Source of the DNA: Lactiplantibacillus mudanjiangensis
GTDB taxonomy: Bacteria > Bacillota > Bacilli > Lactobacillales > Lactobacillaceae
DNA: 64,000 bases
Assembly (NCBI RefSeq): GCF_005405385.1
Contig: NZ_BJDY01000003.1
Coordinates: forward strand, 62,001 to 126,000
Direction: 5' to 3'
Shown piece after piece: positions 1 through 64,000 of the stretch. The translations under genes were made by a program, and so were the position numbers. Position 1 is the first letter of the stretch, and every line of letters begins with the position of its first letter. The notes beneath the pieces were generated by a model, which was not told where the DNA came from, did no database searches, and saw only the letters and a program-made list of their open reading frames with translations.

Positions 1-1
1 G

Positions 2-508
2 GCAACCGCACTTTTTAATGATGATGTCCCTGGGTTAAAACCAAACGTGACACTGCGTGAAGTCATGAATAGTTACGTTTATCCTAATAAACTCGCAGTT
101 GAGACTATTACGGGTAAAGATTTACGCCACGCTTTAGAGCGTTGTGCCGGTTACTTTCTTTTAAAAGATGGGCACGTGATTGTTAATCCGGAGTTCTTGC
201 ATCCAAAACTACGACATTATATTTATGACGTTTACAGTGGCGTTGACTATACTTTCGATTTAACACGACCACTGGGGCAGCGTGTGGTTCAATTAGATTA
301 TCATGGTCAAGCGATCCAACCTGATCAACCATTAACGGTCACCTTGAATCATTACCGCGCTGGTGGCGGTGGCAATTATCCCATGTATAACACCACCAAA
401 ATTGATCGCCAGTTACCAACTGACATGACCGTACTAATCGCCGACTACTTTGCTAAACATCCAGTCGTCACGGCCACTCAACCGACTAACTTTAAGGTGA
501 TTTACTAA
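2..508 (+). CDS. 2',3'-cyclic-nucleotide phosphodiesterase / 5'-nucleotidase family protein, C-terminal part (5' partial)
   Basis: The reading frame is open from the left edge of the window, so the N-terminal metallophosphatase domain lies outside. What remains, about 168 residues, matches the C-terminal substrate-binding domain of UshA/CpdB-type nucleotidases. Visible signatures are an ITGKDLRHALE segment, a DYTFDLTRPLGQRV segment and the glycine-rich NHYRAGGGGNYPMY loop that helps hold the nucleotide base. Such enzymes release phosphate from nucleotides or 2',3'-cyclic nucleotides, usually outside the cell, but this copy's substrate cannot be read from the fragment. An internal GTG at 47 is not the true start. 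The TAA stop at 506-508 lies inside the terminal CTAA of the repeat that follows. Confidence 0.85.
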   Translation, partial: ATALFNDDVPGLKPNVTLREVMNSYVYPNKLAVETITGKDLRHALERCAGYFLLKDGHVIVNPEFLHPKLRHYIYDVYSGVDYTFDLTRPLGQRVVQLDYHGQAIQPDQPLTVTLNHYRAGGGGNYPMYNTTKIDRQLPTDMTVLIADYFAKHPVVTATQPTNFKVIY

Positions 509-848
509 CGGTTGAAAGTTACTTTTACCCATAATCGCCAATCAAAAATAGACTAACTTGCCACCTACCGTTCGCCCACATTGATCCGGAACACTGTGGG
601 CGGACCGGTTCAGCCGAAAGGCGGTCTGAACCGTCGTTTTGAACCGCTAAACCCGCGTTTCAACAGCGCCAAGCTCTAAGCGATAAATCGCTAAGAGCTC
701 CCACGGCTGGGCTCAATGTGAGCTCACTCTTGGTTACAATGGTTTCTGAATTAATTAGTGTCCGCAAGTAACCGGAGTCAACCAGTGATGGCGCCGGCAG
801 AATCACTGGCTGACGGAGGTGGCTAATTTCGTTTTCAACTTTTATTAA
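505..848 (+). repeat. Intergenic palindromic repeat, copy A (second palindrome shortened)
   Basis: This is a member of the window-wide repeat family. It starts with CTAACGGTTGAAAG and ends with TTTCAACTTTTA, diverged versions of the terminal inverted repeat. Palindrome 1 is complete, with arms near CACATTGATCC and GGGCTCAATGTG and inner hairpins including the GCTCTAAGCGAT / ATCGCTAAGAGC pair. Palindrome 2 is reduced to a short stem made from CCAGTGAT and ATCACTGG. The copy sits between convergent genes, and its first bases supply the stop codon of the upstream nucleotidase gene. No protein is encoded. Confidence 0.8.
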
Positions 849-857
849 GCCGCATAA

Positions 858-891
858 AAAATGCGCGTCCAGTTTGTGTGGACGCGCATTT
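858..891 (-). terminator. Intrinsic terminator of the aldo/keto reductase gene
   Basis: A perfect 12-bp stem (860-871 with 879-890, arm AATGCGCGTCCA) with a 7-nt loop is followed on the minus strand by a run of T. It lies 20 bp past the stop of the minus-strand reductase gene. Confidence 0.85.
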
Positions 892-912
892 CGTTTATCA
901 GCTGATTAAGTT

Positions 913-1773
913 TTAGAAATTAACCGTATCAGGGTCGTTGGCTAAACCAGCAACACCACGTAAGCCATCAATTGTCGTCATATCATCGGCACTGAGTTCA
1001 AAATCAAAAATTTCAGTATTTTGAGCAATCCGATCAGCATGAACAGACTTTGGCAATGGTAAGAAACCATGTTGAAGTGACCAGCGTAAAACCACTTGTG
1101 CCACTGACTTGTCATACTTTTGTGCCATCGTTTGTAATGCTGGCACATCAAAGATCTTACCGGTACCAAGTGGACTGTAAGCTTCAGACAAGATGTCATG
1201 CGCATCGTTGTAAGCCACGATTTCCGGTTCCAAATCGCTAGGATTCAAGAAAATTTGGTTTACCGCTGGAATAACTTTCGCCGTTTTAAGTAACGCATCT
1301 AAATGCTTAGGACGAAAGTTCGAAACGCCAATGGCACGAACTTTACGTTCAGCGTACAATTCTTCCATTGCCCGCCAAGTATCAGCATTTAATTGTTCCC
1401 AACTATCACGCATCGCCGCTGGATTAGGCCAATGGATCAAATAGAGATCAACATAATCTAACCCTAACTTTTCCAGTGAGGTGGCTAAGGCCGCTTTGGT
1501 TTGATCATAACCATGATCAGCGTTCCATAACTTAGTTGTGACAAATAAGTCTTTACGAGCAACGCCACTATCAGCGATCGCTTTACCAACACTTTCTTCG
1601 TTGCCATAAGCAGCGGCAGTATCAATGTGCCGGTAGCCGGCTTTCAAAGCAGCTAAAACAGAATCATACGCCACTTGACCATCTGGTGTTTGCCAAGTGC
1701 CAAAACCAACGATTGGAATCTGTGTGCCGTTATTGAGTTCATAAGTATCGGTTAGTTTAGTTAACTGTGTCAT
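913..1773 (-). CDS. Aldo/keto reductase
   Basis: A 286-residue cytoplasmic NADPH-dependent oxidoreductase with the usual length of the AKR family. The catalytic tetrad is complete: Asp51 and Tyr56 (in HIDTAAAYGNEE), Lys81 (in TTKLW) and His114 (in DLYLIHWP). The IGVSNF segment and the C-terminal PLPKS segment that contacts the cofactor are also present. Related enzymes in lactobacilli are often called 2,5-diketo-D-gluconate reductases, but the true substrate is probably a small aldehyde or ketone and cannot be assigned from sequence. An AGGAGGG ribosome site precedes the ATG. The gene stands alone, divergent from the thrE pair. Confidence 0.93.
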   Translation of the reverse strand: MTQLTKLTDTYELNNGTQIPIVGFGTWQTPDGQVAYDSVLAALKAGYRHIDTAAAYGNEESVGKAIADSGVARKDLFVTTKLWNADHGYDQTKAALATSLEKLGLDYVDLYLIHWPNPAAMRDSWEQLNADTWRAMEELYAERKVRAIGVSNFRPKHLDALLKTAKVIPAVNQIFLNPSDLEPEIVAYNDAHDILSEAYSPLGTGKIFDVPALQTMAQKYDKSVAQVVLRWSLQHGFLPLPKSVHADRIAQNTEIFDFELSADDMTTIDGLRGVAGLANDPDTVNF

Positions 1774-1908
1774 CTACAAAACCCTCCTGTTTTTAATTAC
1801 ACGCTAAGTTTACCGGTTATGCCGCGCCAATCACAAGTAAACTGTTTCAAACCACTGCTATTTTTTAGGTTTCGTGAGAAAATAAATCTATCTAAGGAGG
1901 CCGTTCTC

Positions 1909-2661
1909 GTGGAAAAAACCAATTTAGTCATGCAAACAACCTTATTAGCTGGCGCTATCCTGCTTGAAAATGGCGCAGAAATTGCTCGTGTTGAAGATAC
2001 GATGCAACGAATCACCACCAACGCAGGCTATCCCGATGCCCAGATTTTCGTCTTGTTAACCGGGATTACGGTTGCACTGCCAGCAGTGCCTGCTAGTCAA
2101 GTTCGGGCAATTCATCGACGCGGGATGGATCTGGAAAAAGTCGATCAAGTAAATACGCTCTCACGCAAATTTGCGGCACATACGTTAACCTTATCAGAAT
2201 TTTCTGCGGCCCTAACGCGCGTAAATCAGGCCGTCCCCACCTTTCCATTTAGTTGGCTCTTACTGGCGTCATTAGTCGTCAGCGTGACGTTAATGGTCGC
2301 TTTTACGGGTCATGCGTCACCGGCTAATCTCATCACGTGTGCGTTAGCTGGCGGCATAGGATTTAGTGCTTTTGACCGGCTCAATCATCACAGTCCGTTG
2401 CGATTCTTAAGTGAATTTGTGGGCGCCTTTCTCATCGGCTTAGTCACCCTTGCCGGCCACTATCTCGGACTCCCTGATTATCACGCCGATGCCATCATTA
2501 TTGGCGCCATCATGCCGTTAGTGCCTGGCGTGGCGATTACCAATGCCGTTCGTGATACGATGACCGGTAATTTATTGAGCGGTCCTGCTCGCGCGATTGA
2601 GGCCATTCTCTCGGCCAGCGCGATCGGTCTCGGGATTGCATTAACATCATTTTTCTATTAA
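1909..2661 (+). CDS. Threonine/serine exporter family protein, N-terminal-domain subunit (ThrE/DUF1212)
   Basis: This encodes 250 residues from a GTG at 1909, chosen because AAGGAGG lies 8 bases upstream; the open frame extends 90 bp further but has no ribosome site there. The N-terminal soluble part has the family segment GAEIARVEDTMQR and a TGITVAL stretch. It is followed by about five hydrophobic segments and the signature MPLVPGVAITNAVRD. In Corynebacterium ThrE this domain is fused to the domain encoded by the next gene; in many Firmicutes they are separate, as here. The pair probably exports small amino acids or related solutes, with substrate unproven. It is the first gene of a two-gene operon. 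Confidence 0.87.
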   Translation: MEKTNLVMQTTLLAGAILLENGAEIARVEDTMQRITTNAGYPDAQIFVLLTGITVALPAVPASQVRAIHRRGMDLEKVDQVNTLSRKFAAHTLTLSEFSAALTRVNQAVPTFPFSWLLLASLVVSVTLMVAFTGHASPANLITCALAGGIGFSAFDRLNHHSPLRFLSEFVGAFLIGLVTLAGHYLGLPDYHADAIIIGAIMPLVPGVAITNAVRDTMTGNLLSGPARAIEAILSASAIGLGIALTSFFY

Positions 2662-2673
2662 GGAGGTCGCCAC

Positions 2674-3138
2674 ATGGGACATTGGTTAGTCACCACCGGC
2701 TTACTGCAAACGCTACTCGCCTATTTAGCGACCGCTGGCTTTGGCGTCTTGTTAAACATTCCACGGCGCGCCGTTAATTTAAGCGGCTGGGTAGGTGCTG
2801 CCGGTTGGCTCACTTATGAAGTGCTCTTTCAGTTGTTACCGACGACTGTCGATATCAAACTCGCTATTGGTAATTTAGTAGCCGCGGTCGTCATCGGCGT
2901 TGCCAGTGGTTTAGCAGCTCGTTATAAACAGATGCCGATGATCATTTTTAATATTCCAAGTCTCGTGCCACTCGTCCCTGGGGGGCAAGCTTATCGCGTG
3001 GTCCGTAACCTCGTGACTGGACATCCACAACTTGCCACGCACTATTTGTCACAAGTCGTCATTATCGCCGGCGTCATTGCCATTGGGTTTTTAATTGCGG
3101 AGTTCTGCAATCATTTATTTTTACATTTCAGCCATTAA
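2674..3138 (+). CDS. Threonine/serine exporter family protein, C-terminal-domain subunit (DUF3815)
   Basis: A 154-residue membrane protein with about four or five hydrophobic segments and the conserved NIPRRA and PSLVPLVPGGQAYR motifs. The second motif mirrors the MPLVPGVAITNA motif of the partner gene, as expected for the two homologous halves of ThrE. The ATG lies 8 bases after AAGGAGG and 12 bp after the stop of the partner, so both are surely co-translated from one message and likely form one transporter. Confidence 0.87.
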   Translation: MGHWLVTTGLLQTLLAYLATAGFGVLLNIPRRAVNLSGWVGAAGWLTYEVLFQLLPTTVDIKLAIGNLVAAVVIGVASGLAARYKQMPMIIFNIPSLVPLVPGGQAYRVVRNLVTGHPQLATHYLSQVVIIAGVIAIGFLIAEFCNHLFLHFSH

Positions 3139-3186
3139 AAACAGCATGCTCGCTAACGGATTTCTGACACACGTTTTATTTGGAGA

Positions 3187-3625
3187 CTAAAGGTTGAAAG
3201 CTACTTTCTAGCAATAATCGTTGATATGATAAGCATTCATCGATCAAAACTAGTCATACTTGCCGCCTACCATTCGCCCACATTGAGCCGGAACGCTTGT
3301 GGGTGGACTGGGCTCAATGTGGGCTCACTCTCGGTTATATTAGTGATTGATTAGTCTCTGCGATACAACCGGAGCCAGCCAGTGATGGCGCCGGCCGTGA
3401 AAATATCGTTAGTCTGGGTGATTTCCCCGGACTTTACGATATGGACGACTTTTGAGACTAGTGGTTTTGCTAGTCTCAAAAGCAAGGTGGATGCCCGCAT
3501 TTTGGCTGGAGCCGGTCCCCACAGCCGGCAGAATCATTGGCTGGCGTAGGTGGGTGATCAATCTAGCATGGCTTAAGTCAATTCTAGTAAAGCTTTTACC
3601 ATCATACTTAACTTTCAGCCTTTAG
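3187..3625 (+). repeat. Intergenic palindromic repeat, copy B (first palindrome shortened)
   Basis: It starts with CTAAAGGTTGAAAGC and ends with CTTTCAGCCTTTAG. The 7-bp direct repeat TTGGAGA flanks it at 3180-3186 and 3626-3632, which looks like a target-site duplication. Palindrome 1 has lost its interior: CACATTGAGCC is joined through a short stem to GGGCTCAATGTG. Palindrome 2 is complete, with outer arms GCCAGCCAGTGAT and ATCATTGGCTGGC and two inner hairpins. It lies between convergent thrE and uppP genes, immediately beside the uppP terminator. Confidence 0.88.
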
Positions 3626-3634
3626 TTGGAGATC

Positions 3635-3668
3635 AAAAAAAGCGTCTGGGCTTGTCCCAAACGCTTTT
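3635..3668 (-). terminator. Intrinsic terminator of uppP
   Basis: The stem AAAGCGT / ACGCTTT is extended by GGG/CCC pairs around a short loop. It is followed on the minus strand by seven T residues (the A run at 3635-3641), just downstream of the uppP stop. Confidence 0.82.
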
Positions 3669-3675
3669 GCTGTTT

Positions 3676-4503
3676 TTAATGAATGAAGGCGAAGTAGCCA
3701 ATCACTAAGACCCCTAGGACAATTCGATACCAGCCGAACGCCTTAAAGTCGTTTTTCTTGATGTAGTCGAGTAAGAAACGAATCGACAAGTACGCCACCA
3801 CGAAGGAAACAATGACCCCAACGGCTAAGACCATCCCTTGCAACCCCGCAAGTGAGTTGCCATGATCGAAATACTTGTAAAGTTTCAAGAGTGACGCCCC
3901 AAACATCGTTGGAATCGCCATAAAGAATGAGAATTCAGTTGCCACATACCGTGACGTCCCAATTAAGATCGCCCCTAAAATCGTTGCGCCTGAACGTGAC
4001 GTCCCTGGAATCAATGATAATAGTTGGAAAACCCCGATGAATAAGGCAGTCGTATAAGGCAAGGTCCGCAAATCCCCAAATTTAGGGGTTAAGGTCTTAT
4101 TGTGGTTTTCAATCACGATGAACAAGATCCCATAAATGATCAAGGTTGCTGAAACTACCGCCCAGTTCATCAAATGAGCATCCATCCAGTCATTTAACGG
4201 TAATCCGATAATGACCGATGGAATTACGGCCAAGATCACTTTACTCCATAACACCCATGTATCACGCTTTTCCACGTTACTCTTACGTGGTGACAATGGA
4301 TTTAACTTATGGAAGTAGATGACGACCACCGCCATAATGGCCCCCAGTTGAATGACCACATTGAACATATCAGTAAATTGCGTGGATTGTTGCATCTTAA
4401 TAAATTCATCCACTAACACCAAATGTCCTGTAGAACTAATCGGTAAGAATTCGGTAATCCCTTCAACAATCCCCAAGATTACCGCTTTAATAATATCTAA
4501 CAC
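3676..4503 (-). CDS. uppP: Undecaprenyl-diphosphatase (BacA/UppP)
   Basis: A 275-residue polytopic membrane enzyme that dephosphorylates undecaprenyl diphosphate and so recycles the lipid carrier for peptidoglycan and teichoic acid synthesis. It can give bacitracin resistance. Both family signatures are intact: [15 protein letters not shown] (residues 14-28, with Glu18 and His27) and PGTSRSGAT (residues 166-174, with Arg170). Length is typical. Translation starts at GTG, with GAAAGGA about 10 bases upstream. It is a single gene with its own terminator. Confidence 0.96.
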
Positions 4504-4628
4504 AAGTTGAATTCCTTTCTGTTGACGTGATTACCAATCGCAATCACTAGTTTAAGCTCACAAACCCTTTTATTATAGCAATCCCAATGCAACGTGAATA
4601 GCACAATTAAGTAAGGATTCAGTAAAGA

Positions 4629-5147
4629 TTAGGCCGATAAAGCCTGTAAAGCCGCTGTATAAATCGTTTTCGTCCGCTCATCAAAACAAACAATCTCAAT
4701 GCGTTGAATCATCGTGGCTGTCGTTTGAGCCGTGGTGAACAAGGTCTGTACCGCGATGGCTGCCGCTAATGGCAATGGAAAGTGGTAAATCCCCGTACTG
4801 ATAGACGGAAAGGCCACTGTTTGACAACCGTTCGTTGCCGCCAAATTAAGGCTATTGCGATAACTATTGGCTAGTAAGGTTAACTCTTGCTGGGTACCGC
4901 CATGCCAAACGGGACCTGGCGTATGCACCACAAATTTAGCCGGTAAGTTAAAACCCGGCGTGATTTTAGCCTCCCCCACTGCACAACCATGTAACGGCCG
5001 GCAAGCCGCGAGTAGCGCTGGTCCAGCGGCTCGATGAATGGCACCATCCACACCACCACCGCCTAATAAACTGGGATTAGCCGCATTGACGCTTGCATCG
5101 ACTGCCATCGTGGTAATATCACCACGAATCACCTCAATGTTCACCAT
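4629..5147 (-). CDS. Macrodomain protein (ADP-ribose / O-acetyl-ADP-ribose hydrolase type)
   Basis: 172 residues forming one macrodomain. The ligand loops are visible: [19 protein letters not shown] (about residues 20-38), with the conserved Asn-Ala-Ala-Asn and Gly-Gly-Gly-Val-Asp-Gly-Ala segments of the MacroD/YmdB group, and the later [10 protein letters not shown] loop. Members of this group hydrolyse O-acetyl-ADP-ribose or remove ADP-ribose from proteins or nucleic acids. The gene starts two bases after the stop of the upstream TetR gene and is thus translated with it. The pairing with a dedicated TetR regulator suggests a stress-linked role, which is inference. Confidence 0.9.
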
Positions 5148-5149
5148 CC

Positions 5150-5728
5150 TTAGCCCTCCTGCAAAATCAGCTTCACGCTCACCATTGCTTGTTGCTTAAG
5201 TTGCAAGACGTTAACAGCTTGTTTCGCCAGTAATTGTAGCCCACTCCGAACCTGCATTAAGCTTGTCGCTGTTTCAGCAACGGTGGCTGGTAATTGTGAC
5301 GCCACCGGACTCAATAGGCCCACCAAGCGGGTCTGCAGGGCCGCATAGATTGCTTGCGTTTGATTAGCAATTAACGTGTCATGACCGCCAATTTCAGCCA
5401 TGGTATTTACCAGTAAACAGCCGCTGGGCCAACGATCACTTTGCGCGGGTAACAACAGACAATCTGCTAAAAGTGCCGCTAACGGAGTTCCCAACGCTTG
5501 ATCACGTTGAATTAATTGCGTTAACAGCTCATCTAATACGAGTTGATATTGTTGTAAACTCCGCCGCAAAGCCACGGACTTATTGCGATATTGTCGATAG
5601 AACTGTGACCGCGATAGCTGACTAGCTGTCACCAAATCCGCAATGCTTGTCTGCGCATAGCCATTTTGCCAAAACTGAATCATAAGTTGTTCAGTTACTG
5701 CCGCTGCCGTTAATGTCGTTTTACCCAT
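5150..5728 (-). CDS. TetR/AcrR family transcriptional regulator
   Basis: 192 residues. The N-terminal 55 residues form a TetR helix-turn-helix: [21 protein letters not shown] followed by the recognition helix around [15 protein letters not shown]. The C-terminal ligand domain is hydrophobic and not recognisable further. AGGAGG precedes the ATG. It is the middle gene of a minus-strand trio (small membrane protein, TetR, macrodomain) and probably controls its own operon. The ligand is unknown. Confidence 0.88.
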
Positions 5729-5740
5729 TACCGAAACCTC

Positions 5741-6064
5741 CTAATCACTAATCAAAATCTGAATACCGCGGACAATCGACCAAAGGTAGCTCGCTAAAGC
5801 CACTAGTCCGAGTAATGCGAGTAAGATCACGACTAACCAACCACTCTTACTTGCATCTTGCCAATAAAAGCCAGTCACACCAATCATGACCAACGCACCG
5901 ATACCAAGAATGGCGGGAATGAGTTGTAACCAAAAGGCCCGTCCTGCTGTCCGTCGAATTTCTGGTTGATCCCCAGTTAATACCCAAACAATTAATGGAA
6001 ATAATACCGGCAGGAACAAAACACTCAAGTAACTTAAACTATTAATTACACGATAGCGTGTCAT
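5741..6064 (-). CDS. Small membrane protein, unknown function (DUF4870-like)
   Basis: 107 residues with three hydrophobic segments (about residues 12-30, 46-65 and 77-100). A short loop, GDQPEIRRTAGRAFW, resembles the conserved loop of DUF4870-type membrane proteins. I do not recognise a function. An AGGAGGGG site sits just before the ATG. It is the first gene of the operon that continues with the TetR and macrodomain genes, 12 bp apart, so it may be the membrane output of that regulator. Confidence 0.7.
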   Translation of the reverse strand: MTRYRVINSLSYLSVLFLPVLFPLIVWVLTGDQPEIRRTAGRAFWLQLIPAILGIGALVMIGVTGFYWQDASKSGWLVVILLALLGLVALASYLWSIVRGIQILISD

Positions 6065-6198
6065 CGTTAACCCCTCCTGTCATTTAGTTACCCCGAGTAT
6101 AGCGAATCTCATCCGACACGGCAAATCTTAAAGAACCGCTTAAATTGTTTAGTAAACCGTCAAGTTTAAGCGCGGGACATAATGGTTCTTTGAAAATC

Positions 6199-6207
6199 TG
6201 CTATAAT
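6199..6207 (+). promoter_or_regulatory. Extended -10 promoter of the DUF1002 gene
   Basis: TGCTATAAT is a perfect extended -10 element lying 36 bp upstream of the start codon, with no good -35 hexamer. A GGAGG site at 6231-6235 follows. Confidence 0.6.
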
Positions 6208-6242
6208 TCAAGGTGCATTAGTTAAACTGCGGAGGAAAAAAC

Positions 6243-7217
6243 ATGCATAAACAACGCCATTTTAAATTCAAATGGGTCGGCTTATTGGCCACCTTATTAA
6301 TCAGTTTTGCTGGTTGGCAACTAACCTCACATGCTGATGACAGTTCCAGTGACACACCAATCGTCACGTTAGGCTCAAGTTTAACAAGCTCACAAAAACA
6401 AGGTACCATCGACACCTTAACAGCCAGTTTGGACGACAGTAGTAACTACCAAACGTTAACCGTTAACGGTGATACGTTGGTCAAATATCTAAACCCATCT
6501 GGTGAAAGTTTCACTAGTAGTTCAGGCGTCTGGTCTAGTGCCATGATTCAAAAGACGAGTTCTGGTTCTGGGATCAACGTCAAGATTTTAGACTACAACG
6601 GCAGTAATAACATCACCACCATTACCGCTAACCAATATAAAAACGCGGCTTTAACCGCTGGGATTGCTGATGCTAATATTTACATCACGTCGGCCACCCC
6701 GATTGATGGTTCCGGAGCTTTGGCCGGGATCTATGCCGCTTATGCTAAGAGTGGTAACAGTTTGAATACCAAGCAAGTTAGCGCCGCGCAAAATGAATTG
6801 AGTACCTTAAGCGGGATCACTCAAGCCAATAAAGGCAAGTCCGGTTATACCGATGCGCAATTAAATAATGCCGTTGCCGGTGCCAAACAAGCTATGGCGA
6901 AGAAAGGCAGTAACGTCACTAAGAGTGAAATTACCACCATCGTTAACAATCAAATTACCAATAATAACTTAACTAATGTGATCACCAATAACCAAAAGAC
7001 ACAAATCATTAACCTGTTAGTCAAAATTCGTGATTCTGGCGCTTTGAATTCATCAAGCTTCAAAACTCAAGCCAGTTCGTTAATGAAAAATATTCAGTCA
7101 AACGCTAAAGGTATTTTTAGTAAATTAAATACCCAAGAAAATCAAAACGCTTTGCAAAAGGTTTGGTCCTCAATTACCAATTTCTTTAGTTCTATTTTCA
7201 AATCAATTTTTGGTTAA
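6243..7217 (+). CDS. Secreted DUF1002 domain protein
   Basis: 324 residues. A signal peptide is clear: KFKWVGLLATLLISFAGW, with cleavage probably after SHA (about residue 31). The body matches DUF1002, a family of secreted Firmicute proteins: an N-terminal segment ending in YITSATPIDGSGALAGIYAAY and an Asn/Thr/Lys-rich C-terminal helical part. Function of the family is unknown. The C-terminus (SITNFFSSIFKSIFG) is strongly hydrophobic-amphipathic. It is a single gene with its own promoter and terminator. Confidence 0.85.
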   Translation: MHKQRHFKFKWVGLLATLLISFAGWQLTSHADDSSSDTPIVTLGSSLTSSQKQGTIDTLTASLDDSSNYQTLTVNGDTLVKYLNPSGESFTSSSGVWSSAMIQKTSSGSGINVKILDYNGSNNITTITANQYKNAALTAGIADANIYITSATPIDGSGALAGIYAAYAKSGNSLNTKQVSAAQNELSTLSGITQANKGKSGYTDAQLNNAVAGAKQAMAKKGSNVTKSEITTIVNNQITNNNLTNVITNNQKTQIINLLVKIRDSGALNSSSFKTQASSLMKNIQSNAKGIFSKLNTQENQNALQKVWSSITNFFSSIFKSIFG

Positions 7218-7226
7218 CTAAAACCT

Positions 7227-7263
7227 AAAATGGCCAGTCTGCTAATTGTAGACTGGCCATTTT
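7227..7263 (+). terminator. Intrinsic terminator of the DUF1002 gene
   Basis: A perfect 14-bp stem (7227-7240 with 7250-7263, arm AAAATGGCCAGTCT) around a 9-nt loop. The A and T tails at both ends make it usable from either strand. Confidence 0.88.
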
Positions 7264-7272
7264 AATTCTTAA

Positions 7273-7361
7273 CTAAAGATTGAACATTAAATCGGCCGAT
7301 CAGAAGTAGATCATCTTGCCGCCTACCGTTCACCCACATTGAGCCGGAACGCTGTAGGCGC
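7273..7361 (+). repeat. Intergenic palindromic repeat, copy C (left-end fragment)
   Basis: It begins CTAAAGATTGAA, then matches the left end of full copies through CTTGCCGCCTACCGTTC and into the first arm of palindrome 1 (CCCACATTGAGCCGGAACGC). It stops before the second arm. The rest of the element is missing, and the fragment runs into the terminator of the marR gene. Confidence 0.7.
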
Positions 7362-7375
7362 AACTTCACTGAACA

Positions 7376-7424
7376 CAAAAAGCGCCGTTATCCAAGACTC
7401 TTAACTTGGACAACAGCGCTTTTT
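7376..7424 (-). terminator. Intrinsic terminator of the marR-family gene
   Basis: A long stem with AAAAAGCGC pairing with GCGCTTTTT and TCCAAG with CTTGGA, with two small mismatches, 20 bp beyond the stop of the minus-strand regulator. Confidence 0.8.
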
Positions 7425-7444
7425 AAAATGATAATCTAATTTAA

Positions 7445-7942
7445 TTAGGCTTCGCGCTTAATTTCAGTAAAGTTTGGTTTTTCGACTTGCTTAGTATCAG
7501 TACCTTCATTGACAAACTTGTCCATGAATTCTTCAACTAAGTCTAACGTTTGATATTGTTTAGCTAAGTTGAAAGATTGGGCCCAAGCACGATTCCGTTG
7601 TAACAATTCAGAGAAGACCACGTGTTCAACCCGCGCACCTTCAGGTGTTAGCTTCAAAACTTTGTTACGACGATCATGATCTTCGGCTTCTTGGTATAAA
7701 TAATCTTTCCGTAATAAGCGGCCGATTAACCGTGAAATAGCTGAACGCGTTACGCCATGAGTTTCCGCAATATCCATCAAACGAATCTTGCCTTTAGCTT
7801 CGGCAATATCATAAAGAATGTAAAATTCGTCTAACGTAATCCCGTGCTCCGTGGCTGGTTCCGCAAACATGTCAGATAAGTTCTTGAAGCCGTGTAAATA
7901 CATGTGGCTAAATCGGTTGAAAAATTCCATATCTTCATTCAT
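7445..7942 (-). CDS. MarR family transcriptional regulator
   Basis: 165 residues from the ATG at 7942, preferred over an upstream TTG because AAAGGGAG lies 9-10 bases before it. The winged helix-turn-helix is visible at about residues 45-95: DIAETHGVTRSAISRLIGRL, then the wing around EDHDRRNKVLKLTPEG. This is the characteristic MarR DxRxxxxxLT segment. The ligand and targets cannot be read from the sequence. It is next to, but separately transcribed from, an upstream TetR-family gene. Confidence 0.9.
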   Translation of the reverse strand: MNEDMEFFNRFSHMYLHGFKNLSDMFAEPATEHGITLDEFYILYDIAEAKGKIRLMDIAETHGVTRSAISRLIGRLLRKDYLYQEAEDHDRRNKVLKLTPEGARVEHVVFSELLQRNRAWAQSFNLAKQYQTLDLVEEFMDKFVNEGTDTKQVEKPNFTEIKREA

Positions 7943-8107
7943 AATTAAAAATCTCCCTTTCAATCCAAAAGTCGAATTAGTCAGTTAAAATCTTCATAAT
8001 TCGTTCCAAAGTTATTTTAAAATTAGTAAGCGTCTTTTATCATTTCCCCGATTTAAAGTGTACTAGTATATTTTACGAAATACAAGGATTTTAGGTTATC
8101 TTTTATA

Positions 8108-8776
8108 TTAAATTTTTATTTCAGCGCTTAAGTCAATCGTGGCATGTGCATGCAAGTACGTGATGAACTGCTGGAAGTACCGATCGGTGTTATATTTTGC
8201 GGTACTTAGGTAAACACGGTCGATTTTTTGGCGATCTTCACCTATCAGTAGATAAAAGGCTTGCGCAATATTTTCCGCAATGCCTTCCACGCTAGCATGC
8301 AATAATTTGCGTTTAAAAAAGACTGCCATACCGCCTGATACAGCAAAGTTGATGGCATATCGAATCACTGACGTTTCACCGGCAACCCCGATAGATTCCA
8401 GCCAGTCCAGACTCACCAAAACCAGCTCCGTTGTCAACTCTGGATTTTCAAAAATATCCTTAATAAAGCTTTCCATTTTAGGATTTTCATCTAAAGTCCG
8501 CAGTAAAAAACTCATTTGAATCATCGTTCGTTGTTCTGGCAACAGATTAGTGAGCTGTTCATTACTATAAATAAAGGCACTCAACATTAGCTCATTGAGC
8601 ATCGTACTTAATAAAACAATCTTCTTTGGAAAATAGTGTTGGAGTAATGATTTACTGATATCACAAGCTTCCGCGATATCTTTCATTTGAACATTGTCAT
8701 ACCGTTTCTCAGCAAATAATCGAAAAGCCGTATTCACAATCTCCATGCGTCGTTGCGTATTACGTTTCCGTGGCAC
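8108..8776 (-). CDS. TetR/AcrR family transcriptional regulator
   Basis: About 222 residues. The helix-turn-helix is at the N-terminus: TAFRLFAEKRYDNVQMKDIAEACDISKSLLQHYFPKK. I start at the GTG at 8776 because GAGG lies 10 bases before it; the GTG at 8785 would directly follow the same ribosome site. The C-terminal domain is hydrophobic and of unknown ligand specificity. The 19-bp palindrome at 8802-8820 just upstream is a likely auto-operator. It is divergent from pckA. Confidence 0.85.
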   Translation of the reverse strand: MPRKRNTQRRMEIVNTAFRLFAEKRYDNVQMKDIAEACDISKSLLQHYFPKKIVLLSTMLNELMLSAFIYSNEQLTNLLPEQRTMIQMSFLLRTLDENPKMESFIKDIFENPELTTELVLVSLDWLESIGVAGETSVIRYAINFAVSGGMAVFFKRKLLHASVEGIAENIAQAFYLLIGEDRQKIDRVYLSTAKYNTDRYFQQFITYLHAHATIDLSAEIKI

Positions 8777-8801
8777 TACTTTCACCCCTCTGTAACTTTA
8801 A

Positions 8802-8820
8802 TGGTTAATCAAATTAACCA
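8802..8820. promoter_or_regulatory. Palindromic operator candidate upstream of the tetR-family gene
   Basis: Perfect 8-bp arms TGGTTAAT and ATTAACCA with a 3-bp centre, 26 bp upstream of the start codon of the minus-strand TetR gene. Size and symmetry suit a TetR dimer. Assignment to this regulator is inference. Confidence 0.5.
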
Positions 8821-9080
8821 GCTAAACCATTCTAGCATACGAATGAGTTAAAACCGGCTAATTACCCGTTTTTCATACTTTATAAGCTATACTAATATAG
8901 TTTTCAATGCAAGCTGATTCGACATAGTTTAACTAAAAAAACAGGATATAACAGTGACTTAACAAATAATGCTCAATAATTATCATAATTTTCAAACGCC
9001 GTTTTTAATCCCTCACGGCAGTAAATCAACTGGTTTTTCAGCCAATCTACATCAATCGACAATAGTTGATATCATCATAA
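8821..9080. other. Non-coding region between the tetR-family gene and pckA
   Basis: An AT-rich stretch without a supported gene. It must hold the promoter of the minus-strand regulator and the upstream part of the pckA control region. I see no clear RNA structure or repeat. Confidence 0.5.
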
Positions 9081-9094
9081 ATAAAGCGCTTTCA
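9081..9094 (+). promoter_or_regulatory. cre-like site upstream of pckA
   Basis: ATAAAGCGCTTTCA matches 12 of 14 positions of the CcpA consensus TGWNANCGNTNWCA and has the palindromic core AAAGCGCTTT. It lies about 20 bp upstream of a TAAAAT -10 candidate. Catabolite control of a gluconeogenic gene would make sense. Confidence 0.5.
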
Positions 9095-9149
9095 ATAACG
9101 ACTTTTGTGGTAAAATTAAACTATTCAAAGTGATAGGGAGGCAGTCAAT

Positions 9150-10799
9150 ATGAGTACACAAAATGCATATCCATTAGCCGATATCGGGCGGAATAATCCG
9201 ATTTTTTCACAAATTCGTTCTACTGTTGAAACCGCTTTTTACGCAAATAACATGACATCAATCCCAGACGTTGCCACTGCTTATAAATTAGCCGCTAAAG
9301 GTCCGGGTACCGTGAAAACGGATTTGCCAATTTATCGACCAACTGACATGGGCTTACCCGCCGATGCAACGATGCTCGTCGAGAATACTGGCAAAGTCGT
9401 TGGCCGGACCGCTCAAGCTCGTCGTATTTTAGGCGATGCTGGCGTTGATGAAGCCGATATGGCTGGTCGACTACGCGAAGCGATTTACCGGTCACAAACC
9501 GAATCCTTCATTAAGACCGATGTTGTCGTTGGACTCGACGAAGACTTCATCGTCCGAGCCCATTTAGCTATTCAAAGTAACTATGCGAATAATTTACTCT
9601 CTTACATGCTCAACTTCCAGCCCATTACACAACATTATCAAGACATGTTTGATCAATCCGTGGCGTACCCTGAAGGCGACATTTACATTTATGCTGACCC
9701 AACCTATCATGATCCTGATTATCCCGATGGATTAGCGATTTTTGATCCAAAACATAACGTCGCTGCCATTCTCGGGATGCCATATTTTGGTGAACTAAAG
9801 AAGTCAACACTAACTTTGGCTTGGTCGATTGCCCATCGCCATGGTTATGTGGCCTGCCATGGTGGTTTAAAGGCTTTCCACTTTAAGGACAAGTCCGATC
9901 AAGTCTTCGCCATGTTCGGTTTATCAGGTTCTGGCAAATCAACGTTGACCCATGCGAAACATGGTTATAAATATGATATTACGGTGTTGCATGATGACGC
10001 CTTCGTGATCAATCGACAAAATGGGAGCTCGGTTGCTTTGGAACCTTCCTATTTTGACAAAACTAATGACTATCCAATGAGTTCAACGGAACCAAAATAC
10101 TTCATGACAATTCAAAATGTGGGCGTCACTTTAGACGACCAAGGTCGAAAAGTGCTCGTCACCGAAGACCTGCGCAACGGCAACGGTCGGACTATTAAGT
10201 CCCGTTACGCGTCAACCAATCGTGTGGACAAGGAAAATGCCCCAATCAATGCAATTTTCTGGATCATGAAAGATGATAGTTTACCACCAGTGATCAAAGT
10301 GGATGACCCCGTACTCGCGGCAACTTTTGGCGCAACCTTAGCCACTAAACGGAGTTCTGCTGAAAACCTCATTGGTGACGTTGATCGTAATGCTTTGGTT
10401 ATTGAACCCTTCGCTAATCCATTCCGAGTTTACCCATTATCGGAAGATTACCATGATTTCAAAGCACTGTTTGAAGAACGCCATCTCGATTGCTACTTGT
10501 TAAATACCGGCTCATTCGGTACTCACAAAATTCCAAAGGAAATCACGCTCGGTGCCTTAGAAGCAATCGTTAACAATACCACTGAATGGGAATCTTTCGC
10601 TGGTTTGGATCATATGCAAAACTTAAAACTGGCTGATTTCCCCGTTGACTACAACGATCAAGCCTATCGCGATTTAGTGGCGACTCGATTAAATATTCGG
10701 TCAAACTTTATTGATCATTATCAACATACCCACAATGATCGATTACCTGATGAAACCACCAAAGCTTTACTGAAATTACAACAAGAATTAACAAAATAG
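9150..10799 (+). CDS. pckA: Phosphoenolpyruvate carboxykinase (ATP)
   Basis: 549 residues. It catalyses oxaloacetate plus ATP to phosphoenolpyruvate, CO2 and ADP, the first committed gluconeogenic step. The P-loop is GLSGSGKST at residues 257-265 (Lys263). The YADPTYHDPDYPDG segment and the metal-binding TVLHDDAFVI segment also fit the ATP-type enzyme. A strong GGGAGG site lies 9-10 bases before the ATG. It is a single gene preceded by a cre-like site. Few lactobacilli carry pckA; its presence agrees with the L. plantarum group. Confidence 0.96.
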   Translation: MSTQNAYPLADIGRNNPIFSQIRSTVETAFYANNMTSIPDVATAYKLAAKGPGTVKTDLPIYRPTDMGLPADATMLVENTGKVVGRTAQARRILGDAGVDEADMAGRLREAIYRSQTESFIKTDVVVGLDEDFIVRAHLAIQSNYANNLLSYMLNFQPITQHYQDMFDQSVAYPEGDIYIYADPTYHDPDYPDGLAIFDPKHNVAAILGMPYFGELKKSTLTLAWSIAHRHGYVACHGGLKAFHFKDKSDQVFAMFGLSGSGKSTLTHAKHGYKYDITVLHDDAFVINRQNGSSVALEPSYFDKTNDYPMSSTEPKYFMTIQNVGVTLDDQGRKVLVTEDLRNGNGRTIKSRYASTNRVDKENAPINAIFWIMKDDSLPPVIKVDDPVLAATFGATLATKRSSAENLIGDVDRNALVIEPFANPFRVYPLSEDYHDFKALFEERHLDCYLLNTGSFGTHKIPKEITLGALEAIVNNTTEWESFAGLDHMQNLKLADFPVDYNDQAYRDLVATRLNIRSNFIDHYQHTHNDRLPDETTKALLKLQQELTK

Positions 10800-10905
10800 G
10801 AAGTTGCCATTCATTCCAGCCCCGTTTTTTATGAATTAAGGTTATAATGAAGTTATCAGTTACAAGCACTGAACTTTTACGAATCTAATAATCGGGGTGA
10901 GGAGC

Positions 10906-11097
10906 ATGGAACTACCATTAAGTCAGTTGTCCGAAAAAATCATTGCTTTTGAACGGGAACACCATTTAACCGACAATGATTTGGCCTTTGGCAGTCAACT
11001 ATCAGTTGAACGCATTCACAATATTAAATCTGGTGAATTAACGCCAACACAAGAAGAAGTTCAACTGTTGAAAAAATTTATGAATAGCAAAGCTTAA
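10906..11097 (+). CDS. Small helix-turn-helix-like protein
   Basis: 63 residues from the ATG at 10906, which follows GAGGAG; the GTG at 10897 overlaps that ribosome site. The segment LTDNDLAFGSQLSVERIHNIKSG (written here as adjoining parts LTDNDLAFG and SQLSVERIHNIKSG) resembles an XRE-type helix-turn-helix, followed by a short helix. No fuller match is recognised. It could be a small DNA-binding regulator. It ends just before a bidirectional terminator. Confidence 0.7.
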   Translation: MELPLSQLSEKIIAFEREHHLTDNDLAFGSQLSVERIHNIKSGELTPTQEEVQLLKKFMNSKA

Positions 11098-11104
11098 TCA
11101 CACA

Positions 11105-11132
11105 AAAAGGCCCCCAATTGGGAGCCTTTTTT
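11105..11132. terminator. Bidirectional intrinsic terminator
   Basis: AAAAAGGC pairs with GCCTTTTT and CCCA with GGG around a short loop, between convergent genes (the small HTH gene on plus, the LysM-NlpC gene on minus). Confidence 0.82.
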
Positions 11133-11143
11133 TGATCTCGATT

Positions 11144-12178
11144 TTAACGAATGTGGATCGCAAAACTTGGGGTGAAGTAGGCCGTACTCTTAACTGAGAC
11201 GGTTTCACCATAGTCAGGTGATGCAATATACTTCCCATTACCTAAGTAAATCCCAACGTGATAAGGTGCTGAATCAGAACCCCAGAAAATCAAATCGCCA
11301 ACTTGGGCTTTGCTAAATGAAATATGGGTCCCAGCAGTCGCTTGCGTATAGGTCGTGCGACCAATCGTAATGCCGGCTTTAGCATAGGCGGCTTGCGTAA
11401 AGGCAGAACAGTCCATTTCTTCATACGGCGTCCCTAAGTAAGAATAGGCCGCTGAAACAATCGCACTCGAACTAACCGTTCCAGTCGTTGCAGTTGTACT
11501 AGTTGAACTTGAACTACTAGTTGTTGAACTAGTCGCTGTTGAATTCGTGCTCGTTGAGGCACTTGAACTAGCCGTGCTAGCACTGCTTTGTGCGGTGCTA
11601 GTCGTTGAACTAGTTGCAGCGCTACTAGTTGCTTGGCTAGCAGTTGTGGTGCTTGACTGGCTAGCGGCAGTTGAACTAGCTTGACTAGTAGATTGCGTCG
11701 TTGTTTGACTCGCACTGCTACTACTTTGACTCACCGCACTGGTTGAACTTTGGCTAGCGGCACTACTGCTAGCACTCGTGGTACTTGTGGCCGCACTACT
11801 TGAGGTAGCACTGGCCGTTGACGTTGAGCTGACACTAGCAGCGCTCACACTACTTTGACTCGCCGTACTAGTCGTACTTTGACTAGCGGCACTCGTGGTT
11901 GAACTCGACTGACTCGCACTAGTGGTTGATGATGAAGTTGTCGCCGCTTTAGCGGTTGACGTGGTCGTCGTATCACCGGTTGGAATCGTAATTTTATGCC
12001 CAGCAATAATTAAGTTGGCATCGGTTAAATTATTTTCAGCAACAATTTTCTTAATTGAAACATGATACTTTTGTGAATAGTTCCAAACGGTGTCTCCCGA
12101 TTGGATGGTAAAGGTATCGGCGTTGGCCACCCCTTGGCCGGCCACTAATAGGCCTGCTAAAGCGGCCGTTCCTAACAT
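11144..12178 (-). CDS. Secreted LysM and NlpC/P60 peptidoglycan hydrolase
   Basis: 344 residues from the first ATG. A signal sequence (AALAGLLVAGQGVANA) is followed by one LysM wall-binding domain (about residues 22-67), a very long Ser/Thr/Ala-rich linker (about 70-235) and a C-terminal NlpC/P60 domain with the catalytic Cys in EEMDCSAF and His in PYHVGIYLG. It probably cuts peptide stems of peptidoglycan during growth or daughter-cell separation. The start is odd: the ATG at 12178 has no ribosome site and leaves the signal peptide without basic residues. A GGAG at 12206-12209 sits 9 bases before an in-frame ATT (12196-12194), which would add IKVKSV. Confidence 0.9.
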   Translation of the reverse strand: MLGTAALAGLLVAGQGVANADTFTIQSGDTVWNYSQKYHVSIKKIVAENNLTDANLIIAGHKITIPTGDTTTTSTAKAATTSSSTTSASQSSSTTSAASQSTTSTASQSSVSAASVSSTSTASATSSSAATSTTSASSSAASQSSTSAVSQSSSSASQTTTQSTSQASSTAASQSSTTTASQATSSAATSSTTSTAQSSASTASSSASTSTNSTATSSTTSSSSSTSTTATTGTVSSSAIVSAAYSYLGTPYEEMDCSAFTQAAYAKAGITIGRTTYTQATAGTHISFSKAQVGDLIFWGSDSAPYHVGIYLGNGKYIASPDYGETVSVKSTAYFTPSFAIHIR

Positions 12179-12335
12179 AACTGATTTTACTTTAATGATG
12201 ATTCACTCCAAAACAAGAGAGTCACGCATATGTACTTCAAGCCACCTTCTATCCTACTCAGCTTGTGTTACATCGGCGTACCAGTTAAATAACAATATGT
12301 TACAAAAGATTAACAGTATGATGGAGTTCTCGATA

Positions 12336-12376
12336 AAAAAAGAGTCTGACGCCTTTAGTCAAACTCCACTTTTGCT
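12336..12376 (-). terminator. Probable intrinsic terminator of the downstream minus-strand gene at 12382
   Basis: The imperfect stem AGTcTGAC / GTCAaACT, with an A run on its left (T run on the minus strand), lies just past the stop of the hypothetical gene at 12382. Confidence 0.55.
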
Positions 12377-12381
12377 ATCGA

Positions 12382-12726
12382 TTAATCAGTCGCCTGGTCA
12401 GCGTGATGACGGCGAACCCGTGGTAGCCCTAGTAGCCAACGAATATCATTTCCGGTAAAATTCAATTTTAAAACATCTGCTTCGGTTGCCCGTTGATACA
12501 TTGATGCAATCACTTGGTCACCTAAGTCGATGACACGGGTGGCAATTGCAGGTTCAAATAAATATTGACGGGTCGCATCCACAACCGTGGTGACCATAAA
12601 AATCTTAGTCGCTTGATCAAAAATATCGGTCTTCGTTTGTGCTAATTGGTCAGTTTTAAACTGAGTGTAAGCTTGATCAAGGACTTGCGTTGCTTGTTGC
12701 GTCAATCGTGTTGGTTCGGTCATCAT
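12382..12726 (-). CDS. Conserved hypothetical protein
   Basis: 114 residues, soluble, with no signal peptide or membrane segment. The first 60 residues look helical and rich in Gln and Thr, and the C-terminal tail is rich in His and Arg. I do not recognise a family. AAAGGGGGC precedes two adjacent ATG codons; either could be used. It is divergent from the next hypothetical gene. Confidence 0.6.
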   Translation of the reverse strand: MMTEPTRLTQQATQVLDQAYTQFKTDQLAQTKTDIFDQATKIFMVTTVVDATRQYLFEPAIATRVIDLGDQVIASMYQRATEADVLKLNFTGNDIRWLLGLPRVRRHHADQATD

Positions 12727-12843
12727 GAAGCCCCCTTTTTAGATTATCCTTATTTTAACGGGCCCGACTTCGTTTGGCTATTCTCAACCCTTTATTTCAC
12801 GGATTAATTTGCTATACTGAGTTAAGTTAGGGAGGAAAATGAA

Positions 12844-13215
12844 TTGACCAACGAAAATGATCGCTATTATCAACCAACCGACATCAAAGATGCCTTACAA
12901 ACGATTCAAAAACTATTTAATTCTTATACCGATGCGCCCTTAACCCCAGAATTAATGGCTTATCATCAAAAGCTCAGTCAACAACTTCAAACCAACTTAT
13001 TGCCCTTAGCCAAACAACAAAAAAATCAGCTGCGTGTCGACCAAATTAACAGCATGGTCACGGTCATGCAAGATTGGTTAAAGTTGCGGTTAAATGGCCA
13101 AGTATTTAACGGTAAGATGCAACACTTTAAATTTGTCAGCAACTCGAAAACGACCTTTAAGCGTCGTGTGCACAAAATCAAAGGTAGCCAGAATCACCGT
13201 TCTAGCCGCCATTAA
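12844..13215 (+). CDS. Hypothetical basic protein
   Basis: 123 residues starting at TTG (12844). GGGAGG lies 8 bases upstream, while the ATG between them is in another frame and meets a stop at once. The N-terminal two-thirds is helical. The last 35 residues are strongly basic and end in a Lys/Arg/His/Ser tail (SSRH), which could bind nucleic acid, but no family is recognised. It is a single gene, followed by the tRNA-Ala gene. Confidence 0.6.
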   Translation: MTNENDRYYQPTDIKDALQTIQKLFNSYTDAPLTPELMAYHQKLSQQLQTNLLPLAKQQKNQLRVDQINSMVTVMQDWLKLRLNGQVFNGKMQHFKFVSNSKTTFKRRVHKIKGSQNHRSSRH

Positions 13216-13230
13216 GTTATTTGGGAACGC

Positions 13231-13258
13231 TTGCTAAAACTTAAATTTGTTGTATACT
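13231..13258 (+). promoter_or_regulatory. Promoter of tRNA-Ala
   Basis: TTGCTA (-35) and TATACT (-10) with a 16-bp spacer, ending 12 bp before the mature tRNA. Confidence 0.7.
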
Positions 13259-13270
13259 GAAATAGTACTC

Positions 13271-13343
13271 GGGCCCTTAGCTCAGTTGGGAGAGCGCCTG
13301 CTTCGCATGTAGGAGGTCGTCGGTTCAAATCCGGTAGGGTCCA
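13271..13343 (+). tRNA. tRNA-Ala (anticodon CGC)
   Basis: A 73-nt cloverleaf. The acceptor strand GGGCCCT pairs with AGGGTCC, the D arm is GCTCAGTTGGGAGAGC, the anticodon stem CCTGC/GTAGG encloses loop TTCGCAT with anticodon CGC (codon GCG), and the T loop is TTCAAAT. The 3' CCA is not encoded: the bases after the discriminator A are TCA. It stands alone, with its own promoter and terminator. Confidence 0.93.
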
Positions 13344-13346
13344 TCA

Positions 13347-13386
13347 AAAAAAGTCATTGTCCGTAAAAAACGGCGATGACTTTTTA
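13347..13386 (+). terminator. Intrinsic terminator of tRNA-Ala
   Basis: AAAAAGTCAT pairs with ATGACTTTTT, with an inner CCGT/ACGG stem, directly after the tRNA. Confidence 0.85.
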
Positions 13387-13505
13387 TTTGGATCTAACTA
13401 GATTATCCAACATTTCGATTGATCTCAATAATCGTACATCTTTGTATCTTTTCGTTTCGTGCCTTAAAATTATATTGAAAGTGATACTGTAGTCTGTACT
13501 AAAAG

Positions 13506-13550
13506 TTATCCACAGGATATTCATTAAAACTGGTCGATTTCGACCAGTTT
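13506..13550 (+). promoter_or_regulatory. Leader region of the KilA-N gene: hairpin and isolated DnaA-box match
   Basis: A perfect 10-bp inverted repeat (AAACTGGTCG, 13527-13536, with CGACCAGTTT, 13541-13550) ends 5 bp before the AAAAGGA ribosome site, so it could be an operator or an mRNA hairpin affecting translation. TTATCCACA at 13506-13514 matches the DnaA box consensus exactly, but one copy can occur by chance. Confidence 0.45.
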
Positions 13551-13569
13551 AGAAAAGGACGTGTTTTCA

Positions 13570-14424
13570 ATGCCCCGAGAACATGCATCAATTGACGTTC
13601 AAGGTACTACTATTGATTTATTTAATGACGGCACCAATAATAGTGACTTTATCAGCCTTACCGGTATTGCTAAATATAAATCTTCAGATGCTCCAGCAGA
13701 TTTAATTAAAAATTGGCTTAGAAATAGAAGTACACTTGAATTCTTAGGAATTTGGGAACAAATGAATAATTCTAATTTCAATAATAAACTATTCACCCAA
13801 ATCCTCTCTGAGGCCGGAGCCAATTCATTTATTATGTCTCCCAAAAAATGGATCACACTTACACAAGCAACTGGTATTACCTCACAACCTGGACGCTACG
13901 GCGGTACTTACGCACACTCAGATATCGCTTTTGAATTTGCATCCTGGATCTCTCCTGAATTTCGACTTTACCTGATTAAGGATTATCAACAGTTGAAGCG
14001 GAGTTCCGAAAGCCATTTCAATCTTGATTGGACATTAAATCGAGCACTTTCAAAAGCAAATTATCTTCTTCATACTGATGCGATTAGAGAAACACTTATC
14101 CCACAAAAATTAACATCCCAAGAAGTAAAATTTACCTATGCTAACGAAGCTGATCGTCTCAATATTGCATTATTTGGTGTTACAGCATCTGAATGGCGTA
14201 CCGCACATCCAGACTCCAAAGGAAATATCCGTGACAACGCTACCATAGAACAACTTTTAGTTTTAACTAACCTTGAAAATCTAAATGCACAAATGATCTT
14301 AGACAAAGTTTCCAATGAAGTTAGAACAAAAAAACTCAATGATATTGCTCGGCATCAACTTCAGACGTTTATTCAAAATAAAACGACCACAGAAAACATT
14401 AGACGTATTGAAAAAAATAAATAA
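13570..14424 (+). CDS. KilA-N domain protein, probably of phage origin
   Basis: 284 residues from the ATG at 13570, which has AAAAGGA about 10 bases before it; the GTG at 13561 is too close. The N-terminal 120 residues fit a KilA-N DNA-binding domain: FISLTGIAKYK, LIKNWLRNRSTLEFLGIWEQ, and then the conserved RYGGTYAHSDIAFEFASWISPEF. The C-terminal half is helical and unrecognised. KilA-N proteins are typical of phages and mobile DNA. No integrase, phage or plasmid genes flank it. The gene is more AT-rich than its neighbours and follows a tRNA gene, which suggests acquired DNA. Confidence 0.85.
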   Translation: MPREHASIDVQGTTIDLFNDGTNNSDFISLTGIAKYKSSDAPADLIKNWLRNRSTLEFLGIWEQMNNSNFNNKLFTQILSEAGANSFIMSPKKWITLTQATGITSQPGRYGGTYAHSDIAFEFASWISPEFRLYLIKDYQQLKRSSESHFNLDWTLNRALSKANYLLHTDAIRETLIPQKLTSQEVKFTYANEADRLNIALFGVTASEWRTAHPDSKGNIRDNATIEQLLVLTNLENLNAQMILDKVSNEVRTKKLNDIARHQLQTFIQNKTTTENIRRIEKNK

Positions 14425-14504
14425 CCCCTTGCCTTTTTTACTGTGAGTACAACCAATAGCACCTTTATATTTCTGTGAATTTGAGTCATCGTCCATAAAA
14501 TGGG

Positions 14505-14566
14505 CACTAAAAATCTGTTGCCAGTAATCAAGATCGGTCTTGATTACTGGCAACAGATTTTTAGTG
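14505..14566. terminator. Perfect 29-bp inverted repeat, terminator of the lysR-family gene
   Basis: The arms at 14505-14533 and 14538-14566 are perfectly complementary around a 4-nt loop. Each outer end contains CACTAAAAA or TTTTTAGTG. The TAA stop of the minus-strand LysR gene (14561-14563) lies inside the arm. It probably ends transcription from both sides. Confidence 0.8.
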
Positions 14567-15427
14567 TTGATTTTTCTGATTGAAATAAGTCATAAATTGT
14601 TGCTGAAAGTGATTTAAAGTTTGTTTTTGGGTATAACATAAATTAATATCTGCAACAATCGTCGGTGTAATTGGCAAGACTACCAGCTCATCGTCCACCA
14701 CCAATTTTTCCATTAGCAGTGAAACACCTAGCCCCTTTTTAACAAAGTTCAAAATATTTTCAACAATCCGATCGGCATAAATCACATTAGGCGTAAATCC
14801 ATTTTCCTGACAAAGCTTGACACATAGGTCATATGGGCGTGAGTGTACTGGCTGAAAAATAAAGTCCTCTTGTGCTAGTTGTTTAATTTGAATACTCGTT
14901 TGTTGCGCTAACGGATGCTGACGTGGTAGTACCGCAACTAGATGATCTTCCATATAAGGAACTTGCGTCAAATCGGTCGTATTTTGCACATCCTTGATGA
15001 ACGCAAAATCAATTGTTTGTGCCGCCAGCATCTGTTCCAATTCTTCCGACGGCGCCGTCTTCACCTGACACCGAATATGCGTCTTAGCAATAAACCCCGT
15101 AATTAAATCCAGAATGCCATATTCATTAATGGATGGAATCCCCCCGATAACTAGCCTCTCATCCTCTGCATGCCGCCGATTGATTTCATCTGTTGCTTGT
15201 TGAGACAAGGTATTAATTTTCAACGCATATTTTAAATAAATCTCACCATAAGCCGTTAAGTTAACCTGCCGCGTTGTTCGTTCAAATAGTGTGACCCCTA
15301 ACTCTTGCTCTAAATGCATAATCCGTTTTGAAAATGATGATTGCGAGATATAACACGCTTCGGCTGCGGCTGAAAAGCTTTGATATTGTGCCAATGCTAG
15401 AAAGTTATCTAGGTATTTTAAATCCAT
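14561..15427 (-). CDS. LysR family transcriptional regulator
   Basis: 288 residues, typical LysR length. The N-terminal winged helix is clear: LDNFLALAQYQSFSAAAEAC, YISQSSFSKRIMHLEQELG and LFERTTRQVNLTAYGE. The rest is a substrate-binding-protein-like effector domain (about residues 90-285). It is divergent from the ceramidase-like/PTS/amidohydrolase cluster with 134 bp between them, the classic arrangement for a LysR regulator that activates its divergent operon in response to a pathway metabolite. The effector is unknown. Confidence 0.92.
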   Translation of the reverse strand: MDLKYLDNFLALAQYQSFSAAAEACYISQSSFSKRIMHLEQELGVTLFERTTRQVNLTAYGEIYLKYALKINTLSQQATDEINRRHAEDERLVIGGIPSINEYGILDLITGFIAKTHIRCQVKTAPSEELEQMLAAQTIDFAFIKDVQNTTDLTQVPYMEDHLVAVLPRQHPLAQQTSIQIKQLAQEDFIFQPVHSRPYDLCVKLCQENGFTPNVIYADRIVENILNFVKKGLGVSLLMEKLVVDDELVVLPITPTIVADINLCYTQKQTLNHFQQQFMTYFNQKNQH

Positions 15428-15490
15428 TTTCTTCCGCTCCTAACTCATTTATTCACGTTGGGAATAAGTATAGTCAGACTTAGAATTGCT

Positions 15491-15504
15491 TGTCAACGGT
15501 TTCA
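15491..15504 (+). promoter_or_regulatory. cre site 1 of the ceramidase-like/PTS cluster
   Basis: TGTCAACGGTTTCA matches all 14 positions of the CcpA consensus TGWNANCGNTNWCA. It overlaps a TTGTCA -35 candidate (15490-15495) and the spacer before TAATAT (15511-15516), so bound CcpA would block the promoter. Confidence 0.75.
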
Positions 15505-15523
15505 GTCACATAATATTTAATAA

Positions 15524-15537
15524 AGAAAGCGATTTCA
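15524..15537 (+). promoter_or_regulatory. cre site 2 of the ceramidase-like/PTS cluster
   Basis: AGAAAGCGATTTCA matches 13 of 14 positions of the same consensus and lies 33 bp downstream of site 1, near the expected transcription start. Confidence 0.65.
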
Positions 15538-15561
15538 GTCAAACGAAAGGCGTGTTTTATT

Positions 15562-16794
15562 TTGAATGAATCTTTAAAAGCCGGCTTTGGTAAAGCCAGT
15601 ATTGATTTTAACCAATCAGATCTACCGATTCGTGAATTTGCCGCTAAGATGGATGACCTATATGTCCGAGTTATGCTGATCCATGGTCACCAAGACTTTG
15701 CGTTAGTGTCATTCGATCTAACATCCTTAACCAATGCAGCAATTGATCAATTCAAGGCTCAGGTCATTGCCTTAACGGGGATTCCAACCGAGAACATTTG
15801 GATTACCGTTACCCATACTTTTGCCGCCCCACATTTACCTAGTCAACCGGATAAAGCCCCACAACCCTATAGGCTGATCTTTGATAAGTTAACCGCCAGC
15901 TTATCTGCTAGCTGTATCGCAGCACAACAAAACCAGCAACCCGTCCAGATCGGTTCGGCCACAGTTGATTGTTCCTTAAACGTTAATCGCAATCTATTAA
16001 CTACGGATGGCTGGTGGCTCGGTCGTAACTTTCAGGCTTACTCAAATCATCAATTACGGGTGCTCGCCTTTAAACAAGCAACTGGTCAAACACATTTAAT
16101 TGTTAATTATGATATTCAACAAAGTGTTTTAGATCACGTCACTGATGATCACAATCAACGCATGATTTCGAGTGATCTAATGGGCTATGGCCTAAAATCC
16201 TTTGAAACTAACGACCAAGTTGCCATCTTTTTACCTGGTGCTGCTGGTGATCAGCGCCCGCTATTCGTAGGTGACGCTGAGCAGCCATTTGCAGTGGCTA
16301 AAGCCTATGTCGCCGAGCAAGGGGCCATCGTAACTGAGCGATTACAGCATGCATGCCAGGCCATCGACAATTGGCAAGCTCTCACGCAACTAACCCTGGT
16401 CACTCAGGCAATCCAGGTGCCCACACAGGTTCAAGAACTAACCACTTTTGAACTTAAACCAACCCATCACTACAACTTTGAAGCGGCGGGACAGACCATG
16501 CCACTTAGCGTGACTGCGTTATGTCTCAACCAGCATCTGATTGCCGGCACACAACCGGAACTTAACAGTGCTTTTGCTAATCAATGTCGTGACGCTTTAA
16601 ACACCAACGCGACAACAATGGTGGTCACTTTAATTAATGGTGGCGCAAAATATTTACCGACAGCTTTAGATTATCAACGGATCACGTATCAGGCCATGAA
16701 CACACCACTGGCTCAAGGTGCTGATCAGTTAGTGCTCCAAACATTTGCGCAAGTTGGCGCTCAAATTCGAAAGGAGGTTGACCACTCATGTTAG
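15562..16794 (+). CDS. Neutral/alkaline ceramidase-like hydrolase, paralog 1 (one metal ligand replaced)
   Basis: 410 residues from a TTG start with AAAGG about 11 bases upstream. No signal peptide, so cytoplasmic. It is homologous to the next gene and to the N-terminal domain of neutral/alkaline ceramidases, zinc amidases that split N-acyl bonds. Matching landmarks are VTHTF (His85), the PGAAGDQRP loop and the GTQPEL segment. The second zinc-ligand motif, AVH in its paralog, reads DIQ here (Gln186), so this copy may lack a complete metal site and act as a partner subunit. It is the first gene of the cluster and overlaps the next by 7 bp. Confidence 0.72.
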   Translation: MNESLKAGFGKASIDFNQSDLPIREFAAKMDDLYVRVMLIHGHQDFALVSFDLTSLTNAAIDQFKAQVIALTGIPTENIWITVTHTFAAPHLPSQPDKAPQPYRLIFDKLTASLSASCIAAQQNQQPVQIGSATVDCSLNVNRNLLTTDGWWLGRNFQAYSNHQLRVLAFKQATGQTHLIVNYDIQQSVLDHVTDDHNQRMISSDLMGYGLKSFETNDQVAIFLPGAAGDQRPLFVGDAEQPFAVAKAYVAEQGAIVTERLQHACQAIDNWQALTQLTLVTQAIQVPTQVQELTTFELKPTHHYNFEAAGQTMPLSVTALCLNQHLIAGTQPELNSAFANQCRDALNTNATTMVVTLINGGAKYLPTALDYQRITYQAMNTPLAQGADQLVLQTFAQVGAQIRKEVDHSC

Positions 16795-18029
16795 TTGGCC
16801 ATGCCCGCAAAGATATCACTCCTACTGAACCATTTTATTTATTAGGTTATAAAACCGATTTACGAAATCAACCGGCAAAAGGTGTTCACGATCACATCTT
16901 CATCAATGCACTACTCTTTTACGATGAAAAAGGCGATGAATGTTTTCTAGCTACTGGTGACTTACTAGAAATCGAAGATGTTGTTGCCGCTGATATTCGT
17001 CAAAAAATTAGCCGGCGCTTCGGAATTGCAATGGATCACGTTATTATTGGCGTCACTCACGACCATCATTCAGTCCGCGATTACCATCGGACTTGGGAAT
17101 TTGGCAAATTCAGTCAAAGTTACTATGACTTTTTTATTAATAGTTTTGTCACGGCCTTTGAAGATTGTCGTGAAACCCTCACTGATGTCACGGTTCAATA
17201 TGGACAACGGGAAGTTTTAGGCTTTTACAGCAACCGTAACCATGCCAATAAACCCGCCGACAACGCCGTCAGCGTCATTAAATTCTTGCAAGATGGCAAG
17301 CCCGTTGCCGGAATCGTGAATATGGCGGTCCATTCAACTGTACTAGGTCCAGATAATCAATACTTAACCGCAGATTTGGCGGGTAACACTTGTACTAAAC
17401 TCGCTGATGACTGGGGATTCTTCCCCTTAATGTTGATTGGTTGTGCCGCCGATTCAAGTAACCGCTTCGAACGTCAAGGTCGTGATTTCGCTGAATTAGA
17501 ACGAGCATCCAGTGGCCTAGCCGCTGCGATTTCACAAATTCAAACGCCTAAGACTTTGCAGCTAGGTAAAATTCGGACCTTGACGTTAAGCCATGAGGTT
17601 GTTAATGACAAGGCCAATTATGACCAAGACTTGCAGACCATGATTGCCAACTTACAAAATGGTGCCGTTAAGTCAGTCGGCTCGCAACCGATTGAAGCCG
17701 TTATCGAAAAGTGCACTGATCAATTAGCTCAGCCGCAATTCCACGACCTGCTCAGTCTACAGCTGTTAGATATTGGCGACTTACGCCTCTTCGTTTTTCC
17801 GGGTGAATTGGCATCGGCTGGTGCTAAGCTATTACGTGCCTCAACGGATAAGACCGTCTTAGTTGCCGGTTATTGCAATGGTTTCCACTACTATTTTCTG
17901 CAAGCACAAGATTACGGGCTATCTTTTGAAACCATTGGTAATCCGGTTCCTGCTGGGACCTTCGAAGAAATCATTGCCAAATTCGTTAGCGGTAGCTACT
18001 TATTAGATGCTTACGAACAAACTAAATAG
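16788..18029 (+). CDS. Neutral/alkaline ceramidase-like hydrolase, paralog 2 (metal site intact)
   Basis: 413 residues, no signal peptide. The ceramidase-type zinc ligands are all seen: His91 in GVTHDHHS, His182 in NMAVHSTVLGP, Glu340 in FPGELASAG, and a tyrosine-rich segment following GYCNGFHYYF. An AAAGGAGG site inside the end of the upstream gene precedes the overlapping ATG. With a PTS permease next to it, the likely target is a cytoplasmic, perhaps phosphorylated, N-acylated compound rather than ceramide. That is inference; the family also contains proteins of unknown activity. Confidence 0.75.
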   Translation: MLVGHARKDITPTEPFYLLGYKTDLRNQPAKGVHDHIFINALLFYDEKGDECFLATGDLLEIEDVVAADIRQKISRRFGIAMDHVIIGVTHDHHSVRDYHRTWEFGKFSQSYYDFFINSFVTAFEDCRETLTDVTVQYGQREVLGFYSNRNHANKPADNAVSVIKFLQDGKPVAGIVNMAVHSTVLGPDNQYLTADLAGNTCTKLADDWGFFPLMLIGCAADSSNRFERQGRDFAELERASSGLAAAISQIQTPKTLQLGKIRTLTLSHEVVNDKANYDQDLQTMIANLQNGAVKSVGSQPIEAVIEKCTDQLAQPQFHDLLSLQLLDIGDLRLFVFPGELASAGAKLLRASTDKTVLVAGYCNGFHYYFLQAQDYGLSFETIGNPVPAGTFEEIIAKFVSGSYLLDAYEQTK

Positions 18030-18126
18030 GTCTTAACGAGTCATAATCGGGACTCCCTGGTAAATAAGTCGATTATTGGATGTCACTTTTAACCGATAAA
18101 AACAACAATTTAAGGGGTTGTCAAAA

Positions 18127-20076
18127 ATGGATTATAAACCATTAGCCAAAGAAATATTAAGTCAGATTGGCTCAAAAAATAATGTCAAAAGCATCACCCA
18201 CTGTGTGACTCGCGTTCGTTTCGTGCTAAAGGATGAAAGTTTAGCTCATGATGAGGCAATTAAAGCGCTAGATGGCGTTTTGGATGTTGTCAAACAAGGT
18301 GGGCAATATCAAGTTGTCATTGGCCCTAGTGTCGCTAAAGTTTATGATGCCATTTTAGACGTGGCTAAATTTTCAGACGATGTCATCAACGGTGGCGAAA
18401 CTAGTACGTCCACTAATAATGACGAAGACGAACAAAAGGGTTGGCTCAGCAAAGCGCTAGGCCTAATTAGTTCCATCTTTATTCCAGTCCTTGGCCTCTT
18501 ATCTGGGGCTGGGATGATCAAAGCCGTCGTTTCCTTATGTACCGTTACCGGGCTCATGTCGACAACCGGCGGGACCTACATTATTTTAAATGCGCTTGGC
18601 GATACACTCTTCTACTTTTTCCCCGTTATCATTGGTTGGAGTGCCGCTAAACGGTTCGGTCTTAAAGAAATCTATGGGGTAACTTTGGGTGCCTTCTTAG
18701 TTTATCCAACCCTAGTTTCCGCCGCCAGCAGTACAGCCGTTACAACGATTTTCAAAGGCACTATCTTTGCTTTGAAATATAAAATGACCTTTATGGGTAT
18801 TCCAGTTGCCTTGCAATCATATTCAAGTACCGTTATTCCCATTATCATTATTGTCTGGTTTGCCAGTTACGTTTATAAATACTGCGACAAAGTTATTCCT
18901 GATGTTTTAAAAATGGTCTTCGTTCCCTTCTTTACCTTACTCATTGCAGGTGTTTTAAGCTTAATTATTATCGGCCCAATCGCCATGATTTTACAAAACA
19001 TCTTAAGTGATACGGTGCTTTGGTTAGTTGGTCTGAACAAAGGTGTTGCTGGATTCTTCCTAGGTGCCTTCTGGAGTATTTTGGTGATGTTTGGTCTTCA
19101 CTGGGCGGTTATTCCGTTCTTTGCCATCGATATCGCCCATTACGGTTATGATGTCATCAACCCGTTGATTTTCTCTGGTGCGCTAGCTGTCTTAGGGTCA
19201 ACTTTAGGCGTGGCCATTCGCGCTCGTGAAGAAAGCGTTCGTAGTATGTCCGTTGCCGCTGCTATCTCAGCTTTCTTCGGTATTAATGAACCAGCGCTAT
19301 ACGGGGTTTTGATTCCACGTAAACGGATTATGATTACCTCCTTCTTGGGTGCTGGGATTGGTGGTGCCATCGCTGGATTCGCTGGTTCTAAATTATACGA
19401 ATTCGGAGCTAATGGTCTTTTAGGCTTACCATGTTTTATTAATCCTAAAGGAATTGATGCTGGTTTTATCGGTTTATGTATTAGTGGCATTGTTGCTTTT
19501 GCCTTCACCCTAATTACTGCGCTTATTATTGGTGCTAATAAAGATGCTAAAACCAAGCCAGCCAAGATTAATCCGGCCGACCACAGTGACGTCTATGCCC
19601 CAGTTGCTGGTGAAAGCTTTGATTTAACCACCGTTAACGATGATGTTTTTTCTAAATTAACATTAGGTGATGGGATTGCCATTACCCCCTCTGAAGGCAA
19701 GGTCTATGCCCCAGTTTCCGGGATCATCCGAGTGGCTTATCCAACTGGTCACGCTGTTGGGCTCGCCAGTGATGATGGTGAAGAACTTTTAATCCATATT
19801 GGGATTGATACCGTTAACCTTGAAGGCAAACATTTCAACCTTCATGTTAATCAAGGCATGCGCGTTAAAAAGGGCGATTTACTGGTCGACTTTGATTTGC
19901 CAGCCATTCAAGCTGCTGGTTACGATCCAACCGTCATGCTGATTGTCACTAAATCAGCACAACTTAAAGATGTGATGCCGGTCCAATTCGGCCCCGTCAC
20001 TAATACGACAAAAGTTCTAGCCGTTGACTTACAAGATCCAGCCACCATTACTGATACTGCAATGGTTAATGATTAA
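18127..20076 (+). CDS. Beta-glucoside-family PTS permease, EIIBCA
   Basis: 649 residues from the ATG at 18127 (AAGGGG about 10 bases upstream; the TTG at 18118 overlaps it). Domains run IIB (residues 1-90, phosphorylated Cys26 in ITHCVTRVRF), IIC (about 105-475, ten or so membrane segments and the signature FFGINEPALYG) and IIA (about 490-649, with GHAVGLASDDG and active His557 in LLIHIGIDTVNL). It takes up and phosphorylates a sugar. The family includes transporters for beta-glucosides, sucrose and trehalose. No phospho-glycosidase gene accompanies it, so the substrate is unclear. It lies 97 bp after the ceramidase-like pair. Confidence 0.92.
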   Translation: MDYKPLAKEILSQIGSKNNVKSITHCVTRVRFVLKDESLAHDEAIKALDGVLDVVKQGGQYQVVIGPSVAKVYDAILDVAKFSDDVINGGETSTSTNNDEDEQKGWLSKALGLISSIFIPVLGLLSGAGMIKAVVSLCTVTGLMSTTGGTYIILNALGDTLFYFFPVIIGWSAAKRFGLKEIYGVTLGAFLVYPTLVSAASSTAVTTIFKGTIFALKYKMTFMGIPVALQSYSSTVIPIIIIVWFASYVYKYCDKVIPDVLKMVFVPFFTLLIAGVLSLIIIGPIAMILQNILSDTVLWLVGLNKGVAGFFLGAFWSILVMFGLHWAVIPFFAIDIAHYGYDVINPLIFSGALAVLGSTLGVAIRAREESVRSMSVAAAISAFFGINEPALYGVLIPRKRIMITSFLGAGIGGAIAGFAGSKLYEFGANGLLGLPCFINPKGIDAGFIGLCISGIVAFAFTLITALIIGANKDAKTKPAKINPADHSDVYAPVAGESFDLTTVNDDVFSKLTLGDGIAITPSEGKVYAPVSGIIRVAYPTGHAVGLASDDGEELLIHIGIDTVNLEGKHFNLHVNQGMRVKKGDLLVDFDLPAIQAAGYDPTVMLIVTKSAQLKDVMPVQFGPVTNTTKVLAVDLQDPATITDTAMVND

Positions 20077-20094
20077 AAACAAGGAGTGTTTACT

Positions 20095-21117
20095 ATGATT
20101 ATCGATGCCAACGTCTACTGGCTACCAGCTGAATTATTCACTGATGAACAGCTACAACAACGATTCATCCAAGCGGTCGACAATGGCCACGATGCTAAAG
20201 CCACAGTTAGTACGCTAACCGATGGCACTAAAAAGATCGTCATTGAACAACCGATTGGACAAAGTAGCTTAGACTACTTCCAAAATGATTACCAACTAAC
20301 GAAGCAATTAGCTGATATGGATGCCGGTCAGGTCGACCAAGCGATCTTAAAGCTACCAGGCTGTCAAGCTTGGTTACCACTTGATTTATGTAAGGTTTTC
20401 AACCGTGCCGTCGCTAAACACATTCAGGCAAGCCACGGTCGTATGTCGGCTTTAGCGACGGTACCACCCTATGCAACACCCGAAAACTTAGCCGAACTCG
20501 ATTACTGTATTGATGAACTTGGTTTATCTGGACTACAATTATCAACGCATTATGCCGATGGTTATTTAGATGACCCTGCTTATCGGTCATTCTTCCGGCA
20601 CGTGGCAAAACGGCATATTCCCGTATACGTCCATCACTCACCAGTACCAATTGAGTACGAAACCATTAAGGACTACGAAAACTTGCGACGATCGTATGGC
20701 CGTTGTGCTGATCAAATCATCGCCATTAGTCGTGAAGTTTTCAGTGATCTTTTCGCAGAACTTCCGGACTTAAAACTCATTCATTCCATGTTAGGCGGCG
20801 GCTTCTTCACTTATAAAACCATGCTGTTACCACATGATTCTGGCAATGGTCGTTTTGACACTGATAACTCAGCTGTTCAAACACGGTTTGAACAAAACAT
20901 TTATTACGAATTATCGCACGCCCAACCATGGGGGCCTGACAATTTAGCAATTGCGATTAAAGTCTTGGGTGCTAAGAATGTTATCTACGGTTCATCTTAT
21001 CCAGTCAAGGATGTTTGGATGACTGCAGGGCCGGCCATGATTCAAGACTTACCTATCGATCAAGCAGTTCGCCAACAAGTCCTGGGTCAAAACGCTCAGA
21101 CTGTTTACCAACTTTAG
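20095..21117 (+). CDS. Amidohydrolase-2 family protein with degenerate metal site
   Basis: 340 residues from the ATG at 20095 (AAGGAG 8 bases upstream). The TIM-barrel fold of the Amidohydrolase_2 family (ACMSD, gamma-resorcylate decarboxylase) is suggested by the N-terminal MIIDANVYWLP, by VYVHHSP (His180) and LIHSMLGGG (His230), and by a C-terminal VIYGSSYPV. The usual N-terminal HxH pair reads Asn6-Val-Tyr8, and the catalytic Asp of GSDYP is Ser301. The protein may therefore be a metal-independent enzyme or have a changed reaction. It is the last gene of the cluster, 18 bp after the PTS gene, and is followed by a terminator. Confidence 0.78.
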   Translation: MIIDANVYWLPAELFTDEQLQQRFIQAVDNGHDAKATVSTLTDGTKKIVIEQPIGQSSLDYFQNDYQLTKQLADMDAGQVDQAILKLPGCQAWLPLDLCKVFNRAVAKHIQASHGRMSALATVPPYATPENLAELDYCIDELGLSGLQLSTHYADGYLDDPAYRSFFRHVAKRHIPVYVHHSPVPIEYETIKDYENLRRSYGRCADQIIAISREVFSDLFAELPDLKLIHSMLGGGFFTYKTMLLPHDSGNGRFDTDNSAVQTRFEQNIYYELSHAQPWGPDNLAIAIKVLGAKNVIYGSSYPVKDVWMTAGPAMIQDLPIDQAVRQQVLGQNAQTVYQL

Positions 21118-21122
21118 TGTTC

Positions 21123-21160
21123 TATAAAATCTCGGCAGTAATTTTGCCGGGATTTTATGC
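21123..21160 (+). terminator. Intrinsic terminator of the PTS/amidohydrolase cluster
   Basis: ATAAAATC pairs with GATTTTAT and CGGCA with TTGCCG around a short loop, starting 6 bp after the stop codon. Confidence 0.78.
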
Positions 21161-21168
21161 GTCTCTTC

Positions 21169-21195
21169 TGCTATAGTAGCCTTAAAGCGCTTTAA
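21169..21195 (+). promoter_or_regulatory. Extended -10 promoter with overlapping cre-like palindrome before menG
   Basis: TGCTATAGT (21169-21177) is an extended -10 element. TTAAAGCGCTTTAA (21182-21195) covers the expected start point and matches 12 of 14 cre positions. An AAGGAGG site follows 12 bases before the ATG. Confidence 0.5.
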
Positions 21196-21212
21196 TTAAG
21201 GAGGCCATTTTC

Positions 21213-21944
21213 ATGGCAAACCACTACTTACATAACGTTCAAGGGCTATTCGATACCATTGCCCCCAATTATGATCGGATGAACAATATCATTAGCTTAG
21301 GGACTCATCGACATTGGCGGCGTCAAACGATGGCACAAATCCACCTCCGCCCTACTGATCACGTCCTAGATCTTTGCTGTGGTACCGGTGACTGGACGAT
21401 TGCCCTGGCCCAAGAGTTGACCGCGACCGATGGCGTCATCGGCTTAGATTTTTCCGCACCCATGCTAAAAATCGCGCAGCAAAAAGTGCATCAAGCCCAC
21501 GTTGACAAGCAAGTCTGGCTACGTCGCGGCAACGCGATGCACTTACCGTTTCACGACAACCAATTCGATGTCGTCACCATTGGTTTTGGCTTGCGAAACT
21601 TACCAGACAAAGTGCAAGGATTAGCCGAGATTTATCGAGTGTTAAAACCTGGCGGCCAACTCATTTGCCTAGAAACATCACAACCAGATCAGCCACTCAT
21701 CAAACCCGTTTGGCAATGGTACTTCACCCGTGTCGTCCCATGGTTTGGTCGTTTATTTGCCCATCAATATCAGGAATATGCTTATTTGCAAGAAACGACC
21801 CGGCACTTTGTCAGTTATCGCCAGCTCGTGACCTTATTCCAACAAACCGGCTTCACCCAAGTCCATTACCAACGCTTTAACTTCGGGGCGGCGGCCGCAC
21901 ACTTTGGCACCAAGCCGGCCACAACGGAGGTTCATCATGACTAG
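21213..21944 (+). CDS. menG: Demethylmenaquinone methyltransferase (MenG/UbiE)
   Basis: 243 residues, usual length. It adds the methyl group from S-adenosylmethionine to demethylmenaquinone, the last step of menaquinone synthesis. Visible family features are the N-terminal FDTIAPNYDRMN, the SAM-binding motif DLCCGTGDWT, GLDFSAPMLK, GFGLRNLPD and the C-terminal FNFGAAAAHFGTKP. Lactobacilli of this group often lack most of the pathway and rely on outside quinone for respiration, so this gene may act on an imported precursor. It is co-translated with the next gene, overlapping it by 8 bp. Confidence 0.92.
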   Translation: MANHYLHNVQGLFDTIAPNYDRMNNIISLGTHRHWRRQTMAQIHLRPTDHVLDLCCGTGDWTIALAQELTATDGVIGLDFSAPMLKIAQQKVHQAHVDKQVWLRRGNAMHLPFHDNQFDVVTIGFGLRNLPDKVQGLAEIYRVLKPGGQLICLETSQPDQPLIKPVWQWYFTRVVPWFGRLFAHQYQEYAYLQETTRHFVSYRQLVTLFQQTGFTQVHYQRFNFGAAAAHFGTKPATTEVHHD

Positions 21945-22635
21945 TTTAACTGATTTAAATCGTTGCTTAGCCTGGTTAACCGCCCCAGCAAAGCCTTTAG
22001 TGCACGTTGACGGCCTAGTGCTATGTGGTAATAGTTTACCGATTACCGCCACAACAGCGGCCAAAATCGCCATCCAAACGCAATTGCCAGCAGTTATCAT
22101 TGCGGGAGGCATCGGACATGCAACCAAATATCTACGGCAAAATTTGCACGTTGACAATGACCTTAGCGAAGCCGAACTGATGGCACAATTAATGCGTGAC
22201 GCTGGTTATCAAGGCGACCTATTACTTGATAAAACCTCAACCAATACCGGTGCCAATGCGCTAAATACCCGCGCGTTAGCACCCAAAAGTTGGCAACAGG
22301 TTTTACTGGTACAAGATCCATTATTGGCTTACCGAACGCAATTAACATTTGAGCAAGTTTGGGGACCCACGACGCGATTTAGCCGTGTCTTACCGCAAGA
22401 TTTCCAGCTAACCCAACTTGATCCCCTTACTTTCGTTGACACGCCAGCTTATCAAAACGCTTGGCCACCTGCCTACTTTACCGAACTTTTATTAGGTGAA
22501 CTTCAACGTTTGTGGGATACCCCCACTGGTTATGGGCCAGCCGGTGCCAATTACTTCCGACACGTTGATTTACCAGCACTCGTTTTAGCTGCCTATCAAC
22601 GATTATTAGCGCAACCTTTAACTCGAGAACGTTAA
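21937..22635 (+). CDS. YdcF-like DUF218 family protein
   Basis: 232 residues from the ATG at 21937 (CGGAGG 6-7 bases upstream, inside menG). The Rossmann-like fold of the DUF218/ElyC/SanA/YdcF family shows in VDGLVLCGNSLP, the AVIIAGGIG loop, DKTSTNTGANALN and the VQDPLLAYRT segment. Members bind SAM or handle lipid-linked envelope intermediates; here there is no signal peptide, as in cytoplasmic YdcF. The overlap with menG points to translational coupling, but a shared pathway is not established. Confidence 0.82.
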   Translation: MTSLTDLNRCLAWLTAPAKPLVHVDGLVLCGNSLPITATTAAKIAIQTQLPAVIIAGGIGHATKYLRQNLHVDNDLSEAELMAQLMRDAGYQGDLLLDKTSTNTGANALNTRALAPKSWQQVLLVQDPLLAYRTQLTFEQVWGPTTRFSRVLPQDFQLTQLDPLTFVDTPAYQNAWPPAYFTELLLGELQRLWDTPTGYGPAGANYFRHVDLPALVLAAYQRLLAQPLTRER

Positions 22636-22670
22636 AAAAGTGACTGCCAGAATTTGGCAATCACTTTTTT
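22634..22670. terminator. Bidirectional intrinsic terminator
   Basis: A near-perfect stem AAAAAAGTGAcTGCCA / TGGCAaTCACTTTTTT between the convergent ydcF-like and SGNH genes. Confidence 0.88.
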
Positions 22671-22673
22671 AGC

Positions 22674-23642
22674 TTAGGCTTTAAATAACGTTGGATACAG
22701 TTGTGTTAGTGTCGCTGCAACCTGTTGACCGGCTACTTTTGAGCCCGCCAAGTCTAAATGTGTCTGATCGGTCTTGGTTAACGACCAATCAGCGGTTTCG
22801 ATAAGATCGATGTCGTTAAAGGTCGGCACAACTTGTCGAATCACACGGTCAAACCGTTGACTAAATGGAATCAAGACCGCCAGTCGACTATTAGGATACA
22901 ACGCTTGAACTTGATTTAAGAATTGACTGAACGCTTTCGTAAATCCGGCTGCGCCCGCTAAACCATCGTTTGTCCCCACATTAATAACAACCACATCGGT
23001 TGGTGTTGGTTGCCAAGTTGTTTGCGCATCTAACATCGTCATTGCATCTGGTAATGTTGGCACACCACCTTTGCCCGCTCTCGTTAAGCCAATCGCACTA
23101 TAGGCCACCCGAACATCACGCGCGTTCAACAAATCACTCGCAATGGCGGCATAGTTCGCTTCGCCACGATAATCTGTCGCTGGCGTCCGTCCTGCTACCC
23201 AACACCCGGCTGTAATTGAATCCCCCAGCCAAGTAATACTGTGCTGACCTGGTTTAATCGCGGCTAATTCACCGTCTGTTTGTAACGCCTTAATCGCAAA
23301 ACCCGCATTTCCCGTCCAAACTTGATCATCATCGGTATTGCCACTCATGACGACCCGAATAATATGGCGCTGACCATCTAACATCAATCGGTATGGCAAG
23401 TCGGCCACTGCCACCCGTTGATAAGGCAAGCCATCAATTTGAATGGCTAACCAACTACTACTTGGCGTTGTCTTCAATACATCCACAATCACATAAGTCG
23501 CTTGTTGGACTTGAAACCAAAAGGCTGCTCCTAAATTTGTGGTATACATTACCGGCGTTTGACCAATCGTTTTGGCCACCCAGCGGCCTTGAAAATAAGC
23601 TGTCGTCACTGGATTGTTAGCCGTTGTTTGTGCATAATCCAT
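22674..23642 (-). CDS. SGNH/GDSL-type esterase (carbohydrate-esterase-2-like)
   Basis: 322 residues, no signal peptide. An N-terminal beta-sandwich (about residues 1-130) precedes an SGNH hydrolase domain. Block I is TWLGDSITAG with the nucleophilic serine, block III is NVGTNDG, and block V is DQTHLDLAG with the catalytic Asp and His. The two-domain layout resembles acetyl-esterases of family CE2, so deacetylation of a sugar is plausible. GGAGG lies 8 bases before the ATG. It is divergent from the P-type ATPase and shares its FLP-box-containing intergenic region. Confidence 0.85.
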   Translation of the reverse strand: MDYAQTTANNPVTTAYFQGRWVAKTIGQTPVMYTTNLGAAFWFQVQQATYVIVDVLKTTPSSSWLAIQIDGLPYQRVAVADLPYRLMLDGQRHIIRVVMSGNTDDDQVWTGNAGFAIKALQTDGELAAIKPGQHSITWLGDSITAGCWVAGRTPATDYRGEANYAAIASDLLNARDVRVAYSAIGLTRAGKGGVPTLPDAMTMLDAQTTWQPTPTDVVVINVGTNDGLAGAAGFTKAFSQFLNQVQALYPNSRLAVLIPFSQRFDRVIRQVVPTFNDIDLIETADWSLTKTDQTHLDLAGSKVAGQQVAATLTQLYPTLFKA

Positions 23643-23677
23643 TCACTTTTCCTCCAAGTTTTTAGTTAAAATCCGTA

Positions 23678-23697
23678 AACTTGATAGCCATCAAGTT
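23678..23697. promoter_or_regulatory. FNR/FLP-type box upstream of the P-type ATPase
   Basis: A perfect inverted repeat containing TTGAT-N4-ATCAA (core 23681-23694; outer arms AACTTGAT and ATCAAGTT). A -10 candidate TATACT lies at 23717-23722, putting the box centre about 41.5 bp before the expected start, the classic position for activation by FNR-type regulators. Confidence 0.75.
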
Positions 23698-23754
23698 CTA
23701 ATCAATCTCCGCTCCTTATACTATAGACATCAACTCAAGTCAGGAGCGCTTAAT

Positions 23755-25662
23755 ATGAAATTTCAACAATTCTTAACGAAGCATACCACTCAAATCACCC
23801 TGATCACCGGGATTTTAATTATCCTCGGTTATCTCAGTCAATATCTCTTACAGTTTACCCGCGGCTATCAACTCAGCCTCATCGCGGCGTCAATTATCGC
23901 CGTCGTTCCCATTGCGAGTCGCGCTTGGAGCGCTTTGATCAATAAAGTTTTTAGTATCGAACTACTGGTCAGCATCGCTGTCATCGGTGCCTTTATCATT
24001 GGCGAATTCAACGAGTCGGCCATTGTGACCTTCTTATTCTTATTTGGATCTTACCTCGAAAGCAAGACTTTACAAAAAACACGAACGGCCATTAAAGGCC
24101 TGACGGAAATGGCCCCAACCACTGCGACTGTCGTGACGACGACTGGCACTAAAACGGTTGACGTTGATGACGTCGATGAAGGCGATCTCGTCCTCGTTAA
24201 AACCGGTGGGCAAATTCCCGTTGACGGTCTCGTTACTGAAGGTAATGGCTACCTTAATGAAGCTTCAATTACTGGCGAATCACGGCCAATCGTTAAAACG
24301 ACCGGTGACCCTGTTTATGCAGGGACCTTGGTTGAAAACGGCTACGTTAAATTAACGGCGACCCAAGTTGGTGATGATACCACTTTCGCTAAAATCATTG
24401 AGCTGGTTGAAGAAGCACAAGATACCAAATCCAAAGCCGAAAAATTCATCGACCGCTTTGCCCAATATTATACCCCTGCTGTCTTAGTCTTATCCTCGCT
24501 GGTGTTCATTTTTTCACGTGATTTTCGCCTCGCCATTACCGTATTAGTGCTCGGCTGCCCAGGAGCCTTGGTCATTGGGGCCCCCGTCTCAAACGTCGCA
24601 GGGATCGGTAACGGCGCCAAACGCGGGATCCTCATCAAGGGCGGCGAAGTAATCGATACCTTCGCCAAAGTTGACACGTTAGTCTTTGATAAGACTGGTA
24701 CCTTAACCCAAGGCAAAACAGCTGTCACGAGTTTCAAAGCTTATCAGCCAACAACCACCGCTATTCTGACAACCGCTGCGGCAATTGAAAGGCTTTCCGA
24801 TCATCCCCTCGGTCAAGCAATCGTGACATATGCGCAACAACACCCAACGTCAATGAGTGCACCAACGCTAACCACAACTGAAACCGTTAAAGGTCAAGGT
24901 ATCACTGCCCAAATTGCACAACAACAGGTGGTCATTGGAAATCAAAAATTACTTGCAGCCCACCATATTAAGCTCACTACTGCTCAATTGGCCGATCTAA
25001 ATACGATGCAACAAGCTGGCCAATCAACGGTCATCATGGCCACTGATGGTCAAGTTCAAGCAATCTTTGGCATTGCTGACCAAATTCGACCACAAGTTAA
25101 AGCATCTTTGGCTGCTTTGAAAGCTCAAGGCATCAAGCGCCTAGTCATGCTCACTGGAGACAACCAACTGACAGCCAACGCCGTCGCTCATGAATTAGCC
25201 ATTGATGACGTTCATGCTAATTTGATGCCCGCCGAAAAAGTCACCTACGTCCAACAACTGCAAGCAGCTGGGCATACCGTCGCCTTTATTGGAGACGGCA
25301 TTAACGACAGTCCATCCATTGCCAACGCCGATATTGGGATTGCGATGGGCAGCGGCACCGACGTCACGATCGAAACGTCCGATGTCGTGTTGATGCAATC
25401 GAGTTTTCCCGCGCTCGTTCACGCCCATGGCTTAGCTAAGAAAACGGTACTGAATACACGTGAAAACATCTTTATTGCAATTGCGACTGTAGCCTTCTTA
25501 TTAGTTGGCCTAATCTTTGGCTATATCTATATGGCTAGCGGTATGTTCGTCCACGAAGCCAGCATTTTGGTCGTTATCTTTAATGCCATGCGCTTGCTTA
25601 AATTCAAAACTAACTTCGATAAAACCCAAGCTCAATCACCAACAACGCCAGTAACGGCTTGA
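23755..25662 (+). CDS. Heavy-metal P-type ATPase (P1B-like, CPG motif)
   Basis: 635 residues, no N-terminal metal-binding domain. About eight membrane segments are expected. The actuator loop has TGESRP, the membrane motif is Cys268-Pro-Gly (in LGCPGALVIG) rather than the usual CPC, the phosphorylated residue is Asp312 in DKTGTLT, and LSDHPLGQAI and GDGINDSPSIANADIG complete the set. It pumps a metal ion out of the cell, but CPG makes copper, cadmium or zinc assignment uncertain. The FNR-type box upstream links it to the FLP regulator. Its TGA stop falls within repeat copy D. Confidence 0.9.
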   Translation: MKFQQFLTKHTTQITLITGILIILGYLSQYLLQFTRGYQLSLIAASIIAVVPIASRAWSALINKVFSIELLVSIAVIGAFIIGEFNESAIVTFLFLFGSYLESKTLQKTRTAIKGLTEMAPTTATVVTTTGTKTVDVDDVDEGDLVLVKTGGQIPVDGLVTEGNGYLNEASITGESRPIVKTTGDPVYAGTLVENGYVKLTATQVGDDTTFAKIIELVEEAQDTKSKAEKFIDRFAQYYTPAVLVLSSLVFIFSRDFRLAITVLVLGCPGALVIGAPVSNVAGIGNGAKRGILIKGGEVIDTFAKVDTLVFDKTGTLTQGKTAVTSFKAYQPTTTAILTTAAAIERLSDHPLGQAIVTYAQQHPTSMSAPTLTTTETVKGQGITAQIAQQQVVIGNQKLLAAHHIKLTTAQLADLNTMQQAGQSTVIMATDGQVQAIFGIADQIRPQVKASLAALKAQGIKRLVMLTGDNQLTANAVAHELAIDDVHANLMPAEKVTYVQQLQAAGHTVAFIGDGINDSPSIANADIGIAMGSGTDVTIETSDVVLMQSSFPALVHAHGLAKKTVLNTRENIFIAIATVAFLLVGLIFGYIYMASGMFVHEASILVVIFNAMRLLKFKTNFDKTQAQSPTTPVTA

Positions 25663-26106
25663 GTCAGGCTAAGTTTGCCAACTACGCCAGCCAGTGATTC
25701 TGCCGGCTGTGGGGACCGATTCCAGCCAAAAATCGGGCTTCCACCTCGCTTTTAAGCCTAGCTAAAACCGCTAGTCTCAAAAGTCGTCCACATCGTAAGC
25801 CAGGAAAAATCGTCCGGACTAACGATGTTTTCACGGCCGGCGCCATCACTAGCTGGCTCCGGTTATATCGTGGAATTAATCAATCTAGTAACTATCATAA
25901 CCGAGAGCGAGCTCACATTGAGCCCAGCCGTGGGAATCTCTTAGCGATTTATCGCTTAGAGATTGGCGCTTTTGAAACGCGGTTTTAGCGGTTCAAAACG
26001 ACGGTTCAGACCGCTTTTTGGCTGGGCCGGTCCGACCACAGCGTTCCGGCTCAATGTGGGCGAACGGCAGGTGGCAAGTAAGCACCGATCTACTTTCGAT
26101 CTTTAG
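25655..26106 (-). repeat. Intergenic palindromic repeat, copy D (reverse orientation, both palindromes)
   Basis: Read on the minus strand it starts near CTAAAGATCGAAAG and runs through both complete palindromes. The far terminal repeat is missing: the homology begins at GCTTGAGTCAGGCTAA, inside the last codons of the P-type ATPase. The gene's TGA stop is part of the repeat. It separates the ATPase from the thioredoxin operon. An apparent upstream extension of the thioredoxin frame into this repeat is not real. Confidence 0.83.
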
Positions 26107-26121
26107 CAACAAACAAAATAG

Positions 26122-26150
26122 TTGCTTCTATATACCTATGGGGGTATATT
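26122..26150 (+). promoter_or_regulatory. Promoter with embedded CsoR/CstR-type operator
   Basis: TTGCTT (-35, 26122-26127), a 17-bp spacer and TATATT (-10, 26145-26150). The palindrome ATATACC-N6-GGTATAT (26130-26149) with its G run fills the spacer, as in operators of CsoR-family repressors. The second gene of the operon encodes such a repressor, so autoregulation is likely. Confidence 0.72.
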
Positions 26151-26200
26151 TAAAATATTGTTTGACTACTTATGATAAAAAACGTTGGAGGTTACTTATT

Positions 26201-26521
26201 ATGATTAAAGAAATTCACGATCAAGATTTTGCTGCTGAAACAGATACCGGGATTGCTGTTGTCGACTTTCGTGCCGACTGGTGCCCACCTTGTCGCATGA
26301 TGGACCCTATCCTAAAATCACTCTCAGAAGATCCTGCTTACAAAGATCAAGTCAACTTCGTTTCATTAAATGTTGATAATGATCAAGAGGTCGCCAGCCA
26401 ATTCCAAGTACAAGGTATTCCAACTTTCTTGATCAAGCGTGACGGTCAAGTTGTGAGCCACATGGTTGGTGCTCGGCCTAAAGGCGTCTTTGAAACTGAA
26501 CTCAAAAAGGCGTTAGACTAA
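26201..26521 (+). CDS. Thioredoxin-like protein with WCPPC active site
   Basis: 106 residues from the ATG at 26201 (GGAGG 9-10 bases upstream). The thioredoxin fold is clear: VVDFRADWCPPCRMMDPIL with Cys28 and Cys31, the cis-proline segment QGIPTFLI and the final GxRPKGVFETELKKAL. Pro in place of Gly in the active site (WCPPC rather than WCGPC) changes redox potential relative to housekeeping thioredoxin. Co-transcription with a CstR-like repressor suggests a role in reducing persulfides or disulfides. It overlaps the next gene by one base. Confidence 0.9.
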   Translation: MIKEIHDQDFAAETDTGIAVVDFRADWCPPCRMMDPILKSLSEDPAYKDQVNFVSLNVDNDQEVASQFQVQGIPTFLIKRDGQVVSHMVGARPKGVFETELKKALD

Positions 26522-26808
26522 TGACAGCCGCAAAAGCCTCCACAACCACCGATGAATATGTCACTAAAAAACAAATCACCACGCGTTTAAAACGTTCAGC
26601 AGGTCAATTAGATGGTGTCTTACGAATGATGGCTGAAGATCGGCCTTGTGAGGATGTCCTCGTCCAACTAGCCGCAGTTAAGTCTAGTGTCGATAAGGCG
26701 ATGAAGCTCGTCATTGCGCGTAATATCAGTGGCTGTGTTGATCAAATGTCGACTGACGATGTTGAGAACCTAGCCCACTCTTTAGATTTGCTTTTAAAAA
26801 CCAAATAA
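26521..26808 (+). CDS. CsoR/CstR family repressor (DUF156), CstR-like
   Basis: 95 residues. The all-helical DUF156 fold shows in TRLKRSAGQLDGVLRMMAED, then Cys43 (RPCEDVLVQL) and Cys72 (NISGC). In copper-sensing CsoR the residue four before the second cysteine is a His ligand; here it is Asn68, as in the persulfide sensor CstR. It should therefore sense reactive sulfur rather than copper. It is translated from an ATG overlapping the thioredoxin stop (TAATG) and likely represses its own operon through the palindrome at 26130-26149. Confidence 0.87.
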   Translation: MTAAKASTTTDEYVTKKQITTRLKRSAGQLDGVLRMMAEDRPCEDVLVQLAAVKSSVDKAMKLVIARNISGCVDQMSTDDVENLAHSLDLLLKTK

Positions 26809-26874
26809 CGAGACTAAAAAATCGAGTCGCTTATTCAAGTGGCTCGATTTTTTAATCTCGTTATTTATCCCAAT
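26803..26874. terminator. Long bidirectional terminator palindrome
   Basis: AAATAACGAGA pairs with TCTCGTTATTT, followed inward by AAAAAATCGAG with CTCGATTTTTT and a smaller inner stem. It contains the end of the cstR-like gene and the stop of the small minus-strand gene. Confidence 0.85.
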
Positions 26875-27055
26875 TACCTTTTTTCCAATCATCATGCGCC
26901 CAATCGTCCTTTTTCCAAGGATCATCTTCGGGATCTTGCAAATTAGATGGCCGTTTTTTCGCCTGTCGCATCAACACGGCGGTGGTGACGATGGTGACAA
27001 AAGCCGTAAATAAAATAAAGATAAAGGTCCACACGACGATATCACTAACTGGCAT
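26861..27055 (-). CDS. Small single-pass membrane protein with charged Trp-rich tail
   Basis: 64 residues. One membrane segment (about residues 7-29), then a cytoplasmic tail with the repeated pattern DPW-KKDDW-AHDDW-KKGNW, alternating acid, lysine and tryptophan. I do not recognise a family. A GGGGG site precedes the ATG. The stop codon is inside the shared terminator. The repeat-like tail could bind a partner or a membrane, but function is unknown. Confidence 0.65.
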   Translation of the reverse strand: MPVSDIVVWTFIFILFTAFVTIVTTAVLMRQAKKRPSNLQDPEDDPWKKDDWAHDDWKKGNWDK

Positions 27056-27235
27056 ACAACTACCCCCAATGTTAAGTTAGCGTTAGTATAGCGCAGCAGT
27101 TCTAAAAATGCCAGTTGGTCTCATCCTAAAAAGAGTGCGACAAAAGGCGGTTTGCTACCGAGCATAGTCTAGACAGTCAACTGATGGTGTGCTTTCAATC
27201 TTTTAGCGCACGTTTCGACTATAAATATTTGGCAC

Positions 27236-27267
27236 AAAAAACGGTTGGGTTTCATCCCAATCGTTTT
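27236..27267 (-). terminator. Intrinsic terminator of the chaperone/Dps-like operon
   Basis: AAAACGgTTGGG pairs with CCCAAtCGTTTT around a 6-nt loop, with an A run (T run on the minus strand) on its left, 17 bp after the stop of the Dps-like gene. Confidence 0.82.
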
Positions 27268-27283
27268 CGCTCAATGATCACCT

Positions 27284-27832
27284 TTAATCCTCATCGTCTT
27301 CTTCACCTAATCCAAAACGAGCCGTATGTCCTAAGAACGCTTGGAGTTGACGAATCTGCCGATTGTTACGACCACGATAGGCCACTAACCAAGCCGCTAA
27401 AGCCGGCCGATCTTCTTTTTCTGCCAATTTAATTGCACGATCAACGAATAAGTTTTCAGTATCAAAATCTTTAACCGTACCGGCCACTAAAGTCGCGGCA
27501 TCTTGATACTTAAAAGCGCCATTTTCTTCTAACATCGCATACTTCACTAATTCCGCCGTTGTGGACGATGGTTGTTGATCTTCATCTAATAATAAGTCGG
27601 CCAATTCTGAAAAATGTTGTGTATTCAGGTCAATTAGTTGGGTATAGATTGGCTGTAACGCCACGCTTTGTGGCCCCTTAACATACCATTTCACTTGGTT
27701 TAACTTGACGTATTCGACCATCAAATTTGATAAAATATGATTCGTCATCGCACCCGCAGTTGGCACATGATGATCAATATCACTTTGCTTTAACTCAGCT
27801 GCATATTGGTCTTCAATTGTTAATTCGCTCAT
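27284..27832 (-). CDS. Dps/ferritin-like protein with altered iron site
   Basis: 182 residues. The four-helix Dps pattern is recognisable: MTNHILSNLMVEYVKLNQVKWYVKGP, where the last part matches the WxVKGP segment of Dps. The following ferroxidase segment of Dps (LHxxFEELYxxxxxxxDxxAER) is not conserved: the region reads SVALQPIYTQLIDL and lacks the His, Asp and Glu ligands. It may have lost iron oxidation and act only as a structural or metal-binding protein. It lies 11 bp downstream of the metal-chaperone gene and is transcribed with it. AAGGGG precedes the ATG. Confidence 0.75.
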   Translation of the reverse strand: MSELTIEDQYAAELKQSDIDHHVPTAGAMTNHILSNLMVEYVKLNQVKWYVKGPQSVALQPIYTQLIDLNTQHFSELADLLLDEDQQPSSTTAELVKYAMLEENGAFKYQDAATLVAGTVKDFDTENLFVDRAIKLAEKEDRPALAAWLVAYRGRNNRQIRQLQAFLGHTARFGLGEEDDED

Positions 27833-27843
27833 CTTAACACCCC

Positions 27844-28065
27844 TTATTTGACTTTGACGCTTTCAACGTCATATCCTAATCCAGTAACAACTTGGGACAA
27901 TTGATCGGCACTTGTCGTGGTCTCATCAAAACTTGCTTTCACTTTGCTGGCATTAAACAAAACCTTGACCGTTTCAACGCCTGGTTGCTTAGCGACTGCT
28001 TTTTCAATTTTCGTCATGCATGAGGGACAGGTTAGCGTCCCTAATTGTAAGATTGCTTTACTCAT
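27844..28065 (-). CDS. Heavy-metal-associated domain protein (CopZ-like metallochaperone)
   Basis: 73 residues forming a single HMA ferredoxin-like domain with the metal-binding Cys-x-x-Cys in LTCPSCMTKIEKAV (Cys13 and Cys16) and the GVETVKVLFNASKV strand. The motif lacks the usual Met before the first Cys. It could carry the metal exported by the P-type ATPase, which has no HMA domain of its own. GGAGG precedes the ATG. It is the first gene of the chaperone/Dps operon, downstream of an FNR-type box. Confidence 0.88.
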   Translation of the reverse strand: MSKAILQLGTLTCPSCMTKIEKAVAKQPGVETVKVLFNASKVKASFDETTTSADQLSQVVTGLGYDVESVKVK

Positions 28066-28124
28066 CTTGAATAACCTCCATCACTCATTTGATGGTTCTA
28101 GCATACCGGCAATTCTCGTTTCAA

Positions 28125-28144
28125 AACTTGATCGCCATCAAGAA
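28125..28144. promoter_or_regulatory. FNR/FLP-type box upstream of the chaperone/Dps operon
   Basis: TTGAT-N4-ATCAA (core 28128-28141), nearly identical to the box before the P-type ATPase, even in the GCC of its centre. On the minus strand TATGCT (28100-28105) is a good -10, which puts the box centre at about -41. The flp gene is divergent on the other side. Confidence 0.75.
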
Positions 28145-28224
28145 AAGTCATCTTTTTTTGTTGTATGCTTAATTTAATCAAAAATCTGTTATCGTTATGG
28201 TGAACTTCAAAGGAGGAAATTGTC

Positions 28225-28899
28225 ATGTCGAACCACGCCACACATGAATGTGTACAGCTTGTCCCTATCTTTCAAGCCTTAGCGGACGAGCAACTAGATA
28301 CGATTGAATCAATCGTGCAGCATCGTCATTACCAAGCTGGCGAAACCTTGTTCAGCGCAACTGACGATCTGGATAGTCTCATGATTGTTGCTAACGGTCA
28401 AGTCAAGGTCTATCAACTTGCCGCCAACGGTCGTGAACAGTTGCTTTACTTACTCCAAACTGGGGACATCGATGGTGAGGCCGCTTTATTTGAAAATCAG
28501 CAGCGAACTTCTTATGGTGAAGCACTCGTTCCAACTGACATTTGTCGGATTCGGCGCCAAGACTTTCAACAATTGATGCAATCTTACCCGAGCATCAGCA
28601 TCAATGTCTTGAATGTTTTTGGTAAACGCCTCGCTCAGTTAGAAAAGCAAACGACCAGAACTGCCACTGAATCCGTCGAAGCCCGGTTAGCAACGTACTT
28701 AACCGAGACGGCCGCTAGTTTAAAAGTCTCAACTTTCAAATTACCCTTAAAGAAAAAAGACTTGGCGACCTTTTTAGGCACGACACCCGAAACCATCAGT
28801 CGCAAACTCACTCGTTTTGAACAGCAAGGCTTTATTACCCAAAAACCTGGCAAATTGATTCAAATTAATGATGCTGATCAACTCTTATTAGTTGACTAA
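28225..28899 (+). CDS. flp: FNR-like protein (FLP), Crp/Fnr family redox regulator
   Basis: 224 residues. A cyclic-nucleotide-binding-like sensor fold (about residues 15-130) is joined by a long helix to a winged helix. The recognition helix reads TPETISRKL: the Glu, Ser and Arg of the ExxSR motif are those with which FNR reads TTGAT. Cys9 (in HECVQLVPIF) and Cys107 (in DICRI) sit where FLP of Lactobacillus casei forms a redox disulfide; there is no iron-sulfur cysteine cluster. Two matching boxes nearby mark the P-type ATPase and chaperone/Dps operons as targets. The TAA stop lies in the terminus of repeat copy E. Confidence 0.9.
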   Translation: MSNHATHECVQLVPIFQALADEQLDTIESIVQHRHYQAGETLFSATDDLDSLMIVANGQVKVYQLAANGREQLLYLLQTGDIDGEAALFENQQRTSYGEALVPTDICRIRRQDFQQLMQSYPSISINVLNVFGKRLAQLEKQTTRTATESVEARLATYLTETAASLKVSTFKLPLKKKDLATFLGTTPETISRKLTRFEQQGFITQKPGKLIQINDADQLLLVD

Positions 28900-29440
28900 A
28901 GGTTGAAAGCTAGGTTTTAGCAATAATCGTTGACATGATAAGTATTCATCGGTCAAAACTAGTCATACTTGCCACCTACCGTTCGCCCACATTGAGCCGG
29001 AACGCTGTGGGCGGACCGGTTCAGCCAAAAAGCGGTCTGAACCGTCGTTTTGAACCACCAACCCCGTGTTTCAAAAGCACCAGACTCTAAGCGATAAATC
29101 GCTAAGAGCTTCCCACGGCTGGGCTCAATGTGTGCTCACTCTCGGTTATGATGGTGATTACGAAATTGATTGGTAGTCGCAATACAACCGGAGCCAGCCA
29201 GTGATGGCGCCGGCCGTGAAAATATCGTTAGTCCGGGTGGCTTTCCCGGGCTTACGATGTGGACGACTTTTGAGACTAGCGATTTTATCTAGGCTCAAAA
29301 GCGAGGTGGCAGCCCGCACTTTGGCTGGAACCGGTCCCCACAGCCGGCAGAATCGCTGGCTGGCGTAGGTGACAAATTTAATCCAACTTAAGTCAATGTT
29401 GGTAAGGCTTCGACCAATACATTTAACTTTCAACCTTTAG
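28896..29440 (+). repeat. Intergenic palindromic repeat, copy E (complete, best copy)
   Basis: 545 bp from CTAAAGGTTGAAAGC to CTTTCAACCTTTAG. A perfect 8-bp duplication TTAGTTGA flanks it (28888-28895 and 29441-29448). Palindrome 1 pairs CACATTGAGCC with GGCTCAATGTG and contains the hairpins GGTTCAG/CTGAACC and AGCGAT/ATCGCT. Palindrome 2 pairs GCCAGCCAGTGAT with ATCGCTGGCTGGC and contains ATCGTTAGTCC/GGACTTTACGAT-type and CTTTTGAG/CTCAAAAG hairpins. Removing the element restores flp ending in GTT GAA TAA. Confidence 0.92.
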
Positions 29441-29450
29441 TTAGTTGAAT

Positions 29451-29505
29451 AAAAAAGCAATCGGCCCGATAGCCATGACGAATACGCCGTGGCTATCGGG
29501 CCGAT
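29451..29505 (-). terminator. Terminator of the candidate small RNA
   Basis: A perfect 16-bp stem (29460-29475 with 29490-29505, arm ATCGGCCCGATAGCCA) with a 14-nt loop. Six A residues at 29451-29456 give the T tract on the minus strand. On the plus strand no T tract follows. Confidence 0.8.
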
Positions 29506-29620
29506 CAGTGTTATATAAGCTTATGCCTGCCTAGGCGTTTCCCGCACCCCCGGTCACACATATCGCTTGGATCTACCTTACGAAAAATAACTGCCCACGT
29601 CAAACGACATCCCGAAAATA
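29451..29620 (-). ncRNA. Candidate small RNA gene (identity unknown)
   Basis: A strong minus-strand terminator at 29451-29505 has no protein gene upstream of it: the 330 bp between it and pepO hold no credible minus-strand frame. A TACAAT -10 candidate at 29627-29632 would give a transcript of about 170 nt with the terminator hairpin at its 3' end. The body contains a GC-rich segment with GTGCGGGAAACGCCTAGGC. I could not match it to 6S, tmRNA, SRP or RNase P by eye; 6S RNA is one option because of its size. Confidence 0.4.
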
Positions 29621-29847
29621 GTTCACATTGTAAATAAATGTTACAGGAATGCACGAGATACCCGTTACAATTGTGACAAGCCTGAACTCCACCACTTTAA
29701 GAACCATTGGTTAACCACCTCAGGCTAGATTAATATTCCGTTAAGGCTAAGTTACAAGCGATTTTCTGACGACAAGATTTGCGCAACTCACGATCATCTA
29801 AGGTATAATTAGGATTGAATTAGAAAATTTATTGAGGAGTGGATTTA
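29621..29847. other. Non-coding region upstream of pepO
   Basis: No protein gene is supported. GTATAATTAGG near 29802-29812 holds a TATAAT -10 that probably serves pepO, and the TACAAT candidate for the small RNA is at the left end. Confidence 0.5.
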
Positions 29848-31764
29848 ATGGCAACAATCAGTCAAACCGCAGTAAAACAAGACTTATATGACGCCGTCAA
29901 TGGCAACTGGCTCAAGACCGCCGAAATTCCTGACGATCATGCCTCAACCGGGGGCTTCATGGACCTCGTTGACGCGATTGAAAAGACGTTAATGCATGAT
30001 TTTGACGCCATGGCTGCTGGTGAGGTAACTCCCGACAACCCACAATTAGCTGAATTCATTAAATTTTATCAATTAGCCAAAGACTTTAAACAACGCGATG
30101 CAGATGGTGCCAAACCACTTCAACCTTGCTTGAAGCAAATCGACAGTTTGAGTGATCTAGCCGACTTACAGCATCGGATGCCAGACTGGATCTATGATGG
30201 GTTACCATTACCATTCAGTTTAGATGTTGACGCCGATATGAAGAACACCAAGGTCAACACCTTATTTGTCCAAGCACCGGGCACGATTTTACCAGATAAG
30301 ACTTACTACGATGAAGGTAATCAACAAGGACCCAAACTCCTCGCTGTTTATGCCCAAATGATGACCAAATTGCTACAAAAAGTCGGCTATGATGATATCT
30401 CCGCTCAAAAAATTGTTGATGATACGTTAGCCTTTGACCGTTTGATTGTGCCTTGGGTTAAAAGTGCCGAAGAAGCCGCTGACTACAGTAAAATGTATAA
30501 TCCACGAGCTTTCAAAGACTTTGCCAATAACAGTCGCTACCTCGACTTAGCAGCGATTACGTATGCCGTTATTGATGGCAATCCAGATAAGGTGATCTTA
30601 CCGGAACCAGCCTACTTTGATCATTTCAACGAGGTCGTTAATCCCGACAACTTCAACTTAATGAAGAACTGGATGAAAGCCAAACTTGTTCAACGGTTAA
30701 GTGGCTACCTGAGTGATGACTTGCGGACGCTTAGCACGACCTATTCACGGACACTTTCTGGTCAAAAAACACCCCGTAACCAAGCTAAGAGCGCCTATTA
30801 CTTAGCCACCGGCACTTTCGATCAAGTCGTGGGCTTATACTACGGCCACAAATACTTCGGTGAAGCGGCTAAAGCTGATGTGCATCAAATGGTCGAAAAA
30901 ATGATCGGTGTTTATAAGAAGCGACTCAAAGCCAACACCTGGTTAAGCGCCGATACTCGGGCTAAAGCCATTACAAAGTTAGATAATTTGGGTATTCAAG
31001 TCGGCTATCCTGACAAATTGGAAACCATCTATACTAAGTTTAAGACCCATACCGCTGAAGAAGGTGGCAATCTTCTCAGCAATGCCTTACACTTTGGCCG
31101 AGTTGCCCGCAAAGATATGTTTGCCAAATGGGGGCAGCCAACTGATCGTACTCGTTGGGAAATGAGTGCAAATACCGTCAATGCTTATTATCATCCATTC
31201 ATGAACATCATTGTTTTCCCAGCAGCGATCTTGCAGGCACCATTCTACAGTCTGGACCAATCATCCAGCGCTAATTATGGTGGTATTGGGGCCGTGATTG
31301 CCCATGAAATTTCACATGCCTTTGATAACAATGGGGCCTTGTTTGATGAATTCGGGAACTTAAACAATTGGTGGACGGATGACGATTCGGCTCATTTCAA
31401 AGAACTTGCTAAAGCCATGATTACTGAATTCGATGGTTTGGACTTTGCTGGTGCTAAAGTTAACGGAACCCTGACCGTCTCTGAAAATATCGCGGATGCT
31501 GGTGGGCTGAGCTGTGCCGAAGAAGCTGCTAAAAGCGAAACCGACGTTGACTTACACGCCTTTTTCACCAACTGGGCGATGATCTGGCGGATGAAAGCTA
31601 CCAAACAATACATGCAACTCCTATTATCCATTGACGTTCATGCACCGGCTAAACTCCGGGCCAACGTTCAACCAAAGAACCTCGATGATTTTTACACCAC
31701 ATTTGACATTCAACCAACCGATCCAATGTATCTTGCACCTGATCAACGTGTCAAAATCTGGTAG
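29848..31764 (+). CDS. pepO: M13 family zinc endopeptidase (PepO)
   Basis: 638 residues from the ATG at 29848 (GAGGAG 8 bases upstream). The neprilysin-like layout is intact: N-terminal M13 domain, then the zinc site HEISH (His486, Glu487, His490) and ENIADAGG with the third ligand Glu, and a C-terminal DQRVKIW close to the W-terminated ends of the family. It cleaves short and mid-size peptides in the cytoplasm during peptide utilisation; no signal sequence is present. It is a single gene with a terminator at 31776. Confidence 0.95.
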   Translation: MATISQTAVKQDLYDAVNGNWLKTAEIPDDHASTGGFMDLVDAIEKTLMHDFDAMAAGEVTPDNPQLAEFIKFYQLAKDFKQRDADGAKPLQPCLKQIDSLSDLADLQHRMPDWIYDGLPLPFSLDVDADMKNTKVNTLFVQAPGTILPDKTYYDEGNQQGPKLLAVYAQMMTKLLQKVGYDDISAQKIVDDTLAFDRLIVPWVKSAEEAADYSKMYNPRAFKDFANNSRYLDLAAITYAVIDGNPDKVILPEPAYFDHFNEVVNPDNFNLMKNWMKAKLVQRLSGYLSDDLRTLSTTYSRTLSGQKTPRNQAKSAYYLATGTFDQVVGLYYGHKYFGEAAKADVHQMVEKMIGVYKKRLKANTWLSADTRAKAITKLDNLGIQVGYPDKLETIYTKFKTHTAEEGGNLLSNALHFGRVARKDMFAKWGQPTDRTRWEMSANTVNAYYHPFMNIIVFPAAILQAPFYSLDQSSSANYGGIGAVIAHEISHAFDNNGALFDEFGNLNNWWTDDDSAHFKELAKAMITEFDGLDFAGAKVNGTLTVSENIADAGGLSCAEEAAKSETDVDLHAFFTNWAMIWRMKATKQYMQLLLSIDVHAPAKLRANVQPKNLDDFYTTFDIQPTDPMYLAPDQRVKIW

Positions 31765-31775
31765 TTCAATGCTGT

Positions 31776-31807
31776 TAAAAGTGTCGGGCATAGGCTCGGC
31801 ACTTTTA
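31776..31807 (+). terminator. Intrinsic terminator of pepO
   Basis: TAAAAGTG pairs with CACTTTTA with a partly paired inner stem, 12 bp after the stop and just before the ribosome site of the next gene. Confidence 0.7.
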
Positions 31808-31826
31808 GTTTAGAAAGGAGTCACTC

Positions 31827-32303
31827 ATGGCCAAATTCGAAAAATATCATCCGATTTTGACGCCACACTACACGTTAGATTGGTTAACCCAAAGCCGTAT
31901 GAATGCAATTTTAGCTTTTGATCAACTAACTGATCCAACCGCAACGCTATTGACGACTGCCGATGCGGTTAACCAAATCATGCGTGATATTTTCCATGAT
32001 CAAAAGCTTGTCTGGGGGATCACTGATCGTCAAAATGACCAATTCATCGGCCAGGCCGGCTTTGATCATTTGGATAGTAGCCCTGATCAAGCGACACTAA
32101 AGGTTCGGTTAATTCCAAGTGCGCACACCGCCCCAGTCTTGACTGAACTCTATCCACGACTAACTGACTTTGCGACTGACGAACTTAAGCGACCACACCT
32201 GAGCATCACTTTGACCGCTACTGATCAAATCAGTGTCCCAATTTTAACGGCCTTAGGTTATCGAATTGATCCCACTATGCCAACGCACTTCAGCTTACAA
32301 TAA
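31827..32303 (+). CDS. GNAT family N-acetyltransferase
   Basis: 158 residues. The central strand WGITDRQNDQFIGQAGFDHL and the late ALGYR segment are typical of GNAT acetyltransferases, particularly the RimJ/RimL-like type that acetylates protein N-termini or small amines. The acetyl-CoA loop is not sharply conserved, so the substrate and even the activity are uncertain. AAAGGAG lies 7-8 bases before the ATG. It follows pepO but is separated by a terminator. Confidence 0.75.
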   Translation: MAKFEKYHPILTPHYTLDWLTQSRMNAILAFDQLTDPTATLLTTADAVNQIMRDIFHDQKLVWGITDRQNDQFIGQAGFDHLDSSPDQATLKVRLIPSAHTAPVLTELYPRLTDFATDELKRPHLSITLTATDQISVPILTALGYRIDPTMPTHFSLQ

Positions 32304-32311
32304 GTTACCAA

Positions 32312-32346
32312 AACGCCGACTCAAGGATTGAGTCGGCGTTTTTTTA
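32312..32346 (+). terminator. Intrinsic terminator of the GNAT gene
   Basis: A perfect 13-bp stem (arm AACGCCGACTCAA) with a 3-nt loop, followed by eight T residues. Confidence 0.9.
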
Positions 32347-32473
32347 TTAACATGATTAATCTCTCTTAGCCCTAGGGACAAAGCAGATTGACGCTCATTC
32401 ATTCAATTACATCAAGCTGTAATTTAGTTATCACTTGATTAATCAAAGATGTTAACTTTTTACGGGTTTTTGG

Positions 32474-32501
32474 TTGCGTTTTCTTTTTAATTTAGTACAA
32501 T
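32474..32501 (+). promoter_or_regulatory. Promoter of nox
   Basis: TTGCGT (32474-32479) and TACAAT (32496-32501) with a 16-bp spacer, and a perfect 10-bp palindrome TTGTTAACAA (32506-32515) at the expected start point. Confidence 0.6.
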
Positions 32502-32537
32502 GTAGTTGTTAACAAGTTTTTATAAATTCGAGCCAGT

Positions 32538-32553
32538 TTGTGAAATATCACAC
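32538..32553. promoter_or_regulatory. Palindromic operator candidate in the nox leader
   Basis: TGTGA-N4-TCACA lies between the expected start point and the ribosome site. It resembles a Rex operator half-site pair (TTGTGA...TCACAA) but with 4 rather than 6 central bases, so the regulator is uncertain. Its downstream position fits repression. Confidence 0.4.
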
Positions 32554-32575
32554 ATTAACTAAGGAGTGTCCATCT

Positions 32576-33931
32576 ATGAAAGTTATCGTTATTGGCTGTA
32601 CCCATGCTGGGACCGCAGCTGTTAATCAGATTTTAGCAAGTGATCCGACCACCGAAGTAACCGTCTATGAACGGAATGATAATGTTTCCTTCCTATCCTG
32701 TGGGATCGCCTTATACTTAGGCGGTGAAGTCAAAGATCCTCAAGGGCTCTTCTATTCAAGTCCAGAAAAACTCGCTGAACTTGGTGCGACCGTCCATATG
32801 CAACATGATGTCACGGATATTGATACCACTGCTCATACCGTCACAGTTAAAGATTTAGTTAGCGGTGACGAAAAAACTGATCATTACGACAAATTAGTAG
32901 TAACAACTGGTTCATGGCCAATTATTCCGCCAATTGATGGTATTGATAACCCTAATGTTTACCTCTGCAAGAACTGGCAACATGCCCAAAAGCTCTGGGA
33001 CGACGCCAAAGACGCCAAACGTGTCATCGTCATTGGCGGGGGCTACATCGGGACTGAACTCGTTGAAGCTTACCAACGTCAAGGTAAAGAAGTGACCTTG
33101 ATTGATGGGTTACCACGCATTTTAAACAAATACTTAGATACCGAATTTACGGATCGCATTCAAAAAGACTTCACCGATCGTGGCATCAAGCTCGCACTTA
33201 ATCAAATGGTTCAAAGTTTCAGCGATGCCGCTGATGGTGGCGTCACTGTCACAACTGATCAAGGCGACTATACTGCTGATATGGCGATCCTCTGTGTTGG
33301 TTTCCGACCAAATACTGGCTTGCTAAAAGGCAAAGTCGATATGAACAAAAATGGCTCAATCATGACTAATGATTACATGCAAACATCTGATCCTGACATT
33401 TACGGTGCTGGGGACTCGGTTGCGGTTCACTACAACCCAACTCATAAAGATGCTTATATTCCATTAGCGACAAATGCTGTTCGACAAGGAACATTAGTTG
33501 GGTTAAACATCTTCAAACCAACGCGGAAATACATGGGCACTCAGTCAACTTCTGGCTTAATGTTATTTGACACCACCATCGTGGCTTCCGGGATGACCCT
33601 CGAACATGCTAAATTGGAAAATATCCCAGCCGCAGCAGTGACCGTTGAAGACAACTACCGGCCAGAATTTATGCCAACGACGACACCAGTGCTCATGCAA
33701 CTAGTCTACAACCCAGAAACTCGGGCAATTTTAGGCGCACAATTCATGAGCAAATATGATGTCTCGCAATCAGCGAATACTATTTCTGTGATGATTCAAA
33801 ACGAAAACACCATCGATGATCTTGGTTTTGTCGATATGTTCTTCCAACCACAATTCGACCGGCCATTTAACTACTTGAACATTTTAGGTCAAGCCGCAAT
33901 TGCTCAAGAAGCTAACAAAGTTACCAACTAA
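32576..33931 (+). CDS. nox: NADH oxidase, FAD- and cysteine-dependent (Nox)
   Basis: 451 residues from the ATG at 32576 (AAGGAG 9 bases upstream). It belongs to the pyridine-nucleotide-disulfide oxidoreductase class: FAD-binding VIVIGCTHAGTAAV, single redox Cys42 in SFLSCGIALY, NADH-binding VIVIGGGYIGTELVE, second FAD contact DIYGAGDSV and a C-terminal dimer domain. Water-forming NADH oxidases and NADH peroxidases share this layout; the close CoA-disulfide reductases do too. In lactobacilli it regenerates NAD in air. It ends at a strong terminator. Confidence 0.93.
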   Translation: MKVIVIGCTHAGTAAVNQILASDPTTEVTVYERNDNVSFLSCGIALYLGGEVKDPQGLFYSSPEKLAELGATVHMQHDVTDIDTTAHTVTVKDLVSGDEKTDHYDKLVVTTGSWPIIPPIDGIDNPNVYLCKNWQHAQKLWDDAKDAKRVIVIGGGYIGTELVEAYQRQGKEVTLIDGLPRILNKYLDTEFTDRIQKDFTDRGIKLALNQMVQSFSDAADGGVTVTTDQGDYTADMAILCVGFRPNTGLLKGKVDMNKNGSIMTNDYMQTSDPDIYGAGDSVAVHYNPTHKDAYIPLATNAVRQGTLVGLNIFKPTRKYMGTQSTSGLMLFDTTIVASGMTLEHAKLENIPAAAVTVEDNYRPEFMPTTTPVLMQLVYNPETRAILGAQFMSKYDVSQSANTISVMIQNENTIDDLGFVDMFFQPQFDRPFNYLNILGQAAIAQEANKVTN

Positions 33932-33939
33932 CTTATCTG

Positions 33940-33978
33940 CACTAAAAAAGCTAACCCACGTGGTTAGCTTTTTTAGTG
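33940..33978. terminator. Bidirectional terminator after nox
   Basis: A perfect 17-bp stem (arm CACTAAAAAAGCTAACC) with a 5-nt loop. Confidence 0.9.
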
Positions 33979-33998
33979 GTTATCTAGTTGCTTTAATA

Positions 33999-34031
33999 CT
34001 TGCCACCTACCATTCGCTCGCGTAGGTGACT
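33999..34031 (+). repeat. Intergenic palindromic repeat, copy K (minimal remnant)
   Basis: Only the outer flanks of the two palindromes remain: CTTGCCACCTACCATTCGC is fused to TCGCGTAGGTGAC. Everything between and both terminal repeats are gone. It lies between the convergent nox and lectin-WxL genes. Confidence 0.6.
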
Positions 34032-34048
34032 AATCGGCTAATTATTGA

Positions 34049-36193
34049 TTAGCTTGGTGCATCTGATAACGTCCAGGTCACGGTCCCAGAATAGTTACCT
34101 GGCACGGCCCCGGCATTTGTATCAAAGAACATCCCGGTATCGCTCCCCCACTGTTTAGTGACATCATAGTCATCCGTATCACTGGTGGATTCATGGCTAT
34201 CGATCTTAACCGCTTCATTGTTAATCTCGGTTGCTTTGCCATTTTGCTTGTAAACAAGTTGACCACGAACGGCTTGACCATCTTCATTCGTAAACGTTGT
34301 GGCACTAGCTTGTAATTGCCAGCTCGATCCCTTACCGCGTTCGTCACTGACTACCAAGGCCCAGTCATCAGCGCGATCAGCGGTTTGAGCCTTACCATTT
34401 AAGGTAACGGCACTAAAATTACTTTTGCTAGCAACCGTTTTAAACCCAAGTTCACCACTTTTAACAGTGATAGTTGCCGTAATTTCCTCAGATTCGTTTT
34501 CGTCATCATCCTCAACATAACCGACTAACGTATTCTTACCAACATTCAAGTCATCAGCAGCAATCGTATAATCAAACATACCGGATTCATCGTCATCACT
34601 CATCTTAAAATCATCAATTTTTTTACCATTTAAGGTTAGATGAACTGTGATTTTACTATTGGTCAGCTGTTCAGAGCCTTCACCGAAGACTAAGCCACGA
34701 ACTTTAGCATCCGTTCCTTTATCAACCGTTTGCGTCCCTTTCATCCAATAGAAACTAATATCTTGTTTAACCGTAATAATATAGTCAGGAGCTGTCGTAT
34801 CAGTTTCAAAATTATTACTCGTAAACGTGGCTTTAGTGGCCGTCGTTTGACTGTTGATCTTCACCGTATCAGCAGTCCCCGTCAAGGTAATCTTAGCTGT
34901 CGTATTTTCAGCCGTTAACGCTTGATTTAACGTAAAGCTCAGCGTCTCCGGGCTACCATCTGGAACAGTCACGGTTTGAGTGTCGCCATTCGCGTATTCA
35001 ACCACCGCTTTCGTAAAGGTCACGTTTTTAGGTAGGTTAATTTTGGCTTCAACATTTTCCCAATCTTGCTGACTACTGGCATCATACGTTAACGTGTAGT
35101 CATATTTCAGACCGTCTTGGGCCTTCACTTTTGTATCAGTGGTCACAGTTTTATTTTTCGTCGTATCCGTGACTTTCACATCAGCTTCTGCCGACATCAA
35201 GTTCGGAATCTCTTCGAAAACGACGAAACTATTACCGGCGTTCCCAACAGTGTCGCCAATTAGTCCCCAACGAATCATCCCGTCACTAGTATTGAGCTTA
35301 CTTTTATCAATCGTTTCCGTTTGCGTAATCGCGCTGGCATTTTCGGTACCGTCAGCATTAAGATCATTGTACGCATAGGTCATGGTGCTGGCACTAGCAT
35401 CCCATTTCAAGGTCAAATGATGCCATTGCCCATCCGTCATACTCAAACTTGGCTTAGGATTTTGATGGTTCTGCGTAAAGAAATATCGGGTCACTAGCCC
35501 TAAACTCAATATTGAGCTGGCACTGTCAGACTGATATTGACTCGCTTCACCCGGATAACCAGAAGCGATGTGTTGACCCTTAATGCCAGAGTCAAATGAC
35601 ACCCCAGAACCCGCATCACTAAACGATGTTGACGTATTAGCATAAGTGTCAAATTCTAGTGCCCAACTGTTTTGAATAGCTGTGGCTGCGATTTCAGACG
35701 CCTCTTTTCGCTTCGTATCATTATCGACACCCCAAACCCCCATCGTTTCACCGATAATCGTTTGTTTCGTGTACGTTGAAGCGGCACCCGTCCCATTGGC
35801 ATCGTTTTGCAGAACAAACGCTAAACCATCGCCAGCTTTACTCGTTGAAGCGCCATGATAGAGCCACATTTTAATCGTTGCATCTTCATTTAAATTTAAG
35901 CGATTAGCGTCCTTCGACCAGAAACCGCCTAGTTGTTTCTTGGCGCTCGTAAATTCAATGGCTTGCGTATTAGGAGCGGCCGAATTCGTGACCGTTTGGA
36001 TATTAGCCGAATTGCTCACGCCATTCGTAAAGGTCGTGGGTAAATCAAATAATTTATCTAATTGATTGAGCCCAGCCGGAGCTGTCGTGATGGGGGCCGC
36101 CGTAGCGTCGGCAGCCAGTGCTCGCGTGATACCCGTTCCCACACCAGCCAGGGCTACAAGCCCTGCTAATAATAGTTGCGTCCGTTTGCGCAT
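34049..36193 (-). CDS. Secreted L-type lectin-like protein with C-terminal WxL domain (CscC-like)
   Basis: 714 residues. After a signal peptide (cleavage after ALAA, about residue 28) comes an L-type (legume-like) lectin domain at about residues 45-335 (GGFWSK, GDGLAFVLQND, WALEFDTY), then two Ig-like repeat regions (about 335-590) and a WxL domain with SSWQL and the C-terminal GTVTWTLSDA. WxL domains bind peptidoglycan without covalent linkage. The protein probably recognises glycans on host, plant or neighbouring cells. It is the last gene of csc cluster 1. Confidence 0.9.
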   Translation of the reverse strand: MRKRTQLLLAGLVALAGVGTGITRALAADATAAPITTAPAGLNQLDKLFDLPTTFTNGVSNSANIQTVTNSAAPNTQAIEFTSAKKQLGGFWSKDANRLNLNEDATIKMWLYHGASTSKAGDGLAFVLQNDANGTGAASTYTKQTIIGETMGVWGVDNDTKRKEASEIAATAIQNSWALEFDTYANTSTSFSDAGSGVSFDSGIKGQHIASGYPGEASQYQSDSASSILSLGLVTRYFFTQNHQNPKPSLSMTDGQWHHLTLKWDASASTMTYAYNDLNADGTENASAITQTETIDKSKLNTSDGMIRWGLIGDTVGNAGNSFVVFEEIPNLMSAEADVKVTDTTKNKTVTTDTKVKAQDGLKYDYTLTYDASSQQDWENVEAKINLPKNVTFTKAVVEYANGDTQTVTVPDGSPETLSFTLNQALTAENTTAKITLTGTADTVKINSQTTATKATFTSNNFETDTTAPDYIITVKQDISFYWMKGTQTVDKGTDAKVRGLVFGEGSEQLTNSKITVHLTLNGKKIDDFKMSDDDESGMFDYTIAADDLNVGKNTLVGYVEDDDENESEEITATITVKSGELGFKTVASKSNFSAVTLNGKAQTADRADDWALVVSDERGKGSSWQLQASATTFTNEDGQAVRGQLVYKQNGKATEINNEAVKIDSHESTSDTDDYDVTKQWGSDTGMFFDTNAGAVPGNYSGTVTWTLSDAPS

Positions 36194-36223
36194 GGTTTAC
36201 CGCTCCCTTCATCATGAGTTAAC

Positions 36224-37243
36224 TTAATCCTGGTTCTTACGACGATTCTTAACTAGTAACCAAATTACAACACCCAGCAAGAGGACAATGACAATTCCGA
36301 AACCGACAAACCACCAGAAGTAATTAGTTGATTTTGGTTGATTAATTGCCGTGTTGTTCAATTGTTTAGCTTTCTGTTCACTAATGGTAAAGTTGCGCGT
36401 GAAGTTCCACTTATACTTGCCATCACTAGCGGTGGCGGTTAAATGCAACGTATAGTTACCAGCTTTGAGTTGTTTATTACCATCGCCAATTGCAAAATTA
36501 AAGCTACTGTTAGGCGCCATCGCCATATTTTCTTTTGTCGTTGAGAGAACCTTTTTATCTGAATTAACCGCCGTCACGTAACTCGTCACTTTCAACCCAT
36601 GCATAATGACAGGTTGCGTATTTTGGAGTTTTGCCGTGACATAATTTTGATAATTGATCTGTTTAGCTTTAATATCGATTAACTTCATGACTGGCTTAGT
36701 CGTAATTTTTTTAGTTTCTCGTAATTGCAGTCCAATGACATAGGCATATTGATTACGAATTGAGACACCGCTTGTCTTCTTGGCCTTATCTAAAACTTGG
36801 GTGATATTGATGCCACCCAAGGCAATCCCCTTAAAGGATTTTTCTGGGACGATCAGTTTAATCTGAACCTTTTTTGTTGATTTAGCGGCCACCGTCACGG
36901 TTGATGCCTTTGAAACCGCATCATTCAAATTAAACGTCAATGATGAATCGGCCTTAGCCTTAGGTTGACTATAATCAATGACCCCATTACCATTCGTAAC
37001 CGCCCGATTCGTTGAAATCCGGTATTGATGTTGTTTACTGTCACTATTCTTAATATGAATAGTTAGTGTCTGTTTTTGGCCGGGTTTCACTTTCAAATCA
37101 AAATACGTGGTTCCTTGCGTGATTTGATTCTTAGGCAAATCTGTCGTGACCTTGTAATTTAAACTATCTGCCTTAGCAACAATTCCTAAACAACCCCAAA
37201 CAACACTCATTAACAACATTAATTGCCAGATTTTCTTTTTCAT
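36224..37243 (-). CDS. DUF916/DUF3324 WxL-interacting protein (CscA-like)
   Basis: 339 residues from the ATG at 37243 (AAAGG upstream). A signal peptide, an N-terminal DUF916 domain (TYFDLKVKPGQKQTL, about residues 50-160), a DUF3324 domain to about residue 290 and a C-terminal membrane anchor (YFWWFVGFGIVIVLLLGVV then basic residues). Such proteins bind both peptidoglycan and WxL proteins and tether the surface complex. It belongs to csc cluster 1 between the WxL and lectin genes. Confidence 0.9.
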   Translation of the reverse strand: MKKKIWQLMLLMSVVWGCLGIVAKADSLNYKVTTDLPKNQITQGTTYFDLKVKPGQKQTLTIHIKNSDSKQHQYRISTNRAVTNGNGVIDYSQPKAKADSSLTFNLNDAVSKASTVTVAAKSTKKVQIKLIVPEKSFKGIALGGINITQVLDKAKKTSGVSIRNQYAYVIGLQLRETKKITTKPVMKLIDIKAKQINYQNYVTAKLQNTQPVIMHGLKVTSYVTAVNSDKKVLSTTKENMAMAPNSSFNFAIGDGNKQLKAGNYTLHLTATASDGKYKWNFTRNFTISEQKAKQLNNTAINQPKSTNYFWWFVGFGIVIVLLLGVVIWLLVKNRRKNQD

Positions 37244-37326
37244 ATAAGTTACCTTTCCTTTTTTCAAAAGTGACGAGCTATGTATTTGGGTAATTACGAA
37301 TCGTAATTACCCCCTAAACTTACTAT

Positions 37327-38007
37327 CTATGAACTGGGTGCATCAGTTAGCATCCAGGTCATCGTGCCTTGATAATCACCTGTGGTTAATTGAGTATCAT
37401 GAATTGTCAGCTTGGTCGCTGGATTGCTTTGATTGAGTACCAACAACCATGTTCCAATCCCAGCATTTTTATCCGCTACCAACACATTATTGACTTGCCC
37501 AGCTGTTAGTTGACGAGAAACCAATTGCGGCGCCGCGCTCACGTTAGTACTGGCAGCCTTTATTTTTACCGCACCCAGGTCAATCGATGTGGCCAGTGTT
37601 TGCTTGCCATTCGACGGGGCTTCCGGTACGACCTGTAGTGTCCAACCAGCACCAGTGTCACGGCGATCCGTCACTTGGACCATTGCTAACTGATTTTTAG
37701 CGGCCACCGTTACTGGACCACTACTGACACTAGTTGCTTCAAAGGTCAAATTACTAATGAAGTCAATTGTCAGGCTACCTTTTGAGCCAGTGCCTGAATT
37801 TCCCGGATCAACCGAGTCCCCAGGATAAGGCTTGGATGGGTCATTCGGATCAACCGGTGTGACCGCAGTTTCATCATTATTAGGGGCTAGTTCAATTTGG
37901 ACCGGCGACTGTTGAGCCGCTTGGACCGGTGTGACGAGCCCACTACCAATGACTGCTAAGCTCCCACAACTCAATAACCACCACGTCAAATGTTTAAACT
38001 TGCTCAT
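37327..38007 (-). CDS. WxL domain surface protein (CscB-like)
   Basis: 226 residues. Signal peptide, a Pro/Asp-rich spacer (about residues 47-75) and a WxL domain whose paired motifs are AGWTLQV and the C-terminal TWMLTDAPSS. Likely held at the wall with its neighbours. GAGGTG precedes the ATG. It is the third gene of csc cluster 1. Confidence 0.9.
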   Translation of the reverse strand: MSKFKHLTWWLLSCGSLAVIGSGLVTPVQAAQQSPVQIELAPNNDETAVTPVDPNDPSKPYPGDSVDPGNSGTGSKGSLTIDFISNLTFEATSVSSGPVTVAAKNQLAMVQVTDRRDTGAGWTLQVVPEAPSNGKQTLATSIDLGAVKIKAASTNVSAAPQLVSRQLTAGQVNNVLVADKNAGIGTWLLVLNQSNPATKLTIHDTQLTTGDYQGTMTWMLTDAPSS

Positions 38008-38046
38008 GGTCGCACCTCAAGGTTAATACCGTTCTTAACCTAACGC

Positions 38047-38622
38047 TTACTTCGTATCTGGCGTATTCGTCAAACTCCAGGTGATGGTTGACGTGTAATT
38101 GTCGGCCACGTTACCAGCCGGAACGTAGAGTGACACATCACCTTTATCATGGGTCATGGTAAATTCACCGACCCCTTCGCCTTTAGTCGCAACCAAGATA
38201 TTGCTATTTTCCGTGGTTATTTCAAAGTCTTGCGTAGTTGGTGTCTTTGAGGCATTGCCAGTATCTGTTGCAGCAACCGTCCCATTGGCGAAAGTAATCT
38301 TTTCACCCTTCATACTTGTATTTGAACCAGTAAACGCGGTCCGTTTAGCTTGAACGGCCCAACCATCTGAACTACCAGGGTTGGTTACTTGAACATTGCC
38401 ACTCACACTTTCAGCGGTATAAGTCTTGGTTTCTTTTGAGTTCACATGTGATCCAAAGTTAACGCCGGGAACGGCATCCAAGGTCACATCCTTGTTATCT
38501 TCATCTTGCGTTAATTCAATATTAGCTTCTGTATCCTTTGTTGAGTCATCAGCATGGGCAGCCAAGGGTAGTGCAGTTAATAGTGAGAGACTGAAAACTA
38601 AAGTTCCTACATATTTCTTCAT
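38047..38622 (-). CDS. WxL domain surface protein (CscB-like)
   Basis: 191 residues from the ATG at 38622, placed by AAAGGAG and by the start of a normal signal peptide (MKKYVGTLVFSLSLL, cleavage after AHA). The WxL domain shows DGWAVQA near the middle and STITWSLTNT at the end. Its start overlaps the stop of the upstream small anchor-protein gene (TGATG), so the two are translationally coupled. Confidence 0.9.
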   Translation of the reverse strand: MKKYVGTLVFSLSLLTALPLAAHADDSTKDTEANIELTQDEDNKDVTLDAVPGVNFGSHVNSKETKTYTAESVSGNVQVTNPGSSDGWAVQAKRTAFTGSNTSMKGEKITFANGTVAATDTGNASKTPTTQDFEITTENSNILVATKGEGVGEFTMTHDKGDVSLYVPAGNVADNYTSTITWSLTNTPDTK

Positions 38623-38906
38623 CACGATTGCTCCTTTATTTGTTGATGGCGATTCCACCATAGTTTGATTAGTAGCCCGACTAGACAAGTGATTAGCAAA
38701 GCAAAACCACATAATATCCATTGTTGCAATTCATTCATCTGTGGTAAAACACCGGATAGTGGTCCAGGATTAATTTGATCACCTGAGACCGTCGTACTAC
38801 CAGGTGACGCGACTGTTACATGATATGTGCTTTGTTGGACATCGGCTGAAGCGGCTAAAGTTGTCCAACCACTTACAAGACCAAGTATCCCTAGCAACCA
38901 GCGCAT
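38622..38906 (-). CDS. Small LPxTG-like sortase-anchored protein (CscD-like)
   Basis: 94 residues from the ATG at 38906. Signal peptide (MRWLLGILGLVSGW), a short extracellular spacer, an LPQMNE sorting-type motif, a membrane segment and a basic tail. Sortase motifs in this group are usually LPQTxE; Met replaces Thr here, so anchoring is uncertain. The first gene of csc cluster 1. Confidence 0.78.
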   Translation of the reverse strand: MRWLLGILGLVSGWTTLAASADVQQSTYHVTVASPGSTTVSGDQINPGPLSGVLPQMNELQQWILCGFALLITCLVGLLIKLWWNRHQQIKEQS

Positions 38907-38938
38907 ATAACCCATCACTCCTTTCGCTTCGTTATACA

Positions 38939-38967
38939 ATTATCTTAGTCACGCTATCTATCGACAA
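38939..38967 (-). promoter_or_regulatory. Promoter of csc cluster 1
   Basis: On the minus strand TTGTCG (-35, 38962-38967) and GATAAT (-10, 38939-38944) with an exact 17-bp spacer, 33 bp before the first start codon. Confidence 0.68.
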
Positions 38968-39543
38968 CGACCGATAAGTTTCGACCAACCGGTCCCTATC
39001 AGCAACGAAAATATATCATGTAATCGGAATCATTGTCAATTGATGAAACGCCTTAACTAACGTTCTAAATGGCTATTTTAACGGCTTTTTTGGCAATCTC
39101 TCATATTCATAAAAACATAAAATGATTTATATAAACTACCGCAATCAGTTTAACATCAGTGTTTGTAAGTTATCAAAAAAATCTACGGCTTAGAATTTAT
39201 TGACCCGCTTAACCAATGAAATTGTTAACATTATATTTTTGTTAGATTTTAATGTGAATATCTATTAGTTATTATTTTGAGTTTGTATAACTATTTAAAA
39301 AGCCCATTTTCTCAATGATATCGGATTCATTGTTTATATAAGTTGTTTTAAAAAAGCAACCATTCCTATTAAACCCGTAAAATAGCATCTATAACATTGA
39401 CGTTTCTAACCTTTAGCTCACCGTTTAGATTAAAACTTACTATAAAAACAGCAAAATTAACTCAACCGTAATATCACCGTTATTAAGCTTAATCAAGCCT
39501 ATGCTATACTAAAAGTACTTATTATACGAAAGCAGGAACGGAT
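38968..39543. other. AT-rich non-coding region between csc cluster 1 and a tetR-family gene
   Basis: About 575 bp with no supported gene. The right end carries an extended -10, TGCTATACT (39502-39510), and an 8-bp palindrome AAGTACTT (39513-39520) for the TetR gene. The AT-rich middle, with runs of T and A, resembles DNA bound by global silencers or acting as an UP region. No RNA structure is evident. Confidence 0.5.
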
Positions 39544-40128
39544 ATGCCCGCCAAGAAAACTTTTGATAACACCCAAGTCATCGACCAGATCATGCGGTTG
39601 TTTTGGCAAAATGGTTACTATCATACGTCAATGGATGAAATTGTCGCCACTAGCGGCGTTAAAAAACAAAGTCTTTATAACGCTTTAGGCGACAAGCACA
39701 CCCTTTATTTAAAGTCATTACAACATTATCACCAATTAATGCTAACTGCGACCACGCAAACGATGCAACAGCTTGAACAAAGTGGTGCTAGTCCCGTTGA
39801 TATTTTGATGGCACTCTTAACTCAAGGTTTAACCGCCACTGATCAACCAACTGGTGACCTCATCAATAACGCTGTCGTCGAATTCGCTACTAGTGATGCT
39901 GAGGTTAAACAACTCACCGATCAATTTTACGCTGATTATTTAACTTTACTTGCCTCTGTCATCTTAAAAGGACAAGCCAGCCAAACGATTATTGCCAACC
40001 AAGCTAGCATGCCATTAGCACAAGGCCTACTTGAAGCTCGAATCGGCCTGCAAACCCAATTACGGCGAGGGGCACAACCGGATCTAGCTCAACGACAACA
40101 ACTCTGGACGCGGTTGCTCTCAGTTTAA
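39544..40128 (+). CDS. TetR/AcrR family transcriptional regulator
   Basis: 194 residues. Helix-turn-helix at residues 10-55: QIMRLFWQNGYYHTSMDEI, SGVKKQSLYNALGDKHTLY. The C-terminal half resembles the YxaF/AcrR group whose ligands are unknown. It lies between two csc clusters and could control either, but nothing in the sequence proves it. The stop codon is one codon before repeat copy F, with no spacer bases. Confidence 0.88.
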   Translation: MPAKKTFDNTQVIDQIMRLFWQNGYYHTSMDEIVATSGVKKQSLYNALGDKHTLYLKSLQHYHQLMLTATTQTMQQLEQSGASPVDILMALLTQGLTATDQPTGDLINNAVVEFATSDAEVKQLTDQFYADYLTLLASVILKGQASQTIIANQASMPLAQGLLEARIGLQTQLRRGAQPDLAQRQQLWTRLLSV

Positions 40129-40599
40129 CTAAAGGTGAAAGTTAAGCTTGAGTCAGGCTAAATTTCCACCTACGCCAGCCAGTGATTCTGCCAGCTGTGG
40201 GGACCGGCTCCAGCCAAAGACCGGGCTTCCACCTCGCTTTTGAGCCTAGCCAAAACCGCTAGTCTCAAAAGTCGTCCACATCGTAAGCCCGGCAAAACCA
40301 TCCGGACTAACGATGTTTTCACGGCCGGCGCCATCACTGGCTGGCTCCGGTTATCTTGTAGTCGTTAATTGATTTAGTAACCATCATAGCCGAGAGTGAG
40401 CTCACATTGAGCCCAGCCGTGGGAGGCTCTTAGCGATTTATCGCTTATAGTCTGGCGCTTTTGAAACACGGGGTTGGTGGTTCAAAACGACGGTTCAGAC
40501 CGCTTTTTGGCTGAACCGGTCCACCCACAGCGTTCCGGCTCAAGGTGGGCGAATGGTAGGCGGCAAGTCGCTTCTATTTTTAATCATCACAACCTTTAG
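40129..40599 (-). repeat. Intergenic palindromic repeat, copy F (reverse orientation, both palindromes)
   Basis: It starts with CTAAAGGTGAAAGTTAAG and ends with CACAACCTTTAG. The flanks TCAGTTTAA (40120-40128) and TCAATTTAA (40600-40608) match at 8 of 9 positions, a probable target duplication that includes the stop codon of the tetR gene. Both compound palindromes are present. It lies between that gene and the convergent csc cluster 2. Confidence 0.87.
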
Positions 40600-40611
40600 T
40601 CAATTTAAAGT

Positions 40612-40660
40612 AAAATAGTGGGATAAAAGGCTATTCTTCGCCTTTTATCCCACTATTTTT
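40612..40660. terminator. Terminator of csc cluster 2
   Basis: A perfect 20-bp stem (40612-40631 with 40640-40659) and an 8-nt loop, with A and T tails on both sides. Confidence 0.9.
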
Positions 40661-40711
40661 CATTTGAAAATACCTTAGATCAGGCTAATTTTCTTTAACG
40701 ACTATCATCAG

Positions 40712-41761
40712 TTATTCTTTATCTTTTAGCTGTTGTTCTAAAGCTTTAATCCGTTTCTGCTTGCGATGAATGTACCAAATCAGCAATAACAGTAGCAAGA
40801 GTAATAACAAGCCTAAGAGCAACCACCGTAACCAGTGTGATTGCGGTAAATTAGCCCGCTGGTTGAGCTTATTAGCTTCATCGCTAGTAATCGTAAAGTC
40901 TTTCGTAAACGTCCAATGTTGCTTTTTAGACGTCACTTTTACCTTAGCCGTATATTTTCCCGCTTTAAGTTTGGTTTGACCAACTTGTAACGGTAATTTA
41001 TAAATCGAACTAGGGGCCATTTGACCATTGCTCGTTGTTTGTTGATAAACAACCTTTTGGCCACCGCGTTGATAAATCTTAACTTTAGTCTTCACTTGAT
41101 TTAAAAAGGCGGCCGTGTGATTTTCCAAAAACAAACTAATCGCATTGTGACCATTGGTTTGGCTAGCCTTAACCTTGCCTAACGTTAGGTTATTTTTGGT
41201 TAAGTCTTTGGTCCCATGCAAAACTGTCGCAATCGTATATGAATACTGATTACGTACTGCCATTGCCGATTTTGATTTTTGCTGATCAGCTGGTTTCAAA
41301 AAGGTTAAGCCCCCAACCAGCACACCACTAAATCGTTTTTTAGGCATTTTAACTTGATAAGTGACTGTTTTGGTGGCGCCTTTAGCCAAATGTAGCTTGC
41401 GTGTCTTAGTTGTCACCACTTGTTCAAAATTCGCCGGCAAATCAACGCTCAAATCACTTTTAATTTTTTTATATTCAACCACACCATGATTATTAGTCGT
41501 GGCTTTGGACACCGCCGTATTAACCGTAATCACGTGATCGCTAGTATTTTTGACTTTAACTGCAATATTGGTCGTTTGACCGGGCTTGAGCTTAAGATCA
41601 AAGTATGACACTTGCTGATTGACCTGCCGACTTGAACGCACTGCCGCTACTTCAAAACCGACACCGCTGTTCGCAGCTTGGGCTCCGGTAACCATCGCCA
41701 TTACGCCGATAATGACCGTCAATATTGTCAGTTTTACCCGACTAACCGTTAGTAACACCAT
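40712..41761 (-). CDS. DUF916/DUF3324 WxL-interacting protein (CscA-like)
   Basis: 349 residues. Signal peptide (LTILTVIIGVMAMV, cleavage after AQA), DUF916 (SYFDLKLKPGQTTNI), DUF3324 and a C-terminal anchor with a run of nine or more leucines, followed by a basic coiled tail. About the same length and layout as the homolog in cluster 1 but clearly diverged. It overlaps the upstream WxL gene by 20 bp and is the last gene of csc cluster 2. Confidence 0.9.
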   Translation of the reverse strand: MVLLTVSRVKLTILTVIIGVMAMVTGAQAANSGVGFEVAAVRSSRQVNQQVSYFDLKLKPGQTTNIAVKVKNTSDHVITVNTAVSKATTNNHGVVEYKKIKSDLSVDLPANFEQVVTTKTRKLHLAKGATKTVTYQVKMPKKRFSGVLVGGLTFLKPADQQKSKSAMAVRNQYSYTIATVLHGTKDLTKNNLTLGKVKASQTNGHNAISLFLENHTAAFLNQVKTKVKIYQRGGQKVVYQQTTSNGQMAPSSIYKLPLQVGQTKLKAGKYTAKVKVTSKKQHWTFTKDFTITSDEANKLNQRANLPQSHWLRWLLLGLLLLLLLLLLIWYIHRKQKRIKALEQQLKDKE

Positions 41762-42335
41762 CCGTTAGTTCCCAAGTTAAAGTCGTCGTATAGTTGCCTT
41801 GAACTTTAACCGTTGCACCTGGAACCGCTAATGTTGAACCGGAAATGTCGGCGATTGACTTCCCATTACCATTGCCTTCTGTGGCATACATCAACGTTGC
41901 TGACTGGTTGTCCGGCGTTAACGTTACCCCAGTCTTTACAGTTGACCCGACGCCCGTTGTTGAATCTGATCCTAATGTCCCATTTAACGTCATCGTCGCA
42001 TTATCTAATGTATGCGTCTTACTGTTGCTATCAGTATAACTAAATTGGCCAGTTTGAGCGACACCTAATGTCCAACCAGCATTGCTCCCACGCAAATCGT
42101 TAACCGTTGCTTGCGCTGTGGTATTCGTATTGCTATAAGTTTTATCGGCATTGCTAATCTCATTTGAGCCAAAATCCAAATTAGCCGTACTCAAATCTGT
42201 CCCACCATCATCAATAATCAAACTCCCAGCTTCAAAGCCAATCGTACCTGTAGAGGTAGAGTCAGCATTAGCTGTTACCGTTAAACCAGTTAATAACGCT
42301 GTGGCGAGCATGCCGCTTAAAAGTGCTTTTTTCAT
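41742..42335 (-). CDS. WxL domain surface protein (CscB-like)
   Basis: 197 residues. Signal peptide MKKALLSGMLATALL with cleavage after ANA. The WxL pair is AGWTLGV and TTLTWELTDG. It is rich in Thr, Ser, Asn and Gly and has no cysteine. Its ATG overlaps the stop of the small anchor gene by the ATGA arrangement. Confidence 0.9.
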   Translation of the reverse strand: MKKALLSGMLATALLTGLTVTANADSTSTGTIGFEAGSLIIDDGGTDLSTANLDFGSNEISNADKTYSNTNTTAQATVNDLRGSNAGWTLGVAQTGQFSYTDSNSKTHTLDNATMTLNGTLGSDSTTGVGSTVKTGVTLTPDNQSATLMYATEGNGNGKSIADISGSTLAVPGATVKVQGNYTTTLTWELTDGVTNG

Positions 42336-42715
42336 TCGTATTTACCCCGTTTTCTTTTTTTGACAAGAATTAACAACAATAACAAAATCATGCCTAGCAA
42401 CGCTGCCACGTAACCTATTTCTTCACCGGTTTGTGGCAACCACCGCCGCCAACTTGGCGGATCATTGATGGCCGCGTGACTAGTGGTCTTCTTAACTACC
42501 TTTGCCTGATGCTTGTGGGACTGTTTGTTGGTCTTGACTTGGTCATCCTGAATGTGAGCAGCCGACGATGCCTGCTCACTTTTTTTCTTTGGATGATAAG
42601 TGCCGTAAAAACCAACTTGCGCTTGACTATTAGTCGTATTTGCTTGACTAGTCAACGGCTGTCCATACCACCCCAACAAGGCCACTCCTATTAGCATTAA
42701 CCGTCGCTTTTTCAT
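42332..42715 (-). CDS. Small LPQTGE sortase-anchored protein (CscD-like)
   Basis: 127 residues from the ATG at 42715 (AGGAG 5-6 bases upstream). Signal peptide, Lys/His/Gln-rich spacer (about residues 40-90), canonical LPQTGEE sorting motif, membrane segment of Leu/Ile and a basic tail. The LPQTxE form is typical of L. plantarum-group sortase substrates. It overlaps the WxL gene that follows. Confidence 0.88.
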   Translation of the reverse strand: MKKRRLMLIGVALLGWYGQPLTSQANTTNSQAQVGFYGTYHPKKKSEQASSAAHIQDDQVKTNKQSHKHQAKVVKKTTSHAAINDPPSWRRWLPQTGEEIGYVAALLGMILLLLLILVKKRKRGKYE

Positions 42716-42723
42716 CTCGTCTC

Positions 42724-45165
42724 CTATTCGTTGGCAACCGTATCTGACAAATTCCATTCAATCGTCGCACTGTAATTATCCTTAAGTGCACTCCCAGCAG
42801 GAACCGTTAATTTTAAGCCGGCACCGCTGCCTAACCAATCTTGTGACACATCAACTTGATCTTTGGAAGTAGACGTCGTTGTTATAACGGGTGTAAAACC
42901 AGTGGTCGTGATCCGTGTTTGTTGACCACTTTCATCTTGATAGTAAAGTTTGGCATTTAATGCTCGATTCGTGTCGGTACCTATAAAATCTTGGGTTAGT
43001 TGTGCTTGTAACGACCAACTTGAACCATTTTTGTGAGTACTTTGAACCGTCAAATCAGTATCTTGCGCCGTTAAATCATAAGTTTCGGTATCGGCACTAA
43101 TCGTATGTGTACCGAAGTCAAACGTTGTTGGTGCCGATACTAATGTCAATTGTCCCGTGTATTGATACGTGACCGTAATTGGGGCATCTGTGTAGACCCC
43201 CGTGGCGTTGGACGGTGTTTCAGACAACGTATAACCAGTCAATGTTTTGGCAGTGGTCGTATAAGCATCCCCAATCGGCCCATTGAGGGTCGCGGTTGCC
43301 AGTTGATCACCATCTTCATTTAAATAAACCACGTTGACTGTTCCTTGCTTGGCCCAGTAATAGTCACCAGCCATGGTGGTGCCATCATAGGCACTAACCA
43401 ATTCGGCCGCCGTGTAAGTCGAACCCTTAGTGCCATATTGCCACTTACCATAATAGGGTGCCGTTGTACTAGGCGTTGGTAACGCCATCGACGCACCTTT
43501 AAACCCAAAATTCGAGCCCAGCTTCACATGTGATAGCTTGGAACTACTGGCAAACATGTCAGTATAAGTCGTCACTTTTGCCGTTGACCAGCTACTAATA
43601 TCTAAGTCGGTTAAATTAGCCATTGATTTAAACGTCGTAGCCATGGTTGTCACAAGATTGGTCTGCCAACCGGATAAATCTAAAGTGGACAGGCCACTGC
43701 CCTGGAACGTAGAGGACAGTATAGTCACTTTACTAGTATCCCAATTACTAATCGCTAAACTTGTTAGCGCAGTACAACCAAAAAAAGTACTAGCCATTGT
43801 GTTGACACTGCTAACATCCCAGTCACCGATATCTAAAGCTTTTAACTTTGAACAACCGTAAAATACAGACGCAAGTGACGATACTTTACTTGTCTTAAGA
43901 TTTTTAACGTTCAGTGTTGTTAACGAGCTATCACCACGAAACATATAACTCATAATCGTCACACTATCCGTTTGCCAATTGTCAAGGGATAGACTCGTTA
44001 GGCTCGTACAACCAGAAAACAAGTTGTACATCGACGTCACCTTACTGACATTCCAATTGGTTACGCCAATCGTTGTTAGCGCGGCACAATTTATAAACGT
44101 CGACCCCAAATTAGTCAAGCTATTAGTTTGCCAGTTATCGGTATCCCCAATCGTTTTTAACGCAGCACAGCCAGAAAACATTAATATCATGGTTGTCACC
44201 TTACTGACGTCCCAAGCACCTAAGTCTAAACTCAACAATTTGCTACATGACGCAAACATATTACCAAGATCTGTGACTTGTCCAACCTTCCAATTAGCAA
44301 CATCTAGTGTCGTCAAATTTTTACAACCATTAAACATGTCAGCCATGGTTGTCACACTACTAACATTCCAATTCGTCGTGGCGAGGGTTCCTAAACTGGT
44401 ACAATTTTTAAACATTCCACTCATATCGGTGACATGGCTCAAGTCGTTTCCAGTAAAATCAACCGATGTTAAGGCCGTATCACCAAGAAACATACCTTGT
44501 AGACTGGTCACATTCGCTGTTTGTAATTGGCTCAGATTTTCGACACTCGTTAAAGCCGTTAGCCCAGCAAACAGACTTTTTAGTGACGTATTGGTTGAAA
44601 CCGTGACGGCGCCATCAAAGACCACTTTTTTAATTTGACTCGCATAATTTGTACTCCAAGCAGAAGCCCACGGTGACTCCGCAGCACCTTGATGCACCTG
44701 CAAGTCAGTTCCAAAATCGCCGGCTGCCAAATGTAACTCACCAGCAGCGTTAATATACCACTCAACCGTGCCAACATTTCCCGAACCAATATTACTAGCA
44801 TCATCCGCGGCAGCACTCTTCGTGGCTTTAGCCACACTTGATGCCGTCGCTGAACTATTGCTGGTACTTTCATTAGTGTCAGTACTATCACTACTACTTG
44901 TCGCGACGTCGCTTGAGCTATCAGTTGTCTGGCTTTCTTCAGTGGCTGTGGTCGTTTCAGTACTCGACTCATCATCACTAGCTGCATTATCTTGAGCCAA
45001 AACTTGGCTAGCAGTCGTTTCCGTATTCAACGTTGCAGCACTGCTACTAGTCGCGGTTGTCTCGCTAGCGGCTTGCGCGGTCACTAAAGTCGCAACTGGT
45101 TGACTAACGATACCAGCTACAAAACTAAAGATTAATAGCGCCACCGTGACCGGCCATTTGCGCAT
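42724..45165 (-). CDS. BspA-type leucine-rich-repeat protein with MucBP-like and WxL domains (CscC-like)
   Basis: 813 residues. Signal peptide, a Ser/Thr/Asp-rich linker (about 30-125), then about 14 DUF285/BspA repeats of roughly 23 residues (about 150-600) marked by the recurrent pattern MxxMFxxCxxLxxLDVxxW. A MucBP-like module (VNVVYLNEDGDQLA, about 625-690) and a WxL domain (SSWSLQA, IEWNLSDT) end the protein. BspA repeats bind host matrix proteins or other microbes in related bacteria; mucin or plant-surface adhesion is likely here. First gene of csc cluster 2. Confidence 0.92.
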   Translation of the reverse strand: MRKWPVTVALLIFSFVAGIVSQPVATLVTAQAASETTATSSSAATLNTETTASQVLAQDNAASDDESSTETTTATEESQTTDSSSDVATSSSDSTDTNESTSNSSATASSVAKATKSAAADDASNIGSGNVGTVEWYINAAGELHLAAGDFGTDLQVHQGAAESPWASAWSTNYASQIKKVVFDGAVTVSTNTSLKSLFAGLTALTSVENLSQLQTANVTSLQGMFLGDTALTSVDFTGNDLSHVTDMSGMFKNCTSLGTLATTNWNVSSVTTMADMFNGCKNLTTLDVANWKVGQVTDLGNMFASCSKLLSLDLGAWDVSKVTTMILMFSGCAALKTIGDTDNWQTNSLTNLGSTFINCAALTTIGVTNWNVSKVTSMYNLFSGCTSLTSLSLDNWQTDSVTIMSYMFRGDSSLTTLNVKNLKTSKVSSLASVFYGCSKLKALDIGDWDVSSVNTMASTFFGCTALTSLAISNWDTSKVTILSSTFQGSGLSTLDLSGWQTNLVTTMATTFKSMANLTDLDISSWSTAKVTTYTDMFASSSKLSHVKLGSNFGFKGASMALPTPSTTAPYYGKWQYGTKGSTYTAAELVSAYDGTTMAGDYYWAKQGTVNVVYLNEDGDQLATATLNGPIGDAYTTTAKTLTGYTLSETPSNATGVYTDAPITVTYQYTGQLTLVSAPTTFDFGTHTISADTETYDLTAQDTDLTVQSTHKNGSSWSLQAQLTQDFIGTDTNRALNAKLYYQDESGQQTRITTTGFTPVITTTSTSKDQVDVSQDWLGSGAGLKLTVPAGSALKDNYSATIEWNLSDTVANE

Positions 45166-45537
45166 CGCTATCCCCTCCTTACTTTAAATTAATAGTGATC
45201 AATGATTAACTTGGTACACTATATAAGTGTACGATCTCTTATAATTTTGACTAAAACATATTATATTAAACCATGCGCCAATGATAAGTTGTCACATTTT
45301 CTTTGACGGCTATAGCCATTAATCACGCTACAAATTATTGCAATTTCCCTCAAAAAAATAAACAAATAAATTAATTATTAATAGTTAAGTCTAATCTATG
45401 GTATATTATCAAGAATCCGTTTTCAGGTCAAGGTTACACACCTACATTATTAATAATGTTATATATATTTAACTGCTTTATCATTACTTACTCATTACGA
45501 TTGAAAGTATACTTACCGTTCATGATCATAAAAAAAT
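45166..45537. other. AT-rich control region of csc cluster 2
   Basis: About 370 bp with no supported gene. It holds AGGAGGGG before the LRR-WxL start and a perfect palindrome GTACACT-N5-AGTGTAC (45214-45232), a likely operator in the leader. Further out are runs of T and A like those upstream of cluster 1. Confidence 0.5.
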
Positions 45538-45576
45538 AAAATGGTTCAAGACTTTTTGTCTTGGACCATTTTATTA
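45538..45576 (-). terminator. Terminator of the VWA/MoxR operon
   Basis: AAAATGGTtCAAGAC pairs with GTCTTGgACCATTTT around a 5-T loop, next to the stop of the last gene of the operon. Confidence 0.85.
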
Positions 45577-45873
45577 GACATAAGGTTGGATTAATATACG
45601 CTGTGCAGCCGAACTAAGCTGATTGCCAAACTGTTGGCGTATCTTTTGGACACCCGCATAACTGCCAAAATCCCATCGGCTGGTTAACGCCCCACTTGCA
45701 ACTAAAGCTTTAGCGAATTGTAAATCTTCGGGTTGAATTCGTTGGCGATCCAAACGGTCTTCATTGGCAACAACGTTCAACCACTGATCCTTCAAAATCG
45801 CCGCTGCCCGGACGTATCGCTGATCATGCGTCAATAATGACTGCATATCCGCTGGTGCTAATGGTTTAGTCAT
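45574..45873 (-). CDS. Hypothetical protein of the VWA/MoxR operon
   Basis: 99 residues from the third ATG (45873), which alone has proper spacing (9 bases) to AGGAG. Soluble and probably helical, with no recognised domain. It overlaps the end of the VWA gene by 8 bp, so it is co-translated and may be an accessory part of the ATPase-VWA pair. No homolog is recognised by eye. Confidence 0.65.
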   Translation of the reverse strand: MTKPLAPADMQSLLTHDQRYVRAAAILKDQWLNVVANEDRLDRQRIQPEDLQFAKALVASGALTSRWDFGSYAGVQKIRQQFGNQLSSAAQRILIQPYV

Positions 45874-47194
45874 CGACATCATCTCCTAACGTCAACGGAA
45901 CCACTTGACCAATCACCGGCTGCACCGACAACTTAGCCTGTGGTGTTGCCAATAACCAAATAACATTGGTAAAGTCATGCGAGTCAACCGTTGTTTCGCC
46001 TTGACCATCCGTCAAGATTAACGCGATGGTCTGCTGATTAGTCATGTGGCGCTGCTGTAGGTCATCAAACACCCTTTGATAAACCGTTCCCCCGCCACCA
46101 GTTCGTTTAAATTGTATTTGTTGCGGATCAGTCACTTGGTAGCGTTGACCAGTATGCACCTTGGCATCAAAGGCTTGCACCGTAATCGTGACCGTCATCA
46201 CCTGCGTTAAGGTCGCGACTTGACCTAGCAGCTGCTGCAACGTTTGATCACTAATTGAACCAGAATGATCGACGTACACTTGAATTTGCAGCCGATAATC
46301 ACTAACTTGTCCCGGTAATTCCATCCGGGCAGGTTGACGCCGATTAAACCGGGCCCGTGACGGCCGTCGACCAGCTGGCATTTGGCCCAAACGACGAGCT
46401 AACAGTTGCCGCCAATCAACAACTGCTGGTTGTCGCAATCGTTTTAAAGCAGCTTGAACACGTCCCGGAACTGTTCCTCGCGCGGCTGTCGGCGTTTGAT
46501 TCCAAGCGGTTTGTACTAATTGTTGTAGTCGGGCTTGGGCGAGATTAGGATTCGATATCTGTCCAACATCCGCTGACCACTGATCAGGATTGTCAATCAT
46601 CGTTGTTGGTTGTGAGCCAGTCGTTAGGTGCTGCCCATTGCCGGCAGTCGGTCCCGATTGTGATGCTGATTGGGACTGAGATTGCTGCTGTAGTAACCGT
46701 AAATAAACTTGCGAATCTGCATATCGCGGTAACGGCTGCGCAACCATCGGCTGCACAGTCGCAAGTTGTGGACTGTTGGCTGGTAAGCCAGTCACGTATT
46801 GATTGACTGCCAAATCCGTTGCCAAACGGACCAGTTCACCTTGAGATCGAACTTGCTGACGATAGCGCAAGGGATGTTGCCAAATGACATGTAAAGCCAC
46901 GTGTTTTAGCCCCGCTTCTAATTCATCAAAACGGGTAAAGGTTTGGGCCAATCGTTGCGGTGCAAACTGCAACGTTAACCGATTGGCTTGCCACGTTAAC
47001 GCTAATGGCGTTGTCAATTGAACCGCTACTTGTCGCGGCAATCGTAGCAAAACTTCACCATAAAACTGATCACTTGCCAACAAATCAATCAACGCCCGTT
47101 GTAACATGATCGTCCCAGTTGCTGTTTGTTCCGCGGCTGGCAACTGCAGCAGTTGTTCTCGCCACTGTGCATAGGCACTAGCATGATTAATCAT
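45866..47194 (-). CDS. VWA-like domain protein (DUF2201 type), MoxR partner
   Basis: 442 residues. The N-terminal part resembles the zinc-peptidase-like domain of DUF2201 proteins, but its HExxH-like motif reads HVALH (in LKHVALHVIWQHP), lacking the catalytic Glu. A Gln/Ser-rich linker (about 165-205) follows, and the C-terminal third is a VWA-like domain with the metal site DHSGSIS and a later LILTDGQGE. Such proteins work with MoxR ATPases as metal-insertion or protein-remodelling machines. It lies 12 bp downstream of the ATPase gene. Confidence 0.82.
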   Translation of the reverse strand: MINHASAYAQWREQLLQLPAAEQTATGTIMLQRALIDLLASDQFYGEVLLRLPRQVAVQLTTPLALTWQANRLTLQFAPQRLAQTFTRFDELEAGLKHVALHVIWQHPLRYRQQVRSQGELVRLATDLAVNQYVTGLPANSPQLATVQPMVAQPLPRYADSQVYLRLLQQQSQSQSASQSGPTAGNGQHLTTGSQPTTMIDNPDQWSADVGQISNPNLAQARLQQLVQTAWNQTPTAARGTVPGRVQAALKRLRQPAVVDWRQLLARRLGQMPAGRRPSRARFNRRQPARMELPGQVSDYRLQIQVYVDHSGSISDQTLQQLLGQVATLTQVMTVTITVQAFDAKVHTGQRYQVTDPQQIQFKRTGGGGTVYQRVFDDLQQRHMTNQQTIALILTDGQGETTVDSHDFTNVIWLLATPQAKLSVQPVIGQVVPLTLGDDVDD

Positions 47195-47206
47195 GGTTGC
47201 CCCTCC

Positions 47207-48400
47207 CTACTGGTTCGACCAACTAGCCACTTGTTGTAAATACTGATAAAGAGCCGTTACATACGGACTTTGTTGCGCAATAGTTGCCGTGTAAAGTTGT
47301 TTCAATAAATCTTGCTGTTGACCAATTTGTTGAACCAACGCGAACTGACCATCTTGACTGATCGTCTGTAACAGTTGCAAGAAGCGCCCAGCATACTGAT
47401 CCTGAACGAGCGGGTACTGACTGGTCAATTGTAAACAGCTACCTAGCACGGCACTTTTTTGCGGCTCACTCATGGCTTTGAATTGCCGTAAAACTGGTGC
47501 CGGGACCACCGCGCCGACTGGTTGACTCGCATAGAGTTGTGCCGGCGTAAGTTGAATCGCTTGTTGTTCCAGAAACTGTTGAAACGCTAATCCCAGTACT
47601 GGTCCAATGTCCCCTTGAAATATATCCAAAGCGACGATCGTTTGAGTATCAGCCGGCAACTTTTCCAATTCAAATAAGTTGCGTGAGACACGCTGCCACG
47701 CACGCGGCGTTGCCACAAGATCACCTTGGGCATCAGTTTGATTTAAGCGCGTCACATCCGCACCAATAAACTGTTGGATCAATGGGTGAATATTAGGCTG
47801 AGTCTGCCCAGTTGGTTTTTCAGCAGCCCACTTCAACCAATCACCGGCGTCGGCTCGCATAACCAATCGGACAGTTCGATCCTTAATCGCTGCATCTCCA
47901 GCCACCACCCCGTAATGACTATTTTCAAAACCAGTCATACTAGCATCCGGGTTTTCCGCTAAAATCAATTGGACTTGTGACGGCAAGGTTAGCGTATTGA
48001 TCGTGCGTTGCAATACTAAATTCATTAACTCGCTTTGGACAGCCTGCGTCCCGCGATTGAATTCATCTAAAAACCAAATAATCGGCTGTTCTGGCTGAGC
48101 TTCGGCCGCCTGAATAATTTGGATCAACGTATGTGCATACCCAAACTGCACATCGGCCAATTGACCATAAGCTTGCGTTTGAATAAACGAGTCGCTGGTT
48201 AGCGGTGGCACCGGAATGGCAAGATCACCTTTTTCCGATAAACTCACCACCGTTGTAAACAACTTGGCATGCATCCGTTGTGCCACTTCAGCTACTAATG
48301 CAGATTTACCAATTCCTGCTTCACCTACAATATTTGGGACATTGCCGGCTTTTAAAACCACCGGTACTGCCGCCAATAACGCTTGATAGGATAACGCCAT
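47207..48400 (-). CDS. MoxR-family AAA ATPase
   Basis: 397 residues. Walker A GEAGIGKSAL (about residues 26-35), Walker B WFLDEFNR, sensor-1 LILAENPD and an arginine-finger region around IKDRTVRLVM. The C-terminal 150 residues are helical and specific to this subgroup. MoxR ATPases remodel partner proteins with a VWA protein, encoded next to it here. It is the first gene of a three-gene operon. AAAGGAG precedes the ATG at 48400. The physiological target is unknown. Confidence 0.87.
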   Translation of the reverse strand: MALSYQALLAAVPVVLKAGNVPNIVGEAGIGKSALVAEVAQRMHAKLFTTVVSLSEKGDLAIPVPPLTSDSFIQTQAYGQLADVQFGYAHTLIQIIQAAEAQPEQPIIWFLDEFNRGTQAVQSELMNLVLQRTINTLTLPSQVQLILAENPDASMTGFENSHYGVVAGDAAIKDRTVRLVMRADAGDWLKWAAEKPTGQTQPNIHPLIQQFIGADVTRLNQTDAQGDLVATPRAWQRVSRNLFELEKLPADTQTIVALDIFQGDIGPVLGLAFQQFLEQQAIQLTPAQLYASQPVGAVVPAPVLRQFKAMSEPQKSAVLGSCLQLTSQYPLVQDQYAGRFLQLLQTISQDGQFALVQQIGQQQDLLKQLYTATIAQQSPYVTALYQYLQQVASWSNQ

Positions 48401-48422
48401 CCACTAAGACTCCTTTCATGAC

Positions 48423-48438
48423 TGTTTCACGTGAAACA
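48423..48438. promoter_or_regulatory. parS chromosome-partitioning site
   Basis: TGTTTCACGTGAAACA is a perfect 16-bp palindrome and fits the Firmicute ParB-binding consensus TGTTNCACGTGAAACA exactly. It lies between the HAD gene stop and the start of the MoxR gene. parS sites load ParB and SMC and cluster around the replication origin. Confidence 0.93.
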
Positions 48439-48443
48439 CCCCG

Positions 48444-49127
48444 TTACGCTAAAACCAATGTTTCAATCGTCGCTAAATGATCAACCTCATAGGTCGGTTT
48501 TACGGCCGTTTCATTCGTTAAATGAGCCGGATTAAACCAAACACTCGGCAATTCAACTTGTTGCGCACCTAAAATATCCGACCGTAAGCCATCACCAATC
48601 ATTAAGGTATTGGTTGAGTCTAAGCTTGGATTTTGCTTAAAAATCGGTTGAAAGAAGCGTGCATCGGGTTTAGCAAACCCAACATCCTCTGAAATATAGA
48701 GTTGGTCGAAGTAAACATCCAATCCTGACCCGGCCAAACGGCTTAACTGCGTGGCTTTTATCCCGTTGGTCCCCGCAATCAATGTCACCTGGGCCTTCTT
48801 CAAATGGGCCAACAACGCATGGGCGCCCGCTAAGGTATAGTAATTATGGTCTAAATGCCGACGATACTGTTGTTCCACGATCGGATCAGTCACCGTTAAT
48901 CCCATACGTTGAAAGGTTTGTTCAAAGCGACGATTTAGTAACGGATCGCGCTCAGCACCTTGTTCAATCGCTTGCCACGCCCGTTGATTCACTTGATGAT
49001 ACACCTGTAATCCACGTTGTAAATCAGTTACGCCATATTTATGAAGGAAGTGGGTGACCCCCTCTGTCTCACCGCGCGTAAAATCTAATAACGTATTATC
49101 TAAATCAAAAATGGCATATTTTTTCAC
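48444..49127 (-). CDS. HAD superfamily hydrolase (YjjG-like)
   Basis: 227 residues. HAD motif I FDLDNTLLDF (residues 7-16, nucleophile Asp8), motif II around LIAGTNGI, and motifs III/IV in VGFAKPDARFF and MIGDGLRSDI. The C1 helical cap and overall pattern resemble YjjG, a house-cleaning pyrimidine 5'-nucleotidase. Phosphoglycolate or other substrates are possible. It ends 6 bp before the parS site. Confidence 0.9.
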   Translation of the reverse strand: MKKYAIFDLDNTLLDFTRGETEGVTHFLHKYGVTDLQRGLQVYHQVNQRAWQAIEQGAERDPLLNRRFEQTFQRMGLTVTDPIVEQQYRRHLDHNYYTLAGAHALLAHLKKAQVTLIAGTNGIKATQLSRLAGSGLDVYFDQLYISEDVGFAKPDARFFQPIFKQNPSLDSTNTLMIGDGLRSDILGAQQVELPSVWFNPAHLTNETAVKPTYEVDHLATIETLVLA

Positions 49128-49162
49128 ACACTAACCGCCTTTCTCACTGTTCTAGTCAAAGC

Positions 49163-49699
49163 CTAAAGGTTGAAAGCTATTTTTAGTAATAATCGTTGAT
49201 ATGATAAGCATTTATCGATCAAAACTAGTCATACTTGCCACCTACCGTTCGCCCACCTTGAGCCGGAACGCTGTGGGCGGACCGGTTCAGCCAAAAAACG
49301 GTCTGAACCGTCGTTTTTGAACCGCCTAAACCGCGTTTCAAAAACGCCTGGCTCTAAGCGATAAATCGCTAAGAGCCCCCACGGCTGGGCTCAATGTGCG
49401 CTCACTCTCGGTTATGATAGTGACCGCTATTGGTATTCGCAATACAACCGGAGCCAGCCAGTGATGGCGCCGGCCGTAAAAATATCGTTAGTCCGGGTGA
49501 TTTTTCCGGACTTTACGATATGGACGACTTTTGAGACTAGTGGTTTTGGCTAGACTCAAAAGCGAGGTGGAAGCCCGTACTTTGGCTGGAGCCGGTCCCC
49601 ACCCGGCAGAATCACTGACTGGCGTAGGTGATCAATTTAACATGACTTAAGTCAATTCTAGTAAAGCTTTTACCGTCATACTTAACTTTCAACCTTTAG
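49163..49699 (+). repeat. Intergenic palindromic repeat, copy G (complete)
   Basis: 537 bp from CTAAAGGTTGAAAGC to CTTTCAACCTTTAG, both palindromes present. TCAAAGC flanks both sides (49156-49162 and 49700-49706), a 7-bp target duplication extendable by the terminal TAG. The TAA stop of sbcC (49696-49698) is inside the terminus. Without the element sbcC would end GAC TAG, giving the same protein. Confidence 0.91.
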
Positions 49700-52600
49700 T
49701 CAAAGCTCAACTGATACTCAATATGGCTTTCACCGTTGCCATTTGGTATTACTTGTAGTTGCGCGGGCAACTGTTCTTCCAATTCGCTCACATGACTAAT
49801 AATGCCAATCATCCGTGATTGTCCTTCCACCGTTTGTAAGGCTTCCATGGCCATCGCTAAAGCCTCTTCATCTAAGGACCCAAACCCTTCATCAATAAAT
49901 AACGCATCAATCTTGATACCACCGGCTTGGGCTTGAATCACTTCCGCTAAAGCTAACGCCAACGATAAAGCGGCAATAAAGCTTTCGCCTCCAGATAACG
50001 TATGCACACTACGAACCTTACCCGCATTATCATCGTAAACATTAATTTCCAGTCCGGTCCCGTTACGATGAGTCCCAACAGCCGCTTCTAATTGGAATTG
50101 ATAGCGGCCGCCAGTTAATTGTTGTAATCGTGGGTTAGCCACAATTAACACCTTTTGCAAGTAAGTCTGTAAGACAAACCGTTCCAAACTAAGCTTTTGT
50201 TGTCCCGTCCCATTCGCTACCGCCGATAATTCAGCCAGTTGGGCTAAATCGGCTTGCTGCGTCTTCACCTGCGCTAAAGTTGCTTGCATCTGTTGGACCA
50301 ACTGCTGGTTATGCTGCAACTGTTGCGTTAAATCATAATACTGTTGCTCAACTTGGGTAGCCGTCGCGCTGGCAGCCTGGGTAGCGGCAGCTAACTGGGC
50401 CAAATCAGGTGCGGGTTGATCGCCAATATTTTTTTGAATAGCCGCTAATTGCCCCGCTAATTGAGCCGTTCGTTGCTCATAAGTTTGCACTTGTTGCCGC
50501 AACTGGGCCAATTGATCATTCTGGTTGACTAATGTCGTGAGTCGGTCGAGATCTACTGCCTCCCATTGGGCTTGCATCGCGGTGGTTAAAGTCGCCATCG
50601 TCTCAGTAACCGTCGTCTGAGCCGTTGTTAAATATTGAGCTGTTGACGTTTGTTGCGCCTTCAAGGCAGCTTGTTGTTCACTTAACTGTTGCTGAGTTGC
50701 TTGGGCATCGGCGTGACCTTGTTCATATTGTTGTTGCGCTTGCTTTAAGTGTTGCAAATGGGTTTGCAATTCGGCCAATGTCGCAAATTCGGGAGATAAG
50801 CGTGCCTGTTGATCAGCTAATTGTTGTTTTAATTGCACCACTTTTTGTTGCGCGGTGGTCACTTGATCGGTTGCTTGTTGTTGCTGTTTAGTTAAGTCAG
50901 TTAGCTGCTGGGCCAATGCTGGTAATTGATCATGTGCCTGTTGTGCAACTGTTTGTGCGGTTTGATTGGTTGCTTGATCGGTTGCCACTTGCGTTTGTAT
51001 TTGCGCTAAATCCGCCCGTACTTGCGACAAAGTCGTGCACGTCAACGCTAATTTGTCAGTGGCAACCGTCTTTAAAGTCGCCATCAACTCTTGTAATTGG
51101 GCCTGACCAGCTTCATATTGTGTCGTTAAACTAGTCAATTGACTCTCAGCAGCCGCCTGTTGTGCGGCAGCCGCAGTACTATCAGTTTGAGCCGTTTTGA
51201 GATCATCCTCGGTAATCGTCACTGCACTCGTGCTGGCGGGCTGCGGGTGACTAGTGGCACCACAAACTGGACAAGGCGTGCCTGGTTTTAGCCGCTGACT
51301 CAAAATGGCGATCTGTGCTTGGGCCCAGTCGCTATCCAATTGCTGATAATGTGCCAACGCCTGTTGGGCTTGAATCGTTTGGGTTGTGACCATGGTTGCT
51401 TGGGCTTGAACCGCAGCCTTTTGCTTAGCCACGACTTGCTGTTGTTGAACGACTGCTGCCACTTGAGTCGTTACGGCTTCCAGATCACGTGCACGACTAG
51501 TCAATTGGGCCGCCTGTTTAAGTAACGTCGGCAACGTAGCACTAGTTTGCGTTAACGTCGTTTGTTGCGTCGTTAATTGATCGATTTGCGCGGCTAACTT
51601 TGCTGGTAAAGCCTGGGCTTGTTGCGCAACAATCTCAGCTCGTTGTAGCGCTGCCTGGGTTTGGGCAACTTGCTCATAGACCGCTTGAGCAGTTGTTAAT
51701 GTCGTGATCAAAGTCTGCCGTTCACTAGCACCATCGGCTTGAGCTTGGTATTGCTTGATTGTGACTTGTGCATCTTGCAACGCCGCTGTCACTTGCGCCA
51801 TTTTCGTAGCTAATTGCTGTTGAGTAGCTGTTTGTTGTGTCACTTGCGTTTGTGCCGACGTCAATTGTTTCAGGGTAGGGGCAAGTTGTTGTGCCCATTC
51901 CAATGTCGCAATTTGATCACGTTGCTGATCAATCGTAGGCGCTTGCGCCATCAATTGATGCTGTTCTTCTTGTAGTCGGGTTAGCTCAATTTGCTGTTGT
52001 TCTAAGGCTTTCCCGGCTTGCTCATCAGCTTGGGCTTTTTCCAACGCAGTTTTAGCCGTTTTTAAGGCTATTGCTAACTCACTTTGTTGCTGAGTCTGGG
52101 CCGCTTGTTCAATCATTTTCTGATCAACTGCCGCTTGTGGCGCTAACGCTGCCGCATCATCAGCTGACAAATCAGCCCAAGTTAACTGATGTTGATACGT
52201 CTGTAAGGTTTGCGTTGCCGCCGCATTAGTCGCCTGAGCTTGCTTTAACTGTTGCCTTAATTGTAACGACCAACGACTATATAACCGCGTCCCAAAAATA
52301 TCACGCAGAACTTTTTCCTTATCGTCACTATTGGCCATTAAGAATTGTCGAAATTGGCCCTGTGGTAATAGTACAATCTGAGCAAATTGTTCCCGGGTCA
52401 ACTGTAGTAAGTCACGAATGTAGTTCTGGACCGCATTGACTTTAACAAATTGCTCAATTTCTTGACCAGCTTCATCAAAAACCGTTAATGATACTTTGGC
52501 AATCTGTTTATGCGTCCCCGTACCACGTTTTTTGGCGATGATCTGCTCAGGTTCTCGAACGATCTCATAAGTTCGTTGTTGATGTTCAAACGTAAAACTC

Positions 52601-52833
52601 ACCTGAGTATTTTCATCGTCGGTGGCGAAGTCTGACCGCATTTGTTTAACTTCACGATCACCGCCAGAAGTGCCACCAAAAAGGGCAAAGCACATCGCAT
52701 CAAAAATCGTTGTTTTACCAGCTCCCGTCTTGCCGCTAATTAGGAATACAGGGAAATCGTTGAATTTGGTAAAATCAATCGTTTGATGCCGATAAGGCCC
52801 AAAATAGTCTAAGGTTAAGGTTAAGGGTCGCAT
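49696..52833 (-). CDS. sbcC: Exonuclease SbcC
   Basis: 1045 residues. The SMC-like ATPase arm of the SbcCD nuclease. Walker A SGKTGAGKTTI (about 34-44), long coiled coils rich in Ala and Gln, the zinc-hook CPVCG (near the middle), then the signature LSGGESF and Walker B ALFIDEGFGSLD near the C-terminus. SbcCD opens hairpins and cuts long palindromes at replication forks. It follows sbcD by 4 bp, with the ribosome site AAGGAGG inside the end of sbcD. Confidence 0.97.
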   Translation of the reverse strand: MRPLTLTLDYFGPYRHQTIDFTKFNDFPVFLISGKTGAGKTTIFDAMCFALFGGTSGGDREVKQMRSDFATDDENTQVSFTFEHQQRTYEIVREPEQIIAKKRGTGTHKQIAKVSLTVFDEAGQEIEQFVKVNAVQNYIRDLLQLTREQFAQIVLLPQGQFRQFLMANSDDKEKVLRDIFGTRLYSRWSLQLRQQLKQAQATNAAATQTLQTYQHQLTWADLSADDAAALAPQAAVDQKMIEQAAQTQQQSELAIALKTAKTALEKAQADEQAGKALEQQQIELTRLQEEQHQLMAQAPTIDQQRDQIATLEWAQQLAPTLKQLTSAQTQVTQQTATQQQLATKMAQVTAALQDAQVTIKQYQAQADGASERQTLITTLTTAQAVYEQVAQTQAALQRAEIVAQQAQALPAKLAAQIDQLTTQQTTLTQTSATLPTLLKQAAQLTSRARDLEAVTTQVAAVVQQQQVVAKQKAAVQAQATMVTTQTIQAQQALAHYQQLDSDWAQAQIAILSQRLKPGTPCPVCGATSHPQPASTSAVTITEDDLKTAQTDSTAAAAQQAAAESQLTSLTTQYEAGQAQLQELMATLKTVATDKLALTCTTLSQVRADLAQIQTQVATDQATNQTAQTVAQQAHDQLPALAQQLTDLTKQQQQATDQVTTAQQKVVQLKQQLADQQARLSPEFATLAELQTHLQHLKQAQQQYEQGHADAQATQQQLSEQQAALKAQQTSTAQYLTTAQTTVTETMATLTTAMQAQWEAVDLDRLTTLVNQNDQLAQLRQQVQTYEQRTAQLAGQLAAIQKNIGDQPAPDLAQLAAATQAASATATQVEQQYYDLTQQLQHNQQLVQQMQATLAQVKTQQADLAQLAELSAVANGTGQQKLSLERFVLQTYLQKVLIVANPRLQQLTGGRYQFQLEAAVGTHRNGTGLEINVYDDNAGKVRSVHTLSGGESFIAALSLALALAEVIQAQAGGIKIDALFIDEGFGSLDEEALAMAMEALQTVEGQSRMIGIISHVSELEEQLPAQLQVIPNGNGESHIEYQLSFD

Positions 52834-52837
52834 GGGT

Positions 52838-53956
52838 TTAGTCCTCCTTGGTCGCAGCAGTTAGCGCGTTTTGTGCCCAGTGCTGTTGCTGTTTCGTCAG
52901 TGTTTCATCTGTCGTTTGTTTGAAAAAATCTGCCATTAGTAACATTGGATCTAGACTCGGGTCGATTTCGGTAATCTGATTATCTGTCACAACCGGGCCA
53001 TTGACCCGTTCTAGATTGATAATATTAGGGTAAATTTCCCGCAACACGGCCATCACATTAGGAATGACTTGCCGATCAGTTAACTGAATGGACAAGTAGT
53101 CATCCTGCGCCTGCTGCTGATAAAAAGCTGGCGTGGTTAAGTCATCAAAGCTGCCTTTTAAGATTCGAACATCTCGTAACGGCGTCAACGGTTTAAAAGT
53201 CGCTTCAAATGGATCGGTGTCGACAATCCAAACACCTTTGGTTTGCGTTGCTTCTGAAATTGAAAACTTCACTGGTGAGCCGCTATAACGAACGCGGTCC
53301 GCATGTAACGCATCTTTACCGTGCAAATGACCAAGTGCCACATAATCAAATGGCGCCAATAGATCAACGGGAATCGCATTGAGTCCCCCAACCGTAACTT
53401 GCGTTTCTGAATCCACATGGGTACTCCCCGCGGCAAAAAAATGCGCGATTAAAACCTGCTTTTTATCAAGATCGAATTGAGCCTGCATCGCCGTCACTAG
53501 CTTTTCCATCGCTTGTTGCACCGTGCGAATACTATCATCTTCAAAATAATGCCGCGCTTCAAATGGTTCAAAATAGGGTAACAAGAAAAACTGTGTATCG
53601 CCCAACACAACTGGTGTCAACGCTTGACTGACTTTCGTATTCAAATAAAAATCCGTGGCGGCAAACCAAGCACTCCCCGTTCGTAACCGTGGGGCACTGT
53701 CGTGATTCCCACTAATCGCTAACAACGGCAAATGATGTTTTAAGTTCAAATCCATCAACATGCTATTCAGTTGCTGCACCGCCGCTTCACTTGGCACCGC
53801 ACGATCATATAAATCACCGGCAATGACAACGGCATCAACTTTTTCTTGTACCGCAAGTTGGACGATTTGTTCATAGGCCGCTTGCTGTTCCGCCTGTAAA
53901 TTAAATCCATGGAGCTGTTTACCTAAATGCCAATCAGCTGTATGTAAAAACCGCAT
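52838..53956 (-). CDS. sbcD: Exonuclease SbcD
   Basis: 372 residues, usual length. The nuclease subunit of SbcCD. Metallophosphoesterase motifs are complete: HTADWHLG, IAGDLYDR, SGNHD, an AHFF segment with a metal-binding His, and GHLHG. It is the first gene of the two-gene operon. Confidence 0.97.
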   Translation of the reverse strand: MRFLHTADWHLGKQLHGFNLQAEQQAAYEQIVQLAVQEKVDAVVIAGDLYDRAVPSEAAVQQLNSMLMDLNLKHHLPLLAISGNHDSAPRLRTGSAWFAATDFYLNTKVSQALTPVVLGDTQFFLLPYFEPFEARHYFEDDSIRTVQQAMEKLVTAMQAQFDLDKKQVLIAHFFAAGSTHVDSETQVTVGGLNAIPVDLLAPFDYVALGHLHGKDALHADRVRYSGSPVKFSISEATQTKGVWIVDTDPFEATFKPLTPLRDVRILKGSFDDLTTPAFYQQQAQDDYLSIQLTDRQVIPNVMAVLREIYPNIINLERVNGPVVTDNQITEIDPSLDPMLLMADFFKQTTDETLTKQQQHWAQNALTAATKED

Positions 53957-54171
53957 GTGATGGCCTCCTCAATAAAGTTGTTTGCTTTTCATTATAAAAC
54001 ATCGATGCTCGTTACGGGCAAGGTTAGTTCGTAATTAACTTAAACCTGACAACCATCCTCAAATTTGTTCAATTCATTCATTACTTGAGCATTTCTGTCC
54101 ACATCAGATTAAAATTATCGTAGAATAGAAATGTAACTGCAATACTATTCTAAAAAGGGAGCGTGAATTTC

Positions 54172-54822
54172 ATGCGCAAGTATTTCGCCGAATTTCTCGG
54201 CACCTTCATGCTAGTCTTTCTCGGGACTGGCGCCGTCGTCATTGGTAAAGGCGACGTGTTAACGATTGGGTTAGCCTTCGGGTTAGCGATCACTGTTTCA
54301 GCTTATGCCTTCGGTGGTATCTCAGGCGGTCACTTTAACCCGGCTGTAACCACGGCTATGTTGATTAATCGCCGGATTGGCATCCAAGATGCTTTAGGTT
54401 ACATTGTTAGTCAAATCTTAGGTGCAATTGTCGCATCAGCTGCCATTCGCAGCTTCGTTAGTGCCTTGGGCTTAGCAACCAACTCATTAGGTCAAACTGA
54501 TTTCACCAAGATTAACAGTGGGATGGCTTTCTTCATTGAAGCTTTAGTCACCTTCCTGTTCTTAATGGTGATCTTAAATGTCACTAGTGACGAACATGGG
54601 AATGGCCAATTTGCTGGCTTAACCATTGGGGTTACATTAGCTTTCCTCATTATCGTAGCCTTAAACCTAACTGGTGGGTCATTGAATCCTGCCCGTTCGA
54701 TTGGTCCAGCTATCTTCGCTGGCGGCACCGCCATCTCACATCTTTGGGTCTACATCTTAGCACCCGAAGTTGGCGCAATTCTGGCCGCTTACTGCTCACG
54801 GTTTTTAGGTAGTGAATATTAA
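54172..54822 (+). CDS. Aquaporin-type MIP channel
   Basis: 216 residues from the ATG at 54172 (GGGAG 10 bases upstream; the GTG at 54163 is too close). Six membrane segments and both pore motifs are present: GGHFNPAVT and GGSLNPARS. Ser rather than Asp after the second NPAR argues for a water or small-solute aquaporin rather than a glycerol channel. The glycerol facilitator in the same window has NPARD. Single gene with a terminator. Confidence 0.9.
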   Translation: MRKYFAEFLGTFMLVFLGTGAVVIGKGDVLTIGLAFGLAITVSAYAFGGISGGHFNPAVTTAMLINRRIGIQDALGYIVSQILGAIVASAAIRSFVSALGLATNSLGQTDFTKINSGMAFFIEALVTFLFLMVILNVTSDEHGNGQFAGLTIGVTLAFLIIVALNLTGGSLNPARSIGPAIFAGGTAISHLWVYILAPEVGAILAAYCSRFLGSEY

Positions 54823-54834
54823 ACGCTTCTAGTT

Positions 54835-54866
54835 AGACTTCTGGCCTCGGCTGGAAGTCTTTTTTT
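54835..54866 (+). terminator. Intrinsic terminator of the aquaporin gene
   Basis: AGACTTC pairs with GAAGTCT with a partly paired inner stem, followed by a run of T. Confidence 0.82.
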
Positions 54867-54891
54867 ATCTCACGACTGACGGTCGTTGTGT

Positions 54892-55231
54892 TAAATGAGT
54901 CACCTACGCCAGCCAGCGATTCTGCCGGCTGTGGGACCAGCGCCATCACTGGCTGGCTCCGGTTGTATTGCGAATATCAATCAATTTCGTAATCACCATC
55001 ATAACCGAGAATGAGTCCACATTGAGCCCAGCCGTGGGAATCTCTTAGCGACTTATCGCTTAGAGATTGGCGCTTTTGAAACACGGGCCTGGTGGTTCAA
55101 AACGACGGTTCAGACCGCATTTTGGCTGAACCGGTCCGCCCACAGCGTTCCGGCTCAAGGTGGGCGAACGGTAGGTGGCAAGTCGATCTAGTTTTAGTTG
55201 CTGGACACTTATCATATCAACGATTGTAAGC
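54892..55231 (-). repeat. Intergenic palindromic repeat, copy H (reverse, palindrome 2 shortened, ends lost)
   Basis: Palindrome 1 is complete. Palindrome 2 keeps only the outer arms, CCAGCCAGCGAT and ATCACTGGCTGG, with a short centre. The conserved subterminal stretch ending ATCAACGATTGTAAGC is present, but the CTTTCAACCTTTAG terminus is missing, replaced by the aarF terminator. Between convergent aquaporin and aarF-family genes. Confidence 0.82.
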
Positions 55232-55261
55232 AAAAAAACGACTAACCACCGCTAGTCGTTT
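55231..55261 (-). terminator. Intrinsic terminator of the aarF-family gene
   Basis: AACGACTA pairs with TAGTCGTT around an 8-nt loop, with seven A residues on the left forming the minus-strand T tract. Confidence 0.8.
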
Positions 55262-55265
55262 CCGC

Positions 55266-57011
55266 TTACTGTTTGTGTCGCCAATGCCGATACCACGAAT
55301 GCAGTGTGCCAATGGCGAGACCAATAATCACGATCACCGCCGTGACATAACCAAAGATCCCAATGTTAGTAATCCAATTGTTGTCAGGATGACTCTGAAC
55401 TAGCAACGAAGACCCGACAATCAATGCCGCTAAGATTACGGCCAATACCACTTTATTCACCATCGAATCAATCTGATCAATGAATTGTTTGCGATGAGAA
55501 AAAACAATATTCACTCGCGTTTGGCCATTTTCAAACGTATCTAAAGCCGATAATAACCGTGACGGTAACTTCGGCGTATCTCGTAGCCCTTGCAAGGTCG
55601 CTAATGCCCCATCCTCAAGCTCCTGACGTAAATCAAAATGTTCTCGCATATATTTACGTGCAAATGGGCGCGCCACATCCATCATCGACAAACTTGGATC
55701 AAGCATTTCAACGATCCCTTCAATGGTGCCAAAAGCTTTTCCCAGCATGGTAACAGCCGGATTAACTTGAATATTATTCGTTCGGCAAACTTTTACCATT
55801 TCAAATAGCAAGCCTTGAAAATCAATATCACCCAAACCAGAATTATAATATTGACTTAAAAACGGTGCTAATGCACTAAAGAACGCTTCTTCATCAACTT
55901 CACCAGTCCGGTTAGAGATCGCTAGAATCGCCCGCCCCACTTGGCGCGTATTCTCAGTAGTCACCGCAATGACCACATTGGCAATACCAGCCATTAAAGC
56001 CGGACTAATGGAACCCATCATGCCAAAATCCAAATAAACCAGCCGGTACGGTGGCAATGTTTCTCGATGAATATGCCCAGTTTTTCGCTTAGCTGGCGTA
56101 TGATAACCCATATCTTGTGGTTTTAATTCCCGTAATAAAATATTCCCCGGATGAGGATCAGCATGAAAAAAACCATCCTCAAAAACTTGTTTTAAAAAGT
56201 TGGTCACCAAGGTATGGGCCAAATAACGCCGTTCATCATCGTATTGATGATCGTCATTTAAATCCGCATCATTAAGTGTCGCCATAAAATGTTGGATGCT
56301 CGTACCGGCCATGTATTGGTTAACTAAAACTTTTTGCGTACTATAATCGCCATAGACTTTGGGCACTTGAATAATATCTTGTCGATTATTTAACCGATAA
56401 AAGCGCGTCCCATTCTTCACTTCAATGCTAGTATCCAATTCATTAAACAGTGATCGCTTAATTTCAGCGACCATTTCGCGTAAATCAATCACGGAAGATT
56501 CTGGAATATAGCGTAACAATGGCAAGGCCCGTTCAAATAGCGAAATATCCAAGGCCACTTCAGCGTCAATACCGGGATGTTGGACTTTCACAACCACTTT
56601 TTGCCCATTGAGCAACGTCGCATGATGGGTCTGTCCCATCGATGCCGAGGCAAAAGGTTCCTCATCAAAACTGGCAAACATCTCGGCCATCGTTTTACCC
56701 GTTTGGGTTTCAATGGTTTGTTTAACGGTCTCAAAAGGATCACGTTTCACATTATCTTGTAATTTTTTGAACTCATTAGCAAATGCGGGCTTCACGATAT
56801 CCGTCCGTGAAGACAAAATTTGACCGATTTTAATAAATGTCGGCCCCAATTCTTCAAAAGCCAGGCGGACTTGTTGCGGATGCTTTTGCCGCGCTAAATT
56901 ACTGAGCACATTGTACTGTCGTAGCACACTAAGGATCGTGCGAAACCGTGTATGACGATTCTGGTTAGCCTGCCACGTTGGCGGCGTTGGTTCATTGGCA
57001 TTCGTGGTCAT
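55266..57011 (-). CDS. AarF/UbiB-family atypical kinase
   Basis: 581 residues. The UbiB signature KxGQ is seen in FIKIGQILSSRTD, the Ala-rich-loop equivalent in SASMGQTHHA, the ATP-binding Lys in VVKVQHPG, the catalytic loop in FFHADPHPGNIL and the metal-binding DFG in LDFGMMG. The C-terminus has two membrane segments (about 500-525 and 540-565). UbiB relatives support isoprenoid quinone synthesis or transport; in this organism menaquinone or another isoprenoid may be involved. Single gene. Confidence 0.9.
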   Translation of the reverse strand: MTTNANEPTPPTWQANQNRHTRFRTILSVLRQYNVLSNLARQKHPQQVRLAFEELGPTFIKIGQILSSRTDIVKPAFANEFKKLQDNVKRDPFETVKQTIETQTGKTMAEMFASFDEEPFASASMGQTHHATLLNGQKVVVKVQHPGIDAEVALDISLFERALPLLRYIPESSVIDLREMVAEIKRSLFNELDTSIEVKNGTRFYRLNNRQDIIQVPKVYGDYSTQKVLVNQYMAGTSIQHFMATLNDADLNDDHQYDDERRYLAHTLVTNFLKQVFEDGFFHADPHPGNILLRELKPQDMGYHTPAKRKTGHIHRETLPPYRLVYLDFGMMGSISPALMAGIANVVIAVTTENTRQVGRAILAISNRTGEVDEEAFFSALAPFLSQYYNSGLGDIDFQGLLFEMVKVCRTNNIQVNPAVTMLGKAFGTIEGIVEMLDPSLSMMDVARPFARKYMREHFDLRQELEDGALATLQGLRDTPKLPSRLLSALDTFENGQTRVNIVFSHRKQFIDQIDSMVNKVVLAVILAALIVGSSLLVQSHPDNNWITNIGIFGYVTAVIVIIGLAIGTLHSWYRHWRHKQ

Positions 57012-57149
57012 CTCAATACCTGCTTTCTGCGCACATAATCTAATTCCATTATCTAACTTTCTGACTGAATACGCACTAGCAATTTTACTTTTTTCAAAAA
57101 AGTCGTTGACAAATTCTTTTTCCGGCGTTAAATTATAAACACATTAAAA

Positions 57150-57451
57150 ACAGATTAACAAAGCGCGTTGAGAAACACAGTAAATTAACGATTCAGGGCT
57201 AAGCGAGTGTCAGATTGGTGAAAGGACATCCCAGAATCTTAATTGAAAATCAGTTTCGAGCGACTGTTGCGAAACCCTTCGGCTAGCGACAGGTGGGTGC
57301 TCCCATTATTGAGCCAGGGTATCGTTAGTGACCGGTCACTAGCCGTACCTGTGAGGTTGTTATTGTGAAATAGCAACAAAGCTAAGGTGGTAACGCGTTT
57401 TTAAACGTCCTGGTGAACTGAATGCAAATTCAGTTGCTAGGACGTTTTTTT
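57150..57451 (+). promoter_or_regulatory. T-box leader of brnQ with terminator
   Basis: The T-box core AAGGTGGTAACGCG (57384-57397) matches 12 of 14 positions of the family consensus. The UGGU in it should pair with an ACCA tRNA end (discriminator A). Stem I features (GGTGAAAG distal loop, GAATCTTAATT specifier region near 57232-57250) lie upstream, and a strong terminator (57403-57451) pairs AAACGTCC with GGACGTTT. The specifier could be read as ATC (Ile), CTT or TTA (Leu). Confidence 0.87.
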
Positions 57452-57482
57452 GTTAATCGAGACTATTTTGGAGGTTTTACAT

Positions 57483-58874
57483 ATGCTAGATAAAGTTCAA
57501 AAACGACACTTAACCAAACGCGATTACGTCACGTTGAGCTCCATGATTTTCGCCCTATTCTTTGGCGCTGGAAATTTAATTTTCCCCTTACACCTCGGAC
57601 AATTAGCCGGTAGCCACTGGGGCATGGCCGCCGTCGGGTTCTTAGTGACTGCCGTGTTACTGCCACTTCTTTCGGTCCTCGCCGTTTGTGTTACCAAATC
57701 AAAAGGCGTCTACGATATCGGTAAACCACTTGGCACCACTTTTGCGATCGTCTTCATGGTCCTGATCCACTTTACGATCGGCCCTTTCTTTGGAACGCCC
57801 CGGACGGCCACGGTTTCATTCACGGTTGGGTTAGCCCCCTTCTTCCCGGCTAAATATCAAACCGTCGCTTTACTTATTTTCTCAGCAGTCTTCTTCGGTT
57901 TAGCCTATTACTTATCATTGGAACAACACAAAATCATGAATCGTGTTGGTAAATTATTGAATCCATTATTCTTGCTCTTATTAGTCGTTATCTTCTTCGT
58001 TGCTTTCAGCAGTCCACTCGCGCATGCCGGCAATACCACCGCCACAGCTGCCTATCAAACGGCTGGGTTTACCAACGGGTTTTTGCAAGGTTACAACACG
58101 ATGGACGCACTTGCCGGATTAGCGCTTGGTGTCACCATCGTTACTGCCGTTCAATTTATGGGGCAAAAAGATCCTAACAAGGCTGCTTGGGTCACTGCGC
58201 GCGCTGGCTTATTCTCGATGACTTTTGAAGGGCTTATCTACGTCTTATTAATCTTGTTAGGTGCCCAATCATTAGGCATGTTTAAGCTATCCGACAATGG
58301 TGGCGTGGCCTTCAACCAAATCGTCAATCATTACATGGGGACTTTTGGTCAAGCCGTTTTAGCGGTACTAATCATCACCACTTGTTTAACGACGGCAATC
58401 GGCTTAGTCGCTGCCTTCGCCCAAGATTTCCACAAACACTTTGGTTTCTTAAGTTATAAAGCATGGTTACGGATCACTTGTTTAGCCTCGTTTTTAACCG
58501 CCAATATCGGCTTGAACCAAATCATCGCCTGGTCAACGCCAGTCTTGATGTTCTTATACCCATTGGCAATGGCTTTAATCTTCTTATCCATCTTGTCGCC
58601 ATTATTTCACCAAGCACCAGTCGTCTATCGTTGGGTCGTTGTCTTCACAGTGGTGCCAGCTGTCTTTGACATGGTCGCCGCTTTCCCAGCCGTTGTGAGT
58701 CAAAGCGCTTTAGGCTTAGCCATGGCCCACATTCAATCGTATATGCCACTTGCATCCAGCGGCATGGACTGGTTAGTTCCAGCCTTGGTTGGGGCAGTCT
58801 TAGGAACCGGACACTATTTACTCTTGCAACGTACCAAAAACCATGCCGTTAATCCCGTTGGTAATCATAATTAA
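57483..58874 (+). CDS. brnQ: Branched-chain amino acid carrier (BrnQ)
   Basis: 463 residues from the ATG at 57483 (GGAGG 8 bases upstream). About twelve membrane segments. The N-terminal family motif MIFALFFGAGNLIFPLHLG is intact. It imports leucine, isoleucine and valine with a cation. The T-box leader means transcription continues when a branched-chain tRNA is uncharged. Confidence 0.94.
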   Translation: MLDKVQKRHLTKRDYVTLSSMIFALFFGAGNLIFPLHLGQLAGSHWGMAAVGFLVTAVLLPLLSVLAVCVTKSKGVYDIGKPLGTTFAIVFMVLIHFTIGPFFGTPRTATVSFTVGLAPFFPAKYQTVALLIFSAVFFGLAYYLSLEQHKIMNRVGKLLNPLFLLLLVVIFFVAFSSPLAHAGNTTATAAYQTAGFTNGFLQGYNTMDALAGLALGVTIVTAVQFMGQKDPNKAAWVTARAGLFSMTFEGLIYVLLILLGAQSLGMFKLSDNGGVAFNQIVNHYMGTFGQAVLAVLIITTCLTTAIGLVAAFAQDFHKHFGFLSYKAWLRITCLASFLTANIGLNQIIAWSTPVLMFLYPLAMALIFLSILSPLFHQAPVVYRWVVVFTVVPAVFDMVAAFPAVVSQSALGLAMAHIQSYMPLASSGMDWLVPALVGAVLGTGHYLLLQRTKNHAVNPVGNHN

Positions 58875-58884
58875 GCCGTTTATT

Positions 58885-58923
58885 AAAAATGCACTTGTCA
58901 GCAATTGACGAGCGCATTTTTTT
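58885..58923. terminator. Bidirectional terminator after brnQ
   Basis: AAAAATGC pairs with GCATTTTT and GTCA with TGAC around a short loop, between convergent brnQ and the hicB-like gene. Confidence 0.82.
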
Positions 58924-58928
58924 GGCGT

Positions 58929-59201
58929 TTAAACCTGTCCAATTTCTACCTCAACTAAGGTCACAATCGTTGGTGCACTTACCACTGGCAAATGCGTCTC
59001 GCTAGCCGGAACCTCTTTACCACGTACGATCAGTTCACTGGCCGCTAGTCCCATGTAAGTCCGAGCTTGGCGCATGCCATCGGCCACAGAACGACCTTGC
59101 GTTTCACCTTGAAAGGCTGGAATTTCGACTAAATAAGGTGTCGGCTGATTCGCCGGCACGTAACTCATAATTACGGGATAAACCCGCCATGTTTCCGTCA
59201 T
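58929..59201 (-). CDS. HicB-like protein (orphan antitoxin-type fold)
   Basis: 90 residues from the ATG at 59201 (GGGAG 8 bases upstream). The partial RNase-H fold of HicB antitoxins appears as YPVIMSYVPANQPTPYLVEIPAF, then GETQGRSVADGMRQARTYMG. A classical HicB would also carry a C-terminal DNA-binding domain and sit beside a HicA mRNA-interferase. Neither is present, so it is an orphan or has a different role. Confidence 0.75.
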   Translation of the reverse strand: MTETWRVYPVIMSYVPANQPTPYLVEIPAFQGETQGRSVADGMRQARTYMGLAASELIVRGKEVPASETHLPVVSAPTIVTLVEVEIGQV

Positions 59202-59296
59202 GATACTGTCTCCCAAATTAGGACACTATCCTACCCAACTTAACCATAGCAATCTTAGCCCCAAAAGACGATTAAAAGCGGTTATAATTTTATTGA

Positions 59297-59506
59297 TATA
59301 CCTACGTCAGTCAGTGATTCTACCAGCTATGGGGGACCGTGCCCAGCCGTGGGGGCGCTTAGCGATTTATCGCTTAGAGCCCGGCGCTTTTGAAACGCGG
59401 GTTGAGCGGTTCAAAACGACGGTTAAGACCGCCTTTTGGCTTAACCGGTCCACCCACAGCGTTCCGGCATTGAGTGGGCGAACGACAGGCGACAAGCTGG
59501 TCCAGC
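59297..59506 (-). repeat. Intergenic palindromic repeat, copy I (heavily reduced)
   Basis: The start of palindrome 2 (CCTACGTCAGTCAGTGATTC) is fused directly to the second half of palindrome 1 (CCCAGCCGTGGG onward). It ends near GGCGACAAGCTGG, without terminal repeats. The sequence is more diverged than other copies, for example GGTTAAGACCGCC in place of GGTTCAGACCGC. It lies between the hicB-like and glpF genes, beside the glpF terminator. Confidence 0.75.
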
Positions 59507-59542
59507 TAAAAAAAGCCGCCTCAGTTTACACTGAAAACGACT
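59507..59542 (-). terminator. Probable terminator of the dhaKLM-glpF operon
   Basis: An imperfect stem centred on TCAGT/ACTGA with outer AGCCG/CGACT pairs, and seven A residues on the left forming the minus-strand T tract. Confidence 0.6.
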
Positions 59543-59559
59543 CTTCTAATGAACCAAAT

Positions 59560-60276
59560 CTAATGAAGCCAAGCTTGCAAGCCAGCGGCCAAAATCCCCC
59601 CGACTAACGGGCCACACATCGGGACCCAAGCATAAGCCCAGTTAGCATCAGACTTATTTGGTACAGGTAAGATCGTATAAGCCAACCGTGGCGCCCAGTC
59701 ACGCGCTGGATTAATCGCGAAGCCGGTTGTTCCGCCTAACGTTAACCCAACCACGACGATCAACAACCCCACAATCAACGGTTTCAATCCTTGCGTAAAG
59801 TTACCAAGATTCAATAGTGGGAAGATAAAGAAGAACGTCGCAATCACTTCGCTCAAAAAGTTAAATAACGGATTAGGGATCGCTGGACCTGTCGCAAAGA
59901 TCCCAACACTATTACCATCTGCTGGACTTTTAGCCGCTTTAAAGTGTGGGTAGTATTGAATCATGATCACAACTGCCCCAACGAATGCGCCTAAAAACTG
60001 ACCAACTAGATAAGGTAAAACTTGGGCCCAAGGAAAGAAACCAAATAACGCAAACGCAATTGTGACCGCTGGGTTCAGATGGCCTTGCGACCCAAATTGA
60101 CCAGCAACATACACCCCAAACGTGACGGCTAAGCCCCAGGCTAACGCAATAAACGTCCAGTTTTGGCCTTTTGTGTACGTCTGTTTCAAATTAACGGCCG
60201 CACCACTCCCGACCCCAAAGACAATCAATACCAACGTGCCTAAAAATTCACCTAAAAATCCCTGCATCCCGCTCAC
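59560..60276 (-). CDS. glpF: Glycerol facilitator (GlpF)
   Basis: 238 residues, six membrane segments. Pore motifs are GHLNPAVT and GFAINPARDW; Asp after the second NPAR marks a glycerol channel. It also may pass dihydroxyacetone. It lies 6 bp after dhaM as the last gene of the dihydroxyacetone operon, an order known from other lactic acid bacteria. Confidence 0.94.
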   Translation of the reverse strand: MSGMQGFLGEFLGTLVLIVFGVGSGAAVNLKQTYTKGQNWTFIALAWGLAVTFGVYVAGQFGSQGHLNPAVTIAFALFGFFPWAQVLPYLVGQFLGAFVGAVVIMIQYYPHFKAAKSPADGNSVGIFATGPAIPNPLFNFLSEVIATFFFIFPLLNLGNFTQGLKPLIVGLLIVVVGLTLGGTTGFAINPARDWAPRLAYTILPVPNKSDANWAYAWVPMCGPLVGGILAAGLQAWLH

Positions 60277-60282
60277 CGTTCC

Positions 60283-60651
60283 TTACTTAATTTTAAGTGG
60301 GGCTAATTGTGCTTCGACCGCCGCCAAATCAACGCCAGCCTGTACTAATGACGCGGCTGTATACGCACTTTCGACCAATGCCGTATCGTATAAATGAACC
60401 GTTTTATCGCTCATTTCAATCGCCATTTCTAGGTTCATCTTGGCACTACCTAAGTCATAAAACGCTAATAATTCATCGGCGTCATTGGCGTCAAAAGCCG
60501 CGCTAATCTTGGCCATACTGGTCCCAACTTCTTGATCATCGGTTCCGCCAGCAAAAGTAATCGACACATCGGCGGCGACTTGTTTAATCAAGGTCGTGAC
60601 ACCAGCCGCAATTTCAGGGACATGTGAAACCACCACAATACCTAAACTCAT
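60283..60651 (-). CDS. dhaM: Dihydroxyacetone kinase phosphotransfer subunit DhaM (EIIA domain only)
   Basis: 122 residues. The EIIA-mannose-like domain with the phosphorylated His10 in GIVVVSHVPEIAAG. It takes phosphate from HPr and passes it to ADP bound on DhaL. It lacks the HPr and EI-like extensions of the E. coli protein, as in Lactococcus. It overlaps dhaL by four bases (ATGA). Confidence 0.94.
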   Translation of the reverse strand: MSLGIVVVSHVPEIAAGVTTLIKQVAADVSITFAGGTDDQEVGTSMAKISAAFDANDADELLAFYDLGSAKMNLEMAIEMSDKTVHLYDTALVESAYTAASLVQAGVDLAAVEAQLAPLKIK

Positions 60652-61235
60652 GCTTGTGCCTCCGTTTCTAATAATGCTGTAAACAGATAACCACTAGAAA
60701 CCGCACCAGGATCGAGATGACCAATCGCCCGTTCACCTAAGTAGGAAGCCCGACCTTTTTTCGCAATCATCGGTTTTGTGCTGTCAACGGCCGTGGCAAT
60801 CAATGTCGCATCCAACTTGTCTGCTTGCACAGCGGCGACGACCGGTACCCAAACATCCAGCATGGTCTTGTCACCAGCTTGCGCACCACCACGTTTTTCA
60901 ATCCCAGCTAAAGCCGCCGCAAGTAGTGTCGGTAAATCTGTCGTGCCGGCTTTGCTAGCTTTCGCCATCTCCAAAAAGGCCGTCCCATATAATGGCCCAG
61001 AAGCCCCGCCGACTTTACTAATCAACGCCATCGCTACCGTCTTAAAGACCGTTGTTAAATCCGCATCCGTTTGGGTGGCTAACGCGGCTTGCACCGCGGT
61101 CATCCCACGTGCCATATTATTGCCGTGATCGCCATCACCAATTGGGGTATCCAAGTCACTCAAATACGCCTTATTCGTCGCAATAGCATCACCAAATTTA
61201 GTTAACCAAGTTGTTGCTGCTTGTGCTGTAAACAT
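60648..61235 (-). CDS. dhaL: Dihydroxyacetone kinase ADP-binding subunit DhaL
   Basis: 195 residues from the ATG at 61235, which has AAAGGA 8 bases upstream; two earlier in-frame ATGs lack that spacing. The ADP-magnesium site is TPIGDGDHGNNMARG, followed by GGASGPLYGTAFLEM, GDKTMLDVW and ASYLGERAIGHLDPGA. It holds ADP permanently as a cofactor and transfers phosphate to dihydroxyacetone on DhaK. Confidence 0.95.
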   Translation of the reverse strand: MFTAQAATTWLTKFGDAIATNKAYLSDLDTPIGDGDHGNNMARGMTAVQAALATQTDADLTTVFKTVAMALISKVGGASGPLYGTAFLEMAKASKAGTTDLPTLLAAALAGIEKRGGAQAGDKTMLDVWVPVVAAVQADKLDATLIATAVDSTKPMIAKKGRASYLGERAIGHLDPGAVSSGYLFTALLETEAQA

Positions 61236-61249
61236 TGTCGTCATCCTTT

Positions 61250-62245
61250 CTACCATGCAATTGTTTTAACCGGATAGGTCAAATAATCAAGCCATTTAGC
61301 ATCCGTTAATTCAAAGATTGTTAATGAAATTCCCGCCATTTCAATGGACGTCATGTAGTTACCAACCTTCATAAAGGCTGGTTTAATCCCTTTTTCAGCT
61401 AAGGCATCGAGTAAGTCATGGCTAAAGATATATTGTTCCATCAATGGCGTAGCACCCATACCATTCACTAAAACAGCATATTGATGACTAGCATCTAAGT
61501 GCAAACGCTCATCAATCTTAGCCAACAATTCAGTGACTAATGCCTTAGATGGTTTGATTTTTTCACGTCGATAACCCGGTTCACTATGAATACCGACGCC
61601 ATACTCGATTTCATCATCAGCTAATTCAAAACCTGGTTTGCCCACTTCAGGTACCGTGGCCGCCGATAAAGCTACCGCTACGGTATTGAGGTGTGGCAAA
61701 ACGGCTTGGGCTAATTGAGAGAGTTCATCTAAGCTTGCGCCTTGATCAGCCGCTGCACCCAAGACTTTATGCATCAGGACAGTTCCAGCCACGCCACGGC
61801 GACCTTGCGTATAAAGACTGTCTTTTACAGCAATATCATCGTCAACCACAATTGATTGCACCTCGATATCATCCATCTCGGCCATATCTTTGGCCATGTC
61901 GAAGTTCATCACATCACCGGAATAATTCTTAACAACTAAGAAGACCCCTTGGCCTTGATCCACAGCTTTAATCGCTGCATAAATCTGATCAGGCGTTGGT
62001 GACGTAAAGACTTGGCCAGCTACTGCAGCACTCAACATGCCTTGACCAACAAAACCAGCATGAGCCGGTTCATGACCACTACCGCCACCACTGACGATCC
62101 CAACTTTGCCAACCATTGAGGCCGTATCACTACGGACCATCGCCAACGTATCGGGCACTTGTTTTAAATATTGTGGATACGCGCGGACGAGGCCATCGAC
62201 CATTTCAGGAACCACATCTTGAGGAGCATTGATAATCTTTTTCAT
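61250..62245 (-). CDS. dhaK: Dihydroxyacetone kinase substrate-binding subunit DhaK
   Basis: 331 residues. It binds dihydroxyacetone covalently through His220 in GVGIHSEPGYR. Other landmarks are GGGSGHEPAHAGFVG (residues 53-67), VKNYSGDVMNFDMA and DDDIAVKDSLYTQGRRGVAGTV. First gene of the dhaKLM-glpF operon. GAAAGGA precedes the ATG. A cre-like site and a palindromic operator lie just upstream. Confidence 0.95.
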   Translation of the reverse strand: MKKIINAPQDVVPEMVDGLVRAYPQYLKQVPDTLAMVRSDTASMVGKVGIVSGGGSGHEPAHAGFVGQGMLSAAVAGQVFTSPTPDQIYAAIKAVDQGQGVFLVVKNYSGDVMNFDMAKDMAEMDDIEVQSIVVDDDIAVKDSLYTQGRRGVAGTVLMHKVLGAAADQGASLDELSQLAQAVLPHLNTVAVALSAATVPEVGKPGFELADDEIEYGVGIHSEPGYRREKIKPSKALVTELLAKIDERLHLDASHQYAVLVNGMGATPLMEQYIFSHDLLDALAEKGIKPAFMKVGNYMTSIEMAGISLTIFELTDAKWLDYLTYPVKTIAW

Positions 62246-62287
62246 CTTGACTCACGATCCTTTCTGAATTTACTCTTTCATTGTATA

Positions 62288-62301
62288 TGAATCCGCTTAC
62301 A
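62288..62301 (-). promoter_or_regulatory. cre-like site upstream of dhaK
   Basis: On the minus strand TGTAAGCGGATTCA matches 13 of 14 positions of the CcpA consensus. It lies between the operator and the TACAAT-type -10 of dhaK. Confidence 0.62.
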
Positions 62302-62308
62302 ATTACGA

Positions 62309-62332
62309 CGGACAAAATCACTAAATTGTCCG
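62309..62332. promoter_or_regulatory. DhaS-type palindromic operator between dhaK and dhaQ
   Basis: Perfect 7-bp arms CGGACAA and TTGTCCG separated by 10 bp. The pattern GGACA-N12-TGTCC is very close to the DhaS operator reported in Lactococcus lactis. It lies upstream of dhaK on one side and about 34 bp before the TATAAT (62366-62371) of dhaQ on the other. Confidence 0.7.
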
Positions 62333-62401
62333 GTATTGCTTGGCAGGCTCTTAGATTAAGTGCGGTATAATAGCCGTAAACGCTTGAAAGCTGGTGTGCA
62401 C

Positions 62402-63394
62402 ATGCAAATTATTAATGAACCGGACCAAGCCCTCGCCCAAGCAGTGCAAGGTATTCAGTGGACCTATCCTGAGCTAGCTTGGGTTCCCGACACGTACGGT
62501 TGTTATGATCGTCATTTTGCTGACAACCAGATCCCACTATTGGCTGGTGGTGGTAGTGGACACGCCCCAGCTCATTGGGGCTATGTCGGCCACGGCATGT
62601 TGACTGGCGCCGTCATGGGCACAATTTTCACGCCACCAACCGCTGAACAAATTGTTAAGGTTGCGCAGGCGATGACCCATCAACGACGACTCTTTTTGAT
62701 CGTTAAAAACTTTCCCGCCGATGTTAAGGCCTTTAAGACTGCCCAAACAACCCTACAAGACCAAGGTTGGGACGTGGGTATGGCCCTCGTGGCTGACGAT
62801 ATTTCCGTCGATAATGCCTCCTTAAAACAGCGACGTCGCGGCGTGGCCGGCACGGTTCTTATCCATAAGCTCTTAGGTGCGGCGGCCGCTAATGGGGCCA
62901 CCATGGCCGAATTAACAACCCTCGCGCAACACGTCACCGCCGCCACCAAAACCATTGGGGTCGCGACTAGTGGTGCCCTGATTCCTGGTCAAGCCGACGC
63001 CTCATTCACCTTAAATCCTGGTGAAATTTATTATGGCATTGGAATTCACGGTGAGCCTGGCTATCGACAAGAACCATTCCAATCATCAGAACGACTTGCC
63101 CAAGAACTGATTAGTAAATTACGACTTAACTTTCAATGGCACGCCCACGATCATTACGCCGTCTTAGTCAATTCTTTGGGTGGCATTACCCCGTTGGAAC
63201 TAATGGTCTTTAATCACGATGTGCATGAATTACTACAACTCGACCAGTTAGCGCTCGACTTTCATCAAGCGGGAACCTTCCTAACATCAAATGGAATGCA
63301 TGGGCTTTCTTTAACATTGCTGCACCTCGAACAAACTGACTGGTTAGCTGCCCTGAACATGCCGGTTAAAACACCGGCATGGCCAAATCATTAA
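62402..63394 (+). CDS. dhaQ: DhaQ-like coactivator (DhaK paralog)
   Basis: 330 residues from the ATG at 62402, aligned with the DhaK start; a GTG at 62360 would add 14 unrelated residues. It is homologous to DhaK and keeps the substrate His216 (GIGIHGEPGYR) and GGGSGHAPAHWG, but the KNYSGDVMNFDMA region is changed to KNFPADVKAFKTA and the rest has diverged. In Lactococcus the paralog DhaQ senses dihydroxyacetone and activates the TetR-type regulator DhaS. The divergent position from dhaK and the operator between them support that role over a second kinase. Confidence 0.82.
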   Translation: MQIINEPDQALAQAVQGIQWTYPELAWVPDTYGCYDRHFADNQIPLLAGGGSGHAPAHWGYVGHGMLTGAVMGTIFTPPTAEQIVKVAQAMTHQRRLFLIVKNFPADVKAFKTAQTTLQDQGWDVGMALVADDISVDNASLKQRRRGVAGTVLIHKLLGAAAANGATMAELTTLAQHVTAATKTIGVATSGALIPGQADASFTLNPGEIYYGIGIHGEPGYRQEPFQSSERLAQELISKLRLNFQWHAHDHYAVLVNSLGGITPLELMVFNHDVHELLQLDQLALDFHQAGTFLTSNGMHGLSLTLLHLEQTDWLAALNMPVKTPAWPNH

Positions 63395-63402
63395 GTTAGT
63401 AT

Positions 63403-63726
63403 CTAAAGGATAAAAATTGTTTTTTAGTGACAGGTACACGCTCAACTTGCCACCTACCGTTCGCCCACGTTGAGCCGGAGCCAGTCAGTGATGGCGCCGG
63501 CCGTGAAGACAGCGTTAGTCCGGATGATTTTTCCGGGATTACGCTGTGGACGACTTTTGAGACTAGCGGTTTTGGCTAGGCTTTAAAGCGAGGTTGAAGC
63601 CCGCACTGTGGCTGAAACCGGTCCCCACAGCCGGTAGAATCACTGGCTGGCGTAGGTGGCAAATTTAGCATGACTGAAGTCAAAACTAGTCAAGTTGCTG
63701 CCGCATCTTTATCTTTCAACCTTTAG
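63403..63726 (+). repeat. Intergenic palindromic repeat, copy J (palindrome 1 deleted)
   Basis: It starts CTAAAGGATAAAAATTG and ends CTTTCAACCTTTAG. After TTCGCCCACGTTGAGCCGGA it jumps directly into palindrome 2 (GCCAGTCAGTGATGG), a join at the shared GAGCCGGA/CCGGAGCC motif, so palindrome 1 has been lost precisely. Palindrome 2 is complete. The right terminus contains the TGA stop of the convergent TetR gene. Confidence 0.87.
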
Positions 63727-64000
63727 CTAGCATCTTTAAGGTCATTTGAATGGCCGTTACAGCGGCCGTCGCTAATTCTTCATAATCTCGCGGATGATTG
63801 GTGAGTAAATTATGAATCAAGGACTGCGCAATGCCTAAGCACAGTAACCAAATTAACGTTGCCGCCGAGGCCACCACATCAGTTGGGCTAAGATGGGTCA
63901 CTAATTCAGCTAAATGGTTGGCAATTAAAGCCGTCACGTCAATTTCGTGCTGTGTCTTGACGCTGGCGACATAAAATTGCCGATGCGCCTCTAGTTCATA
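63716..64000 (-). CDS. TetR-family regulator, C-terminal part (possibly DhaS); 5' end outside window
   Basis: The frame is open to the right edge (94 residues seen); the GTG at 63937 is internal. The visible part is helical with a hydrophobic stretch (ATLIWLLCLGIAQSLIHNLL) like the ligand domain of TetR regulators; the DNA-binding part would be beyond the edge. Being next to dhaQ it may be DhaS, its usual partner. Its last three codons and TGA stop lie within repeat copy J, so the C-terminus may have been altered by the insertion. Confidence 0.6.
   Translation of the reverse strand, partial: YELEAHRQFYVASVKTQHEIDVTALIANHLAELVTHLSPTDVVASAATLIWLLCLGIAQSLIHNLLTNHPRDYEELATAAVTAIQMTLKMLAKG

Follow-up and report, generated by a model that had tools for sequence, protein, structure and literature searches.

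Miniature inverted-repeat elements (MITEs) moved by an insertion sequence (IS) with the same ends are already known, as are repeats with RNA structure. IS4-family ISs and their MITEs share several features with the elements described here, namely the 14-bp ends, which recur on IS4-family copies in related genomes, short target duplications and a MITE without a transposase. The BOX, RUP and SPRITE repeats of Streptococcus pneumoniae are likewise high-copy, intergenic, modular, enriched between convergent genes and strongly structured as RNA, according to the accessible part of their description (PMC3049150). REP/BIME sequences, as presented in the available portion of PMC3733652, are intergenic folded repeats that occur singly or as inverted pairs. 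GOLLD, ROOL and OLE are large, branched and conserved bacterial RNAs, GOLLD deriving partly from Lactobacillales, as far as the accessible text of PMC12286853 goes.

We analysed a 64,000-nucleotide stretch of the Lactiplantibacillus mudanjiangensis genome (the window), which contains a family of folded intergenic elements. Unlike an IS4-family IS, these elements have an interior that is not IS-derived, and they carry one or two conserved folded modules that the IS lacks. BOX, RUP and SPRITE, within the accessible text, differ in host, whereas the module is common to 11 genera and shows compensatory change; BOX is set apart from the module by description and by Rfam scans only. Compared to REP/BIME as presented in the available portion of that source, the module is a larger unit (~185 nt), the elements have inverted ends with target duplications, and six module-bearing genomes have no tyrosine (Y1) transposase match. 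In contrast to GOLLD, ROOL and OLE, the module has no match in Rfam 15. The initial annotation knew of no established name for the family; none was found in Rfam 15, and no description of the repeat was found in the openly accessible literature searched. Within that literature and Rfam 15, a module that covaries, spans several genera and resides in carriers whose ends differ thus appears to be undescribed.

Blastn searches with copies D, E and G as queries, together with a check of the ends, established family sequence at all 11 positions where the family had been reported. The count of 11 nevertheless includes two scraps, as C is a ~90-bp fragment and F a ~35-bp remnant. All copies together cover 3801 bases, or 5.9% of the window (about 6% had been estimated). 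Only E and H are complete copies with perfect ends, whereas A, G and K have degenerate ends or internal deletions. The copies and their modules are as follows.

Copy A, 505..845, plus strand: left end with 1 mismatch, right end degenerate with 3 mismatches; left module 563-731 (-), fragment of the right module 769-825 (+).
Copy B, 3187..3625, plus strand: both ends present, one mismatch; target duplication TTGGAGA; most of the left module lost, right module 3366-3556 (+).
Copy C, 7273..7360, plus strand: left fragment only (~90 bp), with one poor end.
Copy D, 25655..26106, minus strand: only the right end recognisable, with 2 mismatches; modules 25675-25865 (-) and 25903-26072 (+).
Copy E, 28896..29440, plus strand: full reference copy with perfect 14-bp ends (28896-28909 and 29427-29440); left module 28974-29143 (-), right module 29185-29375 (+); target duplication TTAGTTGA.
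Copy F, 33996..34033, plus strand: remnant of ~35 bp, based on a 22-base blastn match.
Copy G, 40129..40599, minus strand: ends degenerate; modules 40163-40353 (-) and 40387-40566 (+).
Copy H, 49163..49699, plus strand: full copy with perfect 14-bp ends; target duplication TCAAAGC; modules 49235-49414 (-) and 49445-49634 (+).
Copy I, 54885..55225, minus strand: no recognisable ends; module fragment 54897-54965 (-), module 55002-55181 (+).
Copy J, 59300..59497, minus strand: no recognisable ends; module 59327-59490 (+), with deletions.
Copy K, 63403..63726, plus strand: left end degenerate with 3 mismatches, right end perfect; most of the left module lost, right module 63472-63662 (+).

The window holds 15 module matches, two of them fragments. 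At the Rfam gathering score it yielded only a T-box and a tRNA, and nothing overlapped the elements.

The 14-bp end CTAAAGGTTGAAAG, allowing at most 1 mismatch, occurs 132 times (63 + 69) in the window's genome (3.29 Mb, 13 contigs), and its reversed control was absent (0 + 0). Exact target duplications lie outside the 14-bp ends at 27 of 41 complete copies (both ends recognised within 3 mismatches) compared to 1.8% for shuffled flanks; the remaining 14 of the 41 have none. The duplications are 7 bp (n = 12), 8 bp (n = 12) or 9 bp (n = 3) long and 80% A+T, compared to 56% A+T for the window. Inverted ends together with duplications of this length suggest the action of a DDE transposase. When the full element served as query against the window's genome, all 40 scored matches, from 226 candidates, were long. 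The full element had zero matches in plasmids, and the right module zero matches in phages. A 17-base form of the end was found in eight of 60 genomes including the window's own, all of one genus; separately, it matches 13 stretches in viral contigs. Among 94 right modules of the window's genome, identity to the nearest copy had a median of 93.3% and a maximum of 96.4%, so that this MITE family may now be quiet there.

ISs with the same ends as the MITE, which the initial annotation had proposed to look for, are present in four related genomes, two of them with an intact transposase gene. The IS in G008 (1565 bp) has perfect ends and a 451-aa ORF, and that in G019 (1559 bp) has a 440-aa ORF and its own target duplication, GACTTTA; no clear duplication was seen at G008, G011 or G017. 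In G017 the ORF is broken (1509 bp between ends) and in G011 it is split. The transposases score 481.6 and 435.9 bits against the IS4-family model NF049925 (cut-off 250). Three transposases (L160, L159 and L397) contain an exact YREK motif, Y(2)R(3)E(6)K, a spacing that we take to be the rule for IS4-family DDE transposases. Relatives with 49–51% identity are found on plasmids of L. brevis, L. crispatus and L. fermentum and have related ends, CTGAAACTTGAAAG. No module match was obtained at the four related-genome IS loci or at three more distant IS loci, indicating that the transposase is independent of the module. With the same ends, target duplications and an IS4-family partner, the element is an IS4-type MITE; its classification as a MITE family thus gained support from the inverted ends, the 7–9 bp duplications, the lack of a transposase and the related-genome IS.

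In the window's own genome only a deleted remnant of the IS was found (C2:537758-538151, L111), and PF01609 gave 0 matches. An autonomous IS in this genome was rejected after inspection of 20 stretches around module-less ends, which came from 26 ends without a scored module within 620 bp, among 100 of the 132 ends. Most of these stretches held the element itself or versions of it with deletions; they also included the IS remnant, a ~80-bp copy (L113) and a probable chance match (L119). In Levilactobacillus, widely spaced inverted pairs of modules (L094, L096) that resembled an autonomous element were likewise rejected as one, because the genes they enclose, assessed by eye as ORFs, lack transposase features.

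Movement by a Y1 transposase, as for a REP/BIME-like repeat, would fit the inverted pairs of folded units, which resemble BIMEs, and Y1 transposase matches were found in 21 of 41 genomes. However, G004, G008, G014, G016, G018 and G020 bear the module without any Y1 match, the single Y1 match in the window's genome has an internal stop, and the inverted ends with 7–9 bp duplications indicate a DDE enzyme. We therefore disfavour this reading and regard it as very improbable.

In a full copy, one branched module of ~185 nt is present twice, in divergent orientation. The two compound palindromes distinguished in the initial annotation are present, but they match each other inverted and are really one module in two orientations. 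In the model fold, an outer stem leads into a junction that bears hairpin A; a short stem (GGA/UCC) follows and opens into a second junction, from which hairpins B and C branch. The conserved bases include CGAGG and GGUCCCCACAGC. In alignment A1, 33 modules from 12 genomes hand-picked among high-scoring matches, 94.5% of 1774 cells pair, a percentage that leans toward the model because the structure was derived from this very alignment by RNAalifold and then adjusted by hand (seven pairs added, one removed). Changes on both sides occur at 43 of 54 pairs, compared to 29.4 ± 2.2 for shuffled and 16–21 for slid controls, and the covariation score is 0.571 compared to 0.201 after shuffling. A class II module of ~150 nt without hairpin C, from nine further genomes, has an internal loop GGCUCAG / GUUCCAG in most copies. 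Its alignment (A2; 16 of 20 loci, four near copies dropped) shows double changes at 40 of 48 predicted pairs. Compensatory change in the stems, one mark of a functional RNA, is thus seen in both classes and is abundant between species, as a check suggested with the initial annotation had asked. No Rfam 15 family overlaps a module, including at 17 further loci scanned with E-value limits of 1 or 3.

The module was matched in 110 of 397 Lactobacillaceae genomes, in 11 of 40 genera, and this count probably misses some genomes because of strict filters and the scoring of the best six candidates per genome. It is striking for a strongly covarying, RNA-like fold of this reach to be without an Rfam 15 match. 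Across the order, 23 of 395 genomes matched, 22 of them within Lactobacillaceae and one, marginally (E 1e-4), in another family; within the order, the module has so far been seen almost exclusively in Lactobacillaceae. A contig scan returned 10 stretches, 8 from four species of Levilactobacillus and 2 from a MAG. In the window's genome 150 of 150 scored candidates, the best 150 of 1060, match the module model, so that 150 is a lower bound. Similarly scored counts were 120 of 150 in G020, 150 of 150 in G292 and 150 of 150 in G375, giving at least 120 copies in each of the four genomes counted more fully. The initial annotation missed the single module behind the inverted palindromes, its reach far beyond the MITE and the IS4-family partner.

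In G375, of another genus (g4), the modules inspected are single, and some lie inside MITEs with different ends, ACGYGTGGTGCTAGTTRA. This end pattern was found in four of 36 genomes of that genus, compared to a single occurrence of the reversed control, in a genome outside those four. Target duplications of 7–9 bp at these second carriers were read by eye, among them TAGGTTATT (L302), GAGTGTAT (L315) and AAGTAATT (L314), and one, AATTATAC (L217), was detected automatically. The 3' end of the module lies a few bases from one MITE end, for example at L296, L309, L312 and L313. One G375 copy (L234) has ends resembling the first kind and a 9-bp duplication. The automatic test for ends plus duplication was passed by 2 of 50 single modules in G375 and 0 of 30 in G292, and no transposase was found for the second carrier. 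Since another genus has the module in a MITE with other ends, the module can be a passenger separable from its carrier. It might even be a selfish RNA passenger that switches transposon ends and whose fold, acting in cis, gets its carrier copied, a possibility that we entertain tentatively. If so, it would represent an RNA-dependent aid to bacterial DNA transposition.

We compared single changes at paired positions between variants shared by many copies and rare variants. For repeats in general, such a comparison offers a test of whether the structure benefits the spread of the element or the host of each copy. In the window's genome (94 right and 86 left modules), shared variants occur in at least 4 copies and rare ones in at most 2, those in exactly 3 being left out. 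Shared variants comprised 23 single G-U, 2 single A-C and 5 other single changes with 16 compensated doubles; rare variants comprised 26 G-U, 38 A-C and 39 other single changes with 26 compensated doubles. The G-U to A-C counts were 6:0 shared (26 doubles) and 9:6 rare (15 doubles) in G292, and 1:0 shared (29 doubles) and 22:16 rare (30 doubles) in G375. Pooled over the three species, they were 30:2 among shared and 57:60 among rare variants (Fisher P 1.4e-6). An earlier count in the window's genome, by letter rarity, gave 22 G-U and 17 A-C rare cells; G375 cells gave 50 G-U, 38 A-C and 248 gap cells when aligned to A1, and 94 G-U and 17 A-C in their own alignment.

Mutation bias fails to explain the paired G-U excess, because shared changes in unpaired columns of the window's genome lean the opposite way (13 toward G-U, 26 toward A-C). 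The G-U bias holds in each module's own sense even though left and right modules occupy opposite DNA strands, an observation that disfavours both cruciforms and a role for one given strand of the DNA. Large branched structures, claimed for RNA or DNA alike in the initial annotation, are possible in both, with the weight of evidence on the side of RNA rather than duplex DNA. We infer that the fold is kept as RNA in the lineages that multiply, and selection on single inserted copies seems weak or absent. Because many compensated doubles are found among the rare variants, the rare class mixes young changes with older small lineages, and the case for drift of single copies is weaker than the G-U and A-C counts alone imply; as variants within a family are also non-independent, this reading of selection goes beyond the counts themselves.

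These data bear on whether the element is simply a MITE whose palindromes are DNA hairpins, cruciforms or leftovers, with RNA irrelevant. Ends and duplications alone would explain its mobility, numerous deletion derivatives lack a full module, and the IS moves without one. Strong covariation across 12 genomes argues otherwise, as does the shared excess of G-U over A-C in the sense of each module, a pattern that a duplex cruciform would not predict. We consider such a purely DNA-based element quite unlikely.

Genomic sites, with genes taken as ORFs, bear on a role for the host. Among 90 elements in the window's genome, the flanking genes are convergent at 40, co-directional at 44 and divergent at 6, compared to 7, 29 and 13 of the 49 element-free gene pairs of the window (convergent versus divergent, P 5e-5). 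Pneumococcal repeats are likewise enriched between convergent genes, according to the accessible part of PMC3049150. If the host kept the module for an effect in trans, or for stabilising or tuning adjacent transcripts, this excess (40 of 90 versus 7 of 49) could result, and conserved junction bases and the compensated doubles among rare variants would fit such a role as well. However, survival of a parasite predicts the same convergent excess, and a preference for the strand of the upstream gene is absent in G375 (24 of 50 modules) and weak in G292 (19 of 30). More than 100 copies per genome and rare single changes that ignore the fold (57 to 60) also speak against a host-serving RNA, which we judge unlikely.

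We lean toward a MITE that is moved in trans by an IS4 transposase and whose RNA-selected module aids the spread of its own copy. The ends, duplications, partner IS, architecture, covariation, distribution and shared/rare contrast were computed directly. Non-autonomous copies would be mobilised in trans by the IS4-family transposase of the same-ended IS, with the folded module, a divergent pair in the window's elements, as a cargo selected as RNA. The module would be transcribed from its own promoter or by read-through, and with a divergent pair, transcription entering from either flank would read one module in the sense direction. The fold of the module may raise the odds that the carrying copy propagates, perhaps through binding to a factor of the host or of transposition, and selection would do little or nothing to maintain copies after insertion. 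A comparable pattern could also arise if the module once served the host and later became redundant. If RNA structure does aid the spread of a DNA transposon, MITE biology would gain a new component, one open to testing in harmless food bacteria. A search of copy E, spacer included, gave no match to a promoter-like site. The 84 aligned spacers have a common CGGTTATRAT stretch, which could be a candidate -10 box.

Some of the module insertions are old, since orthologous loci of Levilactobacillus yonginensis (L094) and L. tongjiangensis (L096) retain two modules at the identical two sites in both species. In two of the other genomes compared, assembly breaks were located within or exactly at the ends of the elements (G008, contigs C20, C22, C28 and C52, loci L137, L145, L152 and L181; G330, contigs C7, C36, C37 and C53, loci L300 and L308). 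This termination of contigs suggests that multiple near-identical copies of the elements are present in both genomes, and these copies are perhaps active.

Deletion derivatives of ~80–310 bp were observed at five loci of the own genome, GCF_005405385.1 (L110, L113, L115, L123 and L124), with both ends present and the interior mostly gone. At locus L311 of genome G383 (about 1503–1890), an element whose start is an end of the second kind has a first-kind end (CTAAAGGTTGAAAGGTA) in its interior, possibly reflecting nesting of elements.

Two structured RNAs in the window were identified by Rfam:
57159–57415, T-box leader
13271–13343, tRNA

In another genome (G034, locus L290), a single class II module (1501–1656, minus strand) is flanked by a T-box leader on one side and the next gene on the other. 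Judged by eye, the gene following the leader and module reads like a valine tRNA synthetase.
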